Assembly: GCF_015074785.1 (NCBI RefSeq)
Contig: NZ_CP042464.1
Coordinates: 558,001 to 622,000 of the forward strand
Length of the DNA: 64,000 bases
Direction: 5' to 3'
Origin: Segatella copri
Lineage (GTDB): Bacteria > Bacteroidota > Bacteroidia > Bacteroidales > Bacteroidaceae
Every line of letters starts with the position of its first letter. Position 1 is the first letter of the stretch. Below are positions 1 through 64,000 of the stretch, one piece after another. Both the position numbers and the translations under genes were made by a program. Below the pieces are notes generated by a model. The model saw nothing but the letters and a program-made list of their open reading frames with translations, had not been told where the DNA came from and did no database searches.

Positions 1-783
1 TCCCGGTCCGATATCCCAGTAGCCTATTTCTTTCAGCGTCTTTCTTTCGAAGGCTCCGAATGCTCCCGAAATGATGTGGTAGATACCCAGTTCGCTGGTT
101 ACGATGCGTCCCACCTGTATTCGCTTCAGATATTCGAATGCCTGCAGCGATGAGCAGATGGTTTCCTTGTAGTTGCGCACTTTCACACATCCTCCTACGC
201 CCTTTACCATTCCGTCGATGTAGAAGGGGAGTAGAATCTTCTCCAGTGCATCACGGTCTAGAGAAGAGTCGGCATCCAGACATACGATATATTTTCCTCT
301 TGCCATCTGGGCTCCATAGTTGCTGGCTGCAGCTTTACCGCCTCTTGTTTCCAACCTCAGATAGTGGGTGATGTACCCAGCCCGGTAGAGGTCGTTGCAA
401 ATCAGTTTGGTGTCATCATTGCTTCCGTCGTCTACCACTATGATTTCGTAGTTCCGGTAGGTTTGCTCTGCCAGTGAGTTCACCATTTTGAATATATGCT
501 TGCCTTCGTTCTTTCCCGGTACGAGGATGCTTACTAGTGGATTCTCGCGGTACAGGAAGAACTTGGCATATTCTTTCTCTTTATCTATCCGGTTTCTCTT
601 CATCAGTCGGTTTCCTATCACGAGATATTCCAGTATGTAATATCTTGGCATCTCGATGAAGAAGAGGAACCAGTAGGTATTCACGATACTGCTAAACGAT
701 AGCGTGCTGATCCAGTCGAAGAAATCGTTCAGATGTTCTGCTATGCTAAACATACGCTTTTCCCTTTCTTCTTGATGGCTCAT
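1..783 (-). CDS. Membrane glycosyltransferase family 2, partial (C-terminus beyond window edge)
   Basis: The first ~261 residues are present. Two hydrophobic stretches (about residues 30-58) precede a GT-A fold. VDDGSNDDT (about residue 117) fits the nucleotide-sugar-binding loop and DAD (170-172) the metal/substrate motif; GGKAAASN lies between them. The layout matches processive BcsA/hyaluronan-synthase-like GT2 enzymes, which make and translocate a polysaccharide at the inner membrane. The start ATG (783-781) overlaps the stop of the zinc-ribbon gene by 4 bases (ATGA), so the two are translationally coupled. HlyD- and TolC-like genes follow in the same operon, suggesting export of the polymer. 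The product sugar cannot be told, and the QxxRW motif lies outside the window. Confidence 0.85.
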   Translation of the reverse strand, partial: MSHQEEREKRMFSIAEHLNDFFDWISTLSFSSIVNTYWFLFFIEMPRYYILEYLVIGNRLMKRNRIDKEKEYAKFFLYRENPLVSILVPGKNEGKHIFKMVNSLAEQTYRNYEIIVVDDGSNDDTKLICNDLYRAGYITHYLRLETRGGKAAASNYGAQMARGKYIVCLDADSSLDRDALEKILLPFYIDGMVKGVGGCVKVRNYKETICSSLQAFEYLKRIQVGRIVTSELGIYHIISGAFGAFERKTLKEIGYWDIGPG

Positions 784-2399
784 CTCAGCACGGTGAGCGC
801 CAAGAGGGCCATGATTATGAGTATACCTGCGATGGTGACAAGGATGGCAACGAGTTTCTTGTAGAGCACGATGCGCTTCTGTATCTTGTCGTTTTCATCT
901 TCCTTCGGCTCCGTATCAAGCAGCTCTTCCTGCGGCTTCACCTCTTTCTCTTCTTCCTTCATCAGAGGTTCCTCTGAGTAGTGGCAGTAGTCGTCTGGAG
1001 TCATATCCACATATTGCAGTTTGTTGAAGAACTCGTCATAGTTGTTGGCGATGGTCTTCGTCTTGGTTTCCAGCATGCTGCAGATAATCTCGTCCGGTTC
1101 TATCGAGTCGGCCACCTTTCTGATGGCTACCGACATCTCCTTGCTCAATTTCTGCTGGGCCTCTTCCACCGTTTCTCCCTGCTCATAGAGGGTAGAGGAT
1201 ACGTAGAAGATATTGTTGTTGTAAGACACCTTGTGATTGGAGAAGATTCTACAGAGCTTGCCCTGTATGCTTTCCTTTATCTTTACGGTATCCTTGTTAT
1301 CATCTATAATCCATATCTTGCCTACCATGACCGAGAGTTCATCCTTGCGGTAGGTTTCCATCAGCTGGCGTCGCAGTCGGTTTATCAGCAGATAATATTC
1401 CATGAAGTTATCATAGATGTTCGCCATGTTGTTGAACATGATATTGCCACTGGTCAGTGCTCTGATTCCTTCTTCCGTTATCTCGTAGTCCACAACGTCT
1501 CGTGGCACCAGGGCGTTTACCGGATAGGTGCTCTGGCAGTAGCAGCAGGTTGACTTGGTGATAGGCGAGGTAAATGAGTTCTCGCAGTCGTTGCAGGTAT
1601 ATACCACGGCTGGTCTGTCATAGTCAACACCGATGTGGCGCAGTTTCTTGTGACACTTCGGACAGATGAGCATACCGCCCACATTGTAGCTGCTCTCTGG
1701 CGATACGTTGGCGCAGCTGAAGTGGTGGATGATGTTCTGAATCTTCAGGTTCGTACTTCCGCACTTCGGACAGCACTCTGTATAGAGCAGGTGAGAGTGG
1801 TTGCACTTAGGGCATAGATGCTCCTTGAGCAGGAAACGGTGAATGCGCAGTGAACCAAACTCCACCATAGAGTCGATGAACATGAACATTTCGTTGAGAT
1901 GGAAGAGACCCATACTGTGATAGTGCTCGAAGATTGGGTTGATATATCCCAAAGACGATTTCTCCAGCAGTCGGTGTCCCATGATTCGCTGGTCTCTTGA
2001 GAGCAGGTATCTCAGAATATTGGCAAAGAGCTGGTTAGGCTGTGTAGGACGGCTTGTTTCGCTTTTTACACCAAACTTCTGTCTTGCCATCTTGATTCTG
2101 TCAATAATCTCGTATACCTTTTCATTGTTCATGTCGCTCACATAGGCATCGATGATATAGTCGATGATTTGTTCTTTTCCCGATAACGCCGTATTGACGA
2201 ATATCGGTTTGTAGCTACATTTCCAAGATAAGATTGGACTGGCTCCATACAGTATAGCATGGAACGCACGCTCACTCTTCGTATTGATGTAAATACAATC
2301 GAAGTAGTCGGGCTGGATGTCCGGTGTCGAATCGATATCTATATAGCTATCGATGGTGAGCACCATATCTCCACGTTTGTTTCTTCTAAGTCCAATCAT
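780..2399 (-). CDS. Zinc-ribbon protein resembling TackOD1 output domain, C-terminal membrane anchor
   Basis: 539 residues. Paired CxxC motifs (CPKC 196-199, CPKC 210-213, CPKC 246-249, CNDC 269-272, CCYC about 285-288) form a multi-zinc-ribbon core that resembles TackOD1, a domain known next to receiver and GGDEF domains. The N-terminal ~120 residues are an uncharacterised alpha/beta region. Residues ~350-450 could be a degenerate GGDEF-like fold, but no GGDEF signature is visible. An acidic linker and one transmembrane helix (last ~25 residues) end the protein, placing most of it in the cytosol. It lies between HlyD and GT2 genes and overlaps the GT2 start, so a regulatory or assembly role for the synthase is inferred. 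The domain name rests on motif recognition only. Confidence 0.6.
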   Translation of the reverse strand: MIGLRRNKRGDMVLTIDSYIDIDSTPDIQPDYFDCIYINTKSERAFHAILYGASPILSWKCSYKPIFVNTALSGKEQIIDYIIDAYVSDMNNEKVYEIIDRIKMARQKFGVKSETSRPTQPNQLFANILRYLLSRDQRIMGHRLLEKSSLGYINPIFEHYHSMGLFHLNEMFMFIDSMVEFGSLRIHRFLLKEHLCPKCNHSHLLYTECCPKCGSTNLKIQNIIHHFSCANVSPESSYNVGGMLICPKCHKKLRHIGVDYDRPAVVYTCNDCENSFTSPITKSTCCYCQSTYPVNALVPRDVVDYEITEEGIRALTSGNIMFNNMANIYDNFMEYYLLINRLRRQLMETYRKDELSVMVGKIWIIDDNKDTVKIKESIQGKLCRIFSNHKVSYNNNIFYVSSTLYEQGETVEEAQQKLSKEMSVAIRKVADSIEPDEIICSMLETKTKTIANNYDEFFNKLQYVDMTPDDYCHYSEEPLMKEEEKEVKPQEELLDTEPKEDENDKIQKRIVLYKKLVAILVTIAGILIIMALLALTVLR

Positions 2400-2402
2400 T
2401 CT

Positions 2403-3584
2403 TTATTTCGTTTTATCTTGATGATTATTGGTGTCGCTCGAAATCATGTTGCTTCGCTTCACGTTTTCGTTCTTGCCTACTGGGATGGTGTACATCGGTA
2501 GTGGCTTCGGATCGAGCATGGCACCAATCTTGTTCACTCTTATTCTTACCGGCAGTTTGTTGCTCATTACCCATGCCGGTACTCTCTGGTTCGGGTTCAG
2601 GGTGAAGACGGCAACCACTGCGTTGACATCATGCGAGAAGTTACTCTGCAGATGCTTTGGTATTTCCTCTACTCTCAGACCTACCATCTGCAACTTAGCC
2701 TGCAGTTCCAGGTCTTTGTTGATGATGATGTCTGCATCGTCAGGGCTTTCCATATACTTTACCATGTCATTTGGTACGTATGCGATTACGCCCAGATGGC
2801 AGTCTGCATAGTCGGTATGCTGGATAACCATCACCTCCTCGCTTTTGAACACCAGGGTTTTGTCGCTCACATTGATTTTTGAGATGTAAGCATCGGCTGG
2901 TGCACAGCAGTAGTGTATAAGTCCCGGGTTGTAGATGCTAGTGTTGGAGTAAGGCATGGAAGCATTTGCTCTGCCGGCTCCTCTGCGGCTCATGAAGTTA
3001 TAGGTGGTGTTCTTAGCCTGTGCGTAGATTTCCACCTTGTTAGCCTGCTTTCTCAATTCCTCTTCTACCTCGGCTATCTCAGCATCCAGTGCGTTTCGCT
3101 TGGTGTTGTCGGTAAGACCGTAGTAGATGTCCGAACTTTCAGAGGCTTTCTGTTTTCTCAGTTCTGCAAGTCGGGTGCGCAATACAGGAATCTCCTGCTG
3201 GGCGAGTTTAGCCTGTACCTCCATGTCGTGAGTCTCCTTTACGGCAGAAGGCAGAATGTTCGGGTCGTATTGGTTCACAATGTTACCTAGCAGTACATAA
3301 GAGTAGAGCGTATCTCCCTTATGCACCACTTCACCCATTTCTTTGTTCACCTTAAGGATATAGATGTCGTCAACGGCACTGATATGGTTTTCATCGAGGG
3401 TTATATAACCGTCGAAGGTTGCCCATATCATACGAGTGACAATATAGTAGGCGGCAAGCACGATAACCAGCAGGAAGATCAGGGCAAAGATGATCTGCTG
3501 TCTGGCAAGGCGGTGACTCTGCGACTTCAGCAAGTCTGCCATCGCCTGTTCTTGTGGCGTGCCATTATATTGGAATTCATTCAT
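2403..3584 (-). CDS. HlyD-like membrane-fusion (periplasmic adaptor) protein
   Basis: 393 residues with one N-terminal transmembrane helix (about 28-50), then a lipoyl/barrel half-motif (VNKEMGEVVHKGDTLYSY), a coiled-coil hairpin rich in K/E/Q (about 120-180) and a second barrel half. This is the HlyD/EmrA topology. In tripartite exporters such adaptors link an inner-membrane transporter to a TolC-type duct; here the likely partners are the GT2 synthase and the outer-membrane protein encoded just upstream (18-bp gap). No ABC or MFS transporter is in the visible part of the operon, which supports synthase-coupled polysaccharide export. It ends 3 bp before the zinc-ribbon gene. Confidence 0.8.
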   Translation of the reverse strand: MNEFQYNGTPQEQAMADLLKSQSHRLARQQIIFALIFLLVIVLAAYYIVTRMIWATFDGYITLDENHISAVDDIYILKVNKEMGEVVHKGDTLYSYVLLGNIVNQYDPNILPSAVKETHDMEVQAKLAQQEIPVLRTRLAELRKQKASESSDIYYGLTDNTKRNALDAEIAEVEEELRKQANKVEIYAQAKNTTYNFMSRRGAGRANASMPYSNTSIYNPGLIHYCCAPADAYISKINVSDKTLVFKSEEVMVIQHTDYADCHLGVIAYVPNDMVKYMESPDDADIIINKDLELQAKLQMVGLRVEEIPKHLQSNFSHDVNAVVAVFTLNPNQRVPAWVMSNKLPVRIRVNKIGAMLDPKPLPMYTIPVGKNENVKRSNMISSDTNNHQDKTK

Positions 3585-3602
3585 ATTCTAGTTTCCTTAC
3601 AT

Positions 3603-5006
3603 TCAAAGTTCTATTTCTTTGAAGATATTATTGTTGTTATAGATGCTCACGGCTTTCTCGATATTGATGATAGCGAGGGCGCGGTTCTGCATCAGTTTAT
3701 ACATTCGCTCCATACTTTCCAGGAGTCCCGTATATTCGTCCATACGCATCAGATAGTTGTATCCCTGCTTCTGGTTCTTGTAGGCAAACCGCCTCATTTC
3801 GATATATTTGCCGGTCTGGTCTATATGGAAAGCCTCTGTGGCTATAGCCTTGTTCAGGTTGTCTATCTTCTTGAGCAGGATGCCTACCGACTGTTTTATT
3901 TCCTTCACATCGGTACCGCGGCTGCTGCGTATGATTTCCTTCTGGGTCTCCAGTGCCTGTCGTTTGCGTGGCGTTTCGTTCCAGATAGGAATGGTGAATC
4001 TTACGCCCACGTCGGCATTGTTCGAAATCTTGTTGTTGCTCTGCCAGTAGCTCGACCATCTTGCGAATGGTGTGAGTCGGGTAGTGCTTAAGTAGTTGGT
4101 CAGCTTGCTGTCGTTGTCAGCTATCTGTTCTTTCACCATCATGATGCGTGCATCCAGACTTTCCTGGTTCAGATGGTTCCAGAGGGCTGTGGTGTCTACC
4201 ACAATCTTGGTTGGTTTGATGCGGTAGATAGGCTTGTTGCTGATATCTCTGTCTGTGCAGAGCACGGAGATGTCATATTCAGCCTCCAACTTATCGTTTA
4301 TCACTTTCAGCATCTTGTCGTTGCTGATTCGGTCTTTTTCCAGCATATACTGGTACGCTTCGTTCATGATGTCGAGGTTGTCCAGTCTGTGTGCTATGAC
4401 AGTACCGATATAGAAATTATATTGTTCGGTCAGCTCATCGGCTGCCTTTTCATATATGTCTGCAGTTTGGCGCTTTTTTATTTGCAAGCGGTCGAGTTCA
4501 TTGGCAAGAGCAATCTTTGTTCTTTTCTCCTTGCCTTGGTAGAACTTCGAGTTGATGATGTTCCATCCCAGTTCGGCTTGAACCTTCATCTTATATTTTG
4601 ATACCTCTTTTGCGTCGTCTTCATCAGAATCGAAGTACGCGTCAGGTCGGGCATAAATCTGTCCGGTCACTTCCAGACCGTTGTGTCTGTTGAGCGCTAA
4701 GTGCTCATGTGCAGTTTTCGACCAGAACAGAGAGTCGGTCTTGTTGATATCAGCGTGATGCTGATTATTGAGTCCCAGCTGTATGACTGGAGCTTTCACC
4801 CATATAGGGTTTTTGATGAGAGTGTCGAGTTGTGCGAAGCGCTGTTTGAAGTGTCTCAGTACATTATCGTTCTTCAGATTCTCATATACGAGCATCTTAG
4901 GGCTGAAACTTTTCGGCTTTTTGCCTTTCGTCTGAGCCATAGCGCTTTGTGCTGCCATGAGAAGTAGCAGAGCTGTAGTTGAGTAAAGTATTATTTTTCG
5001 CTTCAT
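3603..5006 (-). CDS. TolC-like outer-membrane efflux protein
   Basis: 467 residues with a Sec signal peptide (cleavage after about residue 24, ...SAMA-Q). Long amphipathic helices around residues 150-240 and 290-460 and short beta-rich stretches (e.g. VGVRFTIPIW) match the TolC/OEP fold of two helical hairpins per monomer. Sequence similarity to classical TolC is weak, so the call rests on architecture and on the adjacent HlyD-like gene. It would form the outer-membrane duct of the exopolysaccharide exporter. It lies 82 bp downstream of the second lipoprotein gene, apparently in the same transcript. Confidence 0.7.
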   Translation of the reverse strand: MKRKIILYSTTALLLLMAAQSAMAQTKGKKPKSFSPKMLVYENLKNDNVLRHFKQRFAQLDTLIKNPIWVKAPVIQLGLNNQHHADINKTDSLFWSKTAHEHLALNRHNGLEVTGQIYARPDAYFDSDEDDAKEVSKYKMKVQAELGWNIINSKFYQGKEKRTKIALANELDRLQIKKRQTADIYEKAADELTEQYNFYIGTVIAHRLDNLDIMNEAYQYMLEKDRISNDKMLKVINDKLEAEYDISVLCTDRDISNKPIYRIKPTKIVVDTTALWNHLNQESLDARIMMVKEQIADNDSKLTNYLSTTRLTPFARWSSYWQSNNKISNNADVGVRFTIPIWNETPRKRQALETQKEIIRSSRGTDVKEIKQSVGILLKKIDNLNKAIATEAFHIDQTGKYIEMRRFAYKNQKQGYNYLMRMDEYTGLLESMERMYKLMQNRALAIINIEKAVSIYNNNNIFKEIEL

Positions 5007-5088
5007 AATGAGTTATTAAACACGATGAATGCAGCTGCGAGCTTTTGCAGCTGCATTCATCTGGTGTTTCTTATATTTGATAAATCAC

Positions 5089-7575
5089 TTACTTTGTGCC
5101 ATAATTGGTATCATTTCCAGATGCGGCACCATCAATGAGCTTCATGACACGGAGTCGGCTCTTACCATATGCCACATAGATATAACCTCCATCCAGTGTG
5201 ACATAGTTGGCAGACATTCCTGCTTCAGCTCTCTTCTTGACAACCTTTACAGGTTTGCCGTCTTCCATTTTGTTTTTGTCAAGAACTACCAGTCCATAAC
5301 TTCCGCAAGCCAGGTAGATGTAATTGGCATCGTATGTTACACCATTAGCATATCCCTGTGGAACTTTGGTATTAGCAGTGAGCGGAGCTCCCCAGTTCCA
5401 CACTTCTTTGCCTGTGGTAAGATCGTAGCAAGACAATCCCTTGGCACTTCGGCAAACGTAGATGTGGTTACCATCGATAGCTATAGTGTTTTTACCATCG
5501 TTAGGAGCTATGCTGCTTACGTTGATGGTTCTTGCTGGTGTTGCTGTAAGAATGTCGGCACCTAATGGGAAGACCTGTAGTGTACCACTTACAGCCTCAT
5601 CGTCACTTTCTACTTCGTTGTTGTAGTGGAGTGTAACAATATACTGGTTGTTCAGTGCGATGTGCTTAGCCTTGCCTGGCGTTTCTTTCTTGCCGATTAA
5701 ATCCAGCGTGTTTGCATCATATACTCCGTATCCTCTGGTAGATGCCACCATCAGTTTGTTTCCGTCTCTTACGATGCAGTTCTCGTCAGATTTTTCCAAA
5801 CCTTTATGTTCCCAATCTACGATGGTGAGAGGGTTTAACGTAGTAGTCTCGTCGATGTCCGTAACTTCTGTGTTGAGAAGTCCGTTGCTATCTAATGCAA
5901 TTCTACCCATCATACCGCCATTGGTTGAGTGACCGGCAATATATACATACTTTGTTGCATCTTTGCCGTCCACCATAAGGTGGTTGAAGTCGTAGAGTTC
6001 CTTCTTGTCTTGCAGATACTGCAACATGGTTGTCTGGTTGTTTTCTGTTTTAAACACTTCGATACAACCTCCAGTCTTCTTGCTTGGATCTGTCTGGTTC
6101 TCTTCGTTGGTGTGGTACGACATGTATAATTTGCCATTATATGGCTGAATACATGTTGCAGAGATGTCGTGAGTATGATTTGTATAATCAATCACGGAAA
6201 TCACATCAATCTTCTTGCCTGGTTCAGGGTTTGGAGTTGGTGTAGGGGCTGGTGTCGTACCGTCACATGATGTTTTGACAACAGGGTCATTATACATATC
6301 ATATCTCTTTGTATTGTCTGAAAGACCTGGAGCATAAGTATAATTTGCCGAATTTCCATTGTTGGTAAACTTATCGCAGTCCATATAGATAACGCCTCCG
6401 TTTCCGCTAGCTCGGAAGATATAGCAGGTTGAGAAATATGCGTAGGTTCCCGGAGCAATAAGAATATTACCGGCATCATTATTTCCGTTGTATTTCACCT
6501 CTGCTGCTCTGAAGATGGCATTTGCATTGTCTCCTTGAAGAATGACTCTACTGTCGTTGCCATTGTTGTCATTCTTGTAAGTACCCTTACAGTCGATGAC
6601 GCTGTTGTTAACCAGATAAATGTTACTTCCTGCACACTGGTCGATAGCTCCTGTCTTCAGATTGTTGATGTGCGCTTCAGCGCCATTTGAATTGAGAACC
6701 ATCTTGTCTGTCACTTCAAATGAACAAGCATAAAGTTTTGGAGTAGAACCTTGAATTGTCAGCTTGTTGACTTTTGCTTTTCCGTTGATGTTCAGGATGC
6801 ATCCATCTACGGACAAATCCTGCTTTTCTGTACCAAGAAGATTGCCTTGTATATTGATTTTGGCATCAGACTCAGTTGACAGTTTACCTACTGTGGCATC
6901 GCCGCCCACATAAAGCAATCCTTTAACTTTTAGTTCATTTTTTACTTCAATGTTTCCGGTAGTAAAGTAGGCATCTCCTTGTTCCAGATACATGTTGCTG
7001 CCCTCTTTTTTCAGAGTTCCACCATAATTGTAGCAATATACTCCTGTATTATTGAAAAGAGCAGTGTTATTGTTGTCTATATGTAATGTTCCTCCTTTGA
7101 GGATGTAGATTTTTCCTTTTTGTGCGGCATTGTTTATCCAGACTGAATTATTCCATAGATTTTTTGTAGTCAGTTCGCCTTCGATAAACAGAGTGGCTCC
7201 GTTCATGTTGAGCTCACTGCTTATTTTTGTGCCTTTCTTGATGATGTAGGTCTTGGTACCATCCAGTCCCTTACATCCATCGTTATTCTTGATTTCGATA
7301 GCTCCGTCATGGCTAGGCAAGCTAGGCATTTCATAAACGTCGCTTAGGTTAGCTGTAGTTGCGCCGGCAGCTCTTGTTGCTGCTTTCGCTTTGTAGTTGA
7401 TAACGCTACCTGCTAATTCCTGAGGGTCGGTGATGGATGTCACTTCTTCACCTATTATGTTTTTTGTGACTTCACCAGGGTTTGGAACGAAAGGGTTGTC
7501 ATTAGAATCGCTACAAGATGCCAGGAGCATTGCTGCGAAAGAGAAAGTAACAAGTTTTGTAAAATGATGTTTCAT
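5089..7575 (-). CDS. Large surface lipoprotein: beta-helix plus propeller-like repeats (paralog 1)
   Basis: 828 residues with a lipoprotein signal ending LLASC. A repetitive parallel-beta-helix-like region (about 90-400; short strands such as GTLHIDNNN, ATLFIEGELT) is followed by a Pro/Thr linker (PAPTPTPNPEP) and a C-terminal half with propeller-like blades (IYLACGSYGLVVLD, IYVAYGKSRLRVMK) that resemble LVIVD-type repeats. It is a clear paralog of the next gene upstream (7704-10163), most obviously in the last ~350 residues. A surface role such as binding the operon's polymer is inferred from context only. The 128-bp gap to the upstream paralog has no strong terminator. Confidence 0.65.
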   Translation of the reverse strand: MKHHFTKLVTFSFAAMLLASCSDSNDNPFVPNPGEVTKNIIGEEVTSITDPQELAGSVINYKAKAATRAAGATTANLSDVYEMPSLPSHDGAIEIKNNDGCKGLDGTKTYIIKKGTKISSELNMNGATLFIEGELTTKNLWNNSVWINNAAQKGKIYILKGGTLHIDNNNTALFNNTGVYCYNYGGTLKKEGSNMYLEQGDAYFTTGNIEVKNELKVKGLLYVGGDATVGKLSTESDAKINIQGNLLGTEKQDLSVDGCILNINGKAKVNKLTIQGSTPKLYACSFEVTDKMVLNSNGAEAHINNLKTGAIDQCAGSNIYLVNNSVIDCKGTYKNDNNGNDSRVILQGDNANAIFRAAEVKYNGNNDAGNILIAPGTYAYFSTCYIFRASGNGGVIYMDCDKFTNNGNSANYTYAPGLSDNTKRYDMYNDPVVKTSCDGTTPAPTPTPNPEPGKKIDVISVIDYTNHTHDISATCIQPYNGKLYMSYHTNEENQTDPSKKTGGCIEVFKTENNQTTMLQYLQDKKELYDFNHLMVDGKDATKYVYIAGHSTNGGMMGRIALDSNGLLNTEVTDIDETTTLNPLTIVDWEHKGLEKSDENCIVRDGNKLMVASTRGYGVYDANTLDLIGKKETPGKAKHIALNNQYIVTLHYNNEVESDDEAVSGTLQVFPLGADILTATPARTINVSSIAPNDGKNTIAIDGNHIYVCRSAKGLSCYDLTTGKEVWNWGAPLTANTKVPQGYANGVTYDANYIYLACGSYGLVVLDKNKMEDGKPVKVVKKRAEAGMSANYVTLDGGYIYVAYGKSRLRVMKLIDGAASGNDTNYGTK

Positions 7576-7703
7576 GTTAATCTTTCTTTTGTCGTTTTTG
7601 TGTATAAATTAGCTTTCACCTTTTTGCTATTGCTCTAGCCTTTAAAGGTTTGTTCTCCCACACCTGTTGGTTAAGGTGCGGGAGAACAGATTTATTTAGT
7701 TGA

Positions 7704-10163
7704 TTACTTAGTATTTACCAACTTGAAAATCTGAACGCGGCTGCGGCCGTAAGCTACACAGATATAATCCTTGTAAAGGGTTACATAGTTAGCTGAGTTG
7801 TAGCTCTCCTTGCCATCATAGAATGCACGGCGACGGGCTACAACGTTCTCACCCTTAGCCTTGGTCTTGTCCAATACAACGAGTCCATAACCGCCACATG
7901 CTACGTAAATGTATTTTGAATCTACTGCAACACCGTTTACGCGACCGATAACCTTGTTACTTTCGCCTATAGGAGCATCGAACAATACTGTAGGATTGCC
8001 ATTTGCATCGTAGCGTACAAGTCCGCCGTCACCTTGGCATACGTAAAGGTTTGTACCATCTACAGCGATGGTGTTTTTACCATCAACAACACCCACTTTA
8101 CCTTCTGTGGTATAGCTCTGAGGATTTTCCAGATTGATGTTGTTAAAGATGTTGACAGTACCTGTAGTTGTACCATTTGCCTCCAAACCATAGAGTTTGT
8201 CATTGCCAACAGCTACGAACTTCACGTCATTTGTTGTGAGGTGTGGAGTACGCAGGGTGAATGTAGAGTTGTAAACCTGATAACCCTTGTTTGTTGCCAA
8301 AACGAAGTTGTCTTTATACTTGACTACACTATTGGCATCAATGCCATTGTTTGGATTTGTCTTGTCGATAGGGTAGGTAACAAGCTTGGTGTCGCTCAAC
8401 TGACCATTTGACAGATTGGCATAACCCAAGAAAGCACCTTCCTTGTAAGATGTAGCAGCAACGTAGAAGCGGTTGCCGTCAATCATGCCATAGTTTACAT
8501 CCAATCCTCCCTGAGCTGAAACAGCCTGATCGAGAATAAGGTTCTTACCGTCGATATGAGCAACTTCCAATCCGCCTCCCATATGACTCTTATCATTGCC
8601 CTGGGTGTGGTATGTAACATACAACTTGTCGTTAGCAGCCTGGATAGATGTTGCAGAGAGGGTATTCTCTGTAATTCCAGCTGCAGAAAACAAATCCAGT
8701 TTTGGTTTGTTGCTCAAGTTCTCTGTTGTTGCAGTCAATTCATAACCATATTGCTTGTTATCAGCATCCTTCAACTTAACCAAATCACCAGTGGTAGCCT
8801 TGTCGTAGTCGAGGTATGATGCTGCAATGTCAAGATCCTCTGCTGTAGGAAGCTGGTTCTCGCCATTAAAGCATTTTGTGAACTGGAACAGGAAGGTAGC
8901 ACCTTCTGCAGGAGTATCGAATGCCTGGATGTTTTCTGCACCATCGTTGTGGAACTCGTCTGCCTTAACAATAGCTAAACCGCCAGCTTTTTCCAGGCTG
9001 ATTTGGCCTTTTGCATCGTTATAAGAGATAAGCTTGTTAACATTGATAACACCCTTGTCCGCAATGTTGATCTTGCAGGCACCCTTCAGGATGAGCTGTG
9101 CTTCACCTACCTTAGTTACCTTCTTGTGGGTATCCTTTTCGTTCAAGGTAACATTGATGTAGTTGGCATCAATCTGTGAACCGGCATTCATGGTCAATAT
9201 ATTGGTAACCTTGATTGCGCTGTTGTCGCCAGCCTTCAGATAACCATTTGTGTTGAGGTTCAGATCTGCTGTCTTCAGGAAACCGCCGATTTGCAGGTTA
9301 CCATTGATGTTAACAGTAGTAGCATTCCAAACGTGAGCTGATGCATATACGTTGGCACCTTCCTCAACGTTTACTTCTGTACCACGGATAGAACCGATGA
9401 TACATGCCTTTGAACCAGTCTTGAAGGTGATTTTCTGTGTAGGACTTGTCTTGTCTGCTGTAAGCTGTCCTAAACCGGACTTGAGTTCCTTTGGTTTAAC
9501 TGCGTTGCCATTTTCATCAAGGCCGCTGGTAATACCTCTCCAAGATGAGAATAACTTTCCTTCAATAATGATGTCTGTTGCAGGGTCTTCAGTCTTGACA
9601 TAACCAAGTTCGTTATAGACAGTAACTCCCTGCTTGATCATTGTACCTGTGCCCTTGAAAATCAGGGAACCGCCCTGCTTTACAACGATTGTTGCGTTTT
9701 CGAAAGTATTTGCAGAATATATTAATTTTGCACCTCCATTTACGAAGATAGTTGCATTCTTGATAGTGTTTTTTGAGAAGTCACACTCACCAGCAGATTT
9801 CTTTAAGTAGAAAATTCCATCTTTTAGGTTGTCGTTACCTAAAGCCTGAGTAGCCGTAGCAGGCTGCTTTGGTATCGTGTTCTCTTTGTCTTTGTTTCCC
9901 TCGTTTTCCTCGTAGAGTTCAGTTATGAAATTTGCGTCACTGGCTGCTCTTGTACCAAAGAACTTACGGGCATTAGCTGTTGTGTTCTTGTAGTTGATGA
10001 CGCTAGAAAACAGAGACTCTCCGCTGTTAGTGAGGTCGAGAGTTGTGGCATCTACCTTAGCTGGAGATGAACCTCCTGTAGGATCACTTGTGTTGTCGCT
10101 ACATGATGCGAATACGAATGCCGCCAAACCGATGGCAGCAAGCTTAGAATTGAATAATTTCAT
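7704..10163 (-). CDS. Large surface lipoprotein: beta-helix plus propeller-like repeats (paralog 2)
   Basis: 819 residues with lipobox FASC and the same architecture as its neighbour: a long stretch of short beta strands (about 110-430) and then propeller-like blades ending IYVACGGYGLVVLD and ICVAYGRSRVQIFK. The tandem arrangement points to gene duplication followed by divergence, fastest in the helical part. It is the first gene of the minus-strand operon. The ISL3-type element is inserted 143 bp upstream of its ATG, inside what should be the promoter region, so operon expression may be altered. Confidence 0.65.
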   Translation of the reverse strand: MKLFNSKLAAIGLAAFVFASCSDNTSDPTGGSSPAKVDATTLDLTNSGESLFSSVINYKNTTANARKFFGTRAASDANFITELYEENEGNKDKENTIPKQPATATQALGNDNLKDGIFYLKKSAGECDFSKNTIKNATIFVNGGAKLIYSANTFENATIVVKQGGSLIFKGTGTMIKQGVTVYNELGYVKTEDPATDIIIEGKLFSSWRGITSGLDENGNAVKPKELKSGLGQLTADKTSPTQKITFKTGSKACIIGSIRGTEVNVEEGANVYASAHVWNATTVNINGNLQIGGFLKTADLNLNTNGYLKAGDNSAIKVTNILTMNAGSQIDANYINVTLNEKDTHKKVTKVGEAQLILKGACKINIADKGVINVNKLISYNDAKGQISLEKAGGLAIVKADEFHNDGAENIQAFDTPAEGATFLFQFTKCFNGENQLPTAEDLDIAASYLDYDKATTGDLVKLKDADNKQYGYELTATTENLSNKPKLDLFSAAGITENTLSATSIQAANDKLYVTYHTQGNDKSHMGGGLEVAHIDGKNLILDQAVSAQGGLDVNYGMIDGNRFYVAATSYKEGAFLGYANLSNGQLSDTKLVTYPIDKTNPNNGIDANSVVKYKDNFVLATNKGYQVYNSTFTLRTPHLTTNDVKFVAVGNDKLYGLEANGTTTGTVNIFNNINLENPQSYTTEGKVGVVDGKNTIAVDGTNLYVCQGDGGLVRYDANGNPTVLFDAPIGESNKVIGRVNGVAVDSKYIYVACGGYGLVVLDKTKAKGENVVARRRAFYDGKESYNSANYVTLYKDYICVAYGRSRVQIFKLVNTK

Positions 10164-10302
10164 ATCTATTTTAGTTTAAATTGTACTTTCAGTTTTTGTT
10201 TGATTCCATTTACTTATATTTTTGTCCTCAAGCTCGTTGCTTTTTTAGGGTGGTTTGACTATCATCATCTCGCATACACTCACAAGTGGCTCTTAGACGC
10301 TG

Positions 10303-10310
10303 CAAATTTA
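10303..10310 (-). promoter_or_regulatory. Candidate -7 box of the lipoprotein/exopolysaccharide operon, abutting the IS
   Basis: Read on the minus strand the bases are TAAATTTG, a match to the Bacteroidetes TAnnTTTG -7 box, about 140 nt before the first ATG. The 8-bp target duplication of the IS overlaps it, so the box survives the insertion but everything farther upstream than about 3 bp is replaced by IS sequence. No clear -33 TTTG is seen at the right spacing either in the IS end or in the reconstructed empty site, so this is tentative. Confidence 0.3.
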
Positions 10311-10343
10311 ATGGGCTCTTCGCAAATTTTGGTGCACATAGTG

Positions 10344-12092
10344 CTAAAGCTTAAGCGCAACCTTTTTCTCCAACAAGGTGATGGAGGCTCGTCCTGCCAT
10401 AATTCGTTTTACTGTTTTTATCTTGCATACCGTTCCTTCAAGAATTCCATTGTTCCATTTGCTGGTAATGGAATTCTTGATGGCCTGGTAGTCGTCAAGC
10501 AAACCCATGGCAAACTTTTCTATTCCATCCACCCCACATCCAATGGCCATATTTATCCATTTGTATAGTCCCATTTTGTTCTCTCCACTCAATATCCCTT
10601 GAAATGTGGAGACAAAGTATTTCAAATCATACATGTTTTTTTGTTGCATGAAAATCTTGACAGATTCCGTCTTTGGTCTTGAATTAAAGTGTACAATTGC
10701 GTTCCAAAGATCATGCTCTTCCATTCGTATGCTTTCTTTTGATAGAAATTTCCTCATTCTTTCTTTGTACTCCCCATATTCATTTTTCCATTTCTCCCTC
10801 AGAATGGACAGCAACATTTTCATTGCATACTTTTTCCCCGAACCATGAACGCCCTTGACCACACCTGAGTATTCCAAAGTCTTTTTCTCTAAGATTCTAT
10901 CTGATATGTACTTCACATTTTTATATACCCATAGTTGGCTAGGGTTGAGAAAACTCTCATAAGTTGCATCTAGCAGTTTCTTAATCTCGCAACTGCTATA
11001 GCCTGTTTTGTCATGGATATCCTTTATAGAGAGCTCTTGATTTACATGCATTTGAAGACACAACTTCCGCTTAGCCAATGTTTTAGCTTTTTCCACGTCT
11101 TTACTCATTGAGTCCAAAGATGCATAAATACCTTGTAGCACCCAGGATTGATCTAAGACTGGAGGTTTGGGACCAATTTCACTTTTGTCCAACAAACGTT
11201 TTCTTTCATGCAAGAAGCGGCTTTGGACTTGTGGGAAAAGTGCTTTCGTCAAATTTTCCATAATATGGAATTTGTCTGCGACAACAGTTGCTGCAGGAAG
11301 AGCCTTCTTTATAGCCTTGATGTAACACTTGCCCCTATCGCGAGTGATGGTGGACACATGATGATAGAGGCTCAGGACTTCAGCGACCTTTTCGGAGTCT
11401 CTAGAATCAATCAATTCCAACACTTGACCAGTGTCATGATTGACGATGGCACTACCATACGAATAGCCTTTCCTTTTAGCAAAATCGTCTATACCAATGT
11501 TGGTTGCCGTCCTATCTGAAGCTAGTTTTATATTCTTGAGATGATTGATACATGTGTTGGGGCAGCAATGTATTCCCATATCCGACAATATTCTGGAAGC
11601 TGAGACTGATGACATCTGTAAGTGCACTTGGTTCATTAGTCTTGTACAGTCAATGGAAAATCTAGCATACTTGTTGAGCCAATCGGGCTGTTGCTCTGTA
11701 AAGAAATGACCATCGGCCTTACAGTGAAATTTACGCATATACAAAATCAGTGTAAAACGTTTTCCACCGAGCGGAGGCATGGTTACTTTCCTTTTTTGCC
11801 AGCCACGGGTATGATGTGTCTCGATATGGCAACGATCACAGCAAGCGCAAGTAGACTTGCTTTTTAGCGTCAGTGCCACTTCATCCTCTGTGATGGTATA
11901 GTTGATTATAACGAAATTAGCAAAGTGGGGGATGAGGAAAGCAACGAGGTTTTCTCCCACTTCAAAAGCATTTAATTTTAAATCCGTTTGGTTGTTTCCT
12001 AAATTTTCTGTACCTTTGCAAATGTTAGCGATTGTCTCCATTGTAAGTCTTATTTTTTGAACACTAATAAACTTACATTTTTTGTCGGACAA
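10344..12092 (-). CDS. ISL3-family DDE transposase
   Basis: 582 residues from the first ATG. The N-terminal zinc-finger-like region (CACCDRC about 82-88, then H-x-C contexts) matches the zf-ISL3 helix-turn-helix block. The DDE core shows IDDFAKRKG (first Asp), VADKFHIMENL (second Asp) and GILEGTVCKIKTVKR (Glu), the hallmark of ISL3 transposases. The more likely start is ATG at 12041 (METIANICKG), because the upstream ATG at 12092 lies inside a strong inverted repeat; that form has 565 residues. The gene ends 3 bp inside the left inverted repeat. Confidence 0.93.
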   Translation of the reverse strand: MSDKKCKFISVQKIRLTMETIANICKGTENLGNNQTDLKLNAFEVGENLVAFLIPHFANFVIINYTITEDEVALTLKSKSTCACCDRCHIETHHTRGWQKRKVTMPPLGGKRFTLILYMRKFHCKADGHFFTEQQPDWLNKYARFSIDCTRLMNQVHLQMSSVSASRILSDMGIHCCPNTCINHLKNIKLASDRTATNIGIDDFAKRKGYSYGSAIVNHDTGQVLELIDSRDSEKVAEVLSLYHHVSTITRDRGKCYIKAIKKALPAATVVADKFHIMENLTKALFPQVQSRFLHERKRLLDKSEIGPKPPVLDQSWVLQGIYASLDSMSKDVEKAKTLAKRKLCLQMHVNQELSIKDIHDKTGYSSCEIKKLLDATYESFLNPSQLWVYKNVKYISDRILEKKTLEYSGVVKGVHGSGKKYAMKMLLSILREKWKNEYGEYKERMRKFLSKESIRMEEHDLWNAIVHFNSRPKTESVKIFMQQKNMYDLKYFVSTFQGILSGENKMGLYKWINMAIGCGVDGIEKFAMGLLDDYQAIKNSITSKWNNGILEGTVCKIKTVKRIMAGRASITLLEKKVALKL

Positions 12093-12104
12093 TCGCTAAC
12101 ATTT
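12020..12104 (-). promoter_or_regulatory. Long stem-loop over the transposase start (read-through protection hairpin)
   Basis: A 16-bp perfect inverted repeat (gacaatcgctaacatt at 12088-12103 and its complement at 12020-12035) plus a nested 7-8-bp pair (acttaca/tgtaagt) enclose the ATG at 12041. On RNA this would be a long hairpin covering the translation start. IS10 and IS50 use hairpins of this kind to block transposase translation on transcripts entering from outside; the same role is inferred here. Confidence 0.55.
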
Positions 12105-12335
12105 TATGTAAAACTTTCTTAAAGAATTCTGCAGTTGGGCATTATGTGCACCAAAATTTGCGAAGAGCCATTTAATGAAATTATTTCATAAGTAGTAGTT
12201 TTCTAAGGTTAAATAAACTTAATTCGCTACTTTTTGTTCTGATACTCATTAGGTTGGTTTGTTGTGGGCAATAACGAATAGGCTCTTCCGCTTGTCAAAC
12301 GATAACTATTTCTGAACTCATTAACCCGAAAATTA

Positions 12336-12410
12336 CTCCGAAAGATAGCAGAATATCTCCGAAGAATACGAAAATATCTCCGAAAGATAGCAGAATATCT
12401 CCGAAGAATA
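12336..12410. repeat. Direct repeat: two identical 33-bp copies, 42-bp period
   Basis: Copies at 12336-12368 and 12378-12410 are identical and begin ctccgaaagatagcagaata. Each also contains two half-units (ctccgaaa/ctccgaag), so the region is built from a ~21-bp subunit. Function unknown. Confidence 0.8.
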
Positions 12411-12456
12411 AACCAGGAAAACAAATGTTGGGAATACGATGATGGATATGTGTTGT

Positions 12457-12665
12457 GGTGAAGGGTGAAGGGTATATTTTAAATCTTATATATATATTCT
12501 TTTTTTAGGATTTTTGGAAAAACCGGAAAGTCAGAAAAATGAAAAAACTGATTTTTTCCCTTGCCGCGCGTATATATAAAAAAGAGTTTTCAAACCTTCA
12601 CCCTTCACCTTTTTATTTAACGTTTTATGTGTCAAATAGTTACGGGTGAAGGGTGGTGAAGGGTG
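12457..12665. repeat. Heptamer clusters (GTGAAGG) in both orientations
   Basis: GGTGAAGGGTGAAGGGT at 12457-12473, the complementary ccttcacccttcacc at 12595-12609, and a second forward cluster at 12644-12665. The opposed clusters could pair over a ~120-nt loop. The seven-base period recalls the TTGAATG arrays elsewhere in this window, but the unit differs and no shared core is present. Confidence 0.6.
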
Positions 12666-13220
12666 TTTTTCGCTTTTTATAAACATATTTTAAGAATTTG
12701 GTCCGTTTTTACATATTTTAAGCGTTTGTTTTTGGTTCCGAAAGAGGTGCCATTTTTTTAGGGTTCCATTTTTTCTCTTTTCTTACCGCTGAAATCTTTG
12801 AAAAGCAAGTGGGGTAGGGGATTACGTGTTATGTTGTGTTAAACAATTATCAGATAAAAGAAGTTAACGATACCGAAAAAGAACTGATTTTTAAACAAAT
12901 ATTAACGCAGAAAATTTGAAGTTTCGCATATTAGATTGAACTTTCGTATCTGGGGAAGTTAAGGGAAGTTAAAGAAGTTATCACTCTCTACGGTCGTTCA
13001 GTAAACCAGGAAAACAATACTATTTCAGTGACTAACGAAGGCTATTTCAGTAAGAACAGGAGACTGTTCCAGTGAGAATAGCTTTCTGTTGCACTTTTTT
13101 TTCTGCATTTTTTCTTTTTTCCTGCAACCTTTATGTATCTTCTTACGTCTAACCATCAGATTTCCGAAACAAAAAGGTATTCGGTATATCACGTATTTAG
13201 AAACATAAAATAGAAATGAT

Positions 13221-14087
13221 ATGAAGAAATTATGTATTTGGGCGGTGGCTGCCGCTTTATTCTTAGCCCCAATGGGCTTGAGTTCTTGCAGTATGGGATC
13301 TTCTGCCAGTGAAATGAAGGGAAGTCTCAACTTTACGCAGGATGATTTGACCGAGAAGCCTTTCAAGGCTATCGACGTGGATGTGATTGCCAGCGTTTAT
13401 TATACCCAGAACAATGGCGATGAATGCAGTGTTCGATTGGATTACTCTGCCATCAAGGATGCTGAGTTCGCACAGAAACTCAAGGAGAAACTCAAGGTGG
13501 TTTATCGTGACGGCGAGGTGAAGATCGGACTCAACGGAAAGCTCAAAGTGCCTGCCGCGTGTAACTCTGAAAAGAATAGACTCAAGATTTATATCACCAG
13601 CCCCGACCTGGTGAAGATTGCACAGGAAGGCGTGGGCTCATTCTATACCAAGAGCATCAATAGCGACCGCCTGAAAATCGATAACGAGGGTGTAGGCTCT
13701 GTCAAGATTGGGAAGGTTCTTGCCAACAAACTGGAGATAACCAACGAGGGGGTTGGCTCGGTAAATATCGATGATGTGGCTGGAGATGATATGAACATTG
13801 ATAACGAAGGCGTAGGCTCGGTGAAAATCTCTAAGATTGAGATGGGAAGTGTGAAACTGGATAACGAGGGCGTAGGCTCGGTTAATCTGGGAATGTTTAA
13901 GGGTGGCAACCTGATTATCAAGAACGAGGGCGTGGGCAGTGTGAAAGCCAAGGTTGACTGCCAGAGTGTAAACGCTACTTCTGAAGGTGTTGGAGGGGTT
14001 GACTTGAGCGGCGTAACCCGTCAGTACAATAAGAAAAAAGGCGGAATCGGAGGGATTTCTGATGGTGGATTGACGGTAAGAAAGTAA
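13221..14087 (+). CDS. Lipoprotein with DUF2807 (adhesin head GIN-like) repeats
   Basis: 288 residues with a signal peptide and Cys lipobox (LSSC about 20-23). The C-terminal half is a run of ~20-residue units, each with the motif NEGVGSV or close variants (about eight, residues 135-265), predicted to form a right-handed beta solenoid. This is typical of DUF2807 proteins of Bacteroidetes, which are exported and of unknown ligand. The ATG at 13221 is preceded by an A-rich leader and no other start fits the signal peptide. It stands alone with a terminator behind it. Confidence 0.8.
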   Translation: MKKLCIWAVAAALFLAPMGLSSCSMGSSASEMKGSLNFTQDDLTEKPFKAIDVDVIASVYYTQNNGDECSVRLDYSAIKDAEFAQKLKEKLKVVYRDGEVKIGLNGKLKVPAACNSEKNRLKIYITSPDLVKIAQEGVGSFYTKSINSDRLKIDNEGVGSVKIGKVLANKLEITNEGVGSVNIDDVAGDDMNIDNEGVGSVKISKIEMGSVKLDNEGVGSVNLGMFKGGNLIIKNEGVGSVKAKVDCQSVNATSEGVGGVDLSGVTRQYNKKKGGIGGISDGGLTVRK

Positions 14088-14131
14088 CGTAAGTTGTTGG
14101 AAAACAGAAAATAAAGTGGTTAAGAATTAGT

Positions 14132-14170
14132 GCGGAAAATTTTTAAAATGAATTTTTGAAAATTTTCCGC
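14132..14170. terminator. Bidirectional stem-loop between convergent genes
   Basis: Stem gcggaaaatttt / aaaattttccgc with a ~15-nt loop, flanked by A and T tracts, between the convergent DUF2807 and DUF5020 genes. It can serve both strands. Confidence 0.7.
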
Positions 14171-14188
14171 AGCTAAGAAAGTTCGTAA

Positions 14189-14968
14189 TTAGAAGTCCCA
14201 CTTTACACCGAGGCAAGGGCGAACCATCCAGCCGGCATTGCTGCCGAAGTTGTGGCTGATTTCTACCTCGCTACCTACGCTCAGGTTCTCGCAGCCGAAG
14301 TGCTGACCTACGTTGTACCAGAGCTGTGGCTCAGTAGTGAAGACGGTGTGCTCAGCTTTGTAATCGATGTTGCCATCCTTGTCGAGCTTCGGGTCGCCAT
14401 CCTTATCCAGGAAAGAACTGTGGTCCTCCCACCAGAAATCTGCGAAACCGCTAAAGTTCAATCCCTTTAATCCAAAGATGTCTTTGCATCCCCAAACAGC
14501 AGTCAACTGCATTGGTACGTTCTGGTCGGTCTTGCGGATAGTCTTGTAGAGTGCCTGGAGTGTCAAGGTGTTCTTGAAACTCTTGTCGTGCATGAAATAT
14601 TCCACACCGAAGAGCCAGGCATTGTTGATAGGGTATTTCTTGGTAATACCACCATTATACTCTACGTGGAGGCTCCAGTTCTTCATTGGGCTGTTCTGCC
14701 AGAAGTTCAATGCACGTGAAATCTCTGTATAGGTACCACCCTGTGCCACGTTTGGACTGCTGGTGTCCATTTTGTCGTAATTGAAGTCGTGGTCTACAAA
14801 GAAATAGGTGTTACCCCATTTGTCCTGCTTGAACATTTCGAGTGTGAGGGTAACAAACTTGCGGTCACTGCCGAAGTCGTAGAAAACTTGGGCGTTGGTC
14901 TGTGCTAAAGTTTTGCTCGCAGGGAGCAACGCAAGTGCCATGAGCAGTAGGCTTTTCATCTTTTTCAT
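14189..14968 (-). CDS. DUF5020 outer-membrane beta-barrel protein (Tsx-like)
   Basis: 259 residues with a Sec signal peptide (cut near ...KTLA-Q). The remainder consists of alternating amphipathic strands rich in W/F/Y and ends in Phe (LGVKWDF), the usual outer-membrane barrel C-terminus. The sequence resembles DUF5020, a Bacteroidetes family distantly related to the nucleoside channel Tsx. The substrate is unknown. It lies downstream of glyA on the same strand direction but is separated from it by 91 bp and the glyA terminator. Confidence 0.75.
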   Translation of the reverse strand: MKKMKSLLLMALALLPASKTLAQTNAQVFYDFGSDRKFVTLTLEMFKQDKWGNTYFFVDHDFNYDKMDTSSPNVAQGGTYTEISRALNFWQNSPMKNWSLHVEYNGGITKKYPINNAWLFGVEYFMHDKSFKNTLTLQALYKTIRKTDQNVPMQLTAVWGCKDIFGLKGLNFSGFADFWWEDHSSFLDKDGDPKLDKDGNIDYKAEHTVFTTEPQLWYNVGQHFGCENLSVGSEVEISHNFGSNAGWMVRPCLGVKWDF

Positions 14969-15009
14969 AATTTTTTTTCTTTTCTTTATTATTTATTAAA
15001 TGAAACAAA

Positions 15010-15036
15010 AAACTGCGGACGGAAGGCCCGCAGTTT
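15010..15036 (-). terminator. glyA terminator
   Basis: Stem aaactgcgg/ccgcagttt with a short GC-rich loop; on the minus strand it is followed by TTTTTG. It lies 24 bp beyond the glyA stop. Confidence 0.8.
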
Positions 15037-15059
15037 GTAATTATATTTATCCGTAACGA

Positions 15060-16340
15060 TTAGTATGCAAAGAGAGGATAATCCTTCATTGTCGCATTCA
15101 CCTTTTCGCGAACGCGGGCAATGACCTTCTCGTCCTCAGGAGCATTCAGAACCTCCTCGATGAGTTCGGCAATGAGATGCATCATGTCTTCCTTGGCACC
15201 ACGTGTGGTCATGGCTGCTGTACCCAGGCGGATACCTGATGTCTGGAAGGCAGAACGGCTGTCGAATGGAACCATGTTCTTGTTGACTGTGATGTCGGCT
15301 GCAACCAGCGCATTCTCAGCGACTTTACCCGTAAGATCTGGATATTTACTTCGGAGGTCTACGAGCATAGAATGGTTGTCTGTACCACCGCTCACGATAC
15401 CGAATCCGCGACCGATGAGGTCATCTGCGAGTACGGCTGCATTCTTCTTTACCTGAGTAGCATACTCCTTCCATGAAGGCTGCAGATTCTCATTGAAGGC
15501 TACTGCCTTGGCAGCGATGACGTGCTCCAGCGGACCACCCTGCTGACCTGGGAATACGGCAGAATTCAAGAGCATGCTCATCTTCTTAACCTCGCCCTTC
15601 TTGGTAGTCAAACCCCATGGATTGTCAAAATCTTTGCCCATCAGAATGATACCGCCACGAGGACCACGGAGGGTCTTGTGAGTAGTAGAAGTAACGATGT
15701 GTGCATACTTCAATGGGTTGTCGAGCAGACCGGCTGCAATCAGACCTGCAGGGTGAGCCATATCGATCATGAGGAGTGCGCCTACCTCATCGGCAATCTT
15801 GCGCATGCGGGCATAATCCCACTCGCGGCTATAAGCGCTACCACCACCGATAATCAGTTTTGGTTTGTGCTCAAGAGCCAGTTTCTCCATCTCGTCGTAG
15901 TCTACACGGCCTGTTTCCTTGTTCAGGTTGTAACCGATAGGGTTGTAGAGAATACCGGATGTATTGACGTGGCTACCATGAGAGAGGTGGCCGCCGTGGT
16001 CGAGGTTCAAGCCCATGAAGGTATCACCTGGCTTCAATACGGCAAGCAGAACAGCAGCGTTAGCCTGAGCACCAGAGTGAGGCTGTACGTTGGCATACTC
16101 AGCACCGAACACCTTCTTTACACGCTCGATGGCGAGGTTCTCTACGATGTCAACTACCTGGCATCCGCCATAATAACGCTTGCCTGGCAGACCCTCGGCA
16201 TACTTGTTAGTAAGGTAAGAACCCATAGCGTTCATCACCTCGTCACTCACGAAATTCTCAGAAGCGATAAGCTCCATACCCTTCAGCTGGCGCTGATGTT
16301 CTCTTTCGATTAAGTCGAAAATCTCTTGATCTTTTACCAT
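15060..16340 (-). CDS. glyA: Serine hydroxymethyltransferase
   Basis: 426 residues, the normal family length. The PLP-binding lysine lies in [13 protein letters not shown] (about residue 224) and the substrate/folate region includes [16 protein letters not shown] near the N-terminus. It interconverts serine and glycine with tetrahydrofolate, supplying one-carbon units. A candidate -7 box (TATTTTTG, minus strand, 16390-16383) lies 43 bp upstream, so it appears to be transcribed by itself. No unusual changes were seen. Confidence 0.97.
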
Positions 16341-16382
16341 TTCCCTTTACTTTTTATGGTTGATGTTTAATGAAATCGGGTG

Positions 16383-16390
16383 CAAAAATA
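16383..16390 (-). promoter_or_regulatory. glyA -7 promoter box
   Basis: Minus strand reads TATTTTTG, matching TAnnTTTG, 43 nt before the glyA ATG. It directly follows the inverted repeat at 16391-16442. Confidence 0.55.
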
Positions 16391-16442
16391 AGCAATATCT
16401 CTCAAACTACCAAATAAATCGTAACATTTTGAGTGATATTGC
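16391..16442 (-). terminator. Stem-loop between pyrI and glyA
   Basis: An 18-bp inverted repeat with one mismatch (aagcaatatc... / ...gatattgctt). On the minus strand it is followed by ATTTTTG, so it can end the pyrBI transcript. The same bases form the glyA -7 region, so terminator and promoter are fused. Confidence 0.6.
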
Positions 16443-16472
16443 TTACTTTTTGTTATAAACTACCTGTTTTTA

Positions 16473-16937
16473 TTACTTGCAGAGCTCTACTTTGCCCAAT
16501 TGCTGCTCTTTGTCGCAGTAGTGGCAACGTACGATACCGAGCACTTTGTCTACGGTATGGAAGAGGGTCTGCATAGGCTCGTTGTTGGTGATACACTTAG
16601 GGTTGTTGCACTTTACGATGCCCTTCAGCGTATCAGGAGTCTTGACGGTCTTCTTCTCTACGATTTCGTAGTCTTTGATGATACTCAGTCCGATGTTAGG
16701 CGCAACGACAGAGAGTCGGTTGATTTCCTCATCGGTAAAATACTTGTTGGCAACCTTGATGATGCCCTTCTTGCCAATCTTCTTGCTTGGCAGGTTGTAG
16801 CCGATAGTAACAGGAGTCTCCATCTTCTCCAACTGGAGCAGATTTACTACCTGATAGGTCTTTTCGGCTGGTATATGGTCGATTACGGTACCGTTCTCGA
16901 TAGCCGCAACCACTAATTGACTTTTATTGTTTCCCAT
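16473..16937 (-). CDS. pyrI: Aspartate carbamoyltransferase regulatory subunit
   Basis: 154 residues, typical length. The C-terminal zinc site shows the four cysteines (CNNPKC ... CHYC) that contact the catalytic subunit; the N-terminal half is the allosteric nucleotide-binding domain. It pairs with PyrB to form the feedback-regulated enzyme of pyrimidine synthesis. It is the second gene of pyrBI, but the two are separated by a 169-bp heptamer repeat element whose arm ends 13 nt before the pyrI ATG. Confidence 0.96.
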
Positions 16938-16950
16938 CTCTTTTTTTTTA

Positions 16951-17119
16951 AATGTTGAGTGTTGAGTGTTGAATGTTGAGTGTTGAATGTTGAGTGTTGA
17001 ATGTTGAGTGTTGAATGTTGAGTGAGGCTTGCGCCCTTGAGGCCCATGTTAAGTGTCCGTTAGGCAACTCAACATTCAACATTCAACATTCAACATTATT
17101 CAATATTCAACATTCAACA
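16951..17119. repeat. Palindromic heptamer-array element, copy A (between pyrB and pyrI)
   Basis: The left arm (16951-17027) has about 11 tandem units alternating TTGAATG and TTGAGTG. The right arm (17066-17119) has complementary CATTCAA/CACTCAA-type units. The centre includes tgtccgttaggcaactc, shared with copies B and C. The last right-arm unit runs into the pyrB stop codon. On mRNA this would be a very long hairpin between two co-transcribed cistrons. Confidence 0.9.
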
Positions 17120-18067
17120 TTATTCAATTATGCTTTTATCGTTCTTCACGTCATCGAGCGAGATGCCGAGGCAGTGGCAGAAGATAGCCTCACGTGCATA
17201 GAGGCCGTTCTGAGCCTGCTGGATATAGTATGCATGTGGATCATCGTCTACATCGTAAGCAATCTCGTTAACACGTGGCAGCGGATGCATGATCTTCATG
17301 TTCTCCTTAGCCTTGCAGAGCATGTCACGCTTCAGGATATACACGTTCTTTACGCGTTCATACTCCATCAGGTCGCTGAAACGCTCCTTCTGTACACGGG
17401 TCATGTAGAGGATGTCGGCACCTGCAATCACATCTTCGTTAAAGTCCTCGTGCTCAACATATTTGATGTTGTGCTCCTTGCAGTAGAGTTTATACTCTTC
17501 TGGCATGGCGAGTTCTTTAGGTGCGATGAAATGGAAGGTAGGATTGAAGTGGCGCATGGCTGTGATAAGTGAGTGAACGGTGCGGCCATATTTGAGGTCA
17601 CCCACAAGATAGATGTTCAAGTTCTCCAGGGTTCCCTGGGTCTTGTAGATAGAGTAGAGGTCGAGCAGGCACTGTGAAGGATGCATGTGAGCGCCGTCGC
17701 CTGCATTTACGATAGGCACTGGTGCTACCTCACTGGCATACTGGGCTGCTCCCTCGATGAAATGGCGCATGGCGATTACATCGGCATAGTTGCTTACCAT
17801 CAGGATGGTATCCTTGAGGGTCTCACCCTTGGTGGTACTGGATGTCTTGGCATCAGAGAAACCAATGACACGGGCACCAAGGCGGTTGGCAGCGGTTTGG
17901 AAACTGAGTTGGGTACGAGTAGATGGCTCGAAGAAAAGGGTCGCTACGACCTTTCCCTTCAACAACTCCCTGTTCGGGTGCTTTTCGAACTCTTGCGCCA
18001 TTTCCAGGAGGTACATGATTTTCTCCTTGGAAAGGTCTGCAATGGTCACAAAATTATGTTTTTCCAT
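17120..18067 (-). CDS. pyrB: Aspartate carbamoyltransferase catalytic subunit
   Basis: 315 residues from ATG at 18067. The open frame extends 195 bp further, but that part overlaps the divergent PBP promoter and is not PyrB-like, whereas [17 protein letters not shown] matches the family start. Carbamoyl-phosphate loop STRTQLSFQ and [11 protein letters not shown] (HPxQ) are present. It makes carbamoyl-aspartate, the committed step of pyrimidine synthesis. Promoter -7 box TAACTTTG at 18108-18101. The extreme C-terminus (...SIIE) and stop are encoded by bases that blend into the repeat element. Confidence 0.96.
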
Positions 18068-18100
18068 TTGAAATTTGATTGAATGTTCTAAAATCGCCCA

Positions 18101-18108
18101 CAAAGTTA
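18101..18108 (-). promoter_or_regulatory. pyrB -7 promoter box
   Basis: Minus strand TAACTTTG (TAnnTTTG) 33 nt upstream of the chosen pyrB ATG, supporting that start over the longer frame. Confidence 0.6.
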
Positions 18109-18151
18109 CATAAAAAATCTGATTTATGTGTGATAAGTCAAAACTTTTATG

Positions 18152-18159
18152 TAATTTTG
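18152..18159 (+). promoter_or_regulatory. -7 box of the class A PBP gene
   Basis: TAATTTTG, 23 nt before the ATG at 18183; the divergent counterpart of the pyrB promoter. It lies inside the longest open frame and argues for the internal start. Confidence 0.6.
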
Positions 18160-18182
18160 CACAAATATTTAAAGAAATAGTG

Positions 18183-20513
18183 ATGAGAAAGCGATTTATA
18201 CATATTTTATGGGCTGTTTTCGGCACCGGAATACTCATGGTAATTCTTGCCTTTGTTGCCATCTGGTTTGGAATGATTGGCTACATGCCCGACATCGAGG
18301 ATCTGCAGAATCCTATCAACAGATTTGCCACCCAGGTTTACTCTGCCGATGGCAAGGTGCTTGGTACGTGGAACCTGAACAAGGAGAACCGTATCGTGAT
18401 TCCTTACAAGAAAATGTCACCTTATTTAATAAAGGCGCTGGTGGCTACTGAGGATGAGCGATTCTATGAGCATTCAGGTATCGACTTCCGTGCACTGGGA
18501 CGTGCCATCGTCAAGCGTGGTATCCTGGGACAGACTAATGCGGGTGGTGGAAGTACCATCACGCAGCAGCTCGCCAAGCAGCTTTATTCTGAGAAGGCAG
18601 GCAGTACGATGGAACGATTGTTGCAGAAGCCGATAGAGTGGGTGATTGCGGTGAAGCTGGAACGCTATTATACCAAAGAGGAGATTCTGGCTCTCTATCT
18701 CAATTACTTCGATTTCCTGCACAATGCTGTAGGAATCAAGACGGCGGCCAATACCTATTTTAATAAGGAACCGAAGAATCTGACCCTCTGTGAGTCGGCA
18801 ACGCTCATCGGACTGTGCAAGAATCCGTCGCTCTTCAATCCGGTTCGCTATCCGGAGAGAGCGAGGGAGCGCAGAAATGTGGTTCTTTCGCAGATGGTGA
18901 AGGCGGGGTATCTGAGCCGGGGCGAGTATAGCCAGTGTGCTGCTGAGCCGCTGACACTCAATTTCCACCGTACCGACCATAAGGACGGTTCGGCTACTTA
19001 TCTGCGTGAGTTCCTTCGCCAGTATATGATGGCTAAGCGTCCGGAGCGTAGTGATTATCCATCCTGGAACCGTGCCCAGTTTGTGGTGGATTCTATCCAG
19101 TGGGAGAATGATCCGCTCTATGGATGGTGCAACAAGAACTATAAGAAGGATGGTTCGCCATATAATGTATACAGTGATGGACTGAAGGTGTTTACAACTA
19201 TTGATAGCCGTATACAGCAGTATGCGGAAGAGGCTATGTATCAGCATGTAGCCCGCTATCTGCAGCCTCGCTTCAGTGCAGAGATAGCCCGCAAACCAAG
19301 CTCGCCATACAGCGATAAGCTGACACCGAAACAGATTAAGAGTATACTGAACCGCAGTATCACCCAGAGTGAGCGTTACCGTACGATGAAGGCTGCGGGA
19401 TATTCTGAGGATGAAATCAAGGCGGCATTCCGCAAAAAGCAGGAGATGACCGTATTTACCTATCATGGTGATATTGATACACTGATGAGTCCGCTCGATT
19501 CTATCCGTTATTACAAGAGTTTTCTGCGTAGCGGTTTTATGAGCATGGACCCTAAGACGGGTGCTGTGAAAGCGTATGTGGGTGGATTGGATTATACTCA
19601 TTTCATGTATGACATGGTGAGTCTGGGACGCCGGCAGGTGGGTTCTACCATCAAGCCATTCCTTTACAGTCTGGCGATGTCTAACGGCTTCCAGCCTTGT
19701 GATCTGGCGCCTAACCGTCAGCAGACCTATATGGTGGCTGGTCGTCCGTGGACACCTCGCAATGCCAACCATTCACGTGCCGGACAGATGGTACCGCTGA
19801 GTTGGGGATTGGCGCAGAGTAGCAACTGGGTGAGTGCTTATCTGATGAGTAAGCTCAATCCGCAGCAGTTCGTACAGATGTTGCGCGATTTCGGCATCAA
19901 CAGTCCTGATATCCATGCATCCATGAGTCTCTGTCTGGGACCATGTGAGGTAAGTGTCAGTGAGATGGTGAGTGCCTATACCGTATTTGCCAACCACGGC
20001 ATCCGTACTGCTCCAATGTTTGTGAGCCGTATCGAGGATAATGAAGGTAATACGATTGCTACCTTCCAGCCACGTATGAACGAGGTAATCAGTGCCGATA
20101 ATGCCATGAAGATGCTCACCATGCTGATGGGCGTTGTGGATAATGGTACGGCAGGAAGACTGCGCTACCGTTATAACCTGGAAGGACAGATTGGCGCCAA
20201 GACCGGTACTACCAATAACAACAGCGACGGTTGGTTTATCGGCTTTACTCCACAGCTCGTAAGTGGCTGCTGGGTAGGTGGTGAGGAGCGTGATATTCAC
20301 TTCGATTCCATGAGTATGGGTCAGGGTGCTACCATGGCTTTGCCTATCTGGGCGATATTCATGAAGAAGGTTTATGCCGACCCGTCGCTGGGTATCAGTC
20401 CTGCTATCAAGTTCGATTTGCCGGAAGACTACAATCCTTGTTCCCGAAAGGCAGCCGAACAGGATGACTTTGAGGAAGTAGGAGGTGGCAGCATCGACGA
20501 AGTTTTCGAATAA
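18183..20513 (+). CDS. Class A penicillin-binding protein (PBP1A-type transglycosylase/transpeptidase)
   Basis: 776 residues from ATG 18183 ([10 protein letters not shown]); the frame runs 57 bp further upstream but through the promoter. One N-terminal membrane anchor is followed by a GT51 domain with catalytic [12 protein letters not shown] and [13 protein letters not shown], then the transpeptidase domain with STIK (SxxK), SSN (SxN) and KTGT. It polymerises and cross-links peptidoglycan in the periplasm. A strong hairpin follows the stop. Confidence 0.95.
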
Positions 20514-20522
20514 AAACCAAGG

Positions 20523-20574
20523 CATTCGCCATTTTTGCATGTATTTATTTTAAATAGTGCAAAAATGGCGAATG
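20523..20574 (+). terminator. Strong stem-loop after the PBP gene
   Basis: 17-bp perfect stem cattcgccatttttgca / tgcaaaaatggcgaatg with an 18-nt AT loop, followed by TTATTTG. It lies immediately upstream of the pheT -33 box. Confidence 0.75.
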
Positions 20575-20577
20575 TTA

Positions 20578-20609
20578 TTTGTTTATATGCATTTTTTTTT
20601 GTATTTTTG
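20578..20609 (+). promoter_or_regulatory. pheT promoter
   Basis: TTTG (20578-20581), 20-nt spacer, TATTTTTG (20602-20609): a full match to the Bacteroidetes housekeeping promoter. The leader to the pheT ATG is about 70 nt. Confidence 0.75.
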
Positions 20610-20687
20610 CAGAGTTTTAGAACATGCATAGCCCGAATGATGTTTCTTCGGGTTTTCAAAATAGAAATAAAATAAAAAATCATTATA

Positions 20688-23156
20688 ATGAACGTTTCAT
20701 ACAAATGGCTTAAAGAATACGTCGATTTCGATTTGACACCACAGGAGACTGCGGACGCGTTGACCTCTTGCGGACTCGAAGTTGACGCTTTGGAAGAAGT
20801 TCAGTCTGTCAAGGGCGGACTGAAAGGTCTCTATGTTGGTAAAGTGTTGACATGCGAGGAGCATCCTAATAGTGATCACCTCCATGTTACAACCGTTGAC
20901 TTGGGTAAGGGCGAACCTCAGCAGATTGTCTGTGGTGCTCCTAACGTTGCTGCAGGTCAGAAGGTTATCGTGGCTGATTTGGGCTGCGTGCTTTACGATG
21001 GCGACCAGAGTTTTACCATCAAGAAGAGCAAACTCCGCGGTGTAGAGAGTTTGGGTATGATCTGTGCTGAGGATGAGATTGGTGTAGGTACCTCTCACGA
21101 CGGCATCATCGTACTCCCTGAAGATGCTCCGGTAGGTCAGCCTGCTGCTGAATATTACCATCTGGAGAGCGACTGGCTCATCGAGATTGATATCACAGCC
21201 AACCGTGCTGATGCGCTCGGTCATTGGGGTGTAGCCCGCGACCTGTATGCCTGGTTGAAGCAAAATGGCTACAAGACAAGCTTGCATCGCCCAACTTGCG
21301 ATGAGTTTGTGGTAGACAACGAAGATCTTCCTATCGATGTTGAAATCCAAAATACTGAGGCTTGCAAGCGTTATGCCTGTGTAAGCATCACCGGTTGTGA
21401 GGTGAAGGAAAGTCCTAAGTGGTTGCAGGATAAGCTGAACATCATCGGCTTGCGCCCTATCAACAATATCGTGGATATCACCAACTACATCATGATGGCA
21501 TACGGCCAGCCATTGCACTGCTTCGATGCAGACATGGTTACCGGTCATAAGATTGTAGTTCGTACCCAGCCAGAGGGCACCAAGTTTGTTACTCTCGATG
21601 GCGAGGAGCATACCTTGGGTGAGCACGACCTGAGCATCTGCAATGCTGAGGAGCCTATGTGTATCGCCGGTATCTTCGGCGGTAAGGGTTCTGGTACTTA
21701 CGAGACAACCAAGGATGTAGTCTTGGAGAGTGCTTACTTCCATCCTACATGGATTCGCAAGAGCGCTCGCCGTCATGGTTTGAGTACAGATGCCAGCTAC
21801 CGTTTCGAGCGTGGCGTAGATCCAAACGGACAGATTTATGCTTTGAAGCAGGCAGCCATCCTCTGCAAGCAGTTGGCTGGCGGTAAGATTTCCATGCAGA
21901 TCAAGGATGTATATCCAGAGCCAATGCAGGATTTCCCTGTTCGCCTGAACTATGAGTATGCGCATCGCCTTATCGGTAAGGAGATTGGTGCAGAGACCAT
22001 CAAGAACATTGCTACATCTCTCGAAATGAAGATTGTGAAGGAGGATGCTGAGGGTATCGACCTCCTGGTTCCTGCTTATCGCGTAGACGTTCAGCGTCCT
22101 TGCGACGTGGTAGAGGATATTCTCCGTATCTACGGATATAATAATGTGGAGATTCCAACCCAGTTGAAGAGCTCCCTGACTGTTCAGGGCGATGAGGATA
22201 AGGCTTATCACAGCCAGAACCTCGTGGCAGAGCAGTTGGTAGGCGAGGGCTTCATGGAGATTCTCAACAACTCTATGAGCAAGGCTAGCTACTATACCGA
22301 CTTCGACCTCAACAAGTATCCTAACGAGACAACCGTGAAGGTGATGAACCCATTGAGTGCTGATCTCGGTGTGATGCGCCAGACGATGCTGTTCGGTGGT
22401 TTGGAGAGCGTGGTTCGCAACATCAACCATAAGAGCCAGAACCTGAAGTTCTTCGAGGTGGGTAACACCTATATATACAATAAGGAGAAGTGGAGCGAGG
22501 AGAGTCCTATCAAGGCTTACTCTCAGGAGGCTCACATGTCACTCTTCATCACCGGTAAGCGCGTAGAGGGCAGTTGGGCTCATGCTGATGAGCAGAGCAG
22601 CATCTACGAGCTGAAGGCTGTGGTAGAGAATATCCTTCGCCGTGTAGGTATGCCACAGAACAACGTGGTTATCAAGCACAGCGACAATAACATCTTCTCT
22701 AAGGGTGTAAGTTACGAGACCCGTGCCGGTAAGGTATTGGTAGAACTGGGTATCCTGAGCCTGAAGCTGAAGAAGGCATTCGATATAGAGCAGGATGTGT
22801 TCTATGCTGATATCCACTGGGATAACCTGATGAAGGCAGTGAAGAAGGTGAACCTTACTTACACCGACATCAGCAAGTATCCTTCAGTGAGCCGCGACCT
22901 TGCATTGCTCGTAGACAAGAATGTAGAGTTCGCTCAGATTGAGCAGATTGCCCACCAGACAGAGAAGAAACTTCTGAAGAGCGTTGTTCTCTTCGATGTT
23001 TATGAGGGTGAGCATTTGCCAGAGGGCAAGAAGAGTTATGCCGTTAACTTCATCCTGCAGGATGAGGAGAAGACTCTGAATGACAAGCAGATAGATGCTA
23101 TCATGAAGAAGCTCATAGCCAACCTTACAAGCAAGCTCAATGCAGAATTGAGATAA
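20688..23156 (+). CDS. pheT: Phenylalanine-tRNA ligase beta subunit
   Basis: 822 residues, normal length. In order: the tRNA-binding EMAP-like domain (about 40-150, VGKVLTCEEHPNSDHLHV), B3/B4 editing domain (about 210-380), B5 (about 400-475), core, and the C-terminal FDX-ACB anticodon-binding domain (about 725-820). It acts with PheS, encoded elsewhere, to charge tRNA-Phe. The last 23 bp of the gene are imperfectly repeated just after the stop. Confidence 0.97.
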   Translation: MNVSYKWLKEYVDFDLTPQETADALTSCGLEVDALEEVQSVKGGLKGLYVGKVLTCEEHPNSDHLHVTTVDLGKGEPQQIVCGAPNVAAGQKVIVADLGCVLYDGDQSFTIKKSKLRGVESLGMICAEDEIGVGTSHDGIIVLPEDAPVGQPAAEYYHLESDWLIEIDITANRADALGHWGVARDLYAWLKQNGYKTSLHRPTCDEFVVDNEDLPIDVEIQNTEACKRYACVSITGCEVKESPKWLQDKLNIIGLRPINNIVDITNYIMMAYGQPLHCFDADMVTGHKIVVRTQPEGTKFVTLDGEEHTLGEHDLSICNAEEPMCIAGIFGGKGSGTYETTKDVVLESAYFHPTWIRKSARRHGLSTDASYRFERGVDPNGQIYALKQAAILCKQLAGGKISMQIKDVYPEPMQDFPVRLNYEYAHRLIGKEIGAETIKNIATSLEMKIVKEDAEGIDLLVPAYRVDVQRPCDVVEDILRIYGYNNVEIPTQLKSSLTVQGDEDKAYHSQNLVAEQLVGEGFMEILNNSMSKASYYTDFDLNKYPNETTVKVMNPLSADLGVMRQTMLFGGLESVVRNINHKSQNLKFFEVGNTYIYNKEKWSEESPIKAYSQEAHMSLFITGKRVEGSWAHADEQSSIYELKAVVENILRRVGMPQNNVVIKHSDNNIFSKGVSYETRAGKVLVELGILSLKLKKAFDIEQDVFYADIHWDNLMKAVKKVNLTYTDISKYPSVSRDLALLVDKNVEFAQIEQIAHQTEKKLLKSVVLFDVYEGEHLPEGKKSYAVNFILQDEEKTLNDKQIDAIMKKLIANLTSKLNAELR

Positions 23157-23227
23157 TGCAGAAGGGGCTCAGTGCAGAATTAAGATAATATTATAAACAA
23201 ACGATAAACATTTAAAATTTTATTCCA

Positions 23228-23971
23228 ATGGGAAGAGCATTTGAATATCGTAAAGCTACAAAGCTGAAAAGATGGGGCCACATGGCCAAGACATTTACTA
23301 AGTTGGGTAAGCAGATTGCTATTGCTGTGAAGGCAGGCGGTCCAGAACCAGAGAACAACCCATCATTGCGTGCTATCATCGCTAACTGTAAGCGTGAGAA
23401 CATGCCTAAGGATAACATCGCTCGTGCCATCAAGAACGCTTGTGGCAAGGATACCAGCGATTACAAGGAAGTAACATACGAGGGATATGGCCCTCACGGA
23501 GTGGCTGTCTTCGTTGATACTCTGACAGACAACACTACACGTACTGTTGCTGACGTTCGTTCTATCTTCAACAAGTTCAGCGGAAACTTGGGTACAACAG
23601 GTTCTCTGTCTTTCCTCTTCGACCACAAGGCTGTGTTCACATTCAAGAAGAAGGAAGGTCTGGATATGGATGAGATGATTCTCGACCTGATCGACTACGG
23701 CGTAGAAGATGAGTTTGATGAGGATGAGGAGAACAACGAAATCACTATCTATGGTGCTCCTACAAGCTTCGGCGAAATTCAGAAGCACCTGGAGGCTGAG
23801 GGTTTCGAGGTAACTGGTGCTGAGTTCACTTACATCCCTAACGATTTGAAGGATGTAACTCCTGAGGAGCGCGAAACTATCGACAAGATGGTTGAGAAGT
23901 TGGAAGAGTTTGACGATGTTCAGACTGTATATACCAACATGAAGCCAGAAATTCCTGCAGACGCAGAATAA
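23228..23971 (+). CDS. YebC/PmpR family protein
   Basis: 247 residues. MGRAFEYRKATKLKRWGHMAKTF is a Bacteroidetes variant of the usual 'GHSKW' YebC N-terminus, followed by DNTTRTVADVR and the acidic C-terminal domains. The family includes transcriptional regulators and, by recent reports, factors that relieve ribosome stalling; which role applies is not evident. It lies 71 bp after pheT and is probably co-transcribed with pheT and the TSCPD gene. Confidence 0.92.
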   Translation: MGRAFEYRKATKLKRWGHMAKTFTKLGKQIAIAVKAGGPEPENNPSLRAIIANCKRENMPKDNIARAIKNACGKDTSDYKEVTYEGYGPHGVAVFVDTLTDNTTRTVADVRSIFNKFSGNLGTTGSLSFLFDHKAVFTFKKKEGLDMDEMILDLIDYGVEDEFDEDEENNEITIYGAPTSFGEIQKHLEAEGFEVTGAEFTYIPNDLKDVTPEERETIDKMVEKLEEFDDVQTVYTNMKPEIPADAE

Positions 23972-23976
23972 GCATT

Positions 23977-24255
23977 ATGTTGCAGCAAGACAAACAGGAT
24001 AAGTTGCAGAAGGTAACTTATCAGACTCATGGCACCTGCTCAAAATACATCTGCATCAGTATAGATGAAGATGGAAATGTGCAGGATGCCCAGTTCATCG
24101 GAGGCTGCGATGGCAATACCAAGGGCGTTTGTGCTTTGATTAAAGGCATGAAGGCAAAGGAGGTCATCGCCCGACTGAAGGGTATCACTTGTGGCAATAA
24201 GCCTACAAGCTGTCCAGACCAGTTGGCGACAGCTTTGCAGGAAATGGGATATTAA
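23977..24255 (+). CDS. TSCPD-domain protein (TIGR03905-like)
   Basis: 92 residues. The C-terminal motif TSCPDQL gives the TSCPD domain its name; CSKYI and GGCDGN near the N-terminus carry the other conserved cysteines. The domain also occurs at the end of ribonucleotide reductases; the stand-alone form has no assigned function. It starts 5 bp after the YebC-like gene, so it is in the same operon. Confidence 0.85.
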   Translation: MLQQDKQDKLQKVTYQTHGTCSKYICISIDEDGNVQDAQFIGGCDGNTKGVCALIKGMKAKEVIARLKGITCGNKPTSCPDQLATALQEMGY

Positions 24256-24266
24256 TAGTATTAGAA

Positions 24267-24306
24267 AAGGCACGGATTACTAGCTAGTAATCCGTGCCTT
24301 TTTTAC
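24267..24306 (+). terminator. Rho-independent terminator of the pheT operon
   Basis: Perfect 16-bp stem aaggcacggattacta/tagtaatccgtgcctt and a T run. Followed by a second partial copy (actagtactccgtgtctttt) facing the convergent lipoprotein gene. Confidence 0.9.
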
Positions 24307-24327
24307 TACTAGTACTCCGTGTCTTTT

Positions 24328-24714
24328 CTAATACTTGAAGATATCATCCAGCAACACCTCCTTCGGGTTCTTAGCCGAATGATATATGAAACGGAAGGTG
24401 AAATGCTCTTCCTTATATTTCTTCAGACCAGGGTTGTTGTCCAGGGCTTCCTTCTGAATCTTATGGAGTTTACCCTTGTTGGCATCAATCGCCTTCTTGT
24501 TATCTGCCTTGTTTCTCAAAGAGATATAGTACGTATACATCTTCTTGGTTTTATCAAATGCAGCACTGTCAGTCCTGGCATCGTTGACGTATGGAGTAGG
24601 ACAGTATTTTTCAGTATATTCCTTGGCTTCACGAGCCGCTTTGTCCTCCAGACTTTCTGTACAAGAAACGAGCAAAGAAGCAAAAATACCGATGTAAATC
24701 AACTTTTTCTTCAT
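24328..24714 (-). CDS. Small lipoprotein of unknown function
   Basis: 128 residues with a lipoprotein signal (LLVSC at about 14-18) and a charged, helical mature part rich in Lys and Glu. No recognised domain. A -7 box (TATCTTTG, 24772-24765) stands 51 nt before its ATG, divergent from lepA. Confidence 0.6.
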   Translation of the reverse strand: MKKKLIYIGIFASLLVSCTESLEDKAAREAKEYTEKYCPTPYVNDARTDSAAFDKTKKMYTYYISLRNKADNKKAIDANKGKLHKIQKEALDNNPGLKKYKEEHFTFRFIYHSAKNPKEVLLDDIFKY

Positions 24715-24764
24715 GATTTTTCTATTTTTTATCTAAAAATCTCTATTATTTTCAATATTTTGTG

Positions 24765-24793
24765 CAAAGATACGAAAAAAAATACTATCTTTG
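24765..24793. promoter_or_regulatory. Divergent promoter pair: small lipoprotein and lepA
   Basis: CAAAGATA at 24765-24772 is TATCTTTG on the minus strand (lipoprotein); TATCTTTG at 24786-24793 on the plus strand serves lepA. The two -7 boxes are only 13 bp apart, so the promoters face away from each other but their polymerase footprints overlap. Confidence 0.6.
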
Positions 24794-24815
24794 CACTCTA
24801 AAGAGAGAAAATTAT

Positions 24816-26609
24816 ATGGAGAATATAAATAAAATAAGAAATTTCTGCATTATTGCACATATAGACCATGGTAAAAGTACCTTGGCAGACCGACTTCTGG
24901 AGAAGACTCAGACCATCAAGATTACTGAAGGACAGATGCTTGATGATATGGATTTGGAAAGAGAACGTGGTATCACGATCAAGAGTCACGCTATCCAAAT
25001 GGAATATAAGGCAAAGGATGGACAGACCTATATCCTGAATCTTATTGATACTCCGGGACACGTTGACTTCTCATACGAAGTTTCCCGTTCCATCGCTGCT
25101 TGCGAGGGAGCACTGCTGGTTGTTGACGCTACTCAAGGCGTTCAGGCACAGACCATTTCAAACCTCTATATGGCTATCGAGCACGACCTGGAGATTATTC
25201 CGGTAATCAATAAGATAGATATGCCTTCAGCTATGCCTGATGAGGTAGAAGACGAAATTGTAGATCTGATCGGTTGTAAGCATGAGGATATTCTCCGTGC
25301 TTCAGGTAAGACCGGTGAGGGTGTAGAAGATATACTGGAAGCTGTTGTTAATCGTGTTCCTGCTCCGGTAGGAAACGAGAAGGCACCGCTTCAGGCTTTG
25401 ATTTTCGACTCTGTATTCAACTCTTTCCGCGGCATCATCGCCTATTTCAAGATAGAGAATGGCGTGATCCGTAAGGGAGATAAGGTGAAGTTCTTCAATA
25501 CCGGCATGGAATATGATGCAGATGAAATCGGTGTATTGAAGATGGATATGATTCCACGCCAGGAATTGGGTACCGGTGAGGTAGGTTATATCATCTCGGG
25601 CATCAAGAATGCTACCGAGGTAAAGGTGGGTGATACCATTACTCATATCGCCCGTCCTTGCGACAAGGCGATTGCAGGTTTCCAGGAAGTGAAACCTATG
25701 GTCTTCGCCGGTGTTTATCCTATCGATCCTAGCGATTACGAGAATCTGCGTGCATCGCTTGAAAAACTGCAGCTCAATGATGCTTCATTGACTTTCTCGC
25801 CAGAGAGTTCTGTGGCTTTGGGCTTCGGTTTCCGATGCGGATTCCTCGGTTTGCTCCACATGGAAATCGTACAGGAGAGACTGGACCGTGAGTTTAATAT
25901 GGATGTCATCACTACCGTACCTAACGTATCTTATATGGTATACGACAAGCAGGGCGGTGAGAAAGAGGTTCACAATCCTTCCGGATTGCCAGACCCAACT
26001 CTGATTGATCATATTGAGGAACCATATATCCGGGCAACCATCATTACGGCTACCAATTATATTGGACCAATCATGAAACTCTGTCTGGATAAACGAGGCG
26101 AACTCATCAACCAGGAATATGTGAGTGGAAACCGTGTAGAGCTCCACTTCATGTTGCCATTGGGAGAAATCGTCATCGACTTCTATGACAAGCTGAAGAG
26201 TATCTCCAAGGGATATGCTTCGTTCGACTATCATATCGATTCATTCCGTCATTCCGACCTGGTGAAGCTCGATATCCTGTTGAATGGAGAGCCTGTAGAT
26301 GCTTTGAGTACTTTGACTCACCGCGATAACTCTGTGAGCTTCGGCCGCAGAATGTGCGAGAAGTTGAAGGACCTCATACCTCGTCAGCAGTTCGATATTG
26401 CTATCCAGGCAGCTATCGGTGCCAAGATTGTGGCACGTGAGACTGTTAAGCAGGTGCGCAAGGATGTTACCGCCAAATGTTATGGTGGTGACGTAAGCCG
26501 TAAGCGCAAGTTGCTGGAGAAGCAGAAGAAGGGTAAGAAACGCATGAAGCAGATTGGTAATGTGGAAGTTCCACAGAAAGCCTTCCTTGCTGTGCTCAAA
26601 CTCGATTAA
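24816..26609 (+). CDS. lepA: Elongation factor 4 (LepA) translational GTPase
   Basis: 597 residues from ATG 24816 ([22 protein letters not shown]). The frame extends 54 bp upstream through the -7 box, so the internal start is preferred. G1 [10 protein letters not shown]3 DTPGHVDF and G4 NKID are intact, and the LepA-specific C-terminal domain ([10 protein letters not shown] near the end) is present. Membrane/ribosome-associated GTPase that remodels elongating or initiating ribosomes. Confidence 0.97.
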
Positions 26610-26649
26610 TGATTTAATATAAGTATAATGGAAAAGGAGGTTAAGTATT

Positions 26650-27249
26650 ATGGCAGACTTTAAAGTAATTACCCCTAAGCGTGATATTGCGCGCGAATTG
26701 GCGCGTAAATATAGTACGATGACTCATGATGAGCTCGATGTGGTGGAAGATATCCTTGAGCCTATCAAGTATGGCAAGGGCGAGCTGATCTTGCCTGAAG
26801 GTGAACAGTGCATGGGTATCTCGTACATCGAGAAGGGATTGGTACGCCAATTTTACTTTAAGAATGGCAAGGAGGTGACCGAGCATCTGGGTGTGGATCA
26901 TACCATCTTTATGTGCATTGAGAGCCTCTTTAAGGAAGAGCCTACCCACCTGCAGGTGGAAGCTTTGGAGCCTACGCTGGTGTATATGCTACCGAAGAAG
27001 AAGCTGGAGGCGGCTGCTATGCGTAATGTCAATATCCAGATGCTTTATCGTAAAATACTGGAAGAGAGTTTGATTCAGTCTCAGATTCATGCCGATCTGA
27101 TGCGATTTGAGTCGGCACCTAATAAATATAAGCGCCTGTGCGAAATGAACCCACAGGTGGTTCTGCGTGCTCCGCTCACCTATATCGCAAGCTATCTGCA
27201 GATGACTCCGGAAACGCTGTCCAGAATCCGATCAAATACATTATTATAA
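26650..27249 (+). CDS. Crp/Fnr-type transcriptional regulator
   Basis: 199 residues with an N-terminal cyclic-nucleotide-binding-like beta barrel (about 30-120, KGELILPEGEQCMGISYIEKGLVR) and a C-terminal winged helix (YIASYLQMTPETLSRIRS). The canonical cAMP phosphate-binding RxS motif is not evident, so the ligand is unknown. Bacteroidetes have many such regulators. It lies 40 bp after lepA and may be read through from it. Confidence 0.85.
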   Translation: MADFKVITPKRDIARELARKYSTMTHDELDVVEDILEPIKYGKGELILPEGEQCMGISYIEKGLVRQFYFKNGKEVTEHLGVDHTIFMCIESLFKEEPTHLQVEALEPTLVYMLPKKKLEAAAMRNVNIQMLYRKILEESLIQSQIHADLMRFESAPNKYKRLCEMNPQVVLRAPLTYIASYLQMTPETLSRIRSNTLL

Positions 27250-27260
27250 TCATAAAGTAA

Positions 27261-27297
27261 AAAAGAGGATGTGACTTGTGACACACCCTCTTTTTTG
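27261..27297 (+). terminator. Terminator after the Crp-like gene
   Basis: Stem aaaagagg...cctctttt with an inner gtg/cac pair and a T run. The stem sequence (gtgtga/gacacaccctc) is closely related to the terminator at 35061-35091. Confidence 0.8.
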
Positions 27298-27325
27298 TTG
27301 TTTCATATCATAGACCAGCAAGCCT

Positions 27326-28990
27326 TTACTCTGCCGTATAGAGGAATCGCTTGATGCTCTTCTTAGGAGTCTTTTCAAACTCATCTTCATGTATACGTAT
27401 TTCTGATACTTTGCTGTAAGCAGGAATCATGGTGTTGAGCTCCTGACGGTTCTGCTCCATGACATCTGTCAGTTCTTTGGTACCGAGGTTCAAGGTCTGA
27501 GCTTCATCATAGTCTGGGTGAACCAGAGCAATGAGCTTGTCGCCCTTCTGTACAACCACGCTTTCCGCTACCAGAGCCAAAGAGTTGAGTTTATCCTCAA
27601 TCTCCTCAGGGTAGATATTCTGACCGTTTGCGCCGAGCAGCATGTTCTTGCTACGACCCTTGATGAAGACGTTGCCGTCACCATCCATGGTACCGAGGTC
27701 GCCTGTATGATACCATCCGTTCTCGTCGATGGTCTGCTTGGTAGCTTCCTCATTCTTATAGTAACCCAACATTACGTTAGGACCCTTGGCAAGGATTTCG
27801 CCTGGTACATTCTCTGGATCAGGACTGTCGATGCGGACCATCATGTGGAGGGCAGCCTTACCGCAAGAGCCCGGTACGAAGTTTTTGTAATCCTCGTAGC
27901 AGATGATAGGGGCACATTCTGTTGCGCCATATCCTACGGTATATTTGAAACCTACGCTATGGAGGAAACTTTCCACTTCCTGGTTAAAGGCTGCACCACC
28001 GATAATCACCTCGTAGAAGTTGCCACCGAAGGCATTGGATACCTGGTCGCATATCTTCTCCTTCACCTTCTTGCTGATTACAGGCATGTGGAGCAGCATA
28101 CGCATGCGGTTGTTCTGGATCTTAGGGAATACCTTCTTGCGGATAATCTTCTCGATAACCAGAGGTACAGCTATGATGACAGCTGGCTTGATGCGGCCGA
28201 ATGCCTCGGCGATGATGGCTGGACTAGGGATGCGGGTGAGATAGAAGACGTGGCAGCCCTTGATGAATTCGAAGATAAATTCAAACGCCATGCCGTACAT
28301 GTGGGCCATCGGCAGGATACTGATGACAGAATCTCCTGGCTTAATCTTCTTACCCAGTACGTTCTCTGCAAAATCTGCATTGCCCCAGAGTGCACGGTAT
28401 GGAACCATTACTCCCTTGGAGAAACCGGTTGTGCCGCTGGTATAGTTGATCATAGCCAACTCATCCGGATTCTGTTCCATATAGTAGTTGACATGGTTTT
28501 TGCGGAAGTACTTAGGATACTTGATACCGAACATCTCGTTGAGGTGTTCGCGGGCATAAGTCAACTTGTCGGTACGTGAAACGACAAGTGAATAATCCGG
28601 TATATAGATGATGCCTTCAAGACCTGGCATCTTCGTTGCATCAATCTGTGTTGCTACAACATCACCCACGAAGAGCAGTTTGGCATCGCTGTGGTTTACG
28701 ATGTTGTGAATCTGGTCTGGCATGAATTCATGCAGGATAGGTACGGCAATGGCACCATAGGTAAGGGTAGCAAGGAATGCTACAGCCCAGTTTGCGCTAT
28801 TTCGACCGCAAAGTGCTATCTTGTCTCCCTTTACTACACCAGAGTTCTCAAACATGATGTGTAGCTTCTCAATTTTGCGTGCTACATCATGGTACTGCAA
28901 GGTTGCTCCCTTGTAGTCTGTCAAAGCATCCATATCCCAATGGTCTACGATGCTCTTTTGGATTAATGCGTTAAAGCTTGGAATCTCCAT
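27326..28990 (-). CDS. AMP-binding acyl-CoA synthetase (paralog 1)
   Basis: 554 residues. The P-loop YTSGTTGFSKGV (about 188-199), YGATECAPI (acyl-adenylate site) and TGDLG with the C-terminal GRSKNM/KTPKKSIKR catalytic lysine region are all present. It activates fatty or other acids with ATP and CoA. It is a tandem paralog of 29099-30766 and the two likely share substrates or differ in chain length. The ATG at 28990 is at the junction to a short leader. Confidence 0.9.
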   Translation of the reverse strand: MEIPSFNALIQKSIVDHWDMDALTDYKGATLQYHDVARKIEKLHIMFENSGVVKGDKIALCGRNSANWAVAFLATLTYGAIAVPILHEFMPDQIHNIVNHSDAKLLFVGDVVATQIDATKMPGLEGIIYIPDYSLVVSRTDKLTYAREHLNEMFGIKYPKYFRKNHVNYYMEQNPDELAMINYTSGTTGFSKGVMVPYRALWGNADFAENVLGKKIKPGDSVISILPMAHMYGMAFEFIFEFIKGCHVFYLTRIPSPAIIAEAFGRIKPAVIIAVPLVIEKIIRKKVFPKIQNNRMRMLLHMPVISKKVKEKICDQVSNAFGGNFYEVIIGGAAFNQEVESFLHSVGFKYTVGYGATECAPIICYEDYKNFVPGSCGKAALHMMVRIDSPDPENVPGEILAKGPNVMLGYYKNEEATKQTIDENGWYHTGDLGTMDGDGNVFIKGRSKNMLLGANGQNIYPEEIEDKLNSLALVAESVVVQKGDKLIALVHPDYDEAQTLNLGTKELTDVMEQNRQELNTMIPAYSKVSEIRIHEDEFEKTPKKSIKRFLYTAE

Positions 28991-29098
28991 ATTCTTGTTA
29001 TTTAACGATTTGCTTTTTTATATTTTTCTCGTACTGAAGTCAGTTTGCTGATGATAGACCTTATCTGCTGATGATCTGTCAGCAGATAGGGCCTGTCT

Positions 29099-30766
29099 CT
29101 AGATTGCGTTCTGATAGAGGTAACGCTTGATAGACTTCTTGGCTGTCTTTTCAAATTCCTGATTATGAAGTTTGATGCGTGATACCTTTGCGAAGCTAGG
29201 TATCTGCAAGTTCAGTTCCTTGCGGTTCTGCTCCATGATGTTCTCCAGGTCTTCGTCTGTAAAGCCGAGGTTGTTAACTTCTTCCATATCCGGATGAACC
29301 AGAGCAACCAGCTTGTCATCGCTCTGTATTACGATGCTCTCGTTGACCATAGCCATGGAGTTGAGCTTGTCCTCAATCTCTTCCGGATAGATGTTCTGTC
29401 CGTTAGGTCCCAGCAGCATGTTCTTGCTTCTTCCTCTTACGAAGAAATGTCCGTCGGCGTCCATCGTTGCCAGGTCGCCTGTATGGAACCATCCGTCTTT
29501 ATCTATTACGGCATCTGTTGCCTCCTGGTTCTTGTAATAGCCCTTCATCACGTTGATGCCGCGGCAAACCAGTTCACCGGCTACGTTCTCCGGGTCATCG
29601 CTCAGTACCTTCACCTCCATGTGCTTCACGGCAACACCACAGCTTCCTGCCACATAGTTGTCCTGATGGGCAAAGGTAATAAGTGGAGCAGTCTCAGTGG
29701 TACCATATCCCATGGCAATAGGGAAACCTACGCTGATGAAGAAGTTCTCTATCTCCTTGTTGAGCGGAGCACCACCCACAACAACCTCGCAAGGACGTTC
29801 GCCAAACTTTTTCAATACAAACTCGCGAACCTTCTCCTTGATGCGCTTATTGATGACAGGCATGTTCATCAGCAGTCGTGCACGGTTGGTTTGGATATGT
29901 GGGAATACTTCCTTTCTTACAATCTTGTCTACTACAAGCGGCACCGCATAGAGGATGTCTGGCTTGATTTCTGACAACGCCTCTGAGATGAGCGTTGGGC
30001 TCGGCAGACGGGTAAGGAAGAAGATATGGTTACCCAATACTATATTGAAGAGAAATTCTGTCATGAGTCCATACATGTGAGCCATCGGAAGGGTAGAAAG
30101 GATGTTGCAGTTCTTACCTATGTTAGGCTTCACTGAATCGATGAGGTAGTCGAGATTACCCCAAAGTGCTCTGTATGGGAGCATCACACCTTTTGAGAAA
30201 CCGGTAGTTCCACTGGTATAGTTGATCATTGCCAGTTCTTCAGGATCGTCTACGTGATACTTCACGTGTTCTGGTCTGAAATACTTAGGATATCTGTGTC
30301 CGAACATTGCATTGAGGTTCTCGCGCGCATAAGTCAGTTTCTCAGAGCGCGAGATGACAAGCGAATTGTCCGGAAGATAGATGATTCCTTCCAGCGAAGG
30401 CATCTCTTCTGGTGTTATCTCTGTAGCTACCACGTCACCAACGAACAGAAGTTTGCTTTCGCTGTGGTTCACGATGTTGTGAATCTGCTCAGGCTTAAAT
30501 TCGTTCTGTATAGGTACGACAATGGCTCCGTAAGTAATAATGGCCAGGAAGGCTACTGCCCACTGGCTACTATTTCTTCCGCAGACGGCAATCTTGTCGC
30601 CCTTCTTTACATCGCTGTTTTCGAACAGGATGTGTAGCTTCTCAATCTTTCTGGCAATATCGTGATATTGGAGGGTTGTGCCCTTGTAATCGGTGAGCGC
30701 ATCCAGATTCCAATTCTTGATAATGCTGTTCTCAATATACGAGTTAAAACTTGGTATTGAATTCAT
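29099..30766 (-). CDS. AMP-binding acyl-CoA synthetase (paralog 2)
   Basis: 555 residues from ATG 30766 (MNSIPSFNSYIENSI). The frame extends 48 bp further, but a -7 box (TATCTTTG, 30797-30790) lies in that extension. Motifs YTSGTTGFSKGV, YGTTETAPL and TGDLATMD match its neighbour almost throughout, showing tandem duplication. It would be transcribed first, with paralog 1 108 bp downstream. Confidence 0.9.
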   Translation of the reverse strand: MNSIPSFNSYIENSIIKNWNLDALTDYKGTTLQYHDIARKIEKLHILFENSDVKKGDKIAVCGRNSSQWAVAFLAIITYGAIVVPIQNEFKPEQIHNIVNHSESKLLFVGDVVATEITPEEMPSLEGIIYLPDNSLVISRSEKLTYARENLNAMFGHRYPKYFRPEHVKYHVDDPEELAMINYTSGTTGFSKGVMLPYRALWGNLDYLIDSVKPNIGKNCNILSTLPMAHMYGLMTEFLFNIVLGNHIFFLTRLPSPTLISEALSEIKPDILYAVPLVVDKIVRKEVFPHIQTNRARLLMNMPVINKRIKEKVREFVLKKFGERPCEVVVGGAPLNKEIENFFISVGFPIAMGYGTTETAPLITFAHQDNYVAGSCGVAVKHMEVKVLSDDPENVAGELVCRGINVMKGYYKNQEATDAVIDKDGWFHTGDLATMDADGHFFVRGRSKNMLLGPNGQNIYPEEIEDKLNSMAMVNESIVIQSDDKLVALVHPDMEEVNNLGFTDEDLENIMEQNRKELNLQIPSFAKVSRIKLHNQEFEKTAKKSIKRYLYQNAI

Positions 30767-30789
30767 TGCACAATTTACAAAATTTTGTG

Positions 30790-30797
30790 CAAAGATA
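30790..30797 (-). promoter_or_regulatory. -7 box for the acyl-CoA synthetase pair
   Basis: Minus strand TATCTTTG, 23 nt before ATG 30766; it rules out the longer open frame. Confidence 0.6.
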
Positions 30798-30908
30798 ATG
30801 AAAATAGTGCACACTGCAAAATAAAATGTGCACTATTTTCAAAAACTATATAAAATAATTAGTTTTTTTCCTTTTTAGTCTACATATTGTGGTGTTATAG
30901 ACTGTATT

Positions 30909-32156
30909 TTACTCATATCTCATTGATTTGGCTGGATGGATATGAGAAATCAAGTAGCTTGGTGCTACGAGCATGAAGATGCTTATCAGCAGCGTAGCAA
31001 TGTTCAGTGCTATGATGGCAAGCCAGTTGAATTCTACCGGAACGGTACTTACATAATAGGTCTGTGCATCGAGTTTGATGATGCCTGTAAAGTACTGGAG
31101 GGTAAGAATGCCGAGGGCGATGATGTTGCCCAGAAGCATACCCTTGCCGATGATGAAGACGGCAAACCACAGGAAGGTGTGGCGGATGGTCTTGTTGCGG
31201 GCACCCAATGCCTTCATTACGCCTATCATGGAGGTGCGTTCCAGAATGATGATGAGCAGACCGCTGATCATGGTGACGCCGGCTACTATCAGCATCAGAC
31301 CGAGAATAATCCAGACGTTCAGATCCATCAGGCTCAGCCATTGGAAGATGTTTGGATTCAGGTCCTTGATGGTAGAACTGCTGTAGGTTTCTCCATAGTG
31401 ATCTACCGTGCGGTTCACCTTATTAATAATATAATCTTCAGTCTCGTTGAGCTTGTTGAAGTCGTTTACTGTCAGTTCTGCACCGCTCGCCTGGTCTTCT
31501 TCCCATCCGTTCAGCTTCACGGCAGTATAGAGGTCGGTGTATACCATTACCTCATCATACTTCTTCAGGTTGGTCTGATAGATACCCTTGATGGTGAAGC
31601 GGCGCATACGCACTCCGTTGCCATCAAAGAAGTAGGCAAAGATGCGTTCTCCCGTCTTCAGCTTCAGCTTATCAGCCATCAGCTGTGAGATGAGAATCTG
31701 GTTATGACTCGCTTTGTCATCAAACTTAGGGATGCTGCCCTCGATCATGTTCTGATGGATAAAGGTAGAATCGAAATCAGGTCCTACACCTTTGAACATG
31801 ACGCCCAGGAAATCGCTGTCCGTCTTCAGGATTCCCTCTTTCATGGCAAATTTCTGCACATGTTTTACGCCAGGTATCTTTTTCAGTACGTTGACCATCG
31901 AGTCGTTCATGACCACCGGATACTGGTTTTGCTGCTGCAGCGTCATGAAGTCGGCCACCTGTATATGGCTACCGAATCCTATTACCTTGTCGCGTATGGT
32001 ATGCTTGAATCCGAGCACTACGCATACCGACATAATCATAATGGCGAGTCCGATAGCAACACCTGCAGTGGCTATATGAATAGCAGGGCGAGAAACTTTA
32101 CGTTTATCGCCCTGATCGCTATATAATCTCTTTGCTATAAATAGAGGAAAATTCAT
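30909..32156 (-). CDS. LolC/LolE-type lipoprotein-releasing ABC permease
   Basis: 415 residues starting at ATG 32156 (MNFPLFIAKRLYS). The open frame runs 37 codons farther, but those codons are the translated heptamer repeat (NIQHST-like units) and are not protein. An N-terminal transmembrane helix, a large periplasmic MacB-like domain (about 55-270) and three C-terminal helices with an FtsX signature (MKALGARNKTIRHTF) give the LolC/E topology. It should work with an ATPase encoded elsewhere to release lipoproteins from the inner membrane. Element copy B abuts its start. Confidence 0.85.
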   Translation of the reverse strand: MNFPLFIAKRLYSDQGDKRKVSRPAIHIATAGVAIGLAIMIMSVCVVLGFKHTIRDKVIGFGSHIQVADFMTLQQQNQYPVVMNDSMVNVLKKIPGVKHVQKFAMKEGILKTDSDFLGVMFKGVGPDFDSTFIHQNMIEGSIPKFDDKASHNQILISQLMADKLKLKTGERIFAYFFDGNGVRMRRFTIKGIYQTNLKKYDEVMVYTDLYTAVKLNGWEEDQASGAELTVNDFNKLNETEDYIINKVNRTVDHYGETYSSSTIKDLNPNIFQWLSLMDLNVWIILGLMLIVAGVTMISGLLIIILERTSMIGVMKALGARNKTIRHTFLWFAVFIIGKGMLLGNIIALGILTLQYFTGIIKLDAQTYYVSTVPVEFNWLAIIALNIATLLISIFMLVAPSYLISHIHPAKSMRYE

Positions 32157-32163
32157 CTTTTGT

Positions 32164-32290
32164 AATGTTGAATGTTGAGTGTTGAGTGTTGAATGTTGAA
32201 TGTTGAATGTTGAATGTTGAATGTTGATAGTTAATTTAATCTTTGTGTCCGTTAGGCAACTCAACATTCAACACTCAACATTCAACATTG
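32164..32290. repeat. Palindromic heptamer-array element, copy B
   Basis: The left arm (about 32164-32227) has TTGAATG/TTGAGTG units; the right arm (32261-32290) is complementary. The centre has ctttgtgtccgttaggcaac. It fills the gap between the aminotransferase stop (32291) and the permease start (32156) completely. Confidence 0.9.
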
Positions 32291-33502
32291 TTATAGTCCT
32301 TCGTCTTCCACTCTTCCCGGATAAGCCTCAAGTGCCTTACCCAGAACCACCAGAGCACGCTCCAGATCGTGTTTCTTCAAGACGTAAGCTACACGAACCT
32401 GATTGTGACCGGCTCCAGGAGTCGTATAGAAACCAGAGGCTGGAGCCATCATGATGGTTTCGCCCTCATAGTTGAATTCCTCCAGACACCAGCGGCAGAA
32501 CTTTTCAGAATCATCGATAGGCAGTTTGGCTACGGTGTAGAAGGCTCCCATAGGAATAGGAGAGTATACGCCCGGAATGCGGTTCAAACCGTCTATCAGG
32601 CACTTACGGCGCTCTACATACTCATCGTATACATCGCGGTAGTACTCTTCAGGAGCATCCAGAGAAGCTTCGGCTACAATCTGACCAATCAGTGGAGGAG
32701 AGAGACGGGCCTGGCAGAACTTCATCACCGCCTTGCGGATTTCTGCATTCTTGGTGATGAGGGCACCTACACGGATACCGCACTCACTGTAACGCTTCGA
32801 AACAGAATCGATGAGAACCGTGTTCTGCTCGATGCCTTCCAGGTGCATCGCACTGATATAAGGACTGCCGGTATAGATATACTCACGGTAAACCTCATCA
32901 GAGAAGAGATAGAGGTCGTACTTCTTCACCAGGTCACGAATCTGATTCATCTCTCTGCGGGTATAGAGATAGCCCGTAGGGTTGTTAGGGTTGCAGATCA
33001 GAATGGCACGGGTGCGCTCATTAATCAGCTCCTCAAACTTCTCCACCTTAGGCAGGGAGAAACCTTCTTCTATCGTTGTGGCGATGGTACGGATCTTGGC
33101 ACCCGCAGAGATGGCAAACGCCATATAGTTAGCGTAAGCAGGTTCTGGTACGATAATCTCGTCGCCTGGGTTGAGGCAGCTCATGAAAGAGAAGAGTACA
33201 GCCTCAGAACCTCCCGATGTAATGATGATATCATCGGCAGTTACGTTGATGTTGAATTTCTTATAGTAATCTACAAGCTTCTCGCGATAGCTGAGATAGC
33301 CCTGACTTGGAGAATACTCCAAGACCGTGCGGTCTATATGCTTCAGGGCATCTAGGCCACATTGAGGAGTTGGAAGGTCAGGCTGACCGATGTTGAGGTG
33401 ATATACCTTTACTCCACGTTTTTTTGCTGCGGCAGCCAGAGGAGCCAATTTTCTGATAGGTGACTCTGGCATTTCAAGACCGCGTACAGATATTTCTGGC
33501 AT
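32291..33502 (-). CDS. PLP-dependent class I aminotransferase (aspartate aminotransferase type)
   Basis: 403 residues from ATG 33502 (MPEISVRGLEMPESPIRK); the frame runs 24 codons farther but without family resemblance. PLP lysine lies in DSVSKRYSECGIRVG (about residue 238) and the cofactor loops SGGSEAV and NPNNPTG are present. It probably transfers amino groups between aspartate, glutamate or aromatic amino acids and 2-oxo acids. A -7 box (TATCTTTG, 33599-33592) stands about 90 nt upstream. Confidence 0.9.
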   Translation of the reverse strand: MPEISVRGLEMPESPIRKLAPLAAAAKKRGVKVYHLNIGQPDLPTPQCGLDALKHIDRTVLEYSPSQGYLSYREKLVDYYKKFNINVTADDIIITSGGSEAVLFSFMSCLNPGDEIIVPEPAYANYMAFAISAGAKIRTIATTIEEGFSLPKVEKFEELINERTRAILICNPNNPTGYLYTRREMNQIRDLVKKYDLYLFSDEVYREYIYTGSPYISAMHLEGIEQNTVLIDSVSKRYSECGIRVGALITKNAEIRKAVMKFCQARLSPPLIGQIVAEASLDAPEEYYRDVYDEYVERRKCLIDGLNRIPGVYSPIPMGAFYTVAKLPIDDSEKFCRWCLEEFNYEGETIMMAPASGFYTTPGAGHNQVRVAYVLKKHDLERALVVLGKALEAYPGRVEDEGL

Positions 33503-33591
33503 CTTAAAATATTGTTTCTTTCTATTAATTATCCGTGTCGAAAATTGAATTCTATGACCTTCTGGTCTTTTCAATTTACGCTAATCGGCTG

Positions 33592-33599
33592 CAAAGATA
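33592..33599 (-). promoter_or_regulatory. -7 box of the aminotransferase-permease transcript
   Basis: Minus strand TATCTTTG about 90 nt before the aminotransferase ATG. Confidence 0.5.
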
Positions 33600-33764
33600 A
33601 GAAAATTAGATGAGAATTGAGAATAACTTTCGGTTAAATTTTATTTTTTGATTAAAAACTCTTTAAATATGTCGCTCTTTGCTTTCTTTTTTATAACTTT
33701 GCACTTAATTTCAAGAAATGTTATAAGATTATACGAATTAATTAAAATAAGTAAGAAGAAAATT

Positions 33765-34262
33765 ATGAGAAGTAGAACAAGTACATGGTTTGAGACCAAA
33801 GTGAAATATCAGAAGACAATGGAGGATGGTTCAGAAAAGGTTGTTTCTGAAGCATACGTAGTAGATGCTTTGAGCTTTACCGAGGCTGAGAGCGCTATCA
33901 TCGATGAGATGTCGGTTTATGTAAGCGGCGAGTTGAAGGTGAGCGGTATCGGCAAGGCTGGCTACGGCGAAATCTTCTTCAGCGATGTGGATGATGATGA
34001 TAAGTGGTATAAGGCTAAACTCCAGTTCATCACGATTGATGAGAAGAGTGAGAAGGAGAAGCGCAGCAATGTTACTTATCTTGTTCAGGCTAAGTCTCTC
34101 GCCCGTGCCCTCCGGTATATTGATGAGGTGATGGGCAAGACCATGATAGATTATGATGTGGTTGGTTTGAACGAAACCAAACTGATGGATGTATTCGAGC
34201 ATCATGCTCCTAACGAGAAGAAAGAGGAGAAGAATGATGTGCCTGAATACGAGGAGAAATAA
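33765..34262 (+). CDS. DUF4494 family protein
   Basis: 165 residues from ATG 33765 (MRSRTSTWFETKVKYQK). The frame extends 39 codons upstream into AT-rich sequence that reads as a hydrophobic artefact. It is a compact alpha/beta protein of a Bacteroidetes-only family without known function. It lies before the yggS-like gene with only element copy C between them. Confidence 0.8.
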   Translation: MRSRTSTWFETKVKYQKTMEDGSEKVVSEAYVVDALSFTEAESAIIDEMSVYVSGELKVSGIGKAGYGEIFFSDVDDDDKWYKAKLQFITIDEKSEKEKRSNVTYLVQAKSLARALRYIDEVMGKTMIDYDVVGLNETKLMDVFEHHAPNEKKEEKNDVPEYEEK

Positions 34263-34266
34263 ATTA

Positions 34267-34371
34267 ATGTTGAGTGTTGAATGTTGAATGTTGAGTTGCC
34301 TAACGGGACACAAAGGTTAATTCAACACTCAACATTCAACACTCAACATTCAACATTCAACATTCAACATT
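34267..34371. repeat. Palindromic heptamer-array element, copy C (inverted relative to B)
   Basis: The left arm is short (34267-34294); the right arm (34322-34371) has seven complementary units. The core agttgcctaacgggacacaaa is the reverse complement of the core in copy B with one extra base. It begins 5 bp after the DUF4494 stop and ends 7 bp before the yggS ATG. Confidence 0.9.
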
Positions 34372-34377
34372 TAGAAT

Positions 34378-35052
34378 ATGGACTATGATGTAAAAGGAAA
34401 TCTCCATGAGGTGCTGGGCAGCTTGCCTGCCGGTGTCCGTCTCGTTGCCATCAGCAAGTTCCATCCCAACGAGTATATCGAGGAGGCTTATGCTGAAGGA
34501 CAGCGTATCTTCGGTGAGAGCCACGAACAGGAACTCGCCAGGAAGGTGGCTTCGCTGCCTGAGGACATCGAATGGCATTTCATCGGTCATCTGCAGACCA
34601 ATAAGGTGAAGTATATCGCACCTTATATCTCGATGATTGAATCGGTAGACAGTCTGAAACTTCTCAAGGAGATTGAGAAGCAGGCTGCCAAGCACGATCG
34701 TGTGGTGAAGGTTCTTCTGGAACTTCATCTGGCAGAGGAAGATACCAAATCGGGTCTTTCTCTTGATGCTTGCCGCGAACTCCTGGAGGCAGGCGAATGG
34801 CGGGAGATGAAGCATGTGCAGATTTGTGGCATCATGATGATGGCATCTAATACAGATGATGAGCAGCAGATTGCTCAGGAGTTTGATGAGGCTGCCCGGT
34901 TCTTTGATGAGGTAAAGGCCAGATATTTTGCCGATGATGATGCTTTCTGCGAGCGCAGCTGGGGTATGAGTCACGATTATCATATTGCCGTCAAGCACGG
35001 TAGCACGATGGTTCGTGTAGGTACTACCATCTTCGGTCCTAGAATATATTAA
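34378..35052 (+). CDS. YggS/PROSC-type PLP homeostasis protein
   Basis: 224 residues. The PLP lysine is in LVAISKFHP (about residue 25); IGHLQTNK and the C-terminal GMSHDYHIAVKHGSTMVRVGT phosphate-binding motif are typical. The family binds PLP and balances vitamin B6 pools; it has no known catalytic turnover. The ribosome-binding region lies in the last bases of repeat element C. Confidence 0.93.
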   Translation: MDYDVKGNLHEVLGSLPAGVRLVAISKFHPNEYIEEAYAEGQRIFGESHEQELARKVASLPEDIEWHFIGHLQTNKVKYIAPYISMIESVDSLKLLKEIEKQAAKHDRVVKVLLELHLAEEDTKSGLSLDACRELLEAGEWREMKHVQICGIMMMASNTDDEQQIAQEFDEAARFFDEVKARYFADDDAFCERSWGMSHDYHIAVKHGSTMVRVGTTIFGPRIY

Positions 35053-35060
35053 AAAAATAA

Positions 35061-35095
35061 GAGGGTGTGTCATGTTTAATGACACACCCTCATTG
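35061..35095. terminator. Terminator between convergent yggS and M6 peptidase genes
   Basis: Perfect 12-bp stem gagggtgtgtca/tgacacaccctc. Nearly the same stem occurs in the terminator at 27261-27297. Confidence 0.85.
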
Positions 35096-35104
35096 TTTAT
35101 ATAG

Positions 35105-36823
35105 TTAGTATATTATCTTCTGTCCCTTGCTGGTGATATAAATCTTGCCCTTTTGTGGAACGGCAACCTTTCTGCCTTCCAGATCAAAATAGGTTGTCGG
35201 TCTGTCTTTACCGATGATGACCGAAGAGATTCCGGTAGAAGAGAAGTTCTTGAGATAATCGAAGGTTACCAGACCGGTTGCGTCATCCTTTGTGATGTTG
35301 TAGAGCGGATGACTCGTATCAACACTGTTGTTCAGGGTGATACTGGTCAGACTGTTCACCTCATACTCTGTAGCAGAGCCCGCCTTGTAGGTTGGGAACG
35401 GGTCGTTCTGAAGACTCGTTATAATATCAGCATCGCTAACTTTCTTGTTATAGCTGTTGTATACCATTCCGTCTGCAGGAACAATCATGACCCTTGGCTT
35501 ACCTGTCGTGTTGTTGGGATTATCAAACAGATTAACCGAAGTCTTGTCATCGTAGTCGATGCGCCATACCAGCAATCCGTAACCCAGAGCCTCCTTGTAC
35601 CATCCCTCGTTTCTGATATTCTGCAGCAGCAGGTATTCGCCCTGGCTGTTGGCTATAATCTTGTATGCATCCGATGCCTTGTCGTATGGTTCCAGCTTGA
35701 GCTGCTGCGCCTCGGTATCCGAAAGGAGGATAGGCTGTTTCCATCCTACGATGCTCTTCTCCCATGGTGAATAAGGGATAGGCTGGTAGCCGTTAGCCTG
35801 ATAACTGCCCATATCCATAACGTCTCAATATTCAGGACTCTGGTTATGGTCTGTGATGCCGTTGGTAGGATAGATGTCTGGCAAACCGAGGGTATGCGAA
35901 AATTCATGGCAGAAGAGACCGATACCATTGATGTAGTATTTGCCGTCTTGGGTATCTTCAGGCTTATTGTTCAGCTCGTTGTTGATGCCGAATCGGGATA
36001 CTGTTTTCCCGTCACAGGTTCCCACTCCTACGGTACCCGATTTCGGCCAGAGGCAATCGCTTGAATTACCTGAGATGCTTTCAGAATAGCCGGCATAGAT
36101 TACGTATACGAGGTCAACATATCCGTCGCTATCGCTGTCGTAATCGGCAAAGTTAACCTTGCCGTCTACCTGCTGGCAGGCTTCCTTAATCATCTGAGGA
36201 AAGTTGGTGTCACTGCCGTCTCCACTTCCGTTCTTGCCATAATAAGCTGAATTCTTGCTTACCGTAACAGGACCCACTACGTCAAACTGTGGTATAAACT
36301 GGTTATCGCTCATGTCTGCGAAATACTGCTGTACGCTGCCATAGTTCTGGCAGTAAGTCTCGTTGGTGATAAACACTTCTTTATCAGCCTCAGACATAGC
36401 TTCTCCCTTCTTTCCGTTGAGGTAATGGTTGAATGTAGCAACCGGATCCTTACTCTTGAACTTCACATCCTGAAACTGCACCAGGAGTACCAATGCCTTC
36501 GGACTTCCCTTATGAGGGAAATAGCTTGGTCTCATGGTTCCTATTTCTGAAGCTCTTGTAAGATTCTCTGAAGAGAAAGCACGGGTCTTTCGGGTGTTCA
36601 GCTCTTCAGCAGTTATCTTTTCGTATTTTCCGTCTTGGGTTTCCCGCAGGGGCGTACCGTCCAGCAGCATGTAGTAGTGGAAGGTTTCGTCGCCATGCAG
36701 GGTGGCACATGCTACGGTTCCATCAGGCAGCATAATCTTGGCGATGCCCGGTTTGGCCTTTACGGCATAGAGATTGGCGATGCCCAGGAAGGCGAGCGCC
36801 AGAGAGATGATTGTCTTCTTCAT
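35105..36823 (-). pseudogene. M6-family metalloprotease, interrupted by an in-frame TGA
   Basis: The frame is continuous in one register from 36823 to 35105 (572 codons) except for TGA at 35827-35825. The 5' part (332 codons) has a signal peptide and the zinc motif HEFSHTLGLPD (about residue 311). The read continues after the stop as DVMDMGSYQANGY. Family members have a tryptophan here (WDLMDYG-like), so TGG to TGA by one substitution is the simple explanation. The 3' part ends with a C-terminal tail (TYFDLEGRKVAVPQKGKIYI) of the type found on Prevotella secreted proteins. Without read-through the product lacks the latter part of the protease domain and the tail. Confidence 0.85.
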
Positions 36824-36846
36824 AAACAGTTAGGGTAGATGGGGGA

Positions 36847-37698
36847 TTATTTATAAAAGTATTGTCCTTTCTTCTGAGTCTGGTGACCAAACTCGATGGC
36901 GTGATGCGGACAATGGTGATAGCAGGTAAAGCAGGTGAGGCAATCCTTGTGATGCAGCCATTCCGGATATTCTCCATGACCGCCCTTGATATCGCCTACA
37001 GGACAGACGTTGGCACAGATGCCACACTTCACGCACTTGTCTTTCTCCACATGAAACCGCTTGTCGGTGATGAGCACCTTCTCAAAGAATCCGCCCACAA
37101 CCTTGGTGAAGAACCAAGGGATAGGACCTTTTACCAGACGCTTCACGCCCTCTTTCCTGTCGAATATCTCTTCGCAGATAACCGCCAGTTCCTGTGCCGA
37201 TTTCGATTTCTTACGAACTTCGCGCTCCTTCGGATCAACATCCATGAAAGGAAGTCCCACATAAGATTCCGGCATGATGAGCGAGTAGGAAGCAGAAACC
37301 TCCGTGATGCCCAATGCCTGAAGCGATGCATTCAGCGCAATCGTATCGTTGAGGTTCTCGATGGTGAGTCCGATGCTGTCGCCTGCAGTACAGACGCAAT
37401 AGGCGAAAGGATGCTTCCTGAACGTCTCCTTGTCTTCAGCAGTAGCATCAGGAGTTTCTCGCCGTATCTTCATCTTCCTGATAAACTCCCTTACAAGGCG
37501 TGGAACTCTCCAGCCATGTACGGGGAAAACGAATCCGAGCCGTTCATTCTCTTTCAGAATAAACGGCTCGGCTATATTGTGGCTTGAATCATCCGCCCGC
37601 ATATAAGGGGCGATAGCAATCAAGTCTTCGTGTGTAGCCGCTGCCAGTCTGGCTGCTGCCCACTTGGTATTTCCTGTTCCGGAGAAATAGAAAATCAT
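36847..37698 (-). CDS. EFR1 family ferredoxin (flavodoxin-like plus 2[4Fe-4S])
   Basis: 283 residues. The N-terminal flavodoxin-like domain has the FMN loop YFSGTGNTK (about 4-12). The C-terminal ferredoxin domain has two clusters, CVKCGICANVCPVGDI and CLTCFTCYHHCPHHA. The cytosolic electron carrier pairs flavin and iron-sulfur centres in one chain; the redox partner is unknown. It is 23 bp upstream of the M6 gene but probably not functionally related. Confidence 0.9.
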   Translation of the reverse strand: MIFYFSGTGNTKWAAARLAAATHEDLIAIAPYMRADDSSHNIAEPFILKENERLGFVFPVHGWRVPRLVREFIRKMKIRRETPDATAEDKETFRKHPFAYCVCTAGDSIGLTIENLNDTIALNASLQALGITEVSASYSLIMPESYVGLPFMDVDPKEREVRKKSKSAQELAVICEEIFDRKEGVKRLVKGPIPWFFTKVVGGFFEKVLITDKRFHVEKDKCVKCGICANVCPVGDIKGGHGEYPEWLHHKDCLTCFTCYHHCPHHAIEFGHQTQKKGQYFYK

Positions 37699-37727
37699 GC
37701 TTACTTTTAAATATGTATTGAGCTAGA

Positions 37728-38117
37728 TTATTTCTTTTCTGTCATAACACCTTCTATATAGAGACGAGACATTTCTACATTGCCGTTAGAACGGATGGTG
37801 ATGCTCTTCTTGAAATGACCAGGGAACATGCCCTTGCCGTTATAGGTAACACTAATCTGTCCCTTCTCGCCTGGAGCGATAGGCTTCTTGGTGTAAGAAG
37901 GTACGGTACAGCCGCAGCTGGCAATAGCCTGGTTGATAATCAAAGGTTTGTTGCCTACATTGGTGAAGGTAAAGGTAGCCTTCTGTACCGGATTTGACTC
38001 TTCGAACGAACCGAAGTTGTGTATCAGTTTGTCGAATTTAATCTCTGCCTGAGCAGATGCAGTAGCTACAAGAGCCACCAGCATTGTGAGTGTCAATATG
38101 ATTCTTTTCATCTTCAT
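37728..38117 (-). CDS. DUF1573 exported protein
   Basis: 129 residues with a Sec signal peptide (cut near ASAQ-A), then an Ig-like beta-sandwich with the family motif ASCGCTVPSY. DUF1573 proteins are abundant in Bacteroidetes periplasm or surface; function unknown. A possible -7 box TACTTTTG (minus, about 38185-38178) stands 60 nt upstream. Confidence 0.88.
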   Translation of the reverse strand: MKMKRIILTLTMLVALVATASAQAEIKFDKLIHNFGSFEESNPVQKATFTFTNVGNKPLIINQAIASCGCTVPSYTKKPIAPGEKGQISVTYNGKGMFPGHFKKSITIRSNGNVEMSRLYIEGVMTEKK

Positions 38118-38332
38118 ATCCTTTCTTCTTTTTTATATTTTCTCTTTAATTTGTTTCTTATTTTTATATAATTCGATGCAAAAGTACATATAAAGTTTAG
38201 TATTACGTTACTTTTTTACATTATTTAAAACAATTATGCCTTATATTTCATGTTACAGCCTTCTTTTCAGTGGAAAAGTGGGGGCGCAATACTCCTCATT
38301 ATAAAGAAGTTTGCAGTTTCCTGAACAAAAAT

Positions 38333-38366
38333 CCCCCAACCTTAATCACTTAAGATTGGGGGAGAG
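38333..38366 (-). terminator. Terminator of the amidase cassette
   Basis: Stem cccccaaccttaa/ttaagattggggg with one mismatch; on the minus strand it is followed by ATTTTTG. It ends the HU-smalltalk-amidase transcript. Confidence 0.8.
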
Positions 38367-38412
38367 CGTAGAAAAAATAATAAAGTATGAACAATATCAA
38401 CTGAATAGAGGG

Positions 38413-38847
38413 CTAAATGTGGAATTTGATTTCATTCAGCCAAGCCTGAACACTGAAGCAGGGACAGGACTTGTGGACGTTCGGGAGATCACGATGACCT
38501 AGGATCTCGGCTTCGGGATAGTCTACGCACAGACTCGTCAGGAGATTCTGGAGCGACTGCTTCTGAGCCTTCGTACGGGTATCTGCCGGATTGCCGTCGG
38601 CGTCGAGACCGCCTTCGTAACAGATGCCGATACTGTGTGCATTGAAATGGCGGGCGTGGGCGCCGATTTCTGACTCGGGACGGCCGGGGTAGATGACGCC
38701 GTCTTTCGTGATGTAATAGTGATAACCGATGCAGCGGAAACCACGGGCTAAATGACAGGCTTCGAGCTTTTCGAAGGTGAAGTCCTGGGTGACGCGTGTG
38801 GCTGAACAGTGAATGACAATAAGTGATATTTTTCTTGTGTTTTTCAT
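38413..38847 (-). CDS. N-acetylmuramoyl-L-alanine amidase (T7 lysozyme-like)
   Basis: 144 residues, no signal peptide. Zinc ligands are visible as the His in VIHCSAT (about 13), the His in GHRDLP (about 117) and the Cys in KSCPCF (about 128), the type 2 amidase pattern. Such phage-like amidases form a fixed cassette with smalltalk and HU-like proteins in Bacteroidales. How it reaches the cell wall is unknown. Confidence 0.92.
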   Translation of the reverse strand: MKNTRKISLIVIHCSATRVTQDFTFEKLEACHLARGFRCIGYHYYITKDGVIYPGRPESEIGAHARHFNAHSIGICYEGGLDADGNPADTRTKAQKQSLQNLLTSLCVDYPEAEILGHRDLPNVHKSCPCFSVQAWLNEIKFHI

Positions 38848-38873
38848 AGTGCTGAATCTTTAAAGGGTTGATA

Positions 38874-38972
38874 CTACTGGCAGCTCTGCACACAAAAGGC
38901 AGAGGCTACTGCGGTGAGAACGGTAATGACGAAATTCAGAATTTTCTTGAGTGTTTCTCTTTTCATTTTCAT
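38874..38972 (-). CDS. Smalltalk protein
   Basis: 32 residues: MKMKRETLKKILNFVITVLT..., one hydrophobic helix ending SCQ. It matches the tiny 'smalltalk' family that lies between HU-like and amidase genes in Bacteroidales; suggested holin-like or lipoprotein-like by form only. The start at 38972 gives the usual length; the longer open frame upstream is not family-like. The leader contains TTATTAACCTTAAAAA, also found before the HU gene. Confidence 0.85.
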   Translation of the reverse strand: MKMKRETLKKILNFVITVLTAVASAFCVQSCQ

Positions 38973-39183
38973 TTGATTTTTAAGGTTAATAAATGGATTG
39001 GGGGGCTCGGATTTCCTATATCCGGGCGATACTAGAGAAGGAAGGCTGACAGGATGAGCAGATGGGCTTGATAGCGCGTGTTTCAATGATGCTTGCTATA
39101 TTGATGAATAGCCGGGGGTGCTATAGCCGAATCCCGGACTGCATCCTGTCTAAAACCTTCTTTCTTCATCTACTGGCGAGGGG

Positions 39184-39735
39184 TTACTCCAGGCCGTCGC
39201 TACCATCGGAGCCGCTGCTCCCGGTGTTGCCTGATCCGCCAGTCTGTGTTGAGTCGCCACCCTGGTTTGTGCCGCCACCCTGGGTAGTATCGCCTGCGTT
39301 ATCCTTGCCGCCGTCTGGTGGAGTAACATCTCCAGTTACGGCTGTGGCCTTCTTCAGGGATGCATCGAGGTTCAGACTGTTTGCCTTGAACTCACCGGTG
39401 CCACGGGCACGAAGCTTCAGTCCGGCAATGTTCTTGGTGATGCTGAACTCCTTCTCGGAGGCAGCACCTTCCTTGTTCTTGATGCCGATGCTGAAAATGG
39501 CGAGGTCGGGAATCTTCACGGCGATACCCTGCAGAACCAGTTCTCTTACGCAGCTCACCATGTCGGTGAGCATACCCTTGATGGCTCCCTTTGAGAACGG
39601 GGTGTTGTGACTTTCCATGTGCTCTGCGAGTTCATCAAGACCATAGGTCTGGGTGATTACAGGGTAGGCGAAAAACTTGCCGTTAGCGGCGCTCAACTTC
39701 TCGTTGACATACTTCTTCAATGTGTACAGAATCAT
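39184..39735 (-). CDS. HU-like DNA-binding protein with disordered Gly/Ser/Thr tail
   Basis: 183 residues from ATG 39735 (MILYTLKKYVNEKL). An HU/IHF-like N-terminal domain (about 1-125) is followed by a low-complexity tail (GGTNQGGDSTQTGGSGNTGS). The family is the Bacteroidales HU-like group linked to smalltalk and amidase. The longer frame upstream reads through the promoter and leader. Here its usual upstream partners DUF4248 and VapE are 13 kb away. Confidence 0.88.
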   Translation of the reverse strand: MILYTLKKYVNEKLSAANGKFFAYPVITQTYGLDELAEHMESHNTPFSKGAIKGMLTDMVSCVRELVLQGIAVKIPDLAIFSIGIKNKEGAASEKEFSITKNIAGLKLRARGTGEFKANSLNLDASLKKATAVTGDVTPPDGGKDNAGDTTQGGGTNQGGDSTQTGGSGNTGSSGSDGSDGLE

Positions 39736-39834
39736 AGTGTCTTCATTTTTAAGGTTAATAAATTGTGTTTGTGTAGTAGGGGGCGCTGCGCATTGCCTCT
39801 TGGTGGTATGAGATGTTATCTCTGAACCACAATG

Positions 39835-39842
39835 CAAAGATA
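39835..39842 (-). promoter_or_regulatory. HU cassette -7 box
   Basis: Minus strand TATCTTTG about 100 nt before the HU ATG, directly downstream of five phased decamers. Confidence 0.6.
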
Positions 39843-39858
39843 CGAAATCGGTGAGGGG

Positions 39859-39908
39859 TCAACTCACAGTTGCTCATACTTGCTCATGTTTTATCATACT
39901 TTTTCATA
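39859..39908 (-). promoter_or_regulatory. Five tandem 10-bp units upstream of the HU promoter
   Basis: On the minus strand: TATGAAAAAG, TATGATAAAA, CATGAGCAAG, TATGAGCAAC, TGTGAGTTGA, each exactly 10 bp. The array ends about 16 bp before the -7 box. One-turn spacing puts each unit on the same DNA face, as for cooperative protein binding or curvature. Confidence 0.55.
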
Positions 39909-40171
39909 GATTCTTTTTTTCTGGAGTTTATAAGCCCATTATAATCAATCATCATTTGCTTGAATCTTGCAAAAACAAGTAAGTCTTCAAAAGCTATGGA
40001 TGGCAGTCTCCTTATCGCACTTTTAAGGGGTGATGTGCAATATAATAACAGTTTTTTATCAAGCTGCTAAATAAACTTAAAAATCACAGTGTTTATGCGG
40101 AATAGTGATGTATTATAATTACCTTTGTAATTAAATATGCATCTGCATATGGCAAATAATAGACTGATAAA
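39909..40171. other. Spacer at the left edge of the accessory block
   Basis: AT-rich with no gene. A candidate -7 box TACCTTTG (about 40120-40127) and the palindrome atatgca-tc-tgcatat (about 40135-40150) lie before the broken DUF1016 gene. Its function cannot be told. Confidence 0.4.
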
Positions 40172-40690
40172 ATGACAACAGACAATAAAGACAACAAACT
40201 CTCAATAGGAAGTAGCGATTATGCTGAGATACTGCGACACGCTGTCGCAGTAATTGAGCATGCACGGACAGAAATAGCCCGACATGTCAATGGCTACGTA
40301 TCTACCGCCTATTGGGAGATTGGTCAAATGCTTCATGAGCGCAAGATTGAAAGTGGGTATGGTGACAGCGTTGTAAGAAGATTGTCAGCAGACCTGAAAG
40401 AACGATACCCGAAGATGGGTGTTTCACCACGTCAACTTTGGAACATGAAGAAATTTTATGAACGTTACGCGGGACATGATGAAAAAGTGCTACGCTCCGT
40501 AGCACTTTTGCCGTGGTCGCACAATCTGCTACTGCTGAGCAAGGGATTTAATGATGAAGCCACGCTATAGGGAAAGCCTATCGGAGTGGCGGATTATCAG
40601 TTGATAGTACCGAAAGAAAAATTACAGAAAGTCCTTGCTGATGAGATTAAGGCATTTAGTGAGGAGAAAGAAAACAAAGAAACATTATAA
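40172..40690 (+). pseudogene. DUF1016/YhcG nuclease gene, internally deleted with in-frame stop
   Basis: The 5' part (131 codons) matches the DUF1016 N-terminal domain (YVSTAYWEIGQMLHERKIESGYGDS..., LWNMKKFYERY, LPWSHNLLLLSK). It then stops (TAG 40568-40570). The same frame continues for 39 codons as GKPIGVADYQLIVPKEKLQ, the family's extreme C-terminus. The whole PD-(D/E)XK catalytic middle is missing. Deletion joined the two ends with a stop at the joint. Confidence 0.85.
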
Positions 40691-40691
40691 T

Positions 40692-40760
40692 ATGGACATT
40701 CAAAGAATAAATCTGCATACATCCGCTTTCAACGAGATAACGCATTACATTGAGAGGTGA
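40692..40760 (+). pseudogene. Tiny 5' fragment of a DinD/BRO-N-like gene (tentative)
   Basis: 22 codons starting MDIQRINLHTSAFNEITHYI. The start resembles the N-terminus of DNA-damage-inducible protein D or BRO-N antirepressor-like proteins, which share defence loci with DUF1016 and RhuM. It stops at once, so it is a remnant at best. Confidence 0.35.
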
Positions 40761-40766
40761 TAAATT

Positions 40767-41789
40767 ATGGCAAAGAAATTTGAAATACGAAACAGTACGG
40801 CGGAATTCCTGACTTTCGTGGCAGAAGGTAAGGAGCAAGGCGTACAAGTGTTATATAAAGACGAAACGGTATGGGCTACTCAAAAGGCTATGGCACAGCT
40901 TTTTGACTGTTCAACAGATAATATCGGATTGCATCTTAAAAACATCTTCAAGAGTGGAGAACTTGTTGAAGATTCAGTTACCGAGAAAAACTCGGCAACT
41001 GCCGCAGATGGTAAGAATTACATGACAAAATTCTACAACCTCGATGCAATCATTTCCGTGGGCTATCGTGTCAACTCCATTCGTGCCACTCAGTTCCGCC
41101 AATGGTGCACCTATGTCATCAGGCAGTTCTCTTTGCGTGGCTACATCATTGACAAGAAGCGTATGGAGAACGGCTCGTTCATTGGGGAGGACTATTTTGA
41201 GCATTTGTTAGCTGAAATACGTGAGATTAGATTGAGTGAACGAAGATTTTACCAAAAGCTCACGGATATATATGCTACAGCTGTTGATTACAACAAAGAT
41301 GCACCTACCACACGTTTGTTTTATAAAAAAGTTCAGAATAAGATGCATTATGCAGTGCATGGGCATACCGCAGCAGAACTTATAGTGGAAAGAGCCAATG
41401 CAGAGAAAGAGCATATGGGACTGACCACTTGGGAGAATGCACCTGATGGTAAAATCGTCAAGCCTGATGTCAGTATTGCCAAAAACTATCTCAAACAAGT
41501 GGAACTTGAAGATATGGGGAAACTTGTCAATTCAGTACTTGATTTAGCTGAACGTATGGCAAATCGACATATACCAATGACTATGGAAGATTGGGCAAAG
41601 CGTATTGATATTATTCTTGAAGCTGGAGGTGATGCCGTATTACATGATTCTGGAAAGGTTTCTGCTGAATTTGCCAAGAGCTTTGCTGAGTCAGAGTTTG
41701 AAAAGTACCGTGTGATACAAGACAAACTATTCAGCTCAGATTTTGATAGATTCGATTCTTCTTTACCGTTTGACGATGATAAGAATTGA
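40767..41789 (+). CDS. RhuM family protein
   Basis: 340 residues with the RhuM core: WATQKAMAQLFDCSTDNIGLHLKNIF (HTH-like N-terminus), then SVGYRVNSIRATQFRQW, and a helical C-terminal half containing LFYKKVQNKMHYAVHGHTAAELI. RhuM was named in Salmonella pathogenicity island 3 and is frequent in type I restriction loci; its activity is unknown. The gene appears intact, unlike the neighbouring nuclease genes. ATG 40767 has a purine-rich leader (gagaggtgataa). Confidence 0.88.
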   Translation: MAKKFEIRNSTAEFLTFVAEGKEQGVQVLYKDETVWATQKAMAQLFDCSTDNIGLHLKNIFKSGELVEDSVTEKNSATAADGKNYMTKFYNLDAIISVGYRVNSIRATQFRQWCTYVIRQFSLRGYIIDKKRMENGSFIGEDYFEHLLAEIREIRLSERRFYQKLTDIYATAVDYNKDAPTTRLFYKKVQNKMHYAVHGHTAAELIVERANAEKEHMGLTTWENAPDGKIVKPDVSIAKNYLKQVELEDMGKLVNSVLDLAERMANRHIPMTMEDWAKRIDIILEAGGDAVLHDSGKVSAEFAKSFAESEFEKYRVIQDKLFSSDFDRFDSSLPFDDDKN

Positions 41790-41863
41790 AAGCCAAAGAG
41801 GGATGAGGTGGTCTCAAATCACCCCATCTTTCGCTTACTTGTCTATGTATGATGTAATTAAGG

Positions 41864-41909
41864 TTTCGCAAGTTTTGCCCTTTCAAGGCGTGTGGGGCTA
41901 ACTTATGAA
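41864..41909. repeat. REP-like palindrome, copy 1 (compact)
   Basis: Left end gtttcgcaagttttgccc, right end ggcgtgtggggctaactt; the same two ends bound copies 2-4. It lies 75 bp after RhuM. Confidence 0.75.
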
Positions 41910-42066
41910 AGTTCAGTTGATAATATAGCGAAATACTCAATTATTTGTATGTTTTGTAAACTTTTTAAGAACATTTTCCCTTTTTCTAAAATTATTTTCT
42001 TACTTTTGCAAGCGTATTCATTATAATAATGTATAGCAAAGAAAGTAAACATAAGATAAGAAACGT

Positions 42067-43256
42067 ATGGATTCATTATTTCTACTTCAGTTTGCATGTT
42101 TCATATTCATGCTCATCAATGCCATCTTCGTGGCACTCTCTCATCTGTATGTAAGATGGGTGAACAAGCGGTATGAGCGTTCCCGCTGGATGGTCGTTTT
42201 CGCCATGATAGGACTGGCGATACAGTATGTGATACAGATGGCTTTCGGATTCCGTGCTGCCGACGACATTCTCGGGGCGGTCGTCAACATCCTCATCTAT
42301 ACCCCCCTGCTTCTCGCTCATCGCCATGGCCATCTATAACATAGAGACCACACGTGCCAACCGCAGGAAGATGAACCTTGTATGTGGCGGCATTAACGCA
42401 GCCACCCTCCTGGTCTTCCTGGTGGGCATCAGTCTCCATCACAGCCTTTATATCAAGGAAGGACTTTATATGATGCTTGCCCTGTTCTGCATGAGTGTAG
42501 CCTACAGCATATCCATGATCGTGCGCGAGATGATCAGGCGCAAGAAGATGTTGGAGACAATGGCAGCTACCGATATGTTGCCCTACGTGAGATATTCACG
42601 TGCCAGTGTCTTCATTCTGTTCCTTTCATCTCTCACCATGCCGGTAGTTATCTTTTCCACCACCTTACTGTTTATCATAGGTCCGTTTGTATTGCTTGCC
42701 CTGCTGTTCTTCAATCTTACGTTTATCTCTCTCGGTAGCAACTATATCCCTACCGAAGAACTCCTGGACAAGGAAGAGGAATACAATGACTTGGCTAGGA
42801 CTGGATACAGGTATGGGGGGGGCATCTTCTGCCAAGCAGCATGACTCCGCTGACAGTAGTACAGAATCTTTACATCCGCTTTCCGATGAGCACAGAGATT
42901 TCATCCAGAAGAGTCTTGATGACTGGTGCGCCAATTCGGGCTATAAGGACTGTAATGTAAACATGCTTACCCTCTCCCGAACCCTTTCCATCCCCAAGGA
43001 TGAGTTATCAGTATACTTCGACCAGTATCTGAAAACCACATTCAGAATATGGCTCGGTGATATACGTTTCAATGCGGCAAAGAAGATGATATTGGAATGC
43101 CCAGACTATAGTAATGACATCGTTTCTGCCGAATGTGGCTTCTCAGCCCGAACCTATCTATACCGCATTTTCAAGACAAAGGAAGGTTGTACTCCTACCG
43201 AATGGCGGGAGAAAATGGCTCCTAATGTAGCCGCAGATGATAAAAAGCAGGACTAA
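42067..43256 (+). pseudogene. Membrane-anchored AraC-type regulator with two homopolymer frameshifts
   Basis: Three frames join into one protein: MDSLFLLQF... (42067-), ...SLIAMAIYNIETTRANRR (from about 42305) and ...ASSAKQHDSADSS (from about 42825). Each switch needs loss of one base, at a C6 run (42302-42307) and a G8 run (42815-42822). The joined product has about six transmembrane helices and a C-terminal AraC HTH (LTLSRTLSIPKDELSVYF, SAECGFSARTYLYRIFK). Either phase-variable, decayed, or sequencing error. A candidate operator array lies 60 bp downstream. Confidence 0.85.
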
Positions 43257-43315
43257 CCATTTTTCGATAAATACCAGGAAAACGCATCACTAAAGGGAAT
43301 AAATCGTTAAAAAGG

Positions 43316-43385
43316 GTGTCTACTTCCTACGAAGTAGACACCTAAAACATAGGAAGTAGACACATAGACAGGGGAAGTAGACACC
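43316..43385 (+). promoter_or_regulatory. Operator array GAAGTAGACAC upstream of the 43417 gene
   Basis: Three direct copies at 43331, 43353 and 43374 (22 and 21 bp apart) and one inverted copy at 43316-43326. Two-turn spacing of direct repeats is the usual arrangement for AraC-type activators, and the last copy ends 19 bp before the -7 box. Confidence 0.65.
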
Positions 43386-43404
43386 TTTTTCCGAAGAAAA
43401 ACAC

Positions 43405-43412
43405 TATCTTTG
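43405..43412 (+). promoter_or_regulatory. -7 box next to the 43417 start
   Basis: TATCTTTG ends only 4 nt before ATG 43417, so the transcript would start about at that ATG. Either the mRNA is leaderless or translation begins at Met9 (43441). Confidence 0.6.
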
Positions 43413-43416
43413 CGCC

Positions 43417-43680
43417 ATGGAAAATATAATAGAGACTTTCATGAAAGAGAAACAGGCTATTTTTATAGTGGCATTGTGTCTTCTGTTGCTCGCCATAGTC
43501 ATGGGCTATGCCATGGTTCAAGACTACAGGATATATCTTGATGAAAACTACAAGGCTCGCTACAGCTTCTGTGATTTCATCAAGAGGGAGAGATACTATA
43601 TCTATCTGTTTCTCGTACTGACTTTCGTCATCATCCTGGGAATGACAGTATATATAATGGCTATGAGAGGATATATGTAA
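43417..43680 (+). CDS. Small two-helix membrane protein of unknown function
   Basis: 87 residues (79 if started at ATG 43441). Two transmembrane helices (about 15-33 and 62-82) flank a charged loop with aromatic residues. No recognised family. It lies 33 bp before the BspA-type gene without a terminator and probably forms an operon with it, driven by the GAAGTAGACAC-controlled promoter. Confidence 0.6.
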   Translation: MENIIETFMKEKQAIFIVALCLLLLAIVMGYAMVQDYRIYLDENYKARYSFCDFIKRERYYIYLFLVLTFVIILGMTVYIMAMRGYM

Positions 43681-43713
43681 GAAAGTAGAATAATAATAAA
43701 AAAAATTACTGAT

Positions 43714-46700
43714 ATGAATAATAAAAAATCTACAATTTCTAAACAATGGTCTTACATAACTGACCTTGTTTCAACTAATGCAGTAAAGAGTCGCAGACTC
43801 TCTCTGCTTATGTTGATGTTGCTCACGTTGTTGTTTGTGCCTACACGTGTGGTGGCGCAGATAGATTACGACACGTCTGTAAAGTTTAAAGCCTTAGCAG
43901 GTAACCCTGAAGGCATCGTTGGTATGACTTACACTAATCTCTTTGATGGCCAAAAGACACGAGGTAATTTCTCCATGTGGTGCTGTGGCTTTATTAATGG
44001 CAGTAGCAGTGCCTATGTCATCTTCGAAGCCAGCAAGGCAGGAGTGCCTGTGGGCTACACCATCACAACGGGTGATGACAATGCAAGTATGAAAGGTCGC
44101 AATCCGTTGTCATGGAAGCTCTATGGTAACAACGAAGGCAAAGATGGTAATTGGAAGCTCATTCAGGAGATAAGCAACGACGAGAAGCTCGAGGATAAGA
44201 ACTATGCTTCGTACGACTTCAAATGCGAAGGTTCTACTTATTATAAATATTTTAAATGGGAAATCACGGCTATTCATAGCGGAAAAACATTGCAGGTAGG
44301 CGAGTTTGAACTCAAGCTCAAAACAACCTGTTCGCACAAGAATGCCGATGGTTCGTCTGCCCTTGGCAAAGCTATCGAAACCATTGAGGCTACTTGCGTA
44401 GAGCATGGCTATACCACACACGAATGCTCTATTTGTCATTCCATAGTAAAAGTAGATAATAATGATGAGCTAAAGAAGCACACACCCACCCATCATGTGC
44501 AGATAGATGCTACATGTACAGCAACTGGTAAAATAGAATACTGGCAGTGCAGTGTGTGCAAAAAACTCTTCAGCGACGCTAATGCTACTACTGAGATTAC
44601 GGATGCTGCCAGTCTTGATATTCCCGCAAAAGGTCATAAATACAATAGCGAAGGCACCTGTACTGTATGTGGTGTAGTAAACCATCGCTGTGCTTTGTTC
44701 GATAACCTGGATGGTATAACCAATGTTACCATTACTGACAATGATGCCAGATATCCTTGGCAGATGCTGAACTTGGAAGCAGATGGAATGAAAAATCTTG
44801 GCTTCGATATTCCAAAAGGAAGCAAAGGATTGATGTCGGATAATTATGATCAGGAATCTACTACATCAAGGACTGTAGTCACGTTCACAGTAGAAAAGCT
44901 TATATTATTGACGTTTAAGTATCTCGTTTCTTCAGAAGAAGATGATAAAGCCACTATTACTTTAGATAGTAAAACGTATGGGACGATTAGCGGAATTAAG
45001 GAAATAGAGATTAAAGCATTATTATCTGCTGGCAAGCATTCTTTGAATTTGTCTTACGAGAAAGACCGTATGTATAAGAAAGGTGCTGACCGCGCATTCA
45101 TATACAATCTGAAAACAGCAACCACTATTTCTGACTATGTAGCCCAGTACGATGATACGAACACTACATTGACTTTCAAGAAAGTTACTGATGCCAATAT
45201 ATCAGATATAGTAAACAACAGTGTCATTGTAGACCAATATAATAATGTGAAAGAAATTTGCACAACTTTAGGAAATGTTACTATCAAGAATATCGTTTTC
45301 GATGAGAGTTTCAAGACATACGCTCCTACATCGTTGAAAGATTTCTTTAAGAACTGCACAGCATTGGAAACAATTTCAAACATTGAAAATTTGAATACAG
45401 CGAATGTGACGAATATGACAAGCATGTTCGACAACTGTCAGAACCTCTCTTCGCTCAATCTCTCTAAATTCAACACAGAGAATGTGACGAATATGTCATA
45501 CATGTTCGACAACTGTCAGAACCTCTCTTCGCTCGATCTCTCTAAATTCAACACAGCGAAAGTGACGAATATGTACGCTATGTTCACTCACTGTCAGAAC
45601 CTCTCTTCGCTCGACCTCTCTAAATTCAACACAGCGAATGTGACGGATATGTCATGGATGTTCTCTGACTGTCAGCTCTCTTCGCTCGACCTCTCTAATT
45701 TCAACACAGAGAAAGTGAGGGAGATGTATAACATGTTCAGTTTCTGTCAGAAACTCTCTTCGCTCAACCTCACTAATTTCAACACAGAGAAAGTGACGAA
45801 TATGGACTATATGTTCAATGGCTGCTCCGATCTCACAACAATCTACGCCAGCGATAAGTTTATAATAGCCGAGTTCAATAATGGTTATAAAATGTTCTAT
45901 GGTTGTAAATTGCTCAAGGGTGCTCTTCCAAAGTATGACGAAAATTTGACAAGCAGCGATTACGCCAACTACGTGAATGGCTACTTCACAAAGCTGGTAG
46001 GCAAGAATGGTGAGGAGAAGATAGGAGCTGTAGGAGACATACTTACTGCGGATAATCTTACTCTTGACGACAACAAGGACTTCGTGGTTTACGAACCGTT
46101 CACAGCTAAAGCCGCCTCTTATAGCCGCGAGATGAAGACTGGCACAACATGGGCTACTCTCTGTCTGCCTTTCGAAGTATCGCTCGAAAATAAGGACTTC
46201 CGTGCCTTTAAGCTGCTTTCGGCTAACGAGGGAACTAATACTGTGGAACTCGAAGAGATTACGACAAGCATCGCAGCAGGTACTCCTGTCATCATCAAAA
46301 TGAACGAAGGAGCCACCGAGCTCAACTTCTCTGTTGACAACAAGGAGATTGCAAAAGAAGTAAATACCTCAGAGACAGAAAACGGTAGCTATCAACTCCA
46401 GGGCATCTATACAAAGAAGGTGTTCGACAAGGATGCCGACAACAACTGCTACATCGTGAAGGGCGACAAGCTGATGAACCCTGCCAAACTGTTGGAGAAT
46501 ACCAATAATAAGACTGTTGGCAGCAAGCCGTTCCGTGCTTACATGGTAGACAACTCTACTGCTACTGCCGCTGGTGCCAAGATGTTCAGCATCGCCATCG
46601 GTGGCGGTACTACAGCCATCGACAGCCTCAACACTATTGCTGACGACAATGCCACATACTACGACCTGCAGGGCAATCGCCTCAACGCTCCTCAGAAGGG

Positions 46701-46752
46701 TATCAACATCGTGAAGCGTGGCAGCAAGACAATGAAAGTTATCATCAAATAA
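43714..46752 (+). CDS. BspA-type (DUF285) repeat surface protein
   Basis: 1012 residues with a long signal peptide (hydrophobic core about 30-45, cut near VVAQ-I). N-terminal discoidin-like beta region, two CxxC-containing zinc-ribbon-like segments (about 200-330), then six 24-25-residue repeats of the form NVTNMxxMFxxCQNLSSLDLSKFNT (about 555-710, DNA unit about 75 bp). The C-terminal tail (YYDLQGNRLNAPQKGINIVKRG) matches tails of exported Prevotella proteins. BspA proteins bind host components; the ligand here is unknown. One repeat lacks a residue (CQLSSL). Confidence 0.85.
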   Translation: MNNKKSTISKQWSYITDLVSTNAVKSRRLSLLMLMLLTLLFVPTRVVAQIDYDTSVKFKALAGNPEGIVGMTYTNLFDGQKTRGNFSMWCCGFINGSSSAYVIFEASKAGVPVGYTITTGDDNASMKGRNPLSWKLYGNNEGKDGNWKLIQEISNDEKLEDKNYASYDFKCEGSTYYKYFKWEITAIHSGKTLQVGEFELKLKTTCSHKNADGSSALGKAIETIEATCVEHGYTTHECSICHSIVKVDNNDELKKHTPTHHVQIDATCTATGKIEYWQCSVCKKLFSDANATTEITDAASLDIPAKGHKYNSEGTCTVCGVVNHRCALFDNLDGITNVTITDNDARYPWQMLNLEADGMKNLGFDIPKGSKGLMSDNYDQESTTSRTVVTFTVEKLILLTFKYLVSSEEDDKATITLDSKTYGTISGIKEIEIKALLSAGKHSLNLSYEKDRMYKKGADRAFIYNLKTATTISDYVAQYDDTNTTLTFKKVTDANISDIVNNSVIVDQYNNVKEICTTLGNVTIKNIVFDESFKTYAPTSLKDFFKNCTALETISNIENLNTANVTNMTSMFDNCQNLSSLNLSKFNTENVTNMSYMFDNCQNLSSLDLSKFNTAKVTNMYAMFTHCQNLSSLDLSKFNTANVTDMSWMFSDCQLSSLDLSNFNTEKVREMYNMFSFCQKLSSLNLTNFNTEKVTNMDYMFNGCSDLTTIYASDKFIIAEFNNGYKMFYGCKLLKGALPKYDENLTSSDYANYVNGYFTKLVGKNGEEKIGAVGDILTADNLTLDDNKDFVVYEPFTAKAASYSREMKTGTTWATLCLPFEVSLENKDFRAFKLLSANEGTNTVELEEITTSIAAGTPVIIKMNEGATELNFSVDNKEIAKEVNTSETENGSYQLQGIYTKKVFDKDADNNCYIVKGDKLMNPAKLLENTNNKTVGSKPFRAYMVDNSTATAAGAKMFSIAIGGGTTAIDSLNTIADDNATYYDLQGNRLNAPQKGINIVKRGSKTMKVIIK

Positions 46753-46765
46753 AAAACTGAGAATT

Positions 46766-46927
46766 ATGAAAAATAAAGAATATGTAAAGCCAGAGATGAA
46801 TGTCTACCAAATGGAGACTCCATCTATCCTCGCTGGCTCTGTAATAGAGAAAGCAAAGGAAGAGGATTATAACGAAGATGCTGTTAGCAACTATCGCGAT
46901 CCAAGTGGCAGCATTTGGGCTGATTAA
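46766..46927 (+). CDS. Short Bacteroidales peptide gene (KPEMxVYQMETxSILAGS type)
   Basis: 53 residues, 13 bp after the BspA stop. The N-terminal part KNKEYVKPEMNVYQMETP then SILAGSV follows a pattern I recognise from many small Bacteroidales proteins ('YxxPxxxVxxL...LAGS'), followed by an acidic tail. No transmembrane helix. The function is not known to me; it looks like a leader plus exported or processed tail. Co-transcribed with the BspA gene. Confidence 0.6.
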   Translation: MKNKEYVKPEMNVYQMETPSILAGSVIEKAKEEDYNEDAVSNYRDPSGSIWAD

Positions 46928-46935
46928 AAGAAGTC

Positions 46936-46979
46936 TCACCCCTCCCCCTGCCATAGATGGCTGTTGGGAGGGCGTTTTT
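46936..46979 (+). terminator. Terminator after the short peptide gene
   Basis: Stem cacccctcccc... / ...gggagggcg with atagatggc loop, followed by TTTTT. Confidence 0.6.
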
Positions 46980-47035
46980 GGTATGCTCGGCTATGCTACA
47001 TTGACGGGTTCATACCCCGAAAGGTACCCAAAATA

Positions 47036-47113
47036 GAAACCGCATGTACGGTGGTGTGAGAGGTCGGAAAACGAAAGTAGGAGAATAACTACTTCGTTTT
47101 CCTCCTACTCGAT
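47036..47113 (+). mobile_element. 3' remnant of a group II intron (half of domain V, domain VI)
   Basis: gaaaccgcatgtacggt matches the tetraloop and 3' strand of intron domain V; ggtgtgagagg follows as in many bacterial introns. Then a stem ggaaaacgaa...ttcgttttcc with an inner agtag/actac pair (47066-47102) fits domain VI, and ctactcgat is a common intron end. The 5' strand of domain V and all upstream domains and the reverse transcriptase are missing. Confidence 0.7.
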
Positions 47114-47929
47114 TATGGTGCGAGCTATAATAAACGCAATTTGGACTACTACAAGCGTTTCTATCTCCTTTTCCCTGACATACAGATTGTGAACACATGT
47201 GTTCACAATCTTAGTTGGTCGCATATACGCCGCATACTTTCTGTTTCAGACCCCAATGCCAGACTTTGGTATTTGAAAACCGCAGATAAAGACATGTGGA
47301 GTTTTCGTGCGCTTGATCGTAACATATCCACACAATACTATGAGCGTAGATTGGCTGCGCAACGTGAGAAATCGGCACTGCCGGTAGATATGGAAAACTC
47401 AACCGACCCATTGGAATATATCAAAAATCCAATGATGGCAGAGTTCATGGGGTTTCATCGTGATGCTGATTATAACGAAAGCGATTTTGAAAAAGCTTTA
47501 ATTGACAACCTTGAAAAGTTCATCATGGAACTTGGACGAGGCTTTGCCTTTGTTGAGCGTCAACAGCACATAGTTACTGATACGGACGATTTTTATATTG
47601 ATTTGGTATTCTACAACTATCGCATGAAGCGTTTTGTCATCTTTGAGCTAAAGACACATAAACTCACACACCAAGATATAGGTCAACTTGATATGTATGT
47701 ACGAATGTATGACGACCTTATCAAAGGTGCTGATGACGCTCCTACTATTGGAGTGCTGCTTTGCACAGATACCGACAATACGATAGCACGTTATTCTGTA
47801 CTTCACGACAACAATCAGTTGTTTGCAGCCAAGTATATGACTTATATGCCAACAGAAGAAGAACTGCGCAATGAAATTGAACAACAAAAACGTTTCTTTA
47901 TGGAGCAGCATGGTTCTCGTAATTTATAA
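47114..47929 (+). pseudogene. DUF1016/YhcG PD-(D/E)XK nuclease, 5'-truncated behind the intron remnant
   Basis: The frame continues from the intron end as YGASYNKRNLDYYKRFY, the last part of the DUF1016 N-terminal domain, and then runs intact through the nuclease domain: FYIDLVFYNYRMKRFVIFELK supplies D...ExK. The first ~50 codons and the native start are absent. The first ATG is at 47141, so a shortened product starting MDYYKRF is possible. The family is frequent in type I restriction loci. Confidence 0.85.
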
Positions 47930-47936
47930 GAACTCA

Positions 47937-48033
47937 AGCTTTGCAAGTTTAGCCCCACACGCCCTGTAAGGGGCGTGCTGCTTCTGGGAGCTTTTGGGCC
48001 TTCAGGGCGTGTAGGGCAAAACTTGCGAAACTT
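47937..48033. repeat. REP-like palindrome, copy 2, between convergent nuclease remnants
   Basis: Ends ctttgcaagtttagcccc and ...gggcaaaacttgcgaaac are inverted copies of the conserved termini. The interior holds gagcttttgggccttcag, also found in copy 4. May act as a bidirectional terminator. Confidence 0.85.
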
Positions 48034-48046
48034 GAATAATTCAATA

Positions 48047-49191
48047 TTATTCGTGTTCAATGCTACCCCCAAACTTAGCTTCCCATTCCTCTATCGTCGG
48101 CATAGTTCCTTCTAATTTTTCAGGATAGAATTTTTCTAGATCGTACTCAGAAATAGCTATGGGTTGGCTGCTTGATTCCAGGGCATATTGTGCCTGGATA
48201 CGGTCTTTCTCCTTGCAAATAAGTAAACCTATAGTAGGATTGTCACGCCCCTCTTTGCGAAGAAGGTGGTTACAAGCTACTACATAACCACCAAGTTGCC
48301 CGACATCAGCAAAGGTGAATGAACCTATCTTGACTTCCAGAACTATGTAGCATGACAAGTTCAAATTATAAAAGAGCAAGTCGATAAAGTTCTCTTTCTC
48401 TCCAATCTGCAAGCGATATTCCTTGCCTACGTAGGCAAAACCTGTACCAAGTTCTGTTAGGAATTTGGTGATATTGTTGAGCAAAGCATCTTTAAGAATG
48501 CGCTCATTATATGGTTTGGTGATTCCAGTGAAAGCAAAGTTGTATGGGTCTCTTGTGATTTCTTGTGCCAAATCGCTGCCGACCTCAGGTAATGTGCGGG
48601 TAAAATTGCTCAAAGCTTTCCCTTGTCGTTCATACAGAGACGAGTCTATGTAATTGTGAAGGACATTCCTGCTCCAGCCGTTTACTACTGTTTGGTGTAT
48701 ATAGAACAAAGCCTTCTGTGGCTCTGTTAGGAATTTGTCAATCAACAGCATGTGATGCCCCCAAGGAGTTGAGAAAATATCTTTTTCCACTTGGTCAGCA
48801 ACTTGCTGACCAATTTTCGTGGTGTTATTTTTTATTCCAAGTTGAGGCAAATTGGCATCCCTTTCCAATTGGTCAGCAATTGCTGACCAATTTCTGTGTA
48901 TGGTAGATACATGCAATAGAAATTCTTCATATAAAGAAGATTCTTCGGTGAAAAGCAAGTTGCCAAAGGATTTGCTTCTTTCAAATCTCTACTAAGATTT
49001 TTGAAGAACTTACTGCCCCAACGTGTCTCAGCTTTTAAGGCAACAATATCTCTGCCCAAACTCCAATAGAACTTGAGCATTTCTGTATTCACCTTTACCG
49101 CAGCCTTTATCTGGCTCTGGCGATAACGCTTACAGAGTTCCTTGACCCATTTCAAATAATCTTTATCTAAAATGTTTATCGGTTTGTTCAT
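48047..49191 (-). pseudogene. DUF1016/YhcG PD-(D/E)XK nuclease, frameshifted
   Basis: 5' part 49191-48832 (MNKPINILDKDYLKWVKELC..., GSKFFKNLSRDLKEANP, NLLYMKNFYCMYL) and 3' part to 48047 (NLPQLGIKNN, IFSTPWGHHMLLIDKF, NFIDLLFYNLNLSCYIVLEVK) together make one full family member. They sit in different frames; the shift lies between about 48960 and 48860. The catalytic D...ExK is intact in the 3' part. A one-base indel accounts for it. Confidence 0.88.
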
Positions 49192-49417
49192 ATTTTTGTT
49201 CCTTTACAATAGCTTTAGATACAAATAAAAAAATGCTTTCTTCTATCTGTCTCATACGCCATTCATTTATTTTTCTGCAAATATACGATTATTTTGTGAA
49301 ACCTACAAGAATAACCGTTTTTTTTCGCGAAAATGTTTTTTTGAAGTCTTTGCAAGAATGCTGTTAATATCCTTGTTCTCCTTTTGTTGCCTCATTTTCA
49401 GATTAGGCGGAACAGGG
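49192..49417. other. AT-rich spacer without a gene
   Basis: No supported gene; a candidate minus-strand -7 box CAAATATA (TATATTTG, about 49278-49285) may serve the frameshifted nuclease gene. Confidence 0.4.
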
Positions 49418-49694
49418 TTAGGGCTCACCGAGGAAGTAGAGGATGTAGGAGACTTGCATTGGGGTGAACTCCTTGCAGTTCTTGCCATACCCTTTGCCAG
49501 CACATCTTCCTGGCAATTTCAAGGCTTCGCTGGGACATGCCTTCTTCCATGCCTTCAGCTCTGCCTTTTTCCATACCTTCTTCCATTCCTTTCTGGTACC
49601 TGTCATCCAGGAGGTACAGGAGCTTCGTGGCATCAAAGCCAAGGACTGCTATCGTTTCTATACCGACATCGGAAGACGCAAAAACCATAGCCAT
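49411..49694 (-). pseudogene. Chimeric remnant: Rpn-like transposase tail joined to a DUF4248 3' end
   Basis: The 5' side reads GFDATKLLYLLDDRYQKG then EEGMEKGRAEGMEEG and IARKM, as in C-terminal tails of Rpn/PD-(D/E)XK transposase-like proteins (tentative). In another frame the 3' side reads GYGKNCKEFTPMQVSYILYF, identical to the end of the complete DUF4248 gene at 52853. 49411-49486 repeats 52846-52921 with two mismatches. Confidence 0.55.
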
Positions 49695-49837
49695 ACTTAC
49701 TTTCTAGACAGAATGCAGGAGAAGTTGAACGACAAAATGCGAAAGGATGATGAATTGGAAAGAATGAAACGTTAAAATGGCATGAAGTTGGTATTTGGAA
49801 TTTTTTCGTAGAAATTCAACAGAAAGTTAACAAAAAG

Positions 49838-49869
49838 TTTGGTAAAGTGAAAATAAAAGCATAATTTTG
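49838..49869 (+). promoter_or_regulatory. Promoter of the small protein-GNAT pair
   Basis: TTTG (49838-49841), 20-nt spacer, TAATTTTG (49862-49869): a full match to the Bacteroidetes consensus, 40 nt before the first ATG. Confidence 0.75.
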
Positions 49870-49908
49870 CAAATTAAATAAGTACATAACATTAAAAACA
49901 AGAAGATT

Positions 49909-50070
49909 ATGGCAATAGAAATTAAAACAATACCTGTCCTTCATGGTGAGGCAGCAGCTCGTTTCGTTGAAGCGGCTGATGAGGCATTGGAAAAGCGTGG
50001 CTCCATTGACTTCTCCAAGCAAGTAGCCAAGGCACGTGCTATATTAAAACGTTCAAAACTGTACATTTAA
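49909..50070 (+). CDS. Small putative antitoxin preceding a GNAT protein
   Basis: 53 residues, MAIEIKTIPVLHGEAAARFV... The predicted structure is mostly helical with a short N-terminal strand (EIKTIPVL) that suggests a swapped-strand DNA-binding dimer. It ends 1 bp before the GNAT gene and shares its promoter. Small protein followed by acetyltransferase is the TacA-TacT type arrangement. Antitoxin role is inferred; sequence family not recognised. Confidence 0.55.
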   Translation: MAIEIKTIPVLHGEAAARFVEAADEALEKRGSIDFSKQVAKARAILKRSKLYI

Positions 50071-50071
50071 A

Positions 50072-50674
50072 ATGTTAGAGCAATGTGATTTTATGGAACT
50101 GACAGAGGAAGTCTTGCAGCAATGCAAAGGCTTCACTTGTAAGGATGAGGACATAACAGAGTTCTTCACCCAAGACTATGCTGACTATGCCTATCAGTTG
50201 CTTGGAAAATCATATTGTTTTGTTAAACCAGATACATCTGAAATAGTCTGTGCATTTACAGTTGCTAATTCGAGTGTAAAAGTAGATTCACTTCCTTCAA
50301 ACCTTCGGAATAAGCTTAATAGAAAGATTCCGAATGCTAAGCGAAGACCGCAGTATCCAGCAGTGTTGGTTGGACAGTTGGCAGTAAGCGATTTGTTCAG
50401 TGGGCATCATGTGGGAGATGAATTGTTGGATTTCATCAAATCATGGTTTATAGACCCATTGAATAAAACAGGATGCCGATATGTCATTGTTGATGCCGTC
50501 AACCATTCGAAAGTGTTTGAATATTATCAACGAAATGGTTTCAAGTTCTTGTTTTCGTCAGATGAGGAAGAATGGACCTTTTTGCATAACAAAGGTCTAG
50601 AGCCAACAACTCCGATAGAGCCGATGAAGACACGACTGATGTACTTTGATTTGATTTATCTTCGCACAAAATAA
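50072..50674 (+). CDS. GNAT family acetyltransferase (possible toxin)
   Basis: 200 residues. A GNAT fold with the acetyl-CoA region VLVGQLAVSDLFSGHHVGDELL (about 93-114) and the terminal YVIVDAVNHSKVFEYYQRNGFK strand-helix. GNAT toxins paired with a small upstream protein acetylate aminoacyl-tRNA; an ordinary acetyltransferase cannot be ruled out. The gene starts 1 bp after its partner's stop. Confidence 0.75.
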   Translation: MLEQCDFMELTEEVLQQCKGFTCKDEDITEFFTQDYADYAYQLLGKSYCFVKPDTSEIVCAFTVANSSVKVDSLPSNLRNKLNRKIPNAKRRPQYPAVLVGQLAVSDLFSGHHVGDELLDFIKSWFIDPLNKTGCRYVIVDAVNHSKVFEYYQRNGFKFLFSSDEEEWTFLHNKGLEPTTPIEPMKTRLMYFDLIYLRTK

Positions 50675-50762
50675 CAAATAAAAGATGCCCTAATTTAAAG
50701 GAAATTAAAGCAATCGGCTGCAATCAATATACTCTTGATAAGCTAAGAAGTGCTATAGTTCC

Positions 50763-50805
50763 AAGGGTCTATACACCTCGACAAGAGGGTGTATAGACCC
50801 TTTTT
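50763..50805 (+). terminator. Terminator after the GNAT gene
   Basis: Stem agggtctatacacc / gggtgtatagaccct with a 9-nt loop and T run. Its agggtctata arm reappears in the terminator at 51328-51373. Confidence 0.85.
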
Positions 50806-51130
50806 CCTATTGCATGATGTCTTCAGGTAGAAGTATCTTAGCTTCTTCGTTATTATATCCCATCATGTTATGCTTTATTATTATCGTTCACAAAGATAAT
50901 CTTTCTGAACGATAATTCCAAATATTTGAGTAACAATTAGTTGCATGTTATTGTTATTTTACTATTAATCGGAATTATTAAGTAGTATTTGCATGTTTTT
51001 TACTGGATTTAAGGTTGCTTTTCATCGATTTTCTTCATCGGATTACGCGGAATTATCCGATGAAAAATCTGCGGAATCTGCGTGACTTTAAATCCAAGCC
51101 AAGAATCTGTGTGAATCTGTGAAATCTGTG
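50806..51130. other. Intergenic stretch with AATCTG-type short repeats
   Basis: No gene. At 51060-51130 aatctg units recur (gcggaatctgcgtgac, gaatctgtgtgaatctgtga), a pattern common in Bacteroidales spacers. They run directly into the DUF1016 fragment. Also ttcatcggat/atccgatgaa form a small inverted repeat (about 51034-51066). Confidence 0.5.
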
Positions 51131-51325
51131 GGACAAGGTGGAAGACTTAGTCTTGACTTGCGTGCGGAATTTCCTCAGAGTGAGGGATTTTCCAGGACCA
51201 ACTTGTATGATATCAAACGGTGGTTTGCGTTCTATTCAAGTCAAATAGAATTTGTCCACCAGGCTGGTGGACAATTTTCCACTTTTCACTTGTTTGCTAC
51301 TGCGAATGTCGGCTGTACGATATAA
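51131..51325 (+). pseudogene. DUF1016 N-terminal fragment
   Basis: About 60 codons reading GGRLSLDLRAEFPQSEGFSRTNLYDIKRWFAFYSS, the RLSxDL...GFSRxNL...FY block of DUF1016 N-terminal domains. It lacks both the start and the nuclease domain. The fourth broken member of this family in the window. Confidence 0.7.
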
Positions 51326-51327
51326 AG

Positions 51328-51373
51328 AAGGGTCTATACGCCACCCGTTCATCGTGTCATATAGACCCTTTTT
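51328..51373. terminator. Terminator at the end of the ATPase remnant
   Basis: Stem agggtctat/atagaccct with T run; sequence related to the terminator at 50763. Confidence 0.7.
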
Positions 51374-51381
51374 CTGTTGTT

Positions 51382-52543
51382 TTATGGTGTTGCTATTTTC
51401 ATCTCCGTATCAACGCTTAGTTTGCACAAATTACTCATTGCATAGAGTGGAATTACATCTACATGGCGAATGGCATCCTGGGATTCTTTATCAACATACT
51501 CAAACTCTCCGAAATTCTCTAGGGATGTACGAACAGCATGATGAAGAGCCTTCTTTCTCATGAATAGCCATAAGCTTTGCATGCTACCCCTGGTAGTGGC
51601 TTTCACTTCTATCGGTAAAACCATACCATCCTTGGCTTCCAGAAAATCAATCTCAGCATTGGTCCCTCTTGACAAATTCTGCCAATAATACATTTCTGCC
51701 TTCTGGAAACAGTCGTGGTTCTTGACGAGTTCCAAACCAGCAAACATTTCTGATGCAGCACCTTTATTGACGAAATCAACATCCGAAGCTAAAAGTACAT
51801 TGGCAGCAGGAGTACCCAACATGGTTTGCATCAGTCCCAAATCCAAGAAAAGATATTTCCTGTAGCTGTCATTCTCTTCAGCTCCAAGTGGAACGCCATT
51901 TCCATCACTATGGGTCACCGGCTTTATGAGTCCTGCCAAGGTCAATAAATGAAGTGCGTCTTTGATAACCGAAGAATGAACATCATCGGCCACCTGCCTA
52001 TAGACAAACTTACTGCCAGCCTGCAAAGCTACGGAACGCAAAACCTTTCTCAATAAAGCCGGAGATACACGCGACTTGTACTTGGCAAAATCATCCTGAT
52101 AGGTATCCAGAATATCATTATGGACATGAGCGCATTCTATGTAACTGTTAGTCTCTATCCATTCTGTAACTGCGGCAGGCATACCACCCACCAGATAGAA
52201 AGTCTTCAACTGGTCCACCAGTTTATTATGAACGGCCTCTGGAAGCGGAGATGAGGGTGAAGCCTGCTGCTTGTAACTCACCGTGGTATCTAGTCCCTGT
52301 GCCATGAGAAATTCTTATGCTTTCACACGTTCTATGCACGTCAATATCCTTTGAAAAGAGTCCTCTTATGGATGGCTGGCTCTCCAGATTGATCTCTACA
52401 AAGTACTTGAATTCTTTACCAAAGTGGCGCACAGCAGAAGATTTTCCTACTTGTCTGGCTCCACGTATCAGCAGCGGTTTTCTTCTTTGAGAAGCCTTCC
52501 ACTCCAGGAGTTTTTTATCTATAATTCGCTTGTAATATGTCAT
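51382..52543 (-). pseudogene. AAA_14/DUF4143 ATPase with internal deletion and frameshift
   Basis: The 5' part has KPLLIRGARQVGKSSAVRHFG (Walker A, about 22-42) and runs to DIDVHRTCESI. The 3' part in another frame starts FLMAQGLDTTVSYKQQASP and contains the DUF4143 domain with GTNAEIDFLEAKDGMVLPIEVK, a nuclease-like motif. The joint (about 52300-52330) lacks roughly 80-90 residues including Walker B. Such ATPases are common, often with addiction or mobile roles, in Bacteroidales. Non-functional as read. Confidence 0.85.
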
Positions 52544-52569
52544 TTTGTATAATTTATTGATTTACAGTG

Positions 52570-52577
52570 CAAAGATA
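52570..52577 (-). promoter_or_regulatory. -7 box of the AAA/DUF4143 gene
   Basis: Minus strand TATCTTTG, 27 nt before the ATG at 52543. TTGACT of the adjoining repeat lies 15 nt upstream of it, resembling a -35 element. Confidence 0.6.
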
Positions 52578-52581
52578 CAAC

Positions 52582-52667
52582 TTTTATCCAAAAGTCAAGG
52601 CAAACAATAGTTAATTTTATCCAAAAGTCAAGGCTAAAATAATGGCTTTTTATCCAAAAGTCAAGGC
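52582..52667 (-). promoter_or_regulatory. Three identical 20-bp direct repeats upstream of the ATPase gene
   Basis: ttttatccaaaagtcaaggc at 52582-52601, 52615-52634 and 52648-52667, each exactly 33 bp apart (three helical turns). The nearest copy touches the -7 region. Probably operator sites or self-regulatory sequences for the DUF4143 ATPase. Confidence 0.7.
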
Positions 52668-52736
52668 TAAGAGCCTAAAACTGCCGTCATCAAGAATCTG
52701 TGTCGCCAAAATCGTGATGCAGCATTCTCGCTTGAG

Positions 52737-52798
52737 GCGGATTGCAAATCCGCAAGGAAATAGGTCGAGCCTTTTTTGACGTCGGATTGCAAATCCGC
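52737..52798. repeat. Twin palindromes gcggattgcaaatccgc
   Basis: Two copies of the 15-bp core cggattgcaaatccg, near 52738 and at 52783-52797. This REP-type palindrome is familiar from Bacteroidales spacers. Confidence 0.7.
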
Positions 52799-52852
52799 CG
52801 GAACGCCTAGCGGGGGTGCGTTTCTTCTTTACGTCTGGTGTAGGAAACAGGG

Positions 52853-53062
52853 TTAGGGTTCACCGAGGAAGTAGAGGATGTAGGAGACTTGCATCGGGGT
52901 GAACTCCTTGCAGTTCTTGCCGTAACCGGTGGCGGCGAGCTTCTGGAGAAGGTCGGGGATGCGCTGGATCCATCGCATCAGGTGAGCACTGGCTACTGCT
53001 GGAGTAGCATCGGGAAAATATAGAAGAGCTAGCTCTTGCTTGGTATAACTTCTTAAATCCAT
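52853..53062 (-). CDS. DUF4248 family protein
   Basis: 69 residues: MDLRSYTKQELALLYFPDATPAVASAHLMRWI..., ending FTPMQVSYILYFLGEP. Matches the small DUF4248 family that follows VapE/BT4734-type genes in Bacteroidales; resembles a helix-turn-helix. Its 3' 70 bp are duplicated at 49411-49486. It should be followed by the HU-like gene, which is instead at 39184-39735. Confidence 0.85.
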   Translation of the reverse strand: MDLRSYTKQELALLYFPDATPAVASAHLMRWIQRIPDLLQKLAATGYGKNCKEFTPMQVSYILYFLGEP

Positions 53063-53116
53063 AGTTTTGTTTGATTTTTATGAGGGTTATGAATGAGTTG
53101 CGGTTCATAAGCTACT

Positions 53117-53204
53117 GACTTTTGCATCGTAAGTCTCTGACTTTTGTATCGTAAGTCTCTGGCTTTTGCACCGTAAGTCTTTGGTTTCCGTTTCGGAAGT
53201 AACC
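53117..53204. repeat. Four tandem 22-bp repeats (iteron-like)
   Basis: Units at 53117, 53139, 53161 and 53183 of the form gacttttgcatcgtaagtctct; the first two differ at one base, the third at three, the fourth is diverged. They lie upstream of DUF4248, beside a nested inverted repeat. Confidence 0.85.
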
Positions 53205-53212
53205 GGCTTTGC

Positions 53213-53356
53213 TATGACACATGACACTTATGACAGTGAATTCTGAAGATTTGCTCTCGCGCGGGCAGGCAGGAAAAATCAGGCCGAAAGTTCCTGCCTG
53301 CCCGCGTGCGAGGCGAAAAGTTGAAAAACTAGTGTCATAAGTGTCATAGTGTCATA
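53213..53356. repeat. Nested inverted repeats between VapE-like and DUF4248 genes
   Basis: Outer arms tatgacacatgacacttatg... (53213-53237) and 53331-53356 are inverted copies with one gap and one mismatch, each built of TGACAC/GTGTCA units. Inside is a perfect 16-bp GC-rich stem cgcgggcaggcaggaa (53260-53275 / 53291-53306). Confidence 0.85.
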
Positions 53357-53390
53357 ATCTGACCAGTGGGAACCGATGGCTTGGGAACGG

Positions 53391-55436
53391 CTAGAACGGG
53401 GCATCATCATCGGATTGCGGCGAGTTGATGCAGAGGGATACCTGGTATGCCTTGATTTCCTCGGCAGTACGTATAATCGCCCTGTAACCACGGTTGTAGG
53501 TGGTGCGCATCTTTTCGAATCCGAGATCATTGAAAGCTCTGCCCAACTTGGTGCTGCTCAGCTTCTGGGAGATGTTGCAACTGATGATCTGCATCGCTCT
53601 GGCTATGGACACGAACTCCCCTGTCTCCGCCTCCGTTGGCTTTCGGAAGTAGAGATCCACAAGTTCCTGTTCTAGTCTAGGCGCCTCAAAAGCGCGGTTG
53701 TGCCGGTTCTGCTTTTCTATCTCCTCATCGGTGAACCAGTAGCGGAAATCACTCTTGTAGAGGGCGTAAGCCTGGGCGTAGATGCCTTCGTAATTGAACG
53801 GATGCTCACGGGGCGAGAGGATGCTCTCTATCTCGTAGGGCAGCCAGCGACGGTTACCGGTAGGGTCGCTCAAAAACTCGGGATTGTTGCCCGTGCCGCA
53901 GAAGGTGTTGATATGCTTGCGCTGCTCGGCATAATGGCCGTATGCCGCCCTTTCGTTGGTATACTGCATCGTTACCACTGCCTTCAGCTGGTTCAGTTCC
54001 GACGGACTCATCGTGTCGAGCTCTTCATAACAGATGAGTGCATACTGCGAAAGGGCGATGATATCATCCTTCGTCATGCGCCTGGCATTCGCCTTTGTAT
54101 AGAAGTATTGCTTCAGTTCCGGCGGCAGGAGATAGTTGAACCAGGTGGTCTTGTAGGCGCCCTGTTTGCCGATGAACACCAGGATGACATTGTTTACGGC
54201 ACCTTCGTCTATCCATCCTGCTATCATCGCCACGAGCCATTTCCTGAGGGCTTCACAGAAGGGCATCACGGGGTCTCCCTTCATCTTTACCGTGGCAGCG
54301 AGTTCGGCTATATAGTCCTTGTCGCCTTCCTGCCAGGGTGGGAGATTCTCCAGATAATCGGTGAAGGGATTGTAGGGCGGGGTATAGTCGCTCTCGATGA
54401 CATTGATCATGTCGCTCTTGCTCACCCTTGCGGTTAGCGACATGTTGCTCCATTGCGTATTCAGATCGCGGTCCTGGAGGATTCGCCATTTCCCCTTCAG
54501 ATACTCGTAGCGCAGGGTGATGAGGTTGAAGCGGAGTTTGATATGTCCGTCGAGGAAGTCTTTGATTTCATCTACGGTGGCATAGGGAATCTTTCCGGTT
54601 TCTGCCTTCGCCTTCTGTGGGTGAGAGGTGTTGTCGTAGCACGATTTGAACACCTGTTCTACGTCGTCGTATTCGGGAAACTGCCTGATAGCCCACTGGG
54701 TGGCTTCTTTCCTGTCGTACCGTTTCTTAGCCATCATGTAGCCCACCCGCATCACATACTGGTTGTGGTTGCCGGGTTCGTACCTGATCTTTTCGCTTTC
54801 CAGCTTGGGTTTGACGATCTGCTCGTAGTAGTCGGCGATGCGTTCCTGTTTCTTTTTCTTCTGGGCGGTCTTGAGCGTAGCTGAATGGAAATGGCTGATT
54901 TCCTCGGCGCTGAAGGCTTTGGCTTCAGGATTGAAATAGACTTCGGGGTCGTAGGCGAGTCCGCTGAGCCTTGTGATGTTCTTGCAGAGCGGATCGCTTT
55001 CCTTGCCGATGAGATGCGCGTAGTAGTCGTTTCCCATGGCGAAGGCGGCGGGATAATCCTCGCCTTCGTAGCGGTAGATGACGCGCAGTCCGTTGCCGCT
55101 CATGGTAACGTAGCAGAGCAGGGTGTGGGCATCGTGGCAGATTCTCTCTTTGAGCGAGTGCAGGGTGCCGTCATCCGGTTTTTCTGTGATGTGGTCGAAG
55201 TCGACCAGCGACAGATGTGTGAGGCTCCGGATGTTGTCCTTGCCTTTTCCGCCTTCGAAGATGCAGGCTACGGCGAAGAGGGGTGCATCGTGCTTGTACG
55301 ACTTATTCCCCGTTTTCCGGTAAGACTCGGTGAAAAACCTGAGTTTCTCATCTTCCTTCATGAAGGTTACCAGGCCTTCCAACTGGCCAGGTGAAGGAAT
55401 CTTGCTGGCCATGTTAATGAATGTACTGATGTTCAT
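53391..55436 (-). CDS. BT4734/VapE (VirE)-type P-loop protein
   Basis: 681 residues. The N-terminal BT4734-like primase-type domain (about 10-190, TMSGNGLRVIYR, SLVDFDHI) precedes a helical linker and a VirE/VapE ATPase domain: Walker A VFIGKQGAYKTTWF (about 416), Walker B LICYEELD, and TGNRRWLPYEI arginine region. This resembles primase-helicase proteins of satellites and prophages, now fixed as a chromosomal Bacteroidales cassette. The C-terminus is acidic (SPQSDDDAPF). Gene intact. Confidence 0.88.
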   Translation of the reverse strand: MNISTFINMASKIPSPGQLEGLVTFMKEDEKLRFFTESYRKTGNKSYKHDAPLFAVACIFEGGKGKDNIRSLTHLSLVDFDHITEKPDDGTLHSLKERICHDAHTLLCYVTMSGNGLRVIYRYEGEDYPAAFAMGNDYYAHLIGKESDPLCKNITRLSGLAYDPEVYFNPEAKAFSAEEISHFHSATLKTAQKKKKQERIADYYEQIVKPKLESEKIRYEPGNHNQYVMRVGYMMAKKRYDRKEATQWAIRQFPEYDDVEQVFKSCYDNTSHPQKAKAETGKIPYATVDEIKDFLDGHIKLRFNLITLRYEYLKGKWRILQDRDLNTQWSNMSLTARVSKSDMINVIESDYTPPYNPFTDYLENLPPWQEGDKDYIAELAATVKMKGDPVMPFCEALRKWLVAMIAGWIDEGAVNNVILVFIGKQGAYKTTWFNYLLPPELKQYFYTKANARRMTKDDIIALSQYALICYEELDTMSPSELNQLKAVVTMQYTNERAAYGHYAEQRKHINTFCGTGNNPEFLSDPTGNRRWLPYEIESILSPREHPFNYEGIYAQAYALYKSDFRYWFTDEEIEKQNRHNRAFEAPRLEQELVDLYFRKPTEAETGEFVSIARAMQIISCNISQKLSSTKLGRAFNDLGFEKMRTTYNRGYRAIIRTAEEIKAYQVSLCINSPQSDDDAPF

Positions 55437-55617
55437 AATCTCCTAAAAATATTATATTGTTTATACAATATATGTATCGGTTATTCGTTTCCTTATAGGT
55501 AAGCAGATTGTTGAATCTGTAATACATGGTGCAAAGATAATAAAAAGAAAATAAAAAAGAGTTCCCGTAGTGGGAACTCGTATACAATAATTACAAACAA
55601 TTTAAAAAAAATAAGTA

Positions 55618-55902
55618 ATGAAGATTGTTAATTTTATTGCAGACAACAGCCGTTTCGGCGTTGTTCTGAGTGAAGTGATGAAGAACCATCATGTATCTGG
55701 TTCTGATCTGATGTTTTATGCTGGGATGCATAAGGAAAACATTTTTGCAATCTAAAAGGGTAAGGGCGATTATCGTCTCAGTGTTTATGTGAGGATTGTT
55801 TCTGCTCTTCGGTACTTTATCGAAGATCCGGAAGAATACGCCCGAGTGAAGCAACGCCTTATCGAAGCAGCCTTCGATGATAGTTACTTTTTTAACAAAT
55901 AA
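55618..55902 (+). pseudogene. Small HTH-like regulator with in-frame TAA
   Basis: 94 codons, MKIVNFIADNSRFGVVLSEVMK... then TAA at codon 46 (55753-55755), then KGKGDYRLSVYVRIVSALRYFIEDP... to the true stop. The frame is unbroken otherwise. A single change (TCA or similar to TAA) accounts for it. Divergent from VapE; its Cro/XRE-like look (weak) suggests a regulator of that cassette. Confidence 0.6.
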
Positions 55903-55932
55903 TACTTTTGAATTGGATTTTTAAATTAAAAA

Positions 55933-55970
55933 GTGGAATCCGGCGGTTGTCGGATTCCACTGATATCGTA
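55933..55970. terminator. Stem-loop gtggaatccg/cggattccac
   Basis: Perfect 10-bp stem, 8-nt loop. Follows the broken HTH gene and precedes a T run (ttttttcg). Confidence 0.6.
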
Positions 55971-55979
55971 TTTTTTCGA

Positions 55980-56012
55980 CGTTTCGCAAGTTTATCGCCA
56001 CACGCCCTTAAA
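55980..56012. repeat. REP-like element, copy 3 (single end)
   Basis: cgtttcgcaagtttatcgccacacgcccttaaac carries one conserved terminus only, adjacent to the uvrA stop. Confidence 0.6.
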
Positions 56013-56019
56013 CTTCAAT

Positions 56020-58917
56020 TTAACGCAAGAACTTTCCGGTAAGGCTTGCCTTGCAGGCAGCTACTTCTTCCGGAGTTCCGGCAACAACGAGATTGCCGCC
56101 CTTGTCGCCGCCTTCAGGACCGAGGTCGATGATATAGTCGGCACACTTGATGACATCCAGATTGTGCTCTATCACTACCAGCGAATGGCCCCTTTCTATC
56201 AGGGCATTGAAGGCATGGAGCAGGCGCTTGATGTCGTGGAAGTGAAGACCCGTGGTAGGCTCGTCGAAGATGAAGAGCGTAGGCTCCTGTTCCTCCTTAC
56301 CTATGAAGAAGGCGAGCTTTACACGCTGATTTTCACCTCCCGAAAGTGAACTTGAATTCTGACCGAGCTTGATATAACCCAGACCTACATCCTGAAGCGG
56401 CTTCAGGCGGTTTACGATGATGCGGCAGTTGTCGAAGTCGCCCTCGTTGCGCTGCAGCTTTTCATCGCTGAAGAACTCAATGGCCTCATTTACCGTCATG
56501 TTCAGCACATCATTGACATCTTTTCCGCCATAGCGTACCTCCAGGATGTCGTGCTTGAACCGCTTGCCCTTACAAGCCTCGCAGGTCAGCGTGAGGTCTG
56601 CCATAAACTGCATCTCGATGGTAACATATCCCGCACCCTTACATTCCTCGCATCTTCCGCCTTCAGTATTGAAAGAGAAGTACTGCGGCGTGAATCCCAT
56701 CTGCTTAGCCAGTGGCTGGTTGGCAAAGAGGGCACGTATCGCATCGTATGCCTTCAGATAAGTGGCTGGGTTGCTGCGGGTACTCTTTCCGATAGGGTTC
56801 TGGTCAACAAACTCTACATGATGGATGCTCTTCCAGTCGCCTTCCATCGATGTATATTCGCCTGGTGCATCTGCTACGAGGTCCAGACGGCGACGCATGG
56901 CAGGATAGAGAATTCCCTTGATGAGCGAACTCTTGCCTGAGCCTGATACACCGGTTACGCAGGTGAATACGTTGAGCGGTATCTTAACATCGATGCCGCG
57001 CAGATTGTTCATCCGGGCTCCCTTGATTTCGATATACTGGTTCCAGGCACGGTGACTCGTTGGCGCCTTTATCTCCTCGTTGTGGGTCAGGTACTTGATG
57101 GTATAACTCTCCGGATATTCAGCCAGCAGCTTTTCCTGTTCTGCCTTATCGGTGGTTGAATATTCTGATGACGGACCGGCGTAGACCACTCTTCCGCCCA
57201 GTCTGCCGGCATCAGGACCGATATCGATGAGATAGTCGGCTGCCCGCATAATCTCTTCGTCGTGTTCTACCACAACCACCGTATTGCCCAGTTGCTGCAG
57301 TTCTTTCAGCACCTTAATCAGTCGGGCGGTATCGCGGCTATGGAGTCCGATACTAGGTTCGTCGAGGATATATACGCTACCCACGAGCGATGAGCCCAGG
57401 TTGGTGGTCAGGTTGATGCGCTGACTCTCACCGCCGGAGAGGGTGTTGGAGAGTCGGTTGAGCGTAAGATACCCCAGACCAACATCCAGGAGGAACTGCA
57501 GGCGGTGGGTGATTTCGGTGAGCAGACGCTTGCTGATTTCCTTTTCATGCTCAGAGAGTTCCAGCTTCCTGAACCATTCGCTCAGGTTCACAATCGACAT
57601 CTCAACCAGTTCGGTGATGCTCTTTCCGCCAATCTTCACATAGTTGGCTTCCTTCTTGAGTCGCGTACCATGGCAGTCAGGACAAATCGTCTTTCCTCGG
57701 AATCGGCTCAGCATCACGCGGTATTGTATCTTGTACTGGTTCTCCTTTACCATTCTGAAGAACTCATCGATGCTCACCCTTTCCTGCTGTTTACGTTTCT
57801 TCTCGCCAGGCAGACCGTGCCACAGCCAGTCCTTCTGCTGCTGAGTCAGTTCGAAATAAGGCTTGAAGATAGGGAAGTCGTATTCTGCAGCTCTGCGGAT
57901 GAATTCCTTGAGCCACATACCCATCTTTTCGCCTCGCCAGCAAACCACACATCCGTCATATACGCTCATCGAAGTGTTCGGGATGACGAGTTTCTCATCG
58001 ATGCCTATTATGCTGCCGAAACCTTCGCAGGTAGGGCAGGCTCCGAGAGGTGAGTTGAAGGCAAACATATTGTCGGTAGGCTCTTCAAACTGCATGCCGT
58101 CAGCTTCGAACCGGGTAGAGAAGTCGTAGCAGATGTTGCTTGGCAGGAAAACGAGGCGGCAGGCTCCATCGCCCTCATAGAAGGCAGTTTCGGTAGAATC
58201 CATCAGTCGGCTGATGTCATCCTTCTCATCGCTTACCGAAGCACGGTCGATGACCAGGAAGATTTCTTCATCCTTCTGTTGCATTCTCTTTCTCAGTTTG
58301 TCGCCGCTTACTTCCAGCAGATCCTTGTCAGCCTGCTCCATGAAGTCTTCTATGCGTACGAATTCACCTTTTATATATATACGCGCGTAACCTTCCTGGT
58401 TGTACATCTCCAGCTGTTTGCCCAGACTGCGCCCTTCGATGACGTGGATAGGGGCGAGGATGACAAACCTGGTACCCTGGGAATACTGTCGGGTACAGGC
58501 GAGTACATCTTCGGTAGTATGGCGTTTCACCTCCTGTCCGCTGATAGGCGAATAGGTTTTTCCGATGCGTGCGTAGAGCAGTCGCAGGTATTCGTAGATT
58601 TCGGTGTTGGTGCCCACGGTAGATCGTGGGTTGCGCGAAATCACTTTCTGTTCGATGGCGATGGCAGGTGGCAATCCCTTGATGAAATCACATTCCGGTT
58701 TGCTCATACGTCCCAGAAACTGGCGAGCGTATGAAGAGAGCGACTCCACATAGCGGCGCTGGCCCTCAGCATATAAGGTATCAAAAGCCAACGATGATTT
58801 TCCCGATCCGGAGACACCCGTAATGGCAACAAACTTGCCCTGAGGTATCTTCACATCGATATTCTTGAGGTTGTTGGCTCTTGCCCCTTTTATTTCTATA
58901 TATTTATTTTTCCCCAT
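56020..58917 (-). CDS. uvrA: UvrABC excinuclease subunit A
   Basis: 965 residues. Two ABC cassettes: Walker A GVSGSGKSSLAF (about 34) and GVSGSGKSSLIKG (about 655); signatures LSGGESQRINL and LSGGENQRVKL; zinc finger CEECKGAGY...CEACKGKRF. It finds bulky DNA damage as a dimer and loads UvrB. Start 34 bp after rlmH on the same strand, with TTTTTACC repeats in the gap. No anomalies. Confidence 0.98.
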   Translation of the reverse strand: MGKNKYIEIKGARANNLKNIDVKIPQGKFVAITGVSGSGKSSLAFDTLYAEGQRRYVESLSSYARQFLGRMSKPECDFIKGLPPAIAIEQKVISRNPRSTVGTNTEIYEYLRLLYARIGKTYSPISGQEVKRHTTEDVLACTRQYSQGTRFVILAPIHVIEGRSLGKQLEMYNQEGYARIYIKGEFVRIEDFMEQADKDLLEVSGDKLRKRMQQKDEEIFLVIDRASVSDEKDDISRLMDSTETAFYEGDGACRLVFLPSNICYDFSTRFEADGMQFEEPTDNMFAFNSPLGACPTCEGFGSIIGIDEKLVIPNTSMSVYDGCVVCWRGEKMGMWLKEFIRRAAEYDFPIFKPYFELTQQQKDWLWHGLPGEKKRKQQERVSIDEFFRMVKENQYKIQYRVMLSRFRGKTICPDCHGTRLKKEANYVKIGGKSITELVEMSIVNLSEWFRKLELSEHEKEISKRLLTEITHRLQFLLDVGLGYLTLNRLSNTLSGGESQRINLTTNLGSSLVGSVYILDEPSIGLHSRDTARLIKVLKELQQLGNTVVVVEHDEEIMRAADYLIDIGPDAGRLGGRVVYAGPSSEYSTTDKAEQEKLLAEYPESYTIKYLTHNEEIKAPTSHRAWNQYIEIKGARMNNLRGIDVKIPLNVFTCVTGVSGSGKSSLIKGILYPAMRRRLDLVADAPGEYTSMEGDWKSIHHVEFVDQNPIGKSTRSNPATYLKAYDAIRALFANQPLAKQMGFTPQYFSFNTEGGRCEECKGAGYVTIEMQFMADLTLTCEACKGKRFKHDILEVRYGGKDVNDVLNMTVNEAIEFFSDEKLQRNEGDFDNCRIIVNRLKPLQDVGLGYIKLGQNSSSLSGGENQRVKLAFFIGKEEQEPTLFIFDEPTTGLHFHDIKRLLHAFNALIERGHSLVVIEHNLDVIKCADYIIDLGPEGGDKGGNLVVAGTPEEVAACKASLTGKFLR

Positions 58918-58951
58918 TTTTTTACCTTTTTACCTTTTTACTTTTTTACCC

Positions 58952-59422
58952 TTATTCGTGGTGGTAAGGTTCACCTTTTATAATAGTACATGCGCGATAG
59001 AGCGCCTCGGTAAAGATAAGGCGCACCATCTGATGCGAGAAGGTCATCTTGGAGAGGGAGATCTTCTCGTTGGCGCGGTCGTAGACAGACTGTGAAAAGC
59101 CGTAAGGACCGCCGATGACAAAGACGAGCCTGCGGGCAGTAGCCTGCTTGCGCTCTATCCATTTGGCAAACTCGATGCTTCGGAATTCCTGTCCGTGTTC
59201 ATCCATCAGCACCACGGTATCTGAAGGCTGGAGGAGTTTCAGAATCAGTTCTCCTTCCCGTTCCTTCTGCTGCTGTTCGCTGAGACTCTTGGTGTTCTTG
59301 AGTTCAGGAATGGTTGTTATGTTGAAAGGCATGTAATGGGTGATGCGCTCAGCATAATCCTTGATGCCCGCAATGAAATGCTTGTTTACGGTCTTTCCGA
59401 CCAGAATGAGTTCTGTCTTCAT
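58952..59422 (-). CDS. rlmH: 23S rRNA pseudouridine-1915 N3-methyltransferase
   Basis: 156 residues, normal length. SPOUT-type SAM site FVIGGPYGFS (about 102-111) and the C-terminal LSKMTFSHQMVRLIFTEALYRA motif identify RlmH, which methylates pseudouridine 1915 in helix 69 of 23S rRNA. Likely in an operon with uvrA. Confidence 0.96.
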   Translation of the reverse strand: MKTELILVGKTVNKHFIAGIKDYAERITHYMPFNITTIPELKNTKSLSEQQQKEREGELILKLLQPSDTVVLMDEHGQEFRSIEFAKWIERKQATARRLVFVIGGPYGFSQSVYDRANEKISLSKMTFSHQMVRLIFTEALYRACTIIKGEPYHHE

Positions 59423-59467
59423 TTCGTTGGCGTTTTCTTGCTATACACTTTACACTTGAATTCTTCA

Positions 59468-59713
59468 CTGAAGTTTCGCAAGTAAGCCCCACACGCCCTG
59501 AAAGGGCAGAAGCTCCTAGCCCAGGGCATCGCCCTGGGTGTTTATGGGCGCAAACCTGTCGCCCTGTAAGGGCAAAAACTTTCAAATACCTGGCAATATA
59601 CAAAGCTTTTGCCCTTACAGGGCGCCTTGCTGATTGCCATTATACCCAGGGCGATGCCCTGGGCTAGGAGCTTTTGGGCCTTCAGCCCGTACTTGAACCA
59701 CATGCGAAACTTC
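59468..59713. repeat. REP-like palindrome, copy 4 (large, about 245 bp)
   Basis: The outer ends gtttcgcaagtaagcccc and catgcgaaac are inverted. Internal pairs include ctcctagcccagggcatcgc with gcgatgccctgggctaggag, and gccctgtaagggcaaaa with ttttgcccttacagggc. Nearly the entire length folds into one branched structure. Between rlmH and DUF4491. Confidence 0.9.
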
Positions 59714-59733
59714 AGTTCTTCACTCTTCGTTCT

Positions 59734-60054
59734 TCACTTCTTCTCGTCCCTGTAATATCCTGTTCCTATTCTTTTCGGATTCTTCGGGAACCAGCCTTTC
59801 TCGCAGCGTTGTCTCTGTTCGAAGAGTTCACCGATGCTCCAAAGGCATGAAGCACCTACTACGCCCAGTATGGCAGAGAAGAGCACGTTGGCAACCAGGA
59901 AGGCAGCTCCGATGCAGATGATGCCTGCAACGAGGAAAACCCACCAATAGCGGGTGCCCGTATAATATTCCGTCTTCATGACGATAGGGTGAAAGATACC
60001 TATTATTAAAAAGGTGGATACGGCGATGATGACGCCCGTGTAATATACTTCCAT
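59734..60054 (-). CDS. DUF4491 membrane protein
   Basis: 106 residues with three hydrophobic segments (about 5-24, 36-58, 60-78) and a conserved-looking tail GWFPKNPKRIGTGYYR. Matches the Bacteroidetes DUF4491 family, which has no assigned function. Alone on the minus strand upstream of the divergent phosphohexomutase gene. Confidence 0.85.
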   Translation of the reverse strand: MEVYYTGVIIAVSTFLIIGIFHPIVMKTEYYTGTRYWWVFLVAGIICIGAAFLVANVLFSAILGVVGASCLWSIGELFEQRQRCEKGWFPKNPKRIGTGYYRDEKK

Positions 60055-60183
60055 ATTCTATTGTTTTATATTTTGTTCATTCAACTTTTGTTATCTTACC
60101 AATACAATATTGCTAAATAATAGCCTTATTCTATTTTCAATTCCATTTCAATGTGCAAAAATACAAAAAAAACTTCAAACATG

Positions 60184-60214
60184 TTTGGTTTATCAAAATT
60201 TTTATATAACTTTG
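60184..60214 (+). promoter_or_regulatory. Promoter of the phosphohexomutase gene
   Basis: TTTG (60184-60187), 19-nt spacer, TAACTTTG (60207-60214). Leader about 75 nt. Confidence 0.75.
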
Positions 60215-60296
60215 TACGCAAATAGAGAAATTATGCATTGTTTTCGTGCACATCCTTCTCGATAAGAATTAATTAATAACATAATATAATCAAACT

Positions 60297-62048
60297 ATGG
60301 CTAATAACGCAGAATTGATCAAGCAGTGTGAAGAAAGAGCACAGCAGTGGCTCACACCTGCTTTTGACGAAGAAACCCGTAAGGAAGTAAAGGCAATGCT
60401 CGACGCAGAGGACAAGTCTGCTCTCGTTGATGCATTCTATCAGAACTTGGAGTTCGGTACTGGTGGTTTGCGCGGTATCATGGGCGCAGGTACCAACCGC
60501 ATGAACAAGTATATCGTTGGTATGGCTACACAGGGCTTTGCTAACTACATCCTCAAGGCTTTCCCAGGTGAGGAGAACCTTTCAGTAGTGGTAGGTCACG
60601 ACTGCCGTAACAACTCCCGTCTCTTCGCTGAAACCGTAGCAGCCATCTTCTCTGCCAATGGCATCAAGGCATATCTCTTCGAGGGCCTCCGTCCTACACC
60701 AGAGATTTCTTTCGCTATCCGTGAGCTCGGTGCCAAGGCTGGTGTCAACGTAACTGCTTCTCACAACCCTAAGGAGTACAATGGTTACAAGGCTTACTGG
60801 AGCGACGGTGCTCAGGTTCTGGCTCCACACGATACAGGTATCATCGAGGAGGTAAACAAGGTTACTATCGACCAGGTGAAGTTTGAGGCTAACTGGGATA
60901 AGATTCAGATTATCGGTGGTGAGATGGATTACGACTACATGACAGCCGTTCACTCTGCCATGATTGACCAGGATGTCATCAACCGTCAGAAAGACCTCAA
61001 CATCGTTTATTCAGCTATGCACGGTACAGGTCGTGTCATCGTTCCTCTCTGTCTGCGTTCTTGGGGCTTCCAGAACATCAATGTAGTTCCTGAGCAGATG
61101 GTAGTAGATGGTAACTTCCCAACAGTGGTTTCTCCTAACCCAGAGAATGCAGAGGCTATGACCCTCGGTATGAAGCTCGGTACCAAGTTGAACGCTGACC
61201 TCGTGGTAGCTACTGACCCAGATGCAGACCGCCTGGCTATCGTTTGCCGCGACGACAAGGGTGAGTGGATGATTATCAATGGTAACCAGACTGCCATGAT
61301 GTTCTGCTACTACATCATCGAGAACAAGAAGAAGTTGGGCAAGTTGAAGCCAACAGACTTCCTCGTAAAGACCATCGTAACAACAGAAGTTATCGCTGAG
61401 ATTGCCAAGAAGAACAACGTAGAGTTACGCGACTGCTACACTGGTTTCAAGTGGATTGCACGCGAGATTGCTATCTCTGAGGGCAAGCAGCAGTACATCG
61501 GTGGTGGCGAGGAGAGCTTCGGCTTCTTGCCATACGATAAGGTACGCGATAAGGATGCTCCTGCATCTATCTGCCTCATCTGCGAGATTGCAGCATGGGC
61601 TAAGGATCAGGGCAAGACTCTCTACGACCTCCTGATGCAGATTTATGCAGAGTATGGCTTCAGCAAGGAGTTCACTGTAAACGTAGTTCGCCCAGGTAAG
61701 ACTGGTGCAGACGAGATTAAGCAGATGATGGCAGACTTCCGTGCCAACCCTCCACAGGAGTTGGGTGGCAGCAAGGTGGTAACCTGGAAGGACTACCAGA
61801 GTCTGGAGACTAAGCATGCTGACGGCAGCGTAGAGAAACTCGATATGCCTGCTACAAGCAATGTACTCCAGTGGTTCTGCGATGACAACACCAAGGTAAG
61901 TGTCCGTCCATCAGGTACAGAGCCTAAGATCAAGTTCTATATTGAGGTAAAGGATCCTTCATTCAAGTGCGCTGGCTGCTACAACCGCTGCACAGCTGCT
62001 GCAATGGATAAGATCGAGGCTATCAAGAAGAGCCTGAAGTTAGATTAA
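60297..62048 (+). CDS. Phosphoglucomutase/phosphomannomutase (alpha-D-phosphohexomutase family)
   Basis: 583 residues. Active-site serine loop TASHNPKEYNGYK (about 152-164), metal loop DPDADRLA (about 306), sugar loop GGEESFGF (about 402) and phosphate loop RPSGTEPKIKFY (about 539). Interconverts hexose 1- and 6-phosphates, feeding nucleotide-sugar synthesis; substrate choice cannot be told from the sequence. Strong promoter and terminator; high use of preferred codons suggests good expression. Confidence 0.95.
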   Translation: MANNAELIKQCEERAQQWLTPAFDEETRKEVKAMLDAEDKSALVDAFYQNLEFGTGGLRGIMGAGTNRMNKYIVGMATQGFANYILKAFPGEENLSVVVGHDCRNNSRLFAETVAAIFSANGIKAYLFEGLRPTPEISFAIRELGAKAGVNVTASHNPKEYNGYKAYWSDGAQVLAPHDTGIIEEVNKVTIDQVKFEANWDKIQIIGGEMDYDYMTAVHSAMIDQDVINRQKDLNIVYSAMHGTGRVIVPLCLRSWGFQNINVVPEQMVVDGNFPTVVSPNPENAEAMTLGMKLGTKLNADLVVATDPDADRLAIVCRDDKGEWMIINGNQTAMMFCYYIIENKKKLGKLKPTDFLVKTIVTTEVIAEIAKKNNVELRDCYTGFKWIAREIAISEGKQQYIGGGEESFGFLPYDKVRDKDAPASICLICEIAAWAKDQGKTLYDLLMQIYAEYGFSKEFTVNVVRPGKTGADEIKQMMADFRANPPQELGGSKVVTWKDYQSLETKHADGSVEKLDMPATSNVLQWFCDDNTKVSVRPSGTEPKIKFYIEVKDPSFKCAGCYNRCTAAAMDKIEAIKKSLKLD

Positions 62049-62070
62049 TTTCATAGGAAATCATATCATG

Positions 62071-62103
62071 GCGCTCCGGTAATTATTGCCGGAGCGCTTT
62101 TCG
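62071..62103 (+). terminator. Terminator of the phosphohexomutase gene
   Basis: Stem gcgctccgg/ccggagcgc with T run. Confidence 0.9.
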
Positions 62104-62209
62104 TTTCAGTAACCGTTTATTCTTCTCGAAATAGGGTAGCAAGTTACCCTCATTATCATGTTTTTATAGAAAAAAAGCAAAAAGACTTGCATATTTTCTG
62201 ATTTTTATT

Positions 62210-62217
62210 TACCTTTG
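62210..62217 (+). promoter_or_regulatory. -7 box of the PurF-like gene
   Basis: TACCTTTG, 39 nt before ATG 62257, with CTTG 20 nt upstream as a near -33. It shows the longer frame (from 62215) is not the start. Confidence 0.65.
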
Positions 62218-62256
62218 CACCCATATTACAAAATTATAACATATAATTATACTCTT

Positions 62257-63696
62257 ATGGGAGGCATTTTCGGAACTATTTCCAAGAAAAGCTGTGTCGC
62301 TGATCTCTTTTACGGCACAGATTACAACTCACATCTCGGCACACGCCGGGGCGGTTTGGCAACCTACAGTAGTGAGAAGGGCTTCGTGCGCTCTATCCAC
62401 AATCTGGAAAGTTCATACTTCAGAACGAAGTTTGAACCTACACTCAACAAGTTTGAAGGAGCTACATCGGGCATCGGCGTGATTAGCGATACAGATGCCC
62501 AGCCACTTATCATGAACTCTCATCTTGGCCGCTTTGCCATTTGCACCGTAGCTAAGATAGTAAACAAGGATGAACTTACTCAGCTTCTGCTCGAAAAGAA
62601 CATGCACTTTGCAGAGATGTCTTCGGGTAGTACCAATCCTACAGAGTTGGTGGCTCTGCTTATTATTCAGGGTAAAACCTTCAGAGAAGGTATCGAAAAC
62701 GTTTTCCATCACATCAAAGGTTCCTGCACCATGATGATCCTTACCGAGGATGGCATCATCTGTGCGCGTGACAGTTGGGGACGTACTCCAATCATCATCG
62801 GCAAGAAGGAAGGTGCCTATGCAGCTTCCAGCGAAACCACCTCGTTCCCTAACCTTGATTATGAAACAGCATATGAGGTAGGACCAGGCGAAATCGTGAA
62901 GATTAAAGCTGATGGCATGGAGCAAATCCGTCCTGCCAACAAGAAGATGCAGGTTTGCTCTTTCCTCTGGGTTTACTACGGATTCCCTACATCTACCTAC
63001 GAGGGCAAGAATGTAGAGGAGGCGCGTTTTACCAACGGCTTTAATCTCGCCAAGACCGATGATGTGGAGGTAGACTGCTGCAGCGGTATTCCTGATTCGG
63101 GTACGGGTATGGCGATGGGATATGCTGCCGGAAAGGGTGTACCTTACCAGCGCTGCATTGCCAAGTATACTCCTACATGGCCTCGCAGTTTTACTCCTAG
63201 CAACCAGAGCATGCGTTCACTGGTAGCCAAGATGAAACTGATTCCTAACAAGGCGATGCTCAAGGGCAAGCGTGTGTTGTTCTGCGATGACAGTATCGTT
63301 CGTGGTACCCAGCTTCGCGACAACGTGAAGGTGCTTTTCGACCAGGCTGGCTTGAAGGAGTGCCATATGCGTATTGCGTGTCCTCCATTGGTATATGGTT
63401 GTCCATTCATCAACTTCACTTCTTCAAAGAGTGATATGGAGCTGATTACCCGCCGCATCATCGAGAAGTTTGAAGGCGATGCCAACAAGAATCTTGAGAA
63501 ATACGCTACCACCGGTTCTCCAGAGTATCAGAGAATGGTAGATGAGATTGCCAGCCAGTTGGGCTTGACTTCCCTGAAGTTCAACACCATCGAGCAACTG
63601 GTAGAGGCCATCGGTCTTCCAAAGTGCCAGGTATGTACCCATTGTTTCGATGGCAGCAGCGCATATACTCTTGATGAGTTTGCTGATGAAGACTAA
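62257..63696 (+). CDS. PurF-like amidophosphoribosyltransferase paralog lacking the nucleophilic cysteine
   Basis: 479 residues from ATG 62257. The N-terminal Ntn/class II glutamine amidotransferase domain begins MGGIFGT where active enzymes read MCGIxG, so the catalytic Cys is Gly. The C-terminal phosphoribosyltransferase domain is intact: VLFCDDSIVRGTQL is the PRPP loop, with RSFTPSNQSMR and a terminal CQVCTHCFDGS as in PurF. Either an ammonia-using enzyme or a protein with another role. I recall similar Gly-variants in other Bacteroidales, so this is likely not a local mutation. Confidence 0.88.
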   Translation: MGGIFGTISKKSCVADLFYGTDYNSHLGTRRGGLATYSSEKGFVRSIHNLESSYFRTKFEPTLNKFEGATSGIGVISDTDAQPLIMNSHLGRFAICTVAKIVNKDELTQLLLEKNMHFAEMSSGSTNPTELVALLIIQGKTFREGIENVFHHIKGSCTMMILTEDGIICARDSWGRTPIIIGKKEGAYAASSETTSFPNLDYETAYEVGPGEIVKIKADGMEQIRPANKKMQVCSFLWVYYGFPTSTYEGKNVEEARFTNGFNLAKTDDVEVDCCSGIPDSGTGMAMGYAAGKGVPYQRCIAKYTPTWPRSFTPSNQSMRSLVAKMKLIPNKAMLKGKRVLFCDDSIVRGTQLRDNVKVLFDQAGLKECHMRIACPPLVYGCPFINFTSSKSDMELITRRIIEKFEGDANKNLEKYATTGSPEYQRMVDEIASQLGLTSLKFNTIEQLVEAIGLPKCQVCTHCFDGSSAYTLDEFADED

Positions 63697-63729
63697 AGTA
63701 AGAATATAAGTTCTTGATAGATAAGAAGA

Positions 63730-63776
63730 TAGGTCTAGCGATCCCGCAAAACGCGGTGTAGCTAGACCTATTTTAT
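63730..63776 (+). terminator. Terminator of the PurF-like gene
   Basis: Stem taggtctagc/gctagaccta enclosing a second small hairpin (cgc...gcg), then TTTTATTTT. Confidence 0.85.
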
Positions 63777-64000
63777 TTTCCTTTTATATGGTATCGTAAT
63801 ACCCCCTGCGAAATAAAACTGTCACAACTGTCATGTAACGCTTCTGAGTAGGAAGCGTGAGGGCTAAATATATAGCTTTCAATCACTTGTGATATGATAC
63901 GAATACAGACAGAATCGGAAAATAATGTGGTTTATATTGTTTTCTTCTCGAAAAATTTGGTAGTTACGAAAAAGCAACGTATCTTTGCAGCACATGTTTA
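63777..64000 (+). promoter_or_regulatory. Intergenic end of window with a full promoter
   Basis: No gene is seen. TTTG (63956-63959), 20-nt spacer, TATCTTTG (63980-63987) is a complete promoter pointing out of the window, so a plus-strand gene probably starts just beyond 64000. Confidence 0.7.

Follow-up and report, generated by a model that had tools for sequence, protein, structure and literature searches.

The 64,000-nucleotide stretch of Segatella copri DNA analysed here (the window) contains three elements made of opposed heptamer arrays around a short core, located approximately at 16951–17121, 32164–32289 and 34266–34371. Each of them fills the gap of a codirectional gene pair from the stop codon to the start codon, as the original prediction had it for all three copies, and the gene identities proposed there (pyrB-pyrI, aminotransferase-permease and DUF4494-yggS) were supported by Pfam. 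On the minus strand, element 1 lies between pyrB (17120–18262 as the longest ORF, with the conserved part from ~18067; PF02729/PF00185) and pyrI (16473–16937, start codon at 16935–16937; PF01948/PF02748), and element 2 lies between a class I/II aminotransferase gene (32291–33502, start uncertain, longest ORF to 33574; PF00155) and an FtsX/MacB-type permease gene (30909–32156; PF02687/PF12704). Element 3 is on the plus strand between the gene of a DUF4494 protein (33765–34262; PF14902) and a YggS-like gene (Ala_racemase_N, 34378–35052; PF01168). A search with a two-unit pattern allowing one mismatch returned 32 matches in the window, all within the three elements, where 0.08 were expected from shuffled sequences. 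The window gave no Rfam match at the gathering score.

In the direction of the genes, element 1 starts with a (TTGAATG)n arm (17068–17119) that directly follows the pyrB stop codon TAA (17120–17122); this stop was thought to lie inside the last unit and was found to abut the array instead. The core (17025–17067), in which TTGCCTAACGG adjoins the stop-side arm and GGGCGCAAGCC adjoins the start-side arm, is followed by a (YTCAACA)n arm (16951–17024) ending 13 nt before the pyrI ATG. The stop-side arm of element 2 (32261–32289) begins 1 nt after the aminotransferase stop, and its core (32228–32260) leads to a start-side arm (32164–32227) that ends 7 nt before the ATG. In element 3, the stop-side arm (34266–34296) begins 3 nt after the stop, followed by the core (34297–34319) and a start-side arm (34320–34371) that ends 6 nt before the ATG. 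The stop-to-arm spacers are thus 0, 1 and 3 nt, and the expected distance of 7–13 nt from arm to ATG holds for the first two elements and is narrowly missed by the third. The core, described as common to all three, is identical in copies 1 and 2, whereas copy 3 is on the opposite strand and carries one extra G, which an ungapped search scores as three mismatches. Relative to the genes, all three copies have their core in the same orientation, and the arm that follows the stop is consistently the TTGAATG arm.

Placement and polarity of the arrays in a close relative

The nearest genome compared (G001; one contig, 99% complete) was surveyed up to its last 22.5 kb, with array thresholds chosen by us and gene calls from a custom ORF/hexamer finder that missed short genes and misplaced some starts. 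Among the 14 palindromes of the TTGAATG family found there, 13 lie between codirectional genes, one between convergent and none between divergent genes. The copies are therefore not mainly in convergent or divergent gaps, which supports the claim that their placement is non-random. Their outer ends are 0–16 nt from stops and, in 9 of 13 cases, 9–17 nt from starts; the other four distances to starts are 23–56 nt, some of them possibly reflecting miscalled starts. A second heptamer family (TAGTTWA), whose unit looks unrelated, shows the same layout in the same genome, and similar inverted arrays are formed by 9-nt families. Of 18 palindromes of the TAGT family, 12 are codirectional, four convergent, none divergent and two unclassified; because these loci were selected partly for closely spaced opposed matches, the palindrome fraction of this family cannot be taken as a rate. 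When both families were pooled, none of the 30 classified palindromes was divergent, against 67 of 554 gaps (chance probability ~0.02) and 23% of intergenic bases (~0.0004).

The arrays have a strong polarity, with TTGAATG arrays coming after stops and their complement before starts. Single arrays followed the same rule in G001 (22 versus 2) and in the TAGT family (16 versus 1); the counts in two other genomes, G020 (7 versus 1, p 0.07) and G143 (8 versus 3, p 0.23), are each non-significant alone. In G001, 15 of 42 single arrays have a start on their outer side only, and these face starts. The stop-side arrays contained more stop codons in sense than in antisense in 17 cases, fewer in four and equal numbers in five (p 0.007). 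Such enrichment was absent from start-side arrays, which trended in the opposite direction (2 more, 8 fewer, 4 equal; p 0.11). In the TAGT family, the stop codon itself is contained in 20 of 40 near-stop arms.

Variation of the gaps among strains and species

The coding flanks of the window and G001 are ~97% identical, and the gaps nevertheless differ. In G001, the pyrB-pyrI gap holds a TAGTTWA array, the DUF4494-yggS gap is of 15 nt only, and the element 2 site has a palindrome in which every unit of both arms is of the other type. The lengths of gene-pair gaps compared between the two were 15 versus 115 nt and 32 versus 182 nt. Rapid turnover of the spacers follows from the changed or missing repeats at the corresponding sites of the close relative, and the comparison of alleles and copies bore out the variable copy number of the arms. 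An element 1 allele was also found in an independent record, MT837471.1, with the same core differing by one base. Two records labelled "Bacteriophage sp." match the element 2 sequence, and one such record is read as bacterial DNA because it contains pyrB/pyrI ends and an element 1 allele.

The array units vary between species and between gaps, and the gene gaps concerned again hold arrays, built of other units, in other species; in one of these comparisons the 30 loci L200–L229 were taken without the 17 on the minus strand, and the gap lengths at the element 2 site are approximate in these species, the permease start having been projected. Inspection by eye showed gaps that resemble palindromes and consist of other units at the element 2 site of both G143 and G009, as well as between pyrB and pyrI at locus L114. 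A unit-blind survey of 80 loci of other Prevotellaceae returned no tandem-armed palindrome, so a general family-wide class of such hairpins is unsupported. Some viral contigs carry heptamer arrays too, in 8 stretches, and in two of these contigs the arrays adjoin portal and neck-type genes. The element core had no match in the viral contigs and element 3 had none in plasmids, which rules against a phage or plasmid origin.

Arm pairing and possible origins

Predicted folding gave z values from −2.6 to −10, and the arms paired with each other in 16 of 17 elements; in one G001 palindrome they were unpaired with each other in the minimum-energy fold. The large RNA hairpin suggested between stop and start thus agrees with the strong hairpins predicted for the elements, which makes an RNA device possible. 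The two arms of TTGAATG-family palindromes match in unit type (r 0.958; 0 of 20,000 permutations), and palindrome arms are purer in unit type than single arrays (20 of 28 versus 12 of 40, p 0.0012). In G001 alone, pairing energy within a locus was only mildly better than permuted in this family (697 of 20,000). The arms of the TAGT family paired no better than permuted arms and rather worse, with 19,526 of 20,000 permutations as low or lower, and their two sides differ in composition; base pairing is therefore rejected as a universal rule. Common descent of A- and G-type copies is another possible reason for the matching of the arms.

The reading that we tentatively favour is that these are dispersed, fast-turnover intercistronic inverted tandem arrays, which would be transcribed as hairpins and alter mRNA processing or decay and translation of the downstream gene. 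It builds on the placement, the polarity, the avoidance of divergent gaps, the variation in copy number and allele, the type-matched arms of the TTGAATG family and the predicted folding. It is quite possible, if somewhat less so, that the arrays are a neutral by-product of slippage and template switching, which would act everywhere and leave survivors only in 3' or intercistronic gaps, where neither coding sequence nor promoters are damaged. Such a process fits the rapid turnover (between the window and G001, 13 of 32 orthologous gaps show a difference of at least 6 nt), the different units among species and gaps, the arrays at phage gene junctions, the TAGT-family arms that are not selected for pairing and the intergenic location of period-7 arrays (in 800 kb of G001, 11 were intergenic and none coding). 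Part of the polarity could come from nucleation at stop codons as well, but the side-specific polarity and composition and the purity of palindrome arms are not obvious products of slippage.

The original prediction also suggested a mobile element, and a MITE- or REP-like miniature element with heptamer arms as its ends and a transposase acting in trans would suit the lineage-specific amplification (~105 three-unit matches in G001 versus 7 in S. copri iA622 and 1 in S. copri Indica), the element 3 site occupied in the window and nearly empty in the relative, and the recurring core TTGCCTRACGG (3 of 3 window copies and 5 of 14 in G001). However, even with one more G001 copy carrying the core reversed (6 of 14), 8 of 14 lack it in either orientation, the pyrB-pyrI gap shows one array replaced by another and no clean insertion, and the viral and plasmid comparisons above gave no source. 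Y1_Tnp genes numbered two in G001, one in G143 and zero in G020, a 91% complete genome with 58 hits, and neither heptamer arrays nor the core were found beside the three Y1 loci of G001 and G143, leaving a RAYT-linked element unsupported. By eye, no target duplication was seen in the comparison of the empty and occupied sites at element 3. A mobile element in the ordinary sense is thus improbable. Transcription terminators or attenuators between operon genes are more improbable still: 9-nt CACGGATTA arms do lengthen the stems of terminator-like inverted repeats with T runs in convergent gaps, but the window hairpins have AT-rich stems and no U run after them in the gene direction (TTTAAAAAAAAAGAG, TTACAAAAG and TTTAGAAT); Rho-dependent effects are possible at these elements. 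Inverted tandem repeats are prone to assembly error, yet a palindrome also stands at the element 2 site of the single-contig G001, and MT837471.1 independently carries an element 1 allele, so that an assembly artefact is hardly credible.

In the mechanism proposed for the favoured reading of transcribed intercistronic arrays, a unit with a stop codon (TTGAATG, TTAAATG, TAGTTTA or TAGTTAA) is arrayed at the upstream stop codon or immediately behind it, and the reverse-complement array sits directly before the next start codon, so that the two arms may pair into a hairpin with its base between stop and start. The stop-codon end would be the nucleation site, the array may grow by 7-nt slippage, and the palindrome may arise when the polymerase folds back and switches template or when the site exchanges sequence with another array locus. 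Transcribed with the operon, the hairpin would space the stop from the start, change how the mRNA is processed or decays, and affect translation of the downstream cistron. Judged from sequence, the hairpins probably affect mRNA processing or downstream translation, and the spacers may adjust the reading of the second gene. A wider proposal, which we consider doubtful, is that the Segatella copri group has a self-renewing system of operon spacers, in which stop-codon-bearing arrays and complementary start-side arrays would act as intercistronic cassettes open to exchange. The grammar stop, sense array, core, complementary array and start would be common to several unrelated unit families, with units swapped or homogenised jointly in both arms; closely related lineages could then re-tune the coupling of stop to start in pyrBI and other core operons, leaving promoters and coding sequence untouched.

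If the arrays shift the downstream-to-upstream ratio, gut strains that are close relatives would make the products of core operons in different proportions, for example the catalytic and regulatory chains of aspartate carbamoyltransferase. Such spacer alleles are overlooked by gene-centred comparison and short-read assembly. Shine-Dalgarno pairing seems to be little used by Bacteroidota, and the part played by the sequence just before the start codon is therefore a testable question. The allelic series at one gap (none, a single array, palindromes of differing length) offers ready-made experiments, and the joint change of both arms at element 2 is a natural case for the growth and homogenisation of tandem palindromes.

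Relation to known repeat systems

REP/BIME sequences and REPINs are extragenic palindromes scattered over 3' and intercistronic gaps; they are linked to RAYTs and have no tandem heptamer arms. The present elements resemble REP/BIME in their 3'-end location and absence from divergent gaps (0 of 30), and differ in their tandem heptamer arms and in the lack of RAYT association in the genomes compared. The NEMIS/Correia elements of Neisseria are mobile, co-transcribed hairpins that RNase III may cleave and that affect neighbouring genes; their core is conserved, whereas the core here is variable, and a long duplex is predicted here. Within Bacteroidales, the part of the BrickBuilt report considered describes an intergenic MITE of Porphyromonas gingivalis with 23-nt tandem repeats and inverted-repeat ends, 49–591 nt from genes and with promoter activity (PMC4596501), unlike the gap-filling heptamer palindromes described here.

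The array units found here (YTYAACA and TAGTKWW) are neither TAACTGA nor GGGAATC/(GGGANTN)n. As far as the consulted portion of that study goes, TAACTGA arrays occur in Beggiatoaceae, Cyanobacteria and five Bacteroidetes, with other heptamer arrays in gaps of some Bacteroidetes and no mention of Prevotella; they are nearly all direct (169 direct sets, one indirect), lie mostly directly upstream of starts in BOGUAY, and contain stop codons, for which a translational role was suggested (PMC4679880). The present arrays share with them stop-codon-containing heptamers and a position directly before starts, with a different unit. In the xanthomonad section of PMC4692102, the G-rich, quadruplex-prone GGGAATC unit differs from that found here, and an exact stop-to-start span, side polarity, type-matched arms and multiple unit families, all seen here, are unreported. 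The Xanthomonas arrays described there are intergenic, dispersed, variable in length and near the end of the upstream ORF, form opposed pairs at 70 of 186 Xcc sites and 75 of 183 Xac sites, and occupy mostly codirectional and few divergent gaps (PMC4692102). The elements of S. copri resemble them in being opposed and intergenic, and in preferring codirectional over convergent over divergent gaps (13/1/0 and 12/4/0 in the two families).

Architecture, placement and polarity of the heptamer palindromes

The three elements of the window, in the pyrB–pyrI (element 1), aminotransferase–permease (element 2) and DUF4494–yggS (element 3) gaps, consist of opposed heptamer arrays flanking a core of 25–45 nt, and each fills the space from the stop codon to just upstream of the next start of a codirectional gene pair (3/3). 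Read in the gene direction, the order is stop, (TTGAATG/TTGAGTG)n, TTGCCTAACGG..., (YTCAACA)m, a leader of 6–13 nt and ATG. Core orientation and the order of parts were identical relative to the genes in 3/3, despite the elements lying on different strands of the window. When arms of at least 20 nt were required, the closest genome compared (G001, a single contig of 3.33 Mb) contained 14 palindromes, of which 13 lay in gaps between codirectional genes and 1 in a convergent gap. Their arm-to-stop distance was 0–16 nt and the arm-to-start distance was 9–17 nt in 9/13 and 23–56 nt in the remainder, where some of the starts may be miscalled. The polarity of single arrays was counted only where a gene boundary occurred on one side, which excluded 18/42, 15/23 and 8/19 arrays flanked by two boundaries or by none in G001, G020 and G143, respectively; the boundary was on the expected side in 22/24, 7/8 and 8/11. 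Placement and polarity are thereby demonstrated.

A second heptamer family, TAGT (TAGTKWW; 99 array matches in G001 with one mismatch allowed), shares this grammar. The 18 TAGT palindromes in the G001 loci examined were codirectional (12), convergent (4) or unclassified (2) and none was divergent, and the polarity of TAGT single arrays was 16 to 1. The sense array often starts with the stop codon of the gene itself, which was inside the arm in 20/40 near-stop arms. The variable base was T in 76% of start-side arrays versus 35% of stop-side arrays (0/20000 label permutations), and arms of the same locus paired no better than arms from different loci. This side-specific composition and lack of preferential pairing argue that the stop and start sides of this family were shaped separately, with stop codons possibly acting on the former and an A-rich leader on the latter.

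Distribution and turnover at orthologous gaps

The window PyrB is identical to that of G001 across 315 residues, and its aligned part shows 96% identity to the Segatella copri Indica protein and 91% to that of S. copri iA622; the window is treated here as S. copri-like. Exact three-unit matches of the TTGAATG family numbered 105 in G001, where the reversed control pattern gave 0, and at least one was found in 42/299 genomes of the genus. Because iA622 has 7 (at 5 places) and Indica 1, the amplification of this family is taken to be recent and lineage-specific. The reversed pattern (ACAAYTY arrays) instead had many matches in some genomes of the genus, such as G169 and G173, which suggests another heptamer family in these and others.

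Between the window and G001, 13/32 orthologous gaps differed by at least 6 nt. The pyrB–pyrI gap carries a 182 nt palindrome in the window and a 32-nt TAGTTWA array in G001, and the DUF4494–yggS gap is 115 nt and 15 nt, respectively, with the short form made up of 1.7 units of the start-side type. One convergent terminator-like gap has 9-nt units in each arm, 1 in the window and 3 in G001. Convergent terminator-like palindromes were seen at 24256–24327 and 35053–35104 of the window, and the orthologous G001 gaps have long inverted arms with the 9-nt unit CACGGATTA. The SPOUT methyltransferase/UvrA-like gap (58918–58951) is 34 nt, all of it a GGTAAAAA-type 8-nt array, and 122 nt in G001; the gap at 59423–59733 contains a large palindromic insertion and measures 311 nt, versus 79 nt in G001. 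MT837471.1 holds a third allele of element 1, whose stop-side arm is 24 nt shorter, whose start-side units are equal in number but differently ordered, and whose core has a one-base difference. This record is labelled Bacteriophage sp., and is likely bacterial DNA as it contains the pyrB/pyrI ends with element 1.

In 80 loci of other species, the pyrB–pyrI gap was usually short (median 22 nt; ≤15 nt in 35/80), and an array was present in 10/80, with a lag of 7 (6), 8 (3) or 9 (1). The element 2 site has long gaps with different repeat units in iA622, G143, G020 and G009, and the gap was ≤22 nt in 8/13 other genomes. Elsewhere in the window, an ORF at 43816–46752 has 78-nt tandem repeats (45397–45804) and a DUF285 match. 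The region of about 40746–51359 is probably accessory, as it nearly lacks matches in the 80 kb of G001 used for comparison, except for an 82-nt piece (49411–49492), and contains RhuM-like and two YhcG-type nuclease genes.

Intergenic short tandem repeats were mostly of period 7 or 14 in the 80 loci (20/32), and 17/46 had these periods in 800 kb of G001; coding DNA gave one period-7 repeat in the 80 loci and none in the 800 kb. Intergenic DNA sampled from 20 further families of the order (45.6 kb) contained 0 period-7 arrays and 1 period-14 array. A unit-blind hairpin survey of G001 returned tandem-armed hairpins in 7 codirectional, 4 convergent and 0 divergent gaps, and plain hairpins in 21, 21 and 1, respectively; the tandem arms belonged to at least four unit families. 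The same survey found 0 tandem-armed hairpins in the 80 other loci, so these sequences support widespread occurrence for single arrays and not for palindromes. Heptamer arrays also occur at gene junctions of viral contigs (L358, 781–808; L361, 11009–11078), adjoining genes for a portal protein and a tail-completion/neck protein.

Coordinated arms, folding and possible origin

In the 14 G001 palindromes of the TTGAATG family, the unit type of one arm predicted that of the other (r 0.958; 0/20000 permutations), and pure arms were found in 20/28 palindrome arms versus 12/40 single arrays. A pairing-energy test was weaker than the unit-type test, at 697/20000 permutations for G001 alone and 28/20000 with the window copies included. 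The units at the element 2 site are all GTTGA/TCAAC in the window and all GTTAA/TTAAC in G001. Such matched arms are compatible with inter-arm homogenisation, with exchange between loci and with selection for pairing; two subtypes related by common descent would account for the arm correlation in G001 but not, by themselves, for the change at element 2.

The predicted folds greatly exceeded those of shuffled sequences in stability (z −2.6 to −10.0), with arms pairing mutually in 16/17 elements and 15–31 stacked pairs in the window copies. Reading the sequence directly in the gene direction, no U run was found 3′ of the hairpin at the three window elements, and they were therefore rejected as intrinsic terminators. 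The mechanism that we favour would begin with slippage of an array from the stop-codon end, followed by fold-back copying or exchange between loci, and would leave a hairpin that is transcribed in the space separating stop from start and that may affect expression. The strongest rival, that the elements are a neutral mutational by-product, is ranked only slightly below this mechanism, because the TAGT family carries no pairing signal and the expression effect is conjectural.

Comparison with described heptamer repeats

A non-exhaustive literature search found no such heptamer arrays described for Prevotella or Segatella. We consider it new that the elements span the gap exactly from stop to start, that two unit families within one genome share a side-specific polarity, and that both arms change in a coordinated way; among described repeats, the Xanthomonas heptamers and the TAACTGA heptamers come closest.
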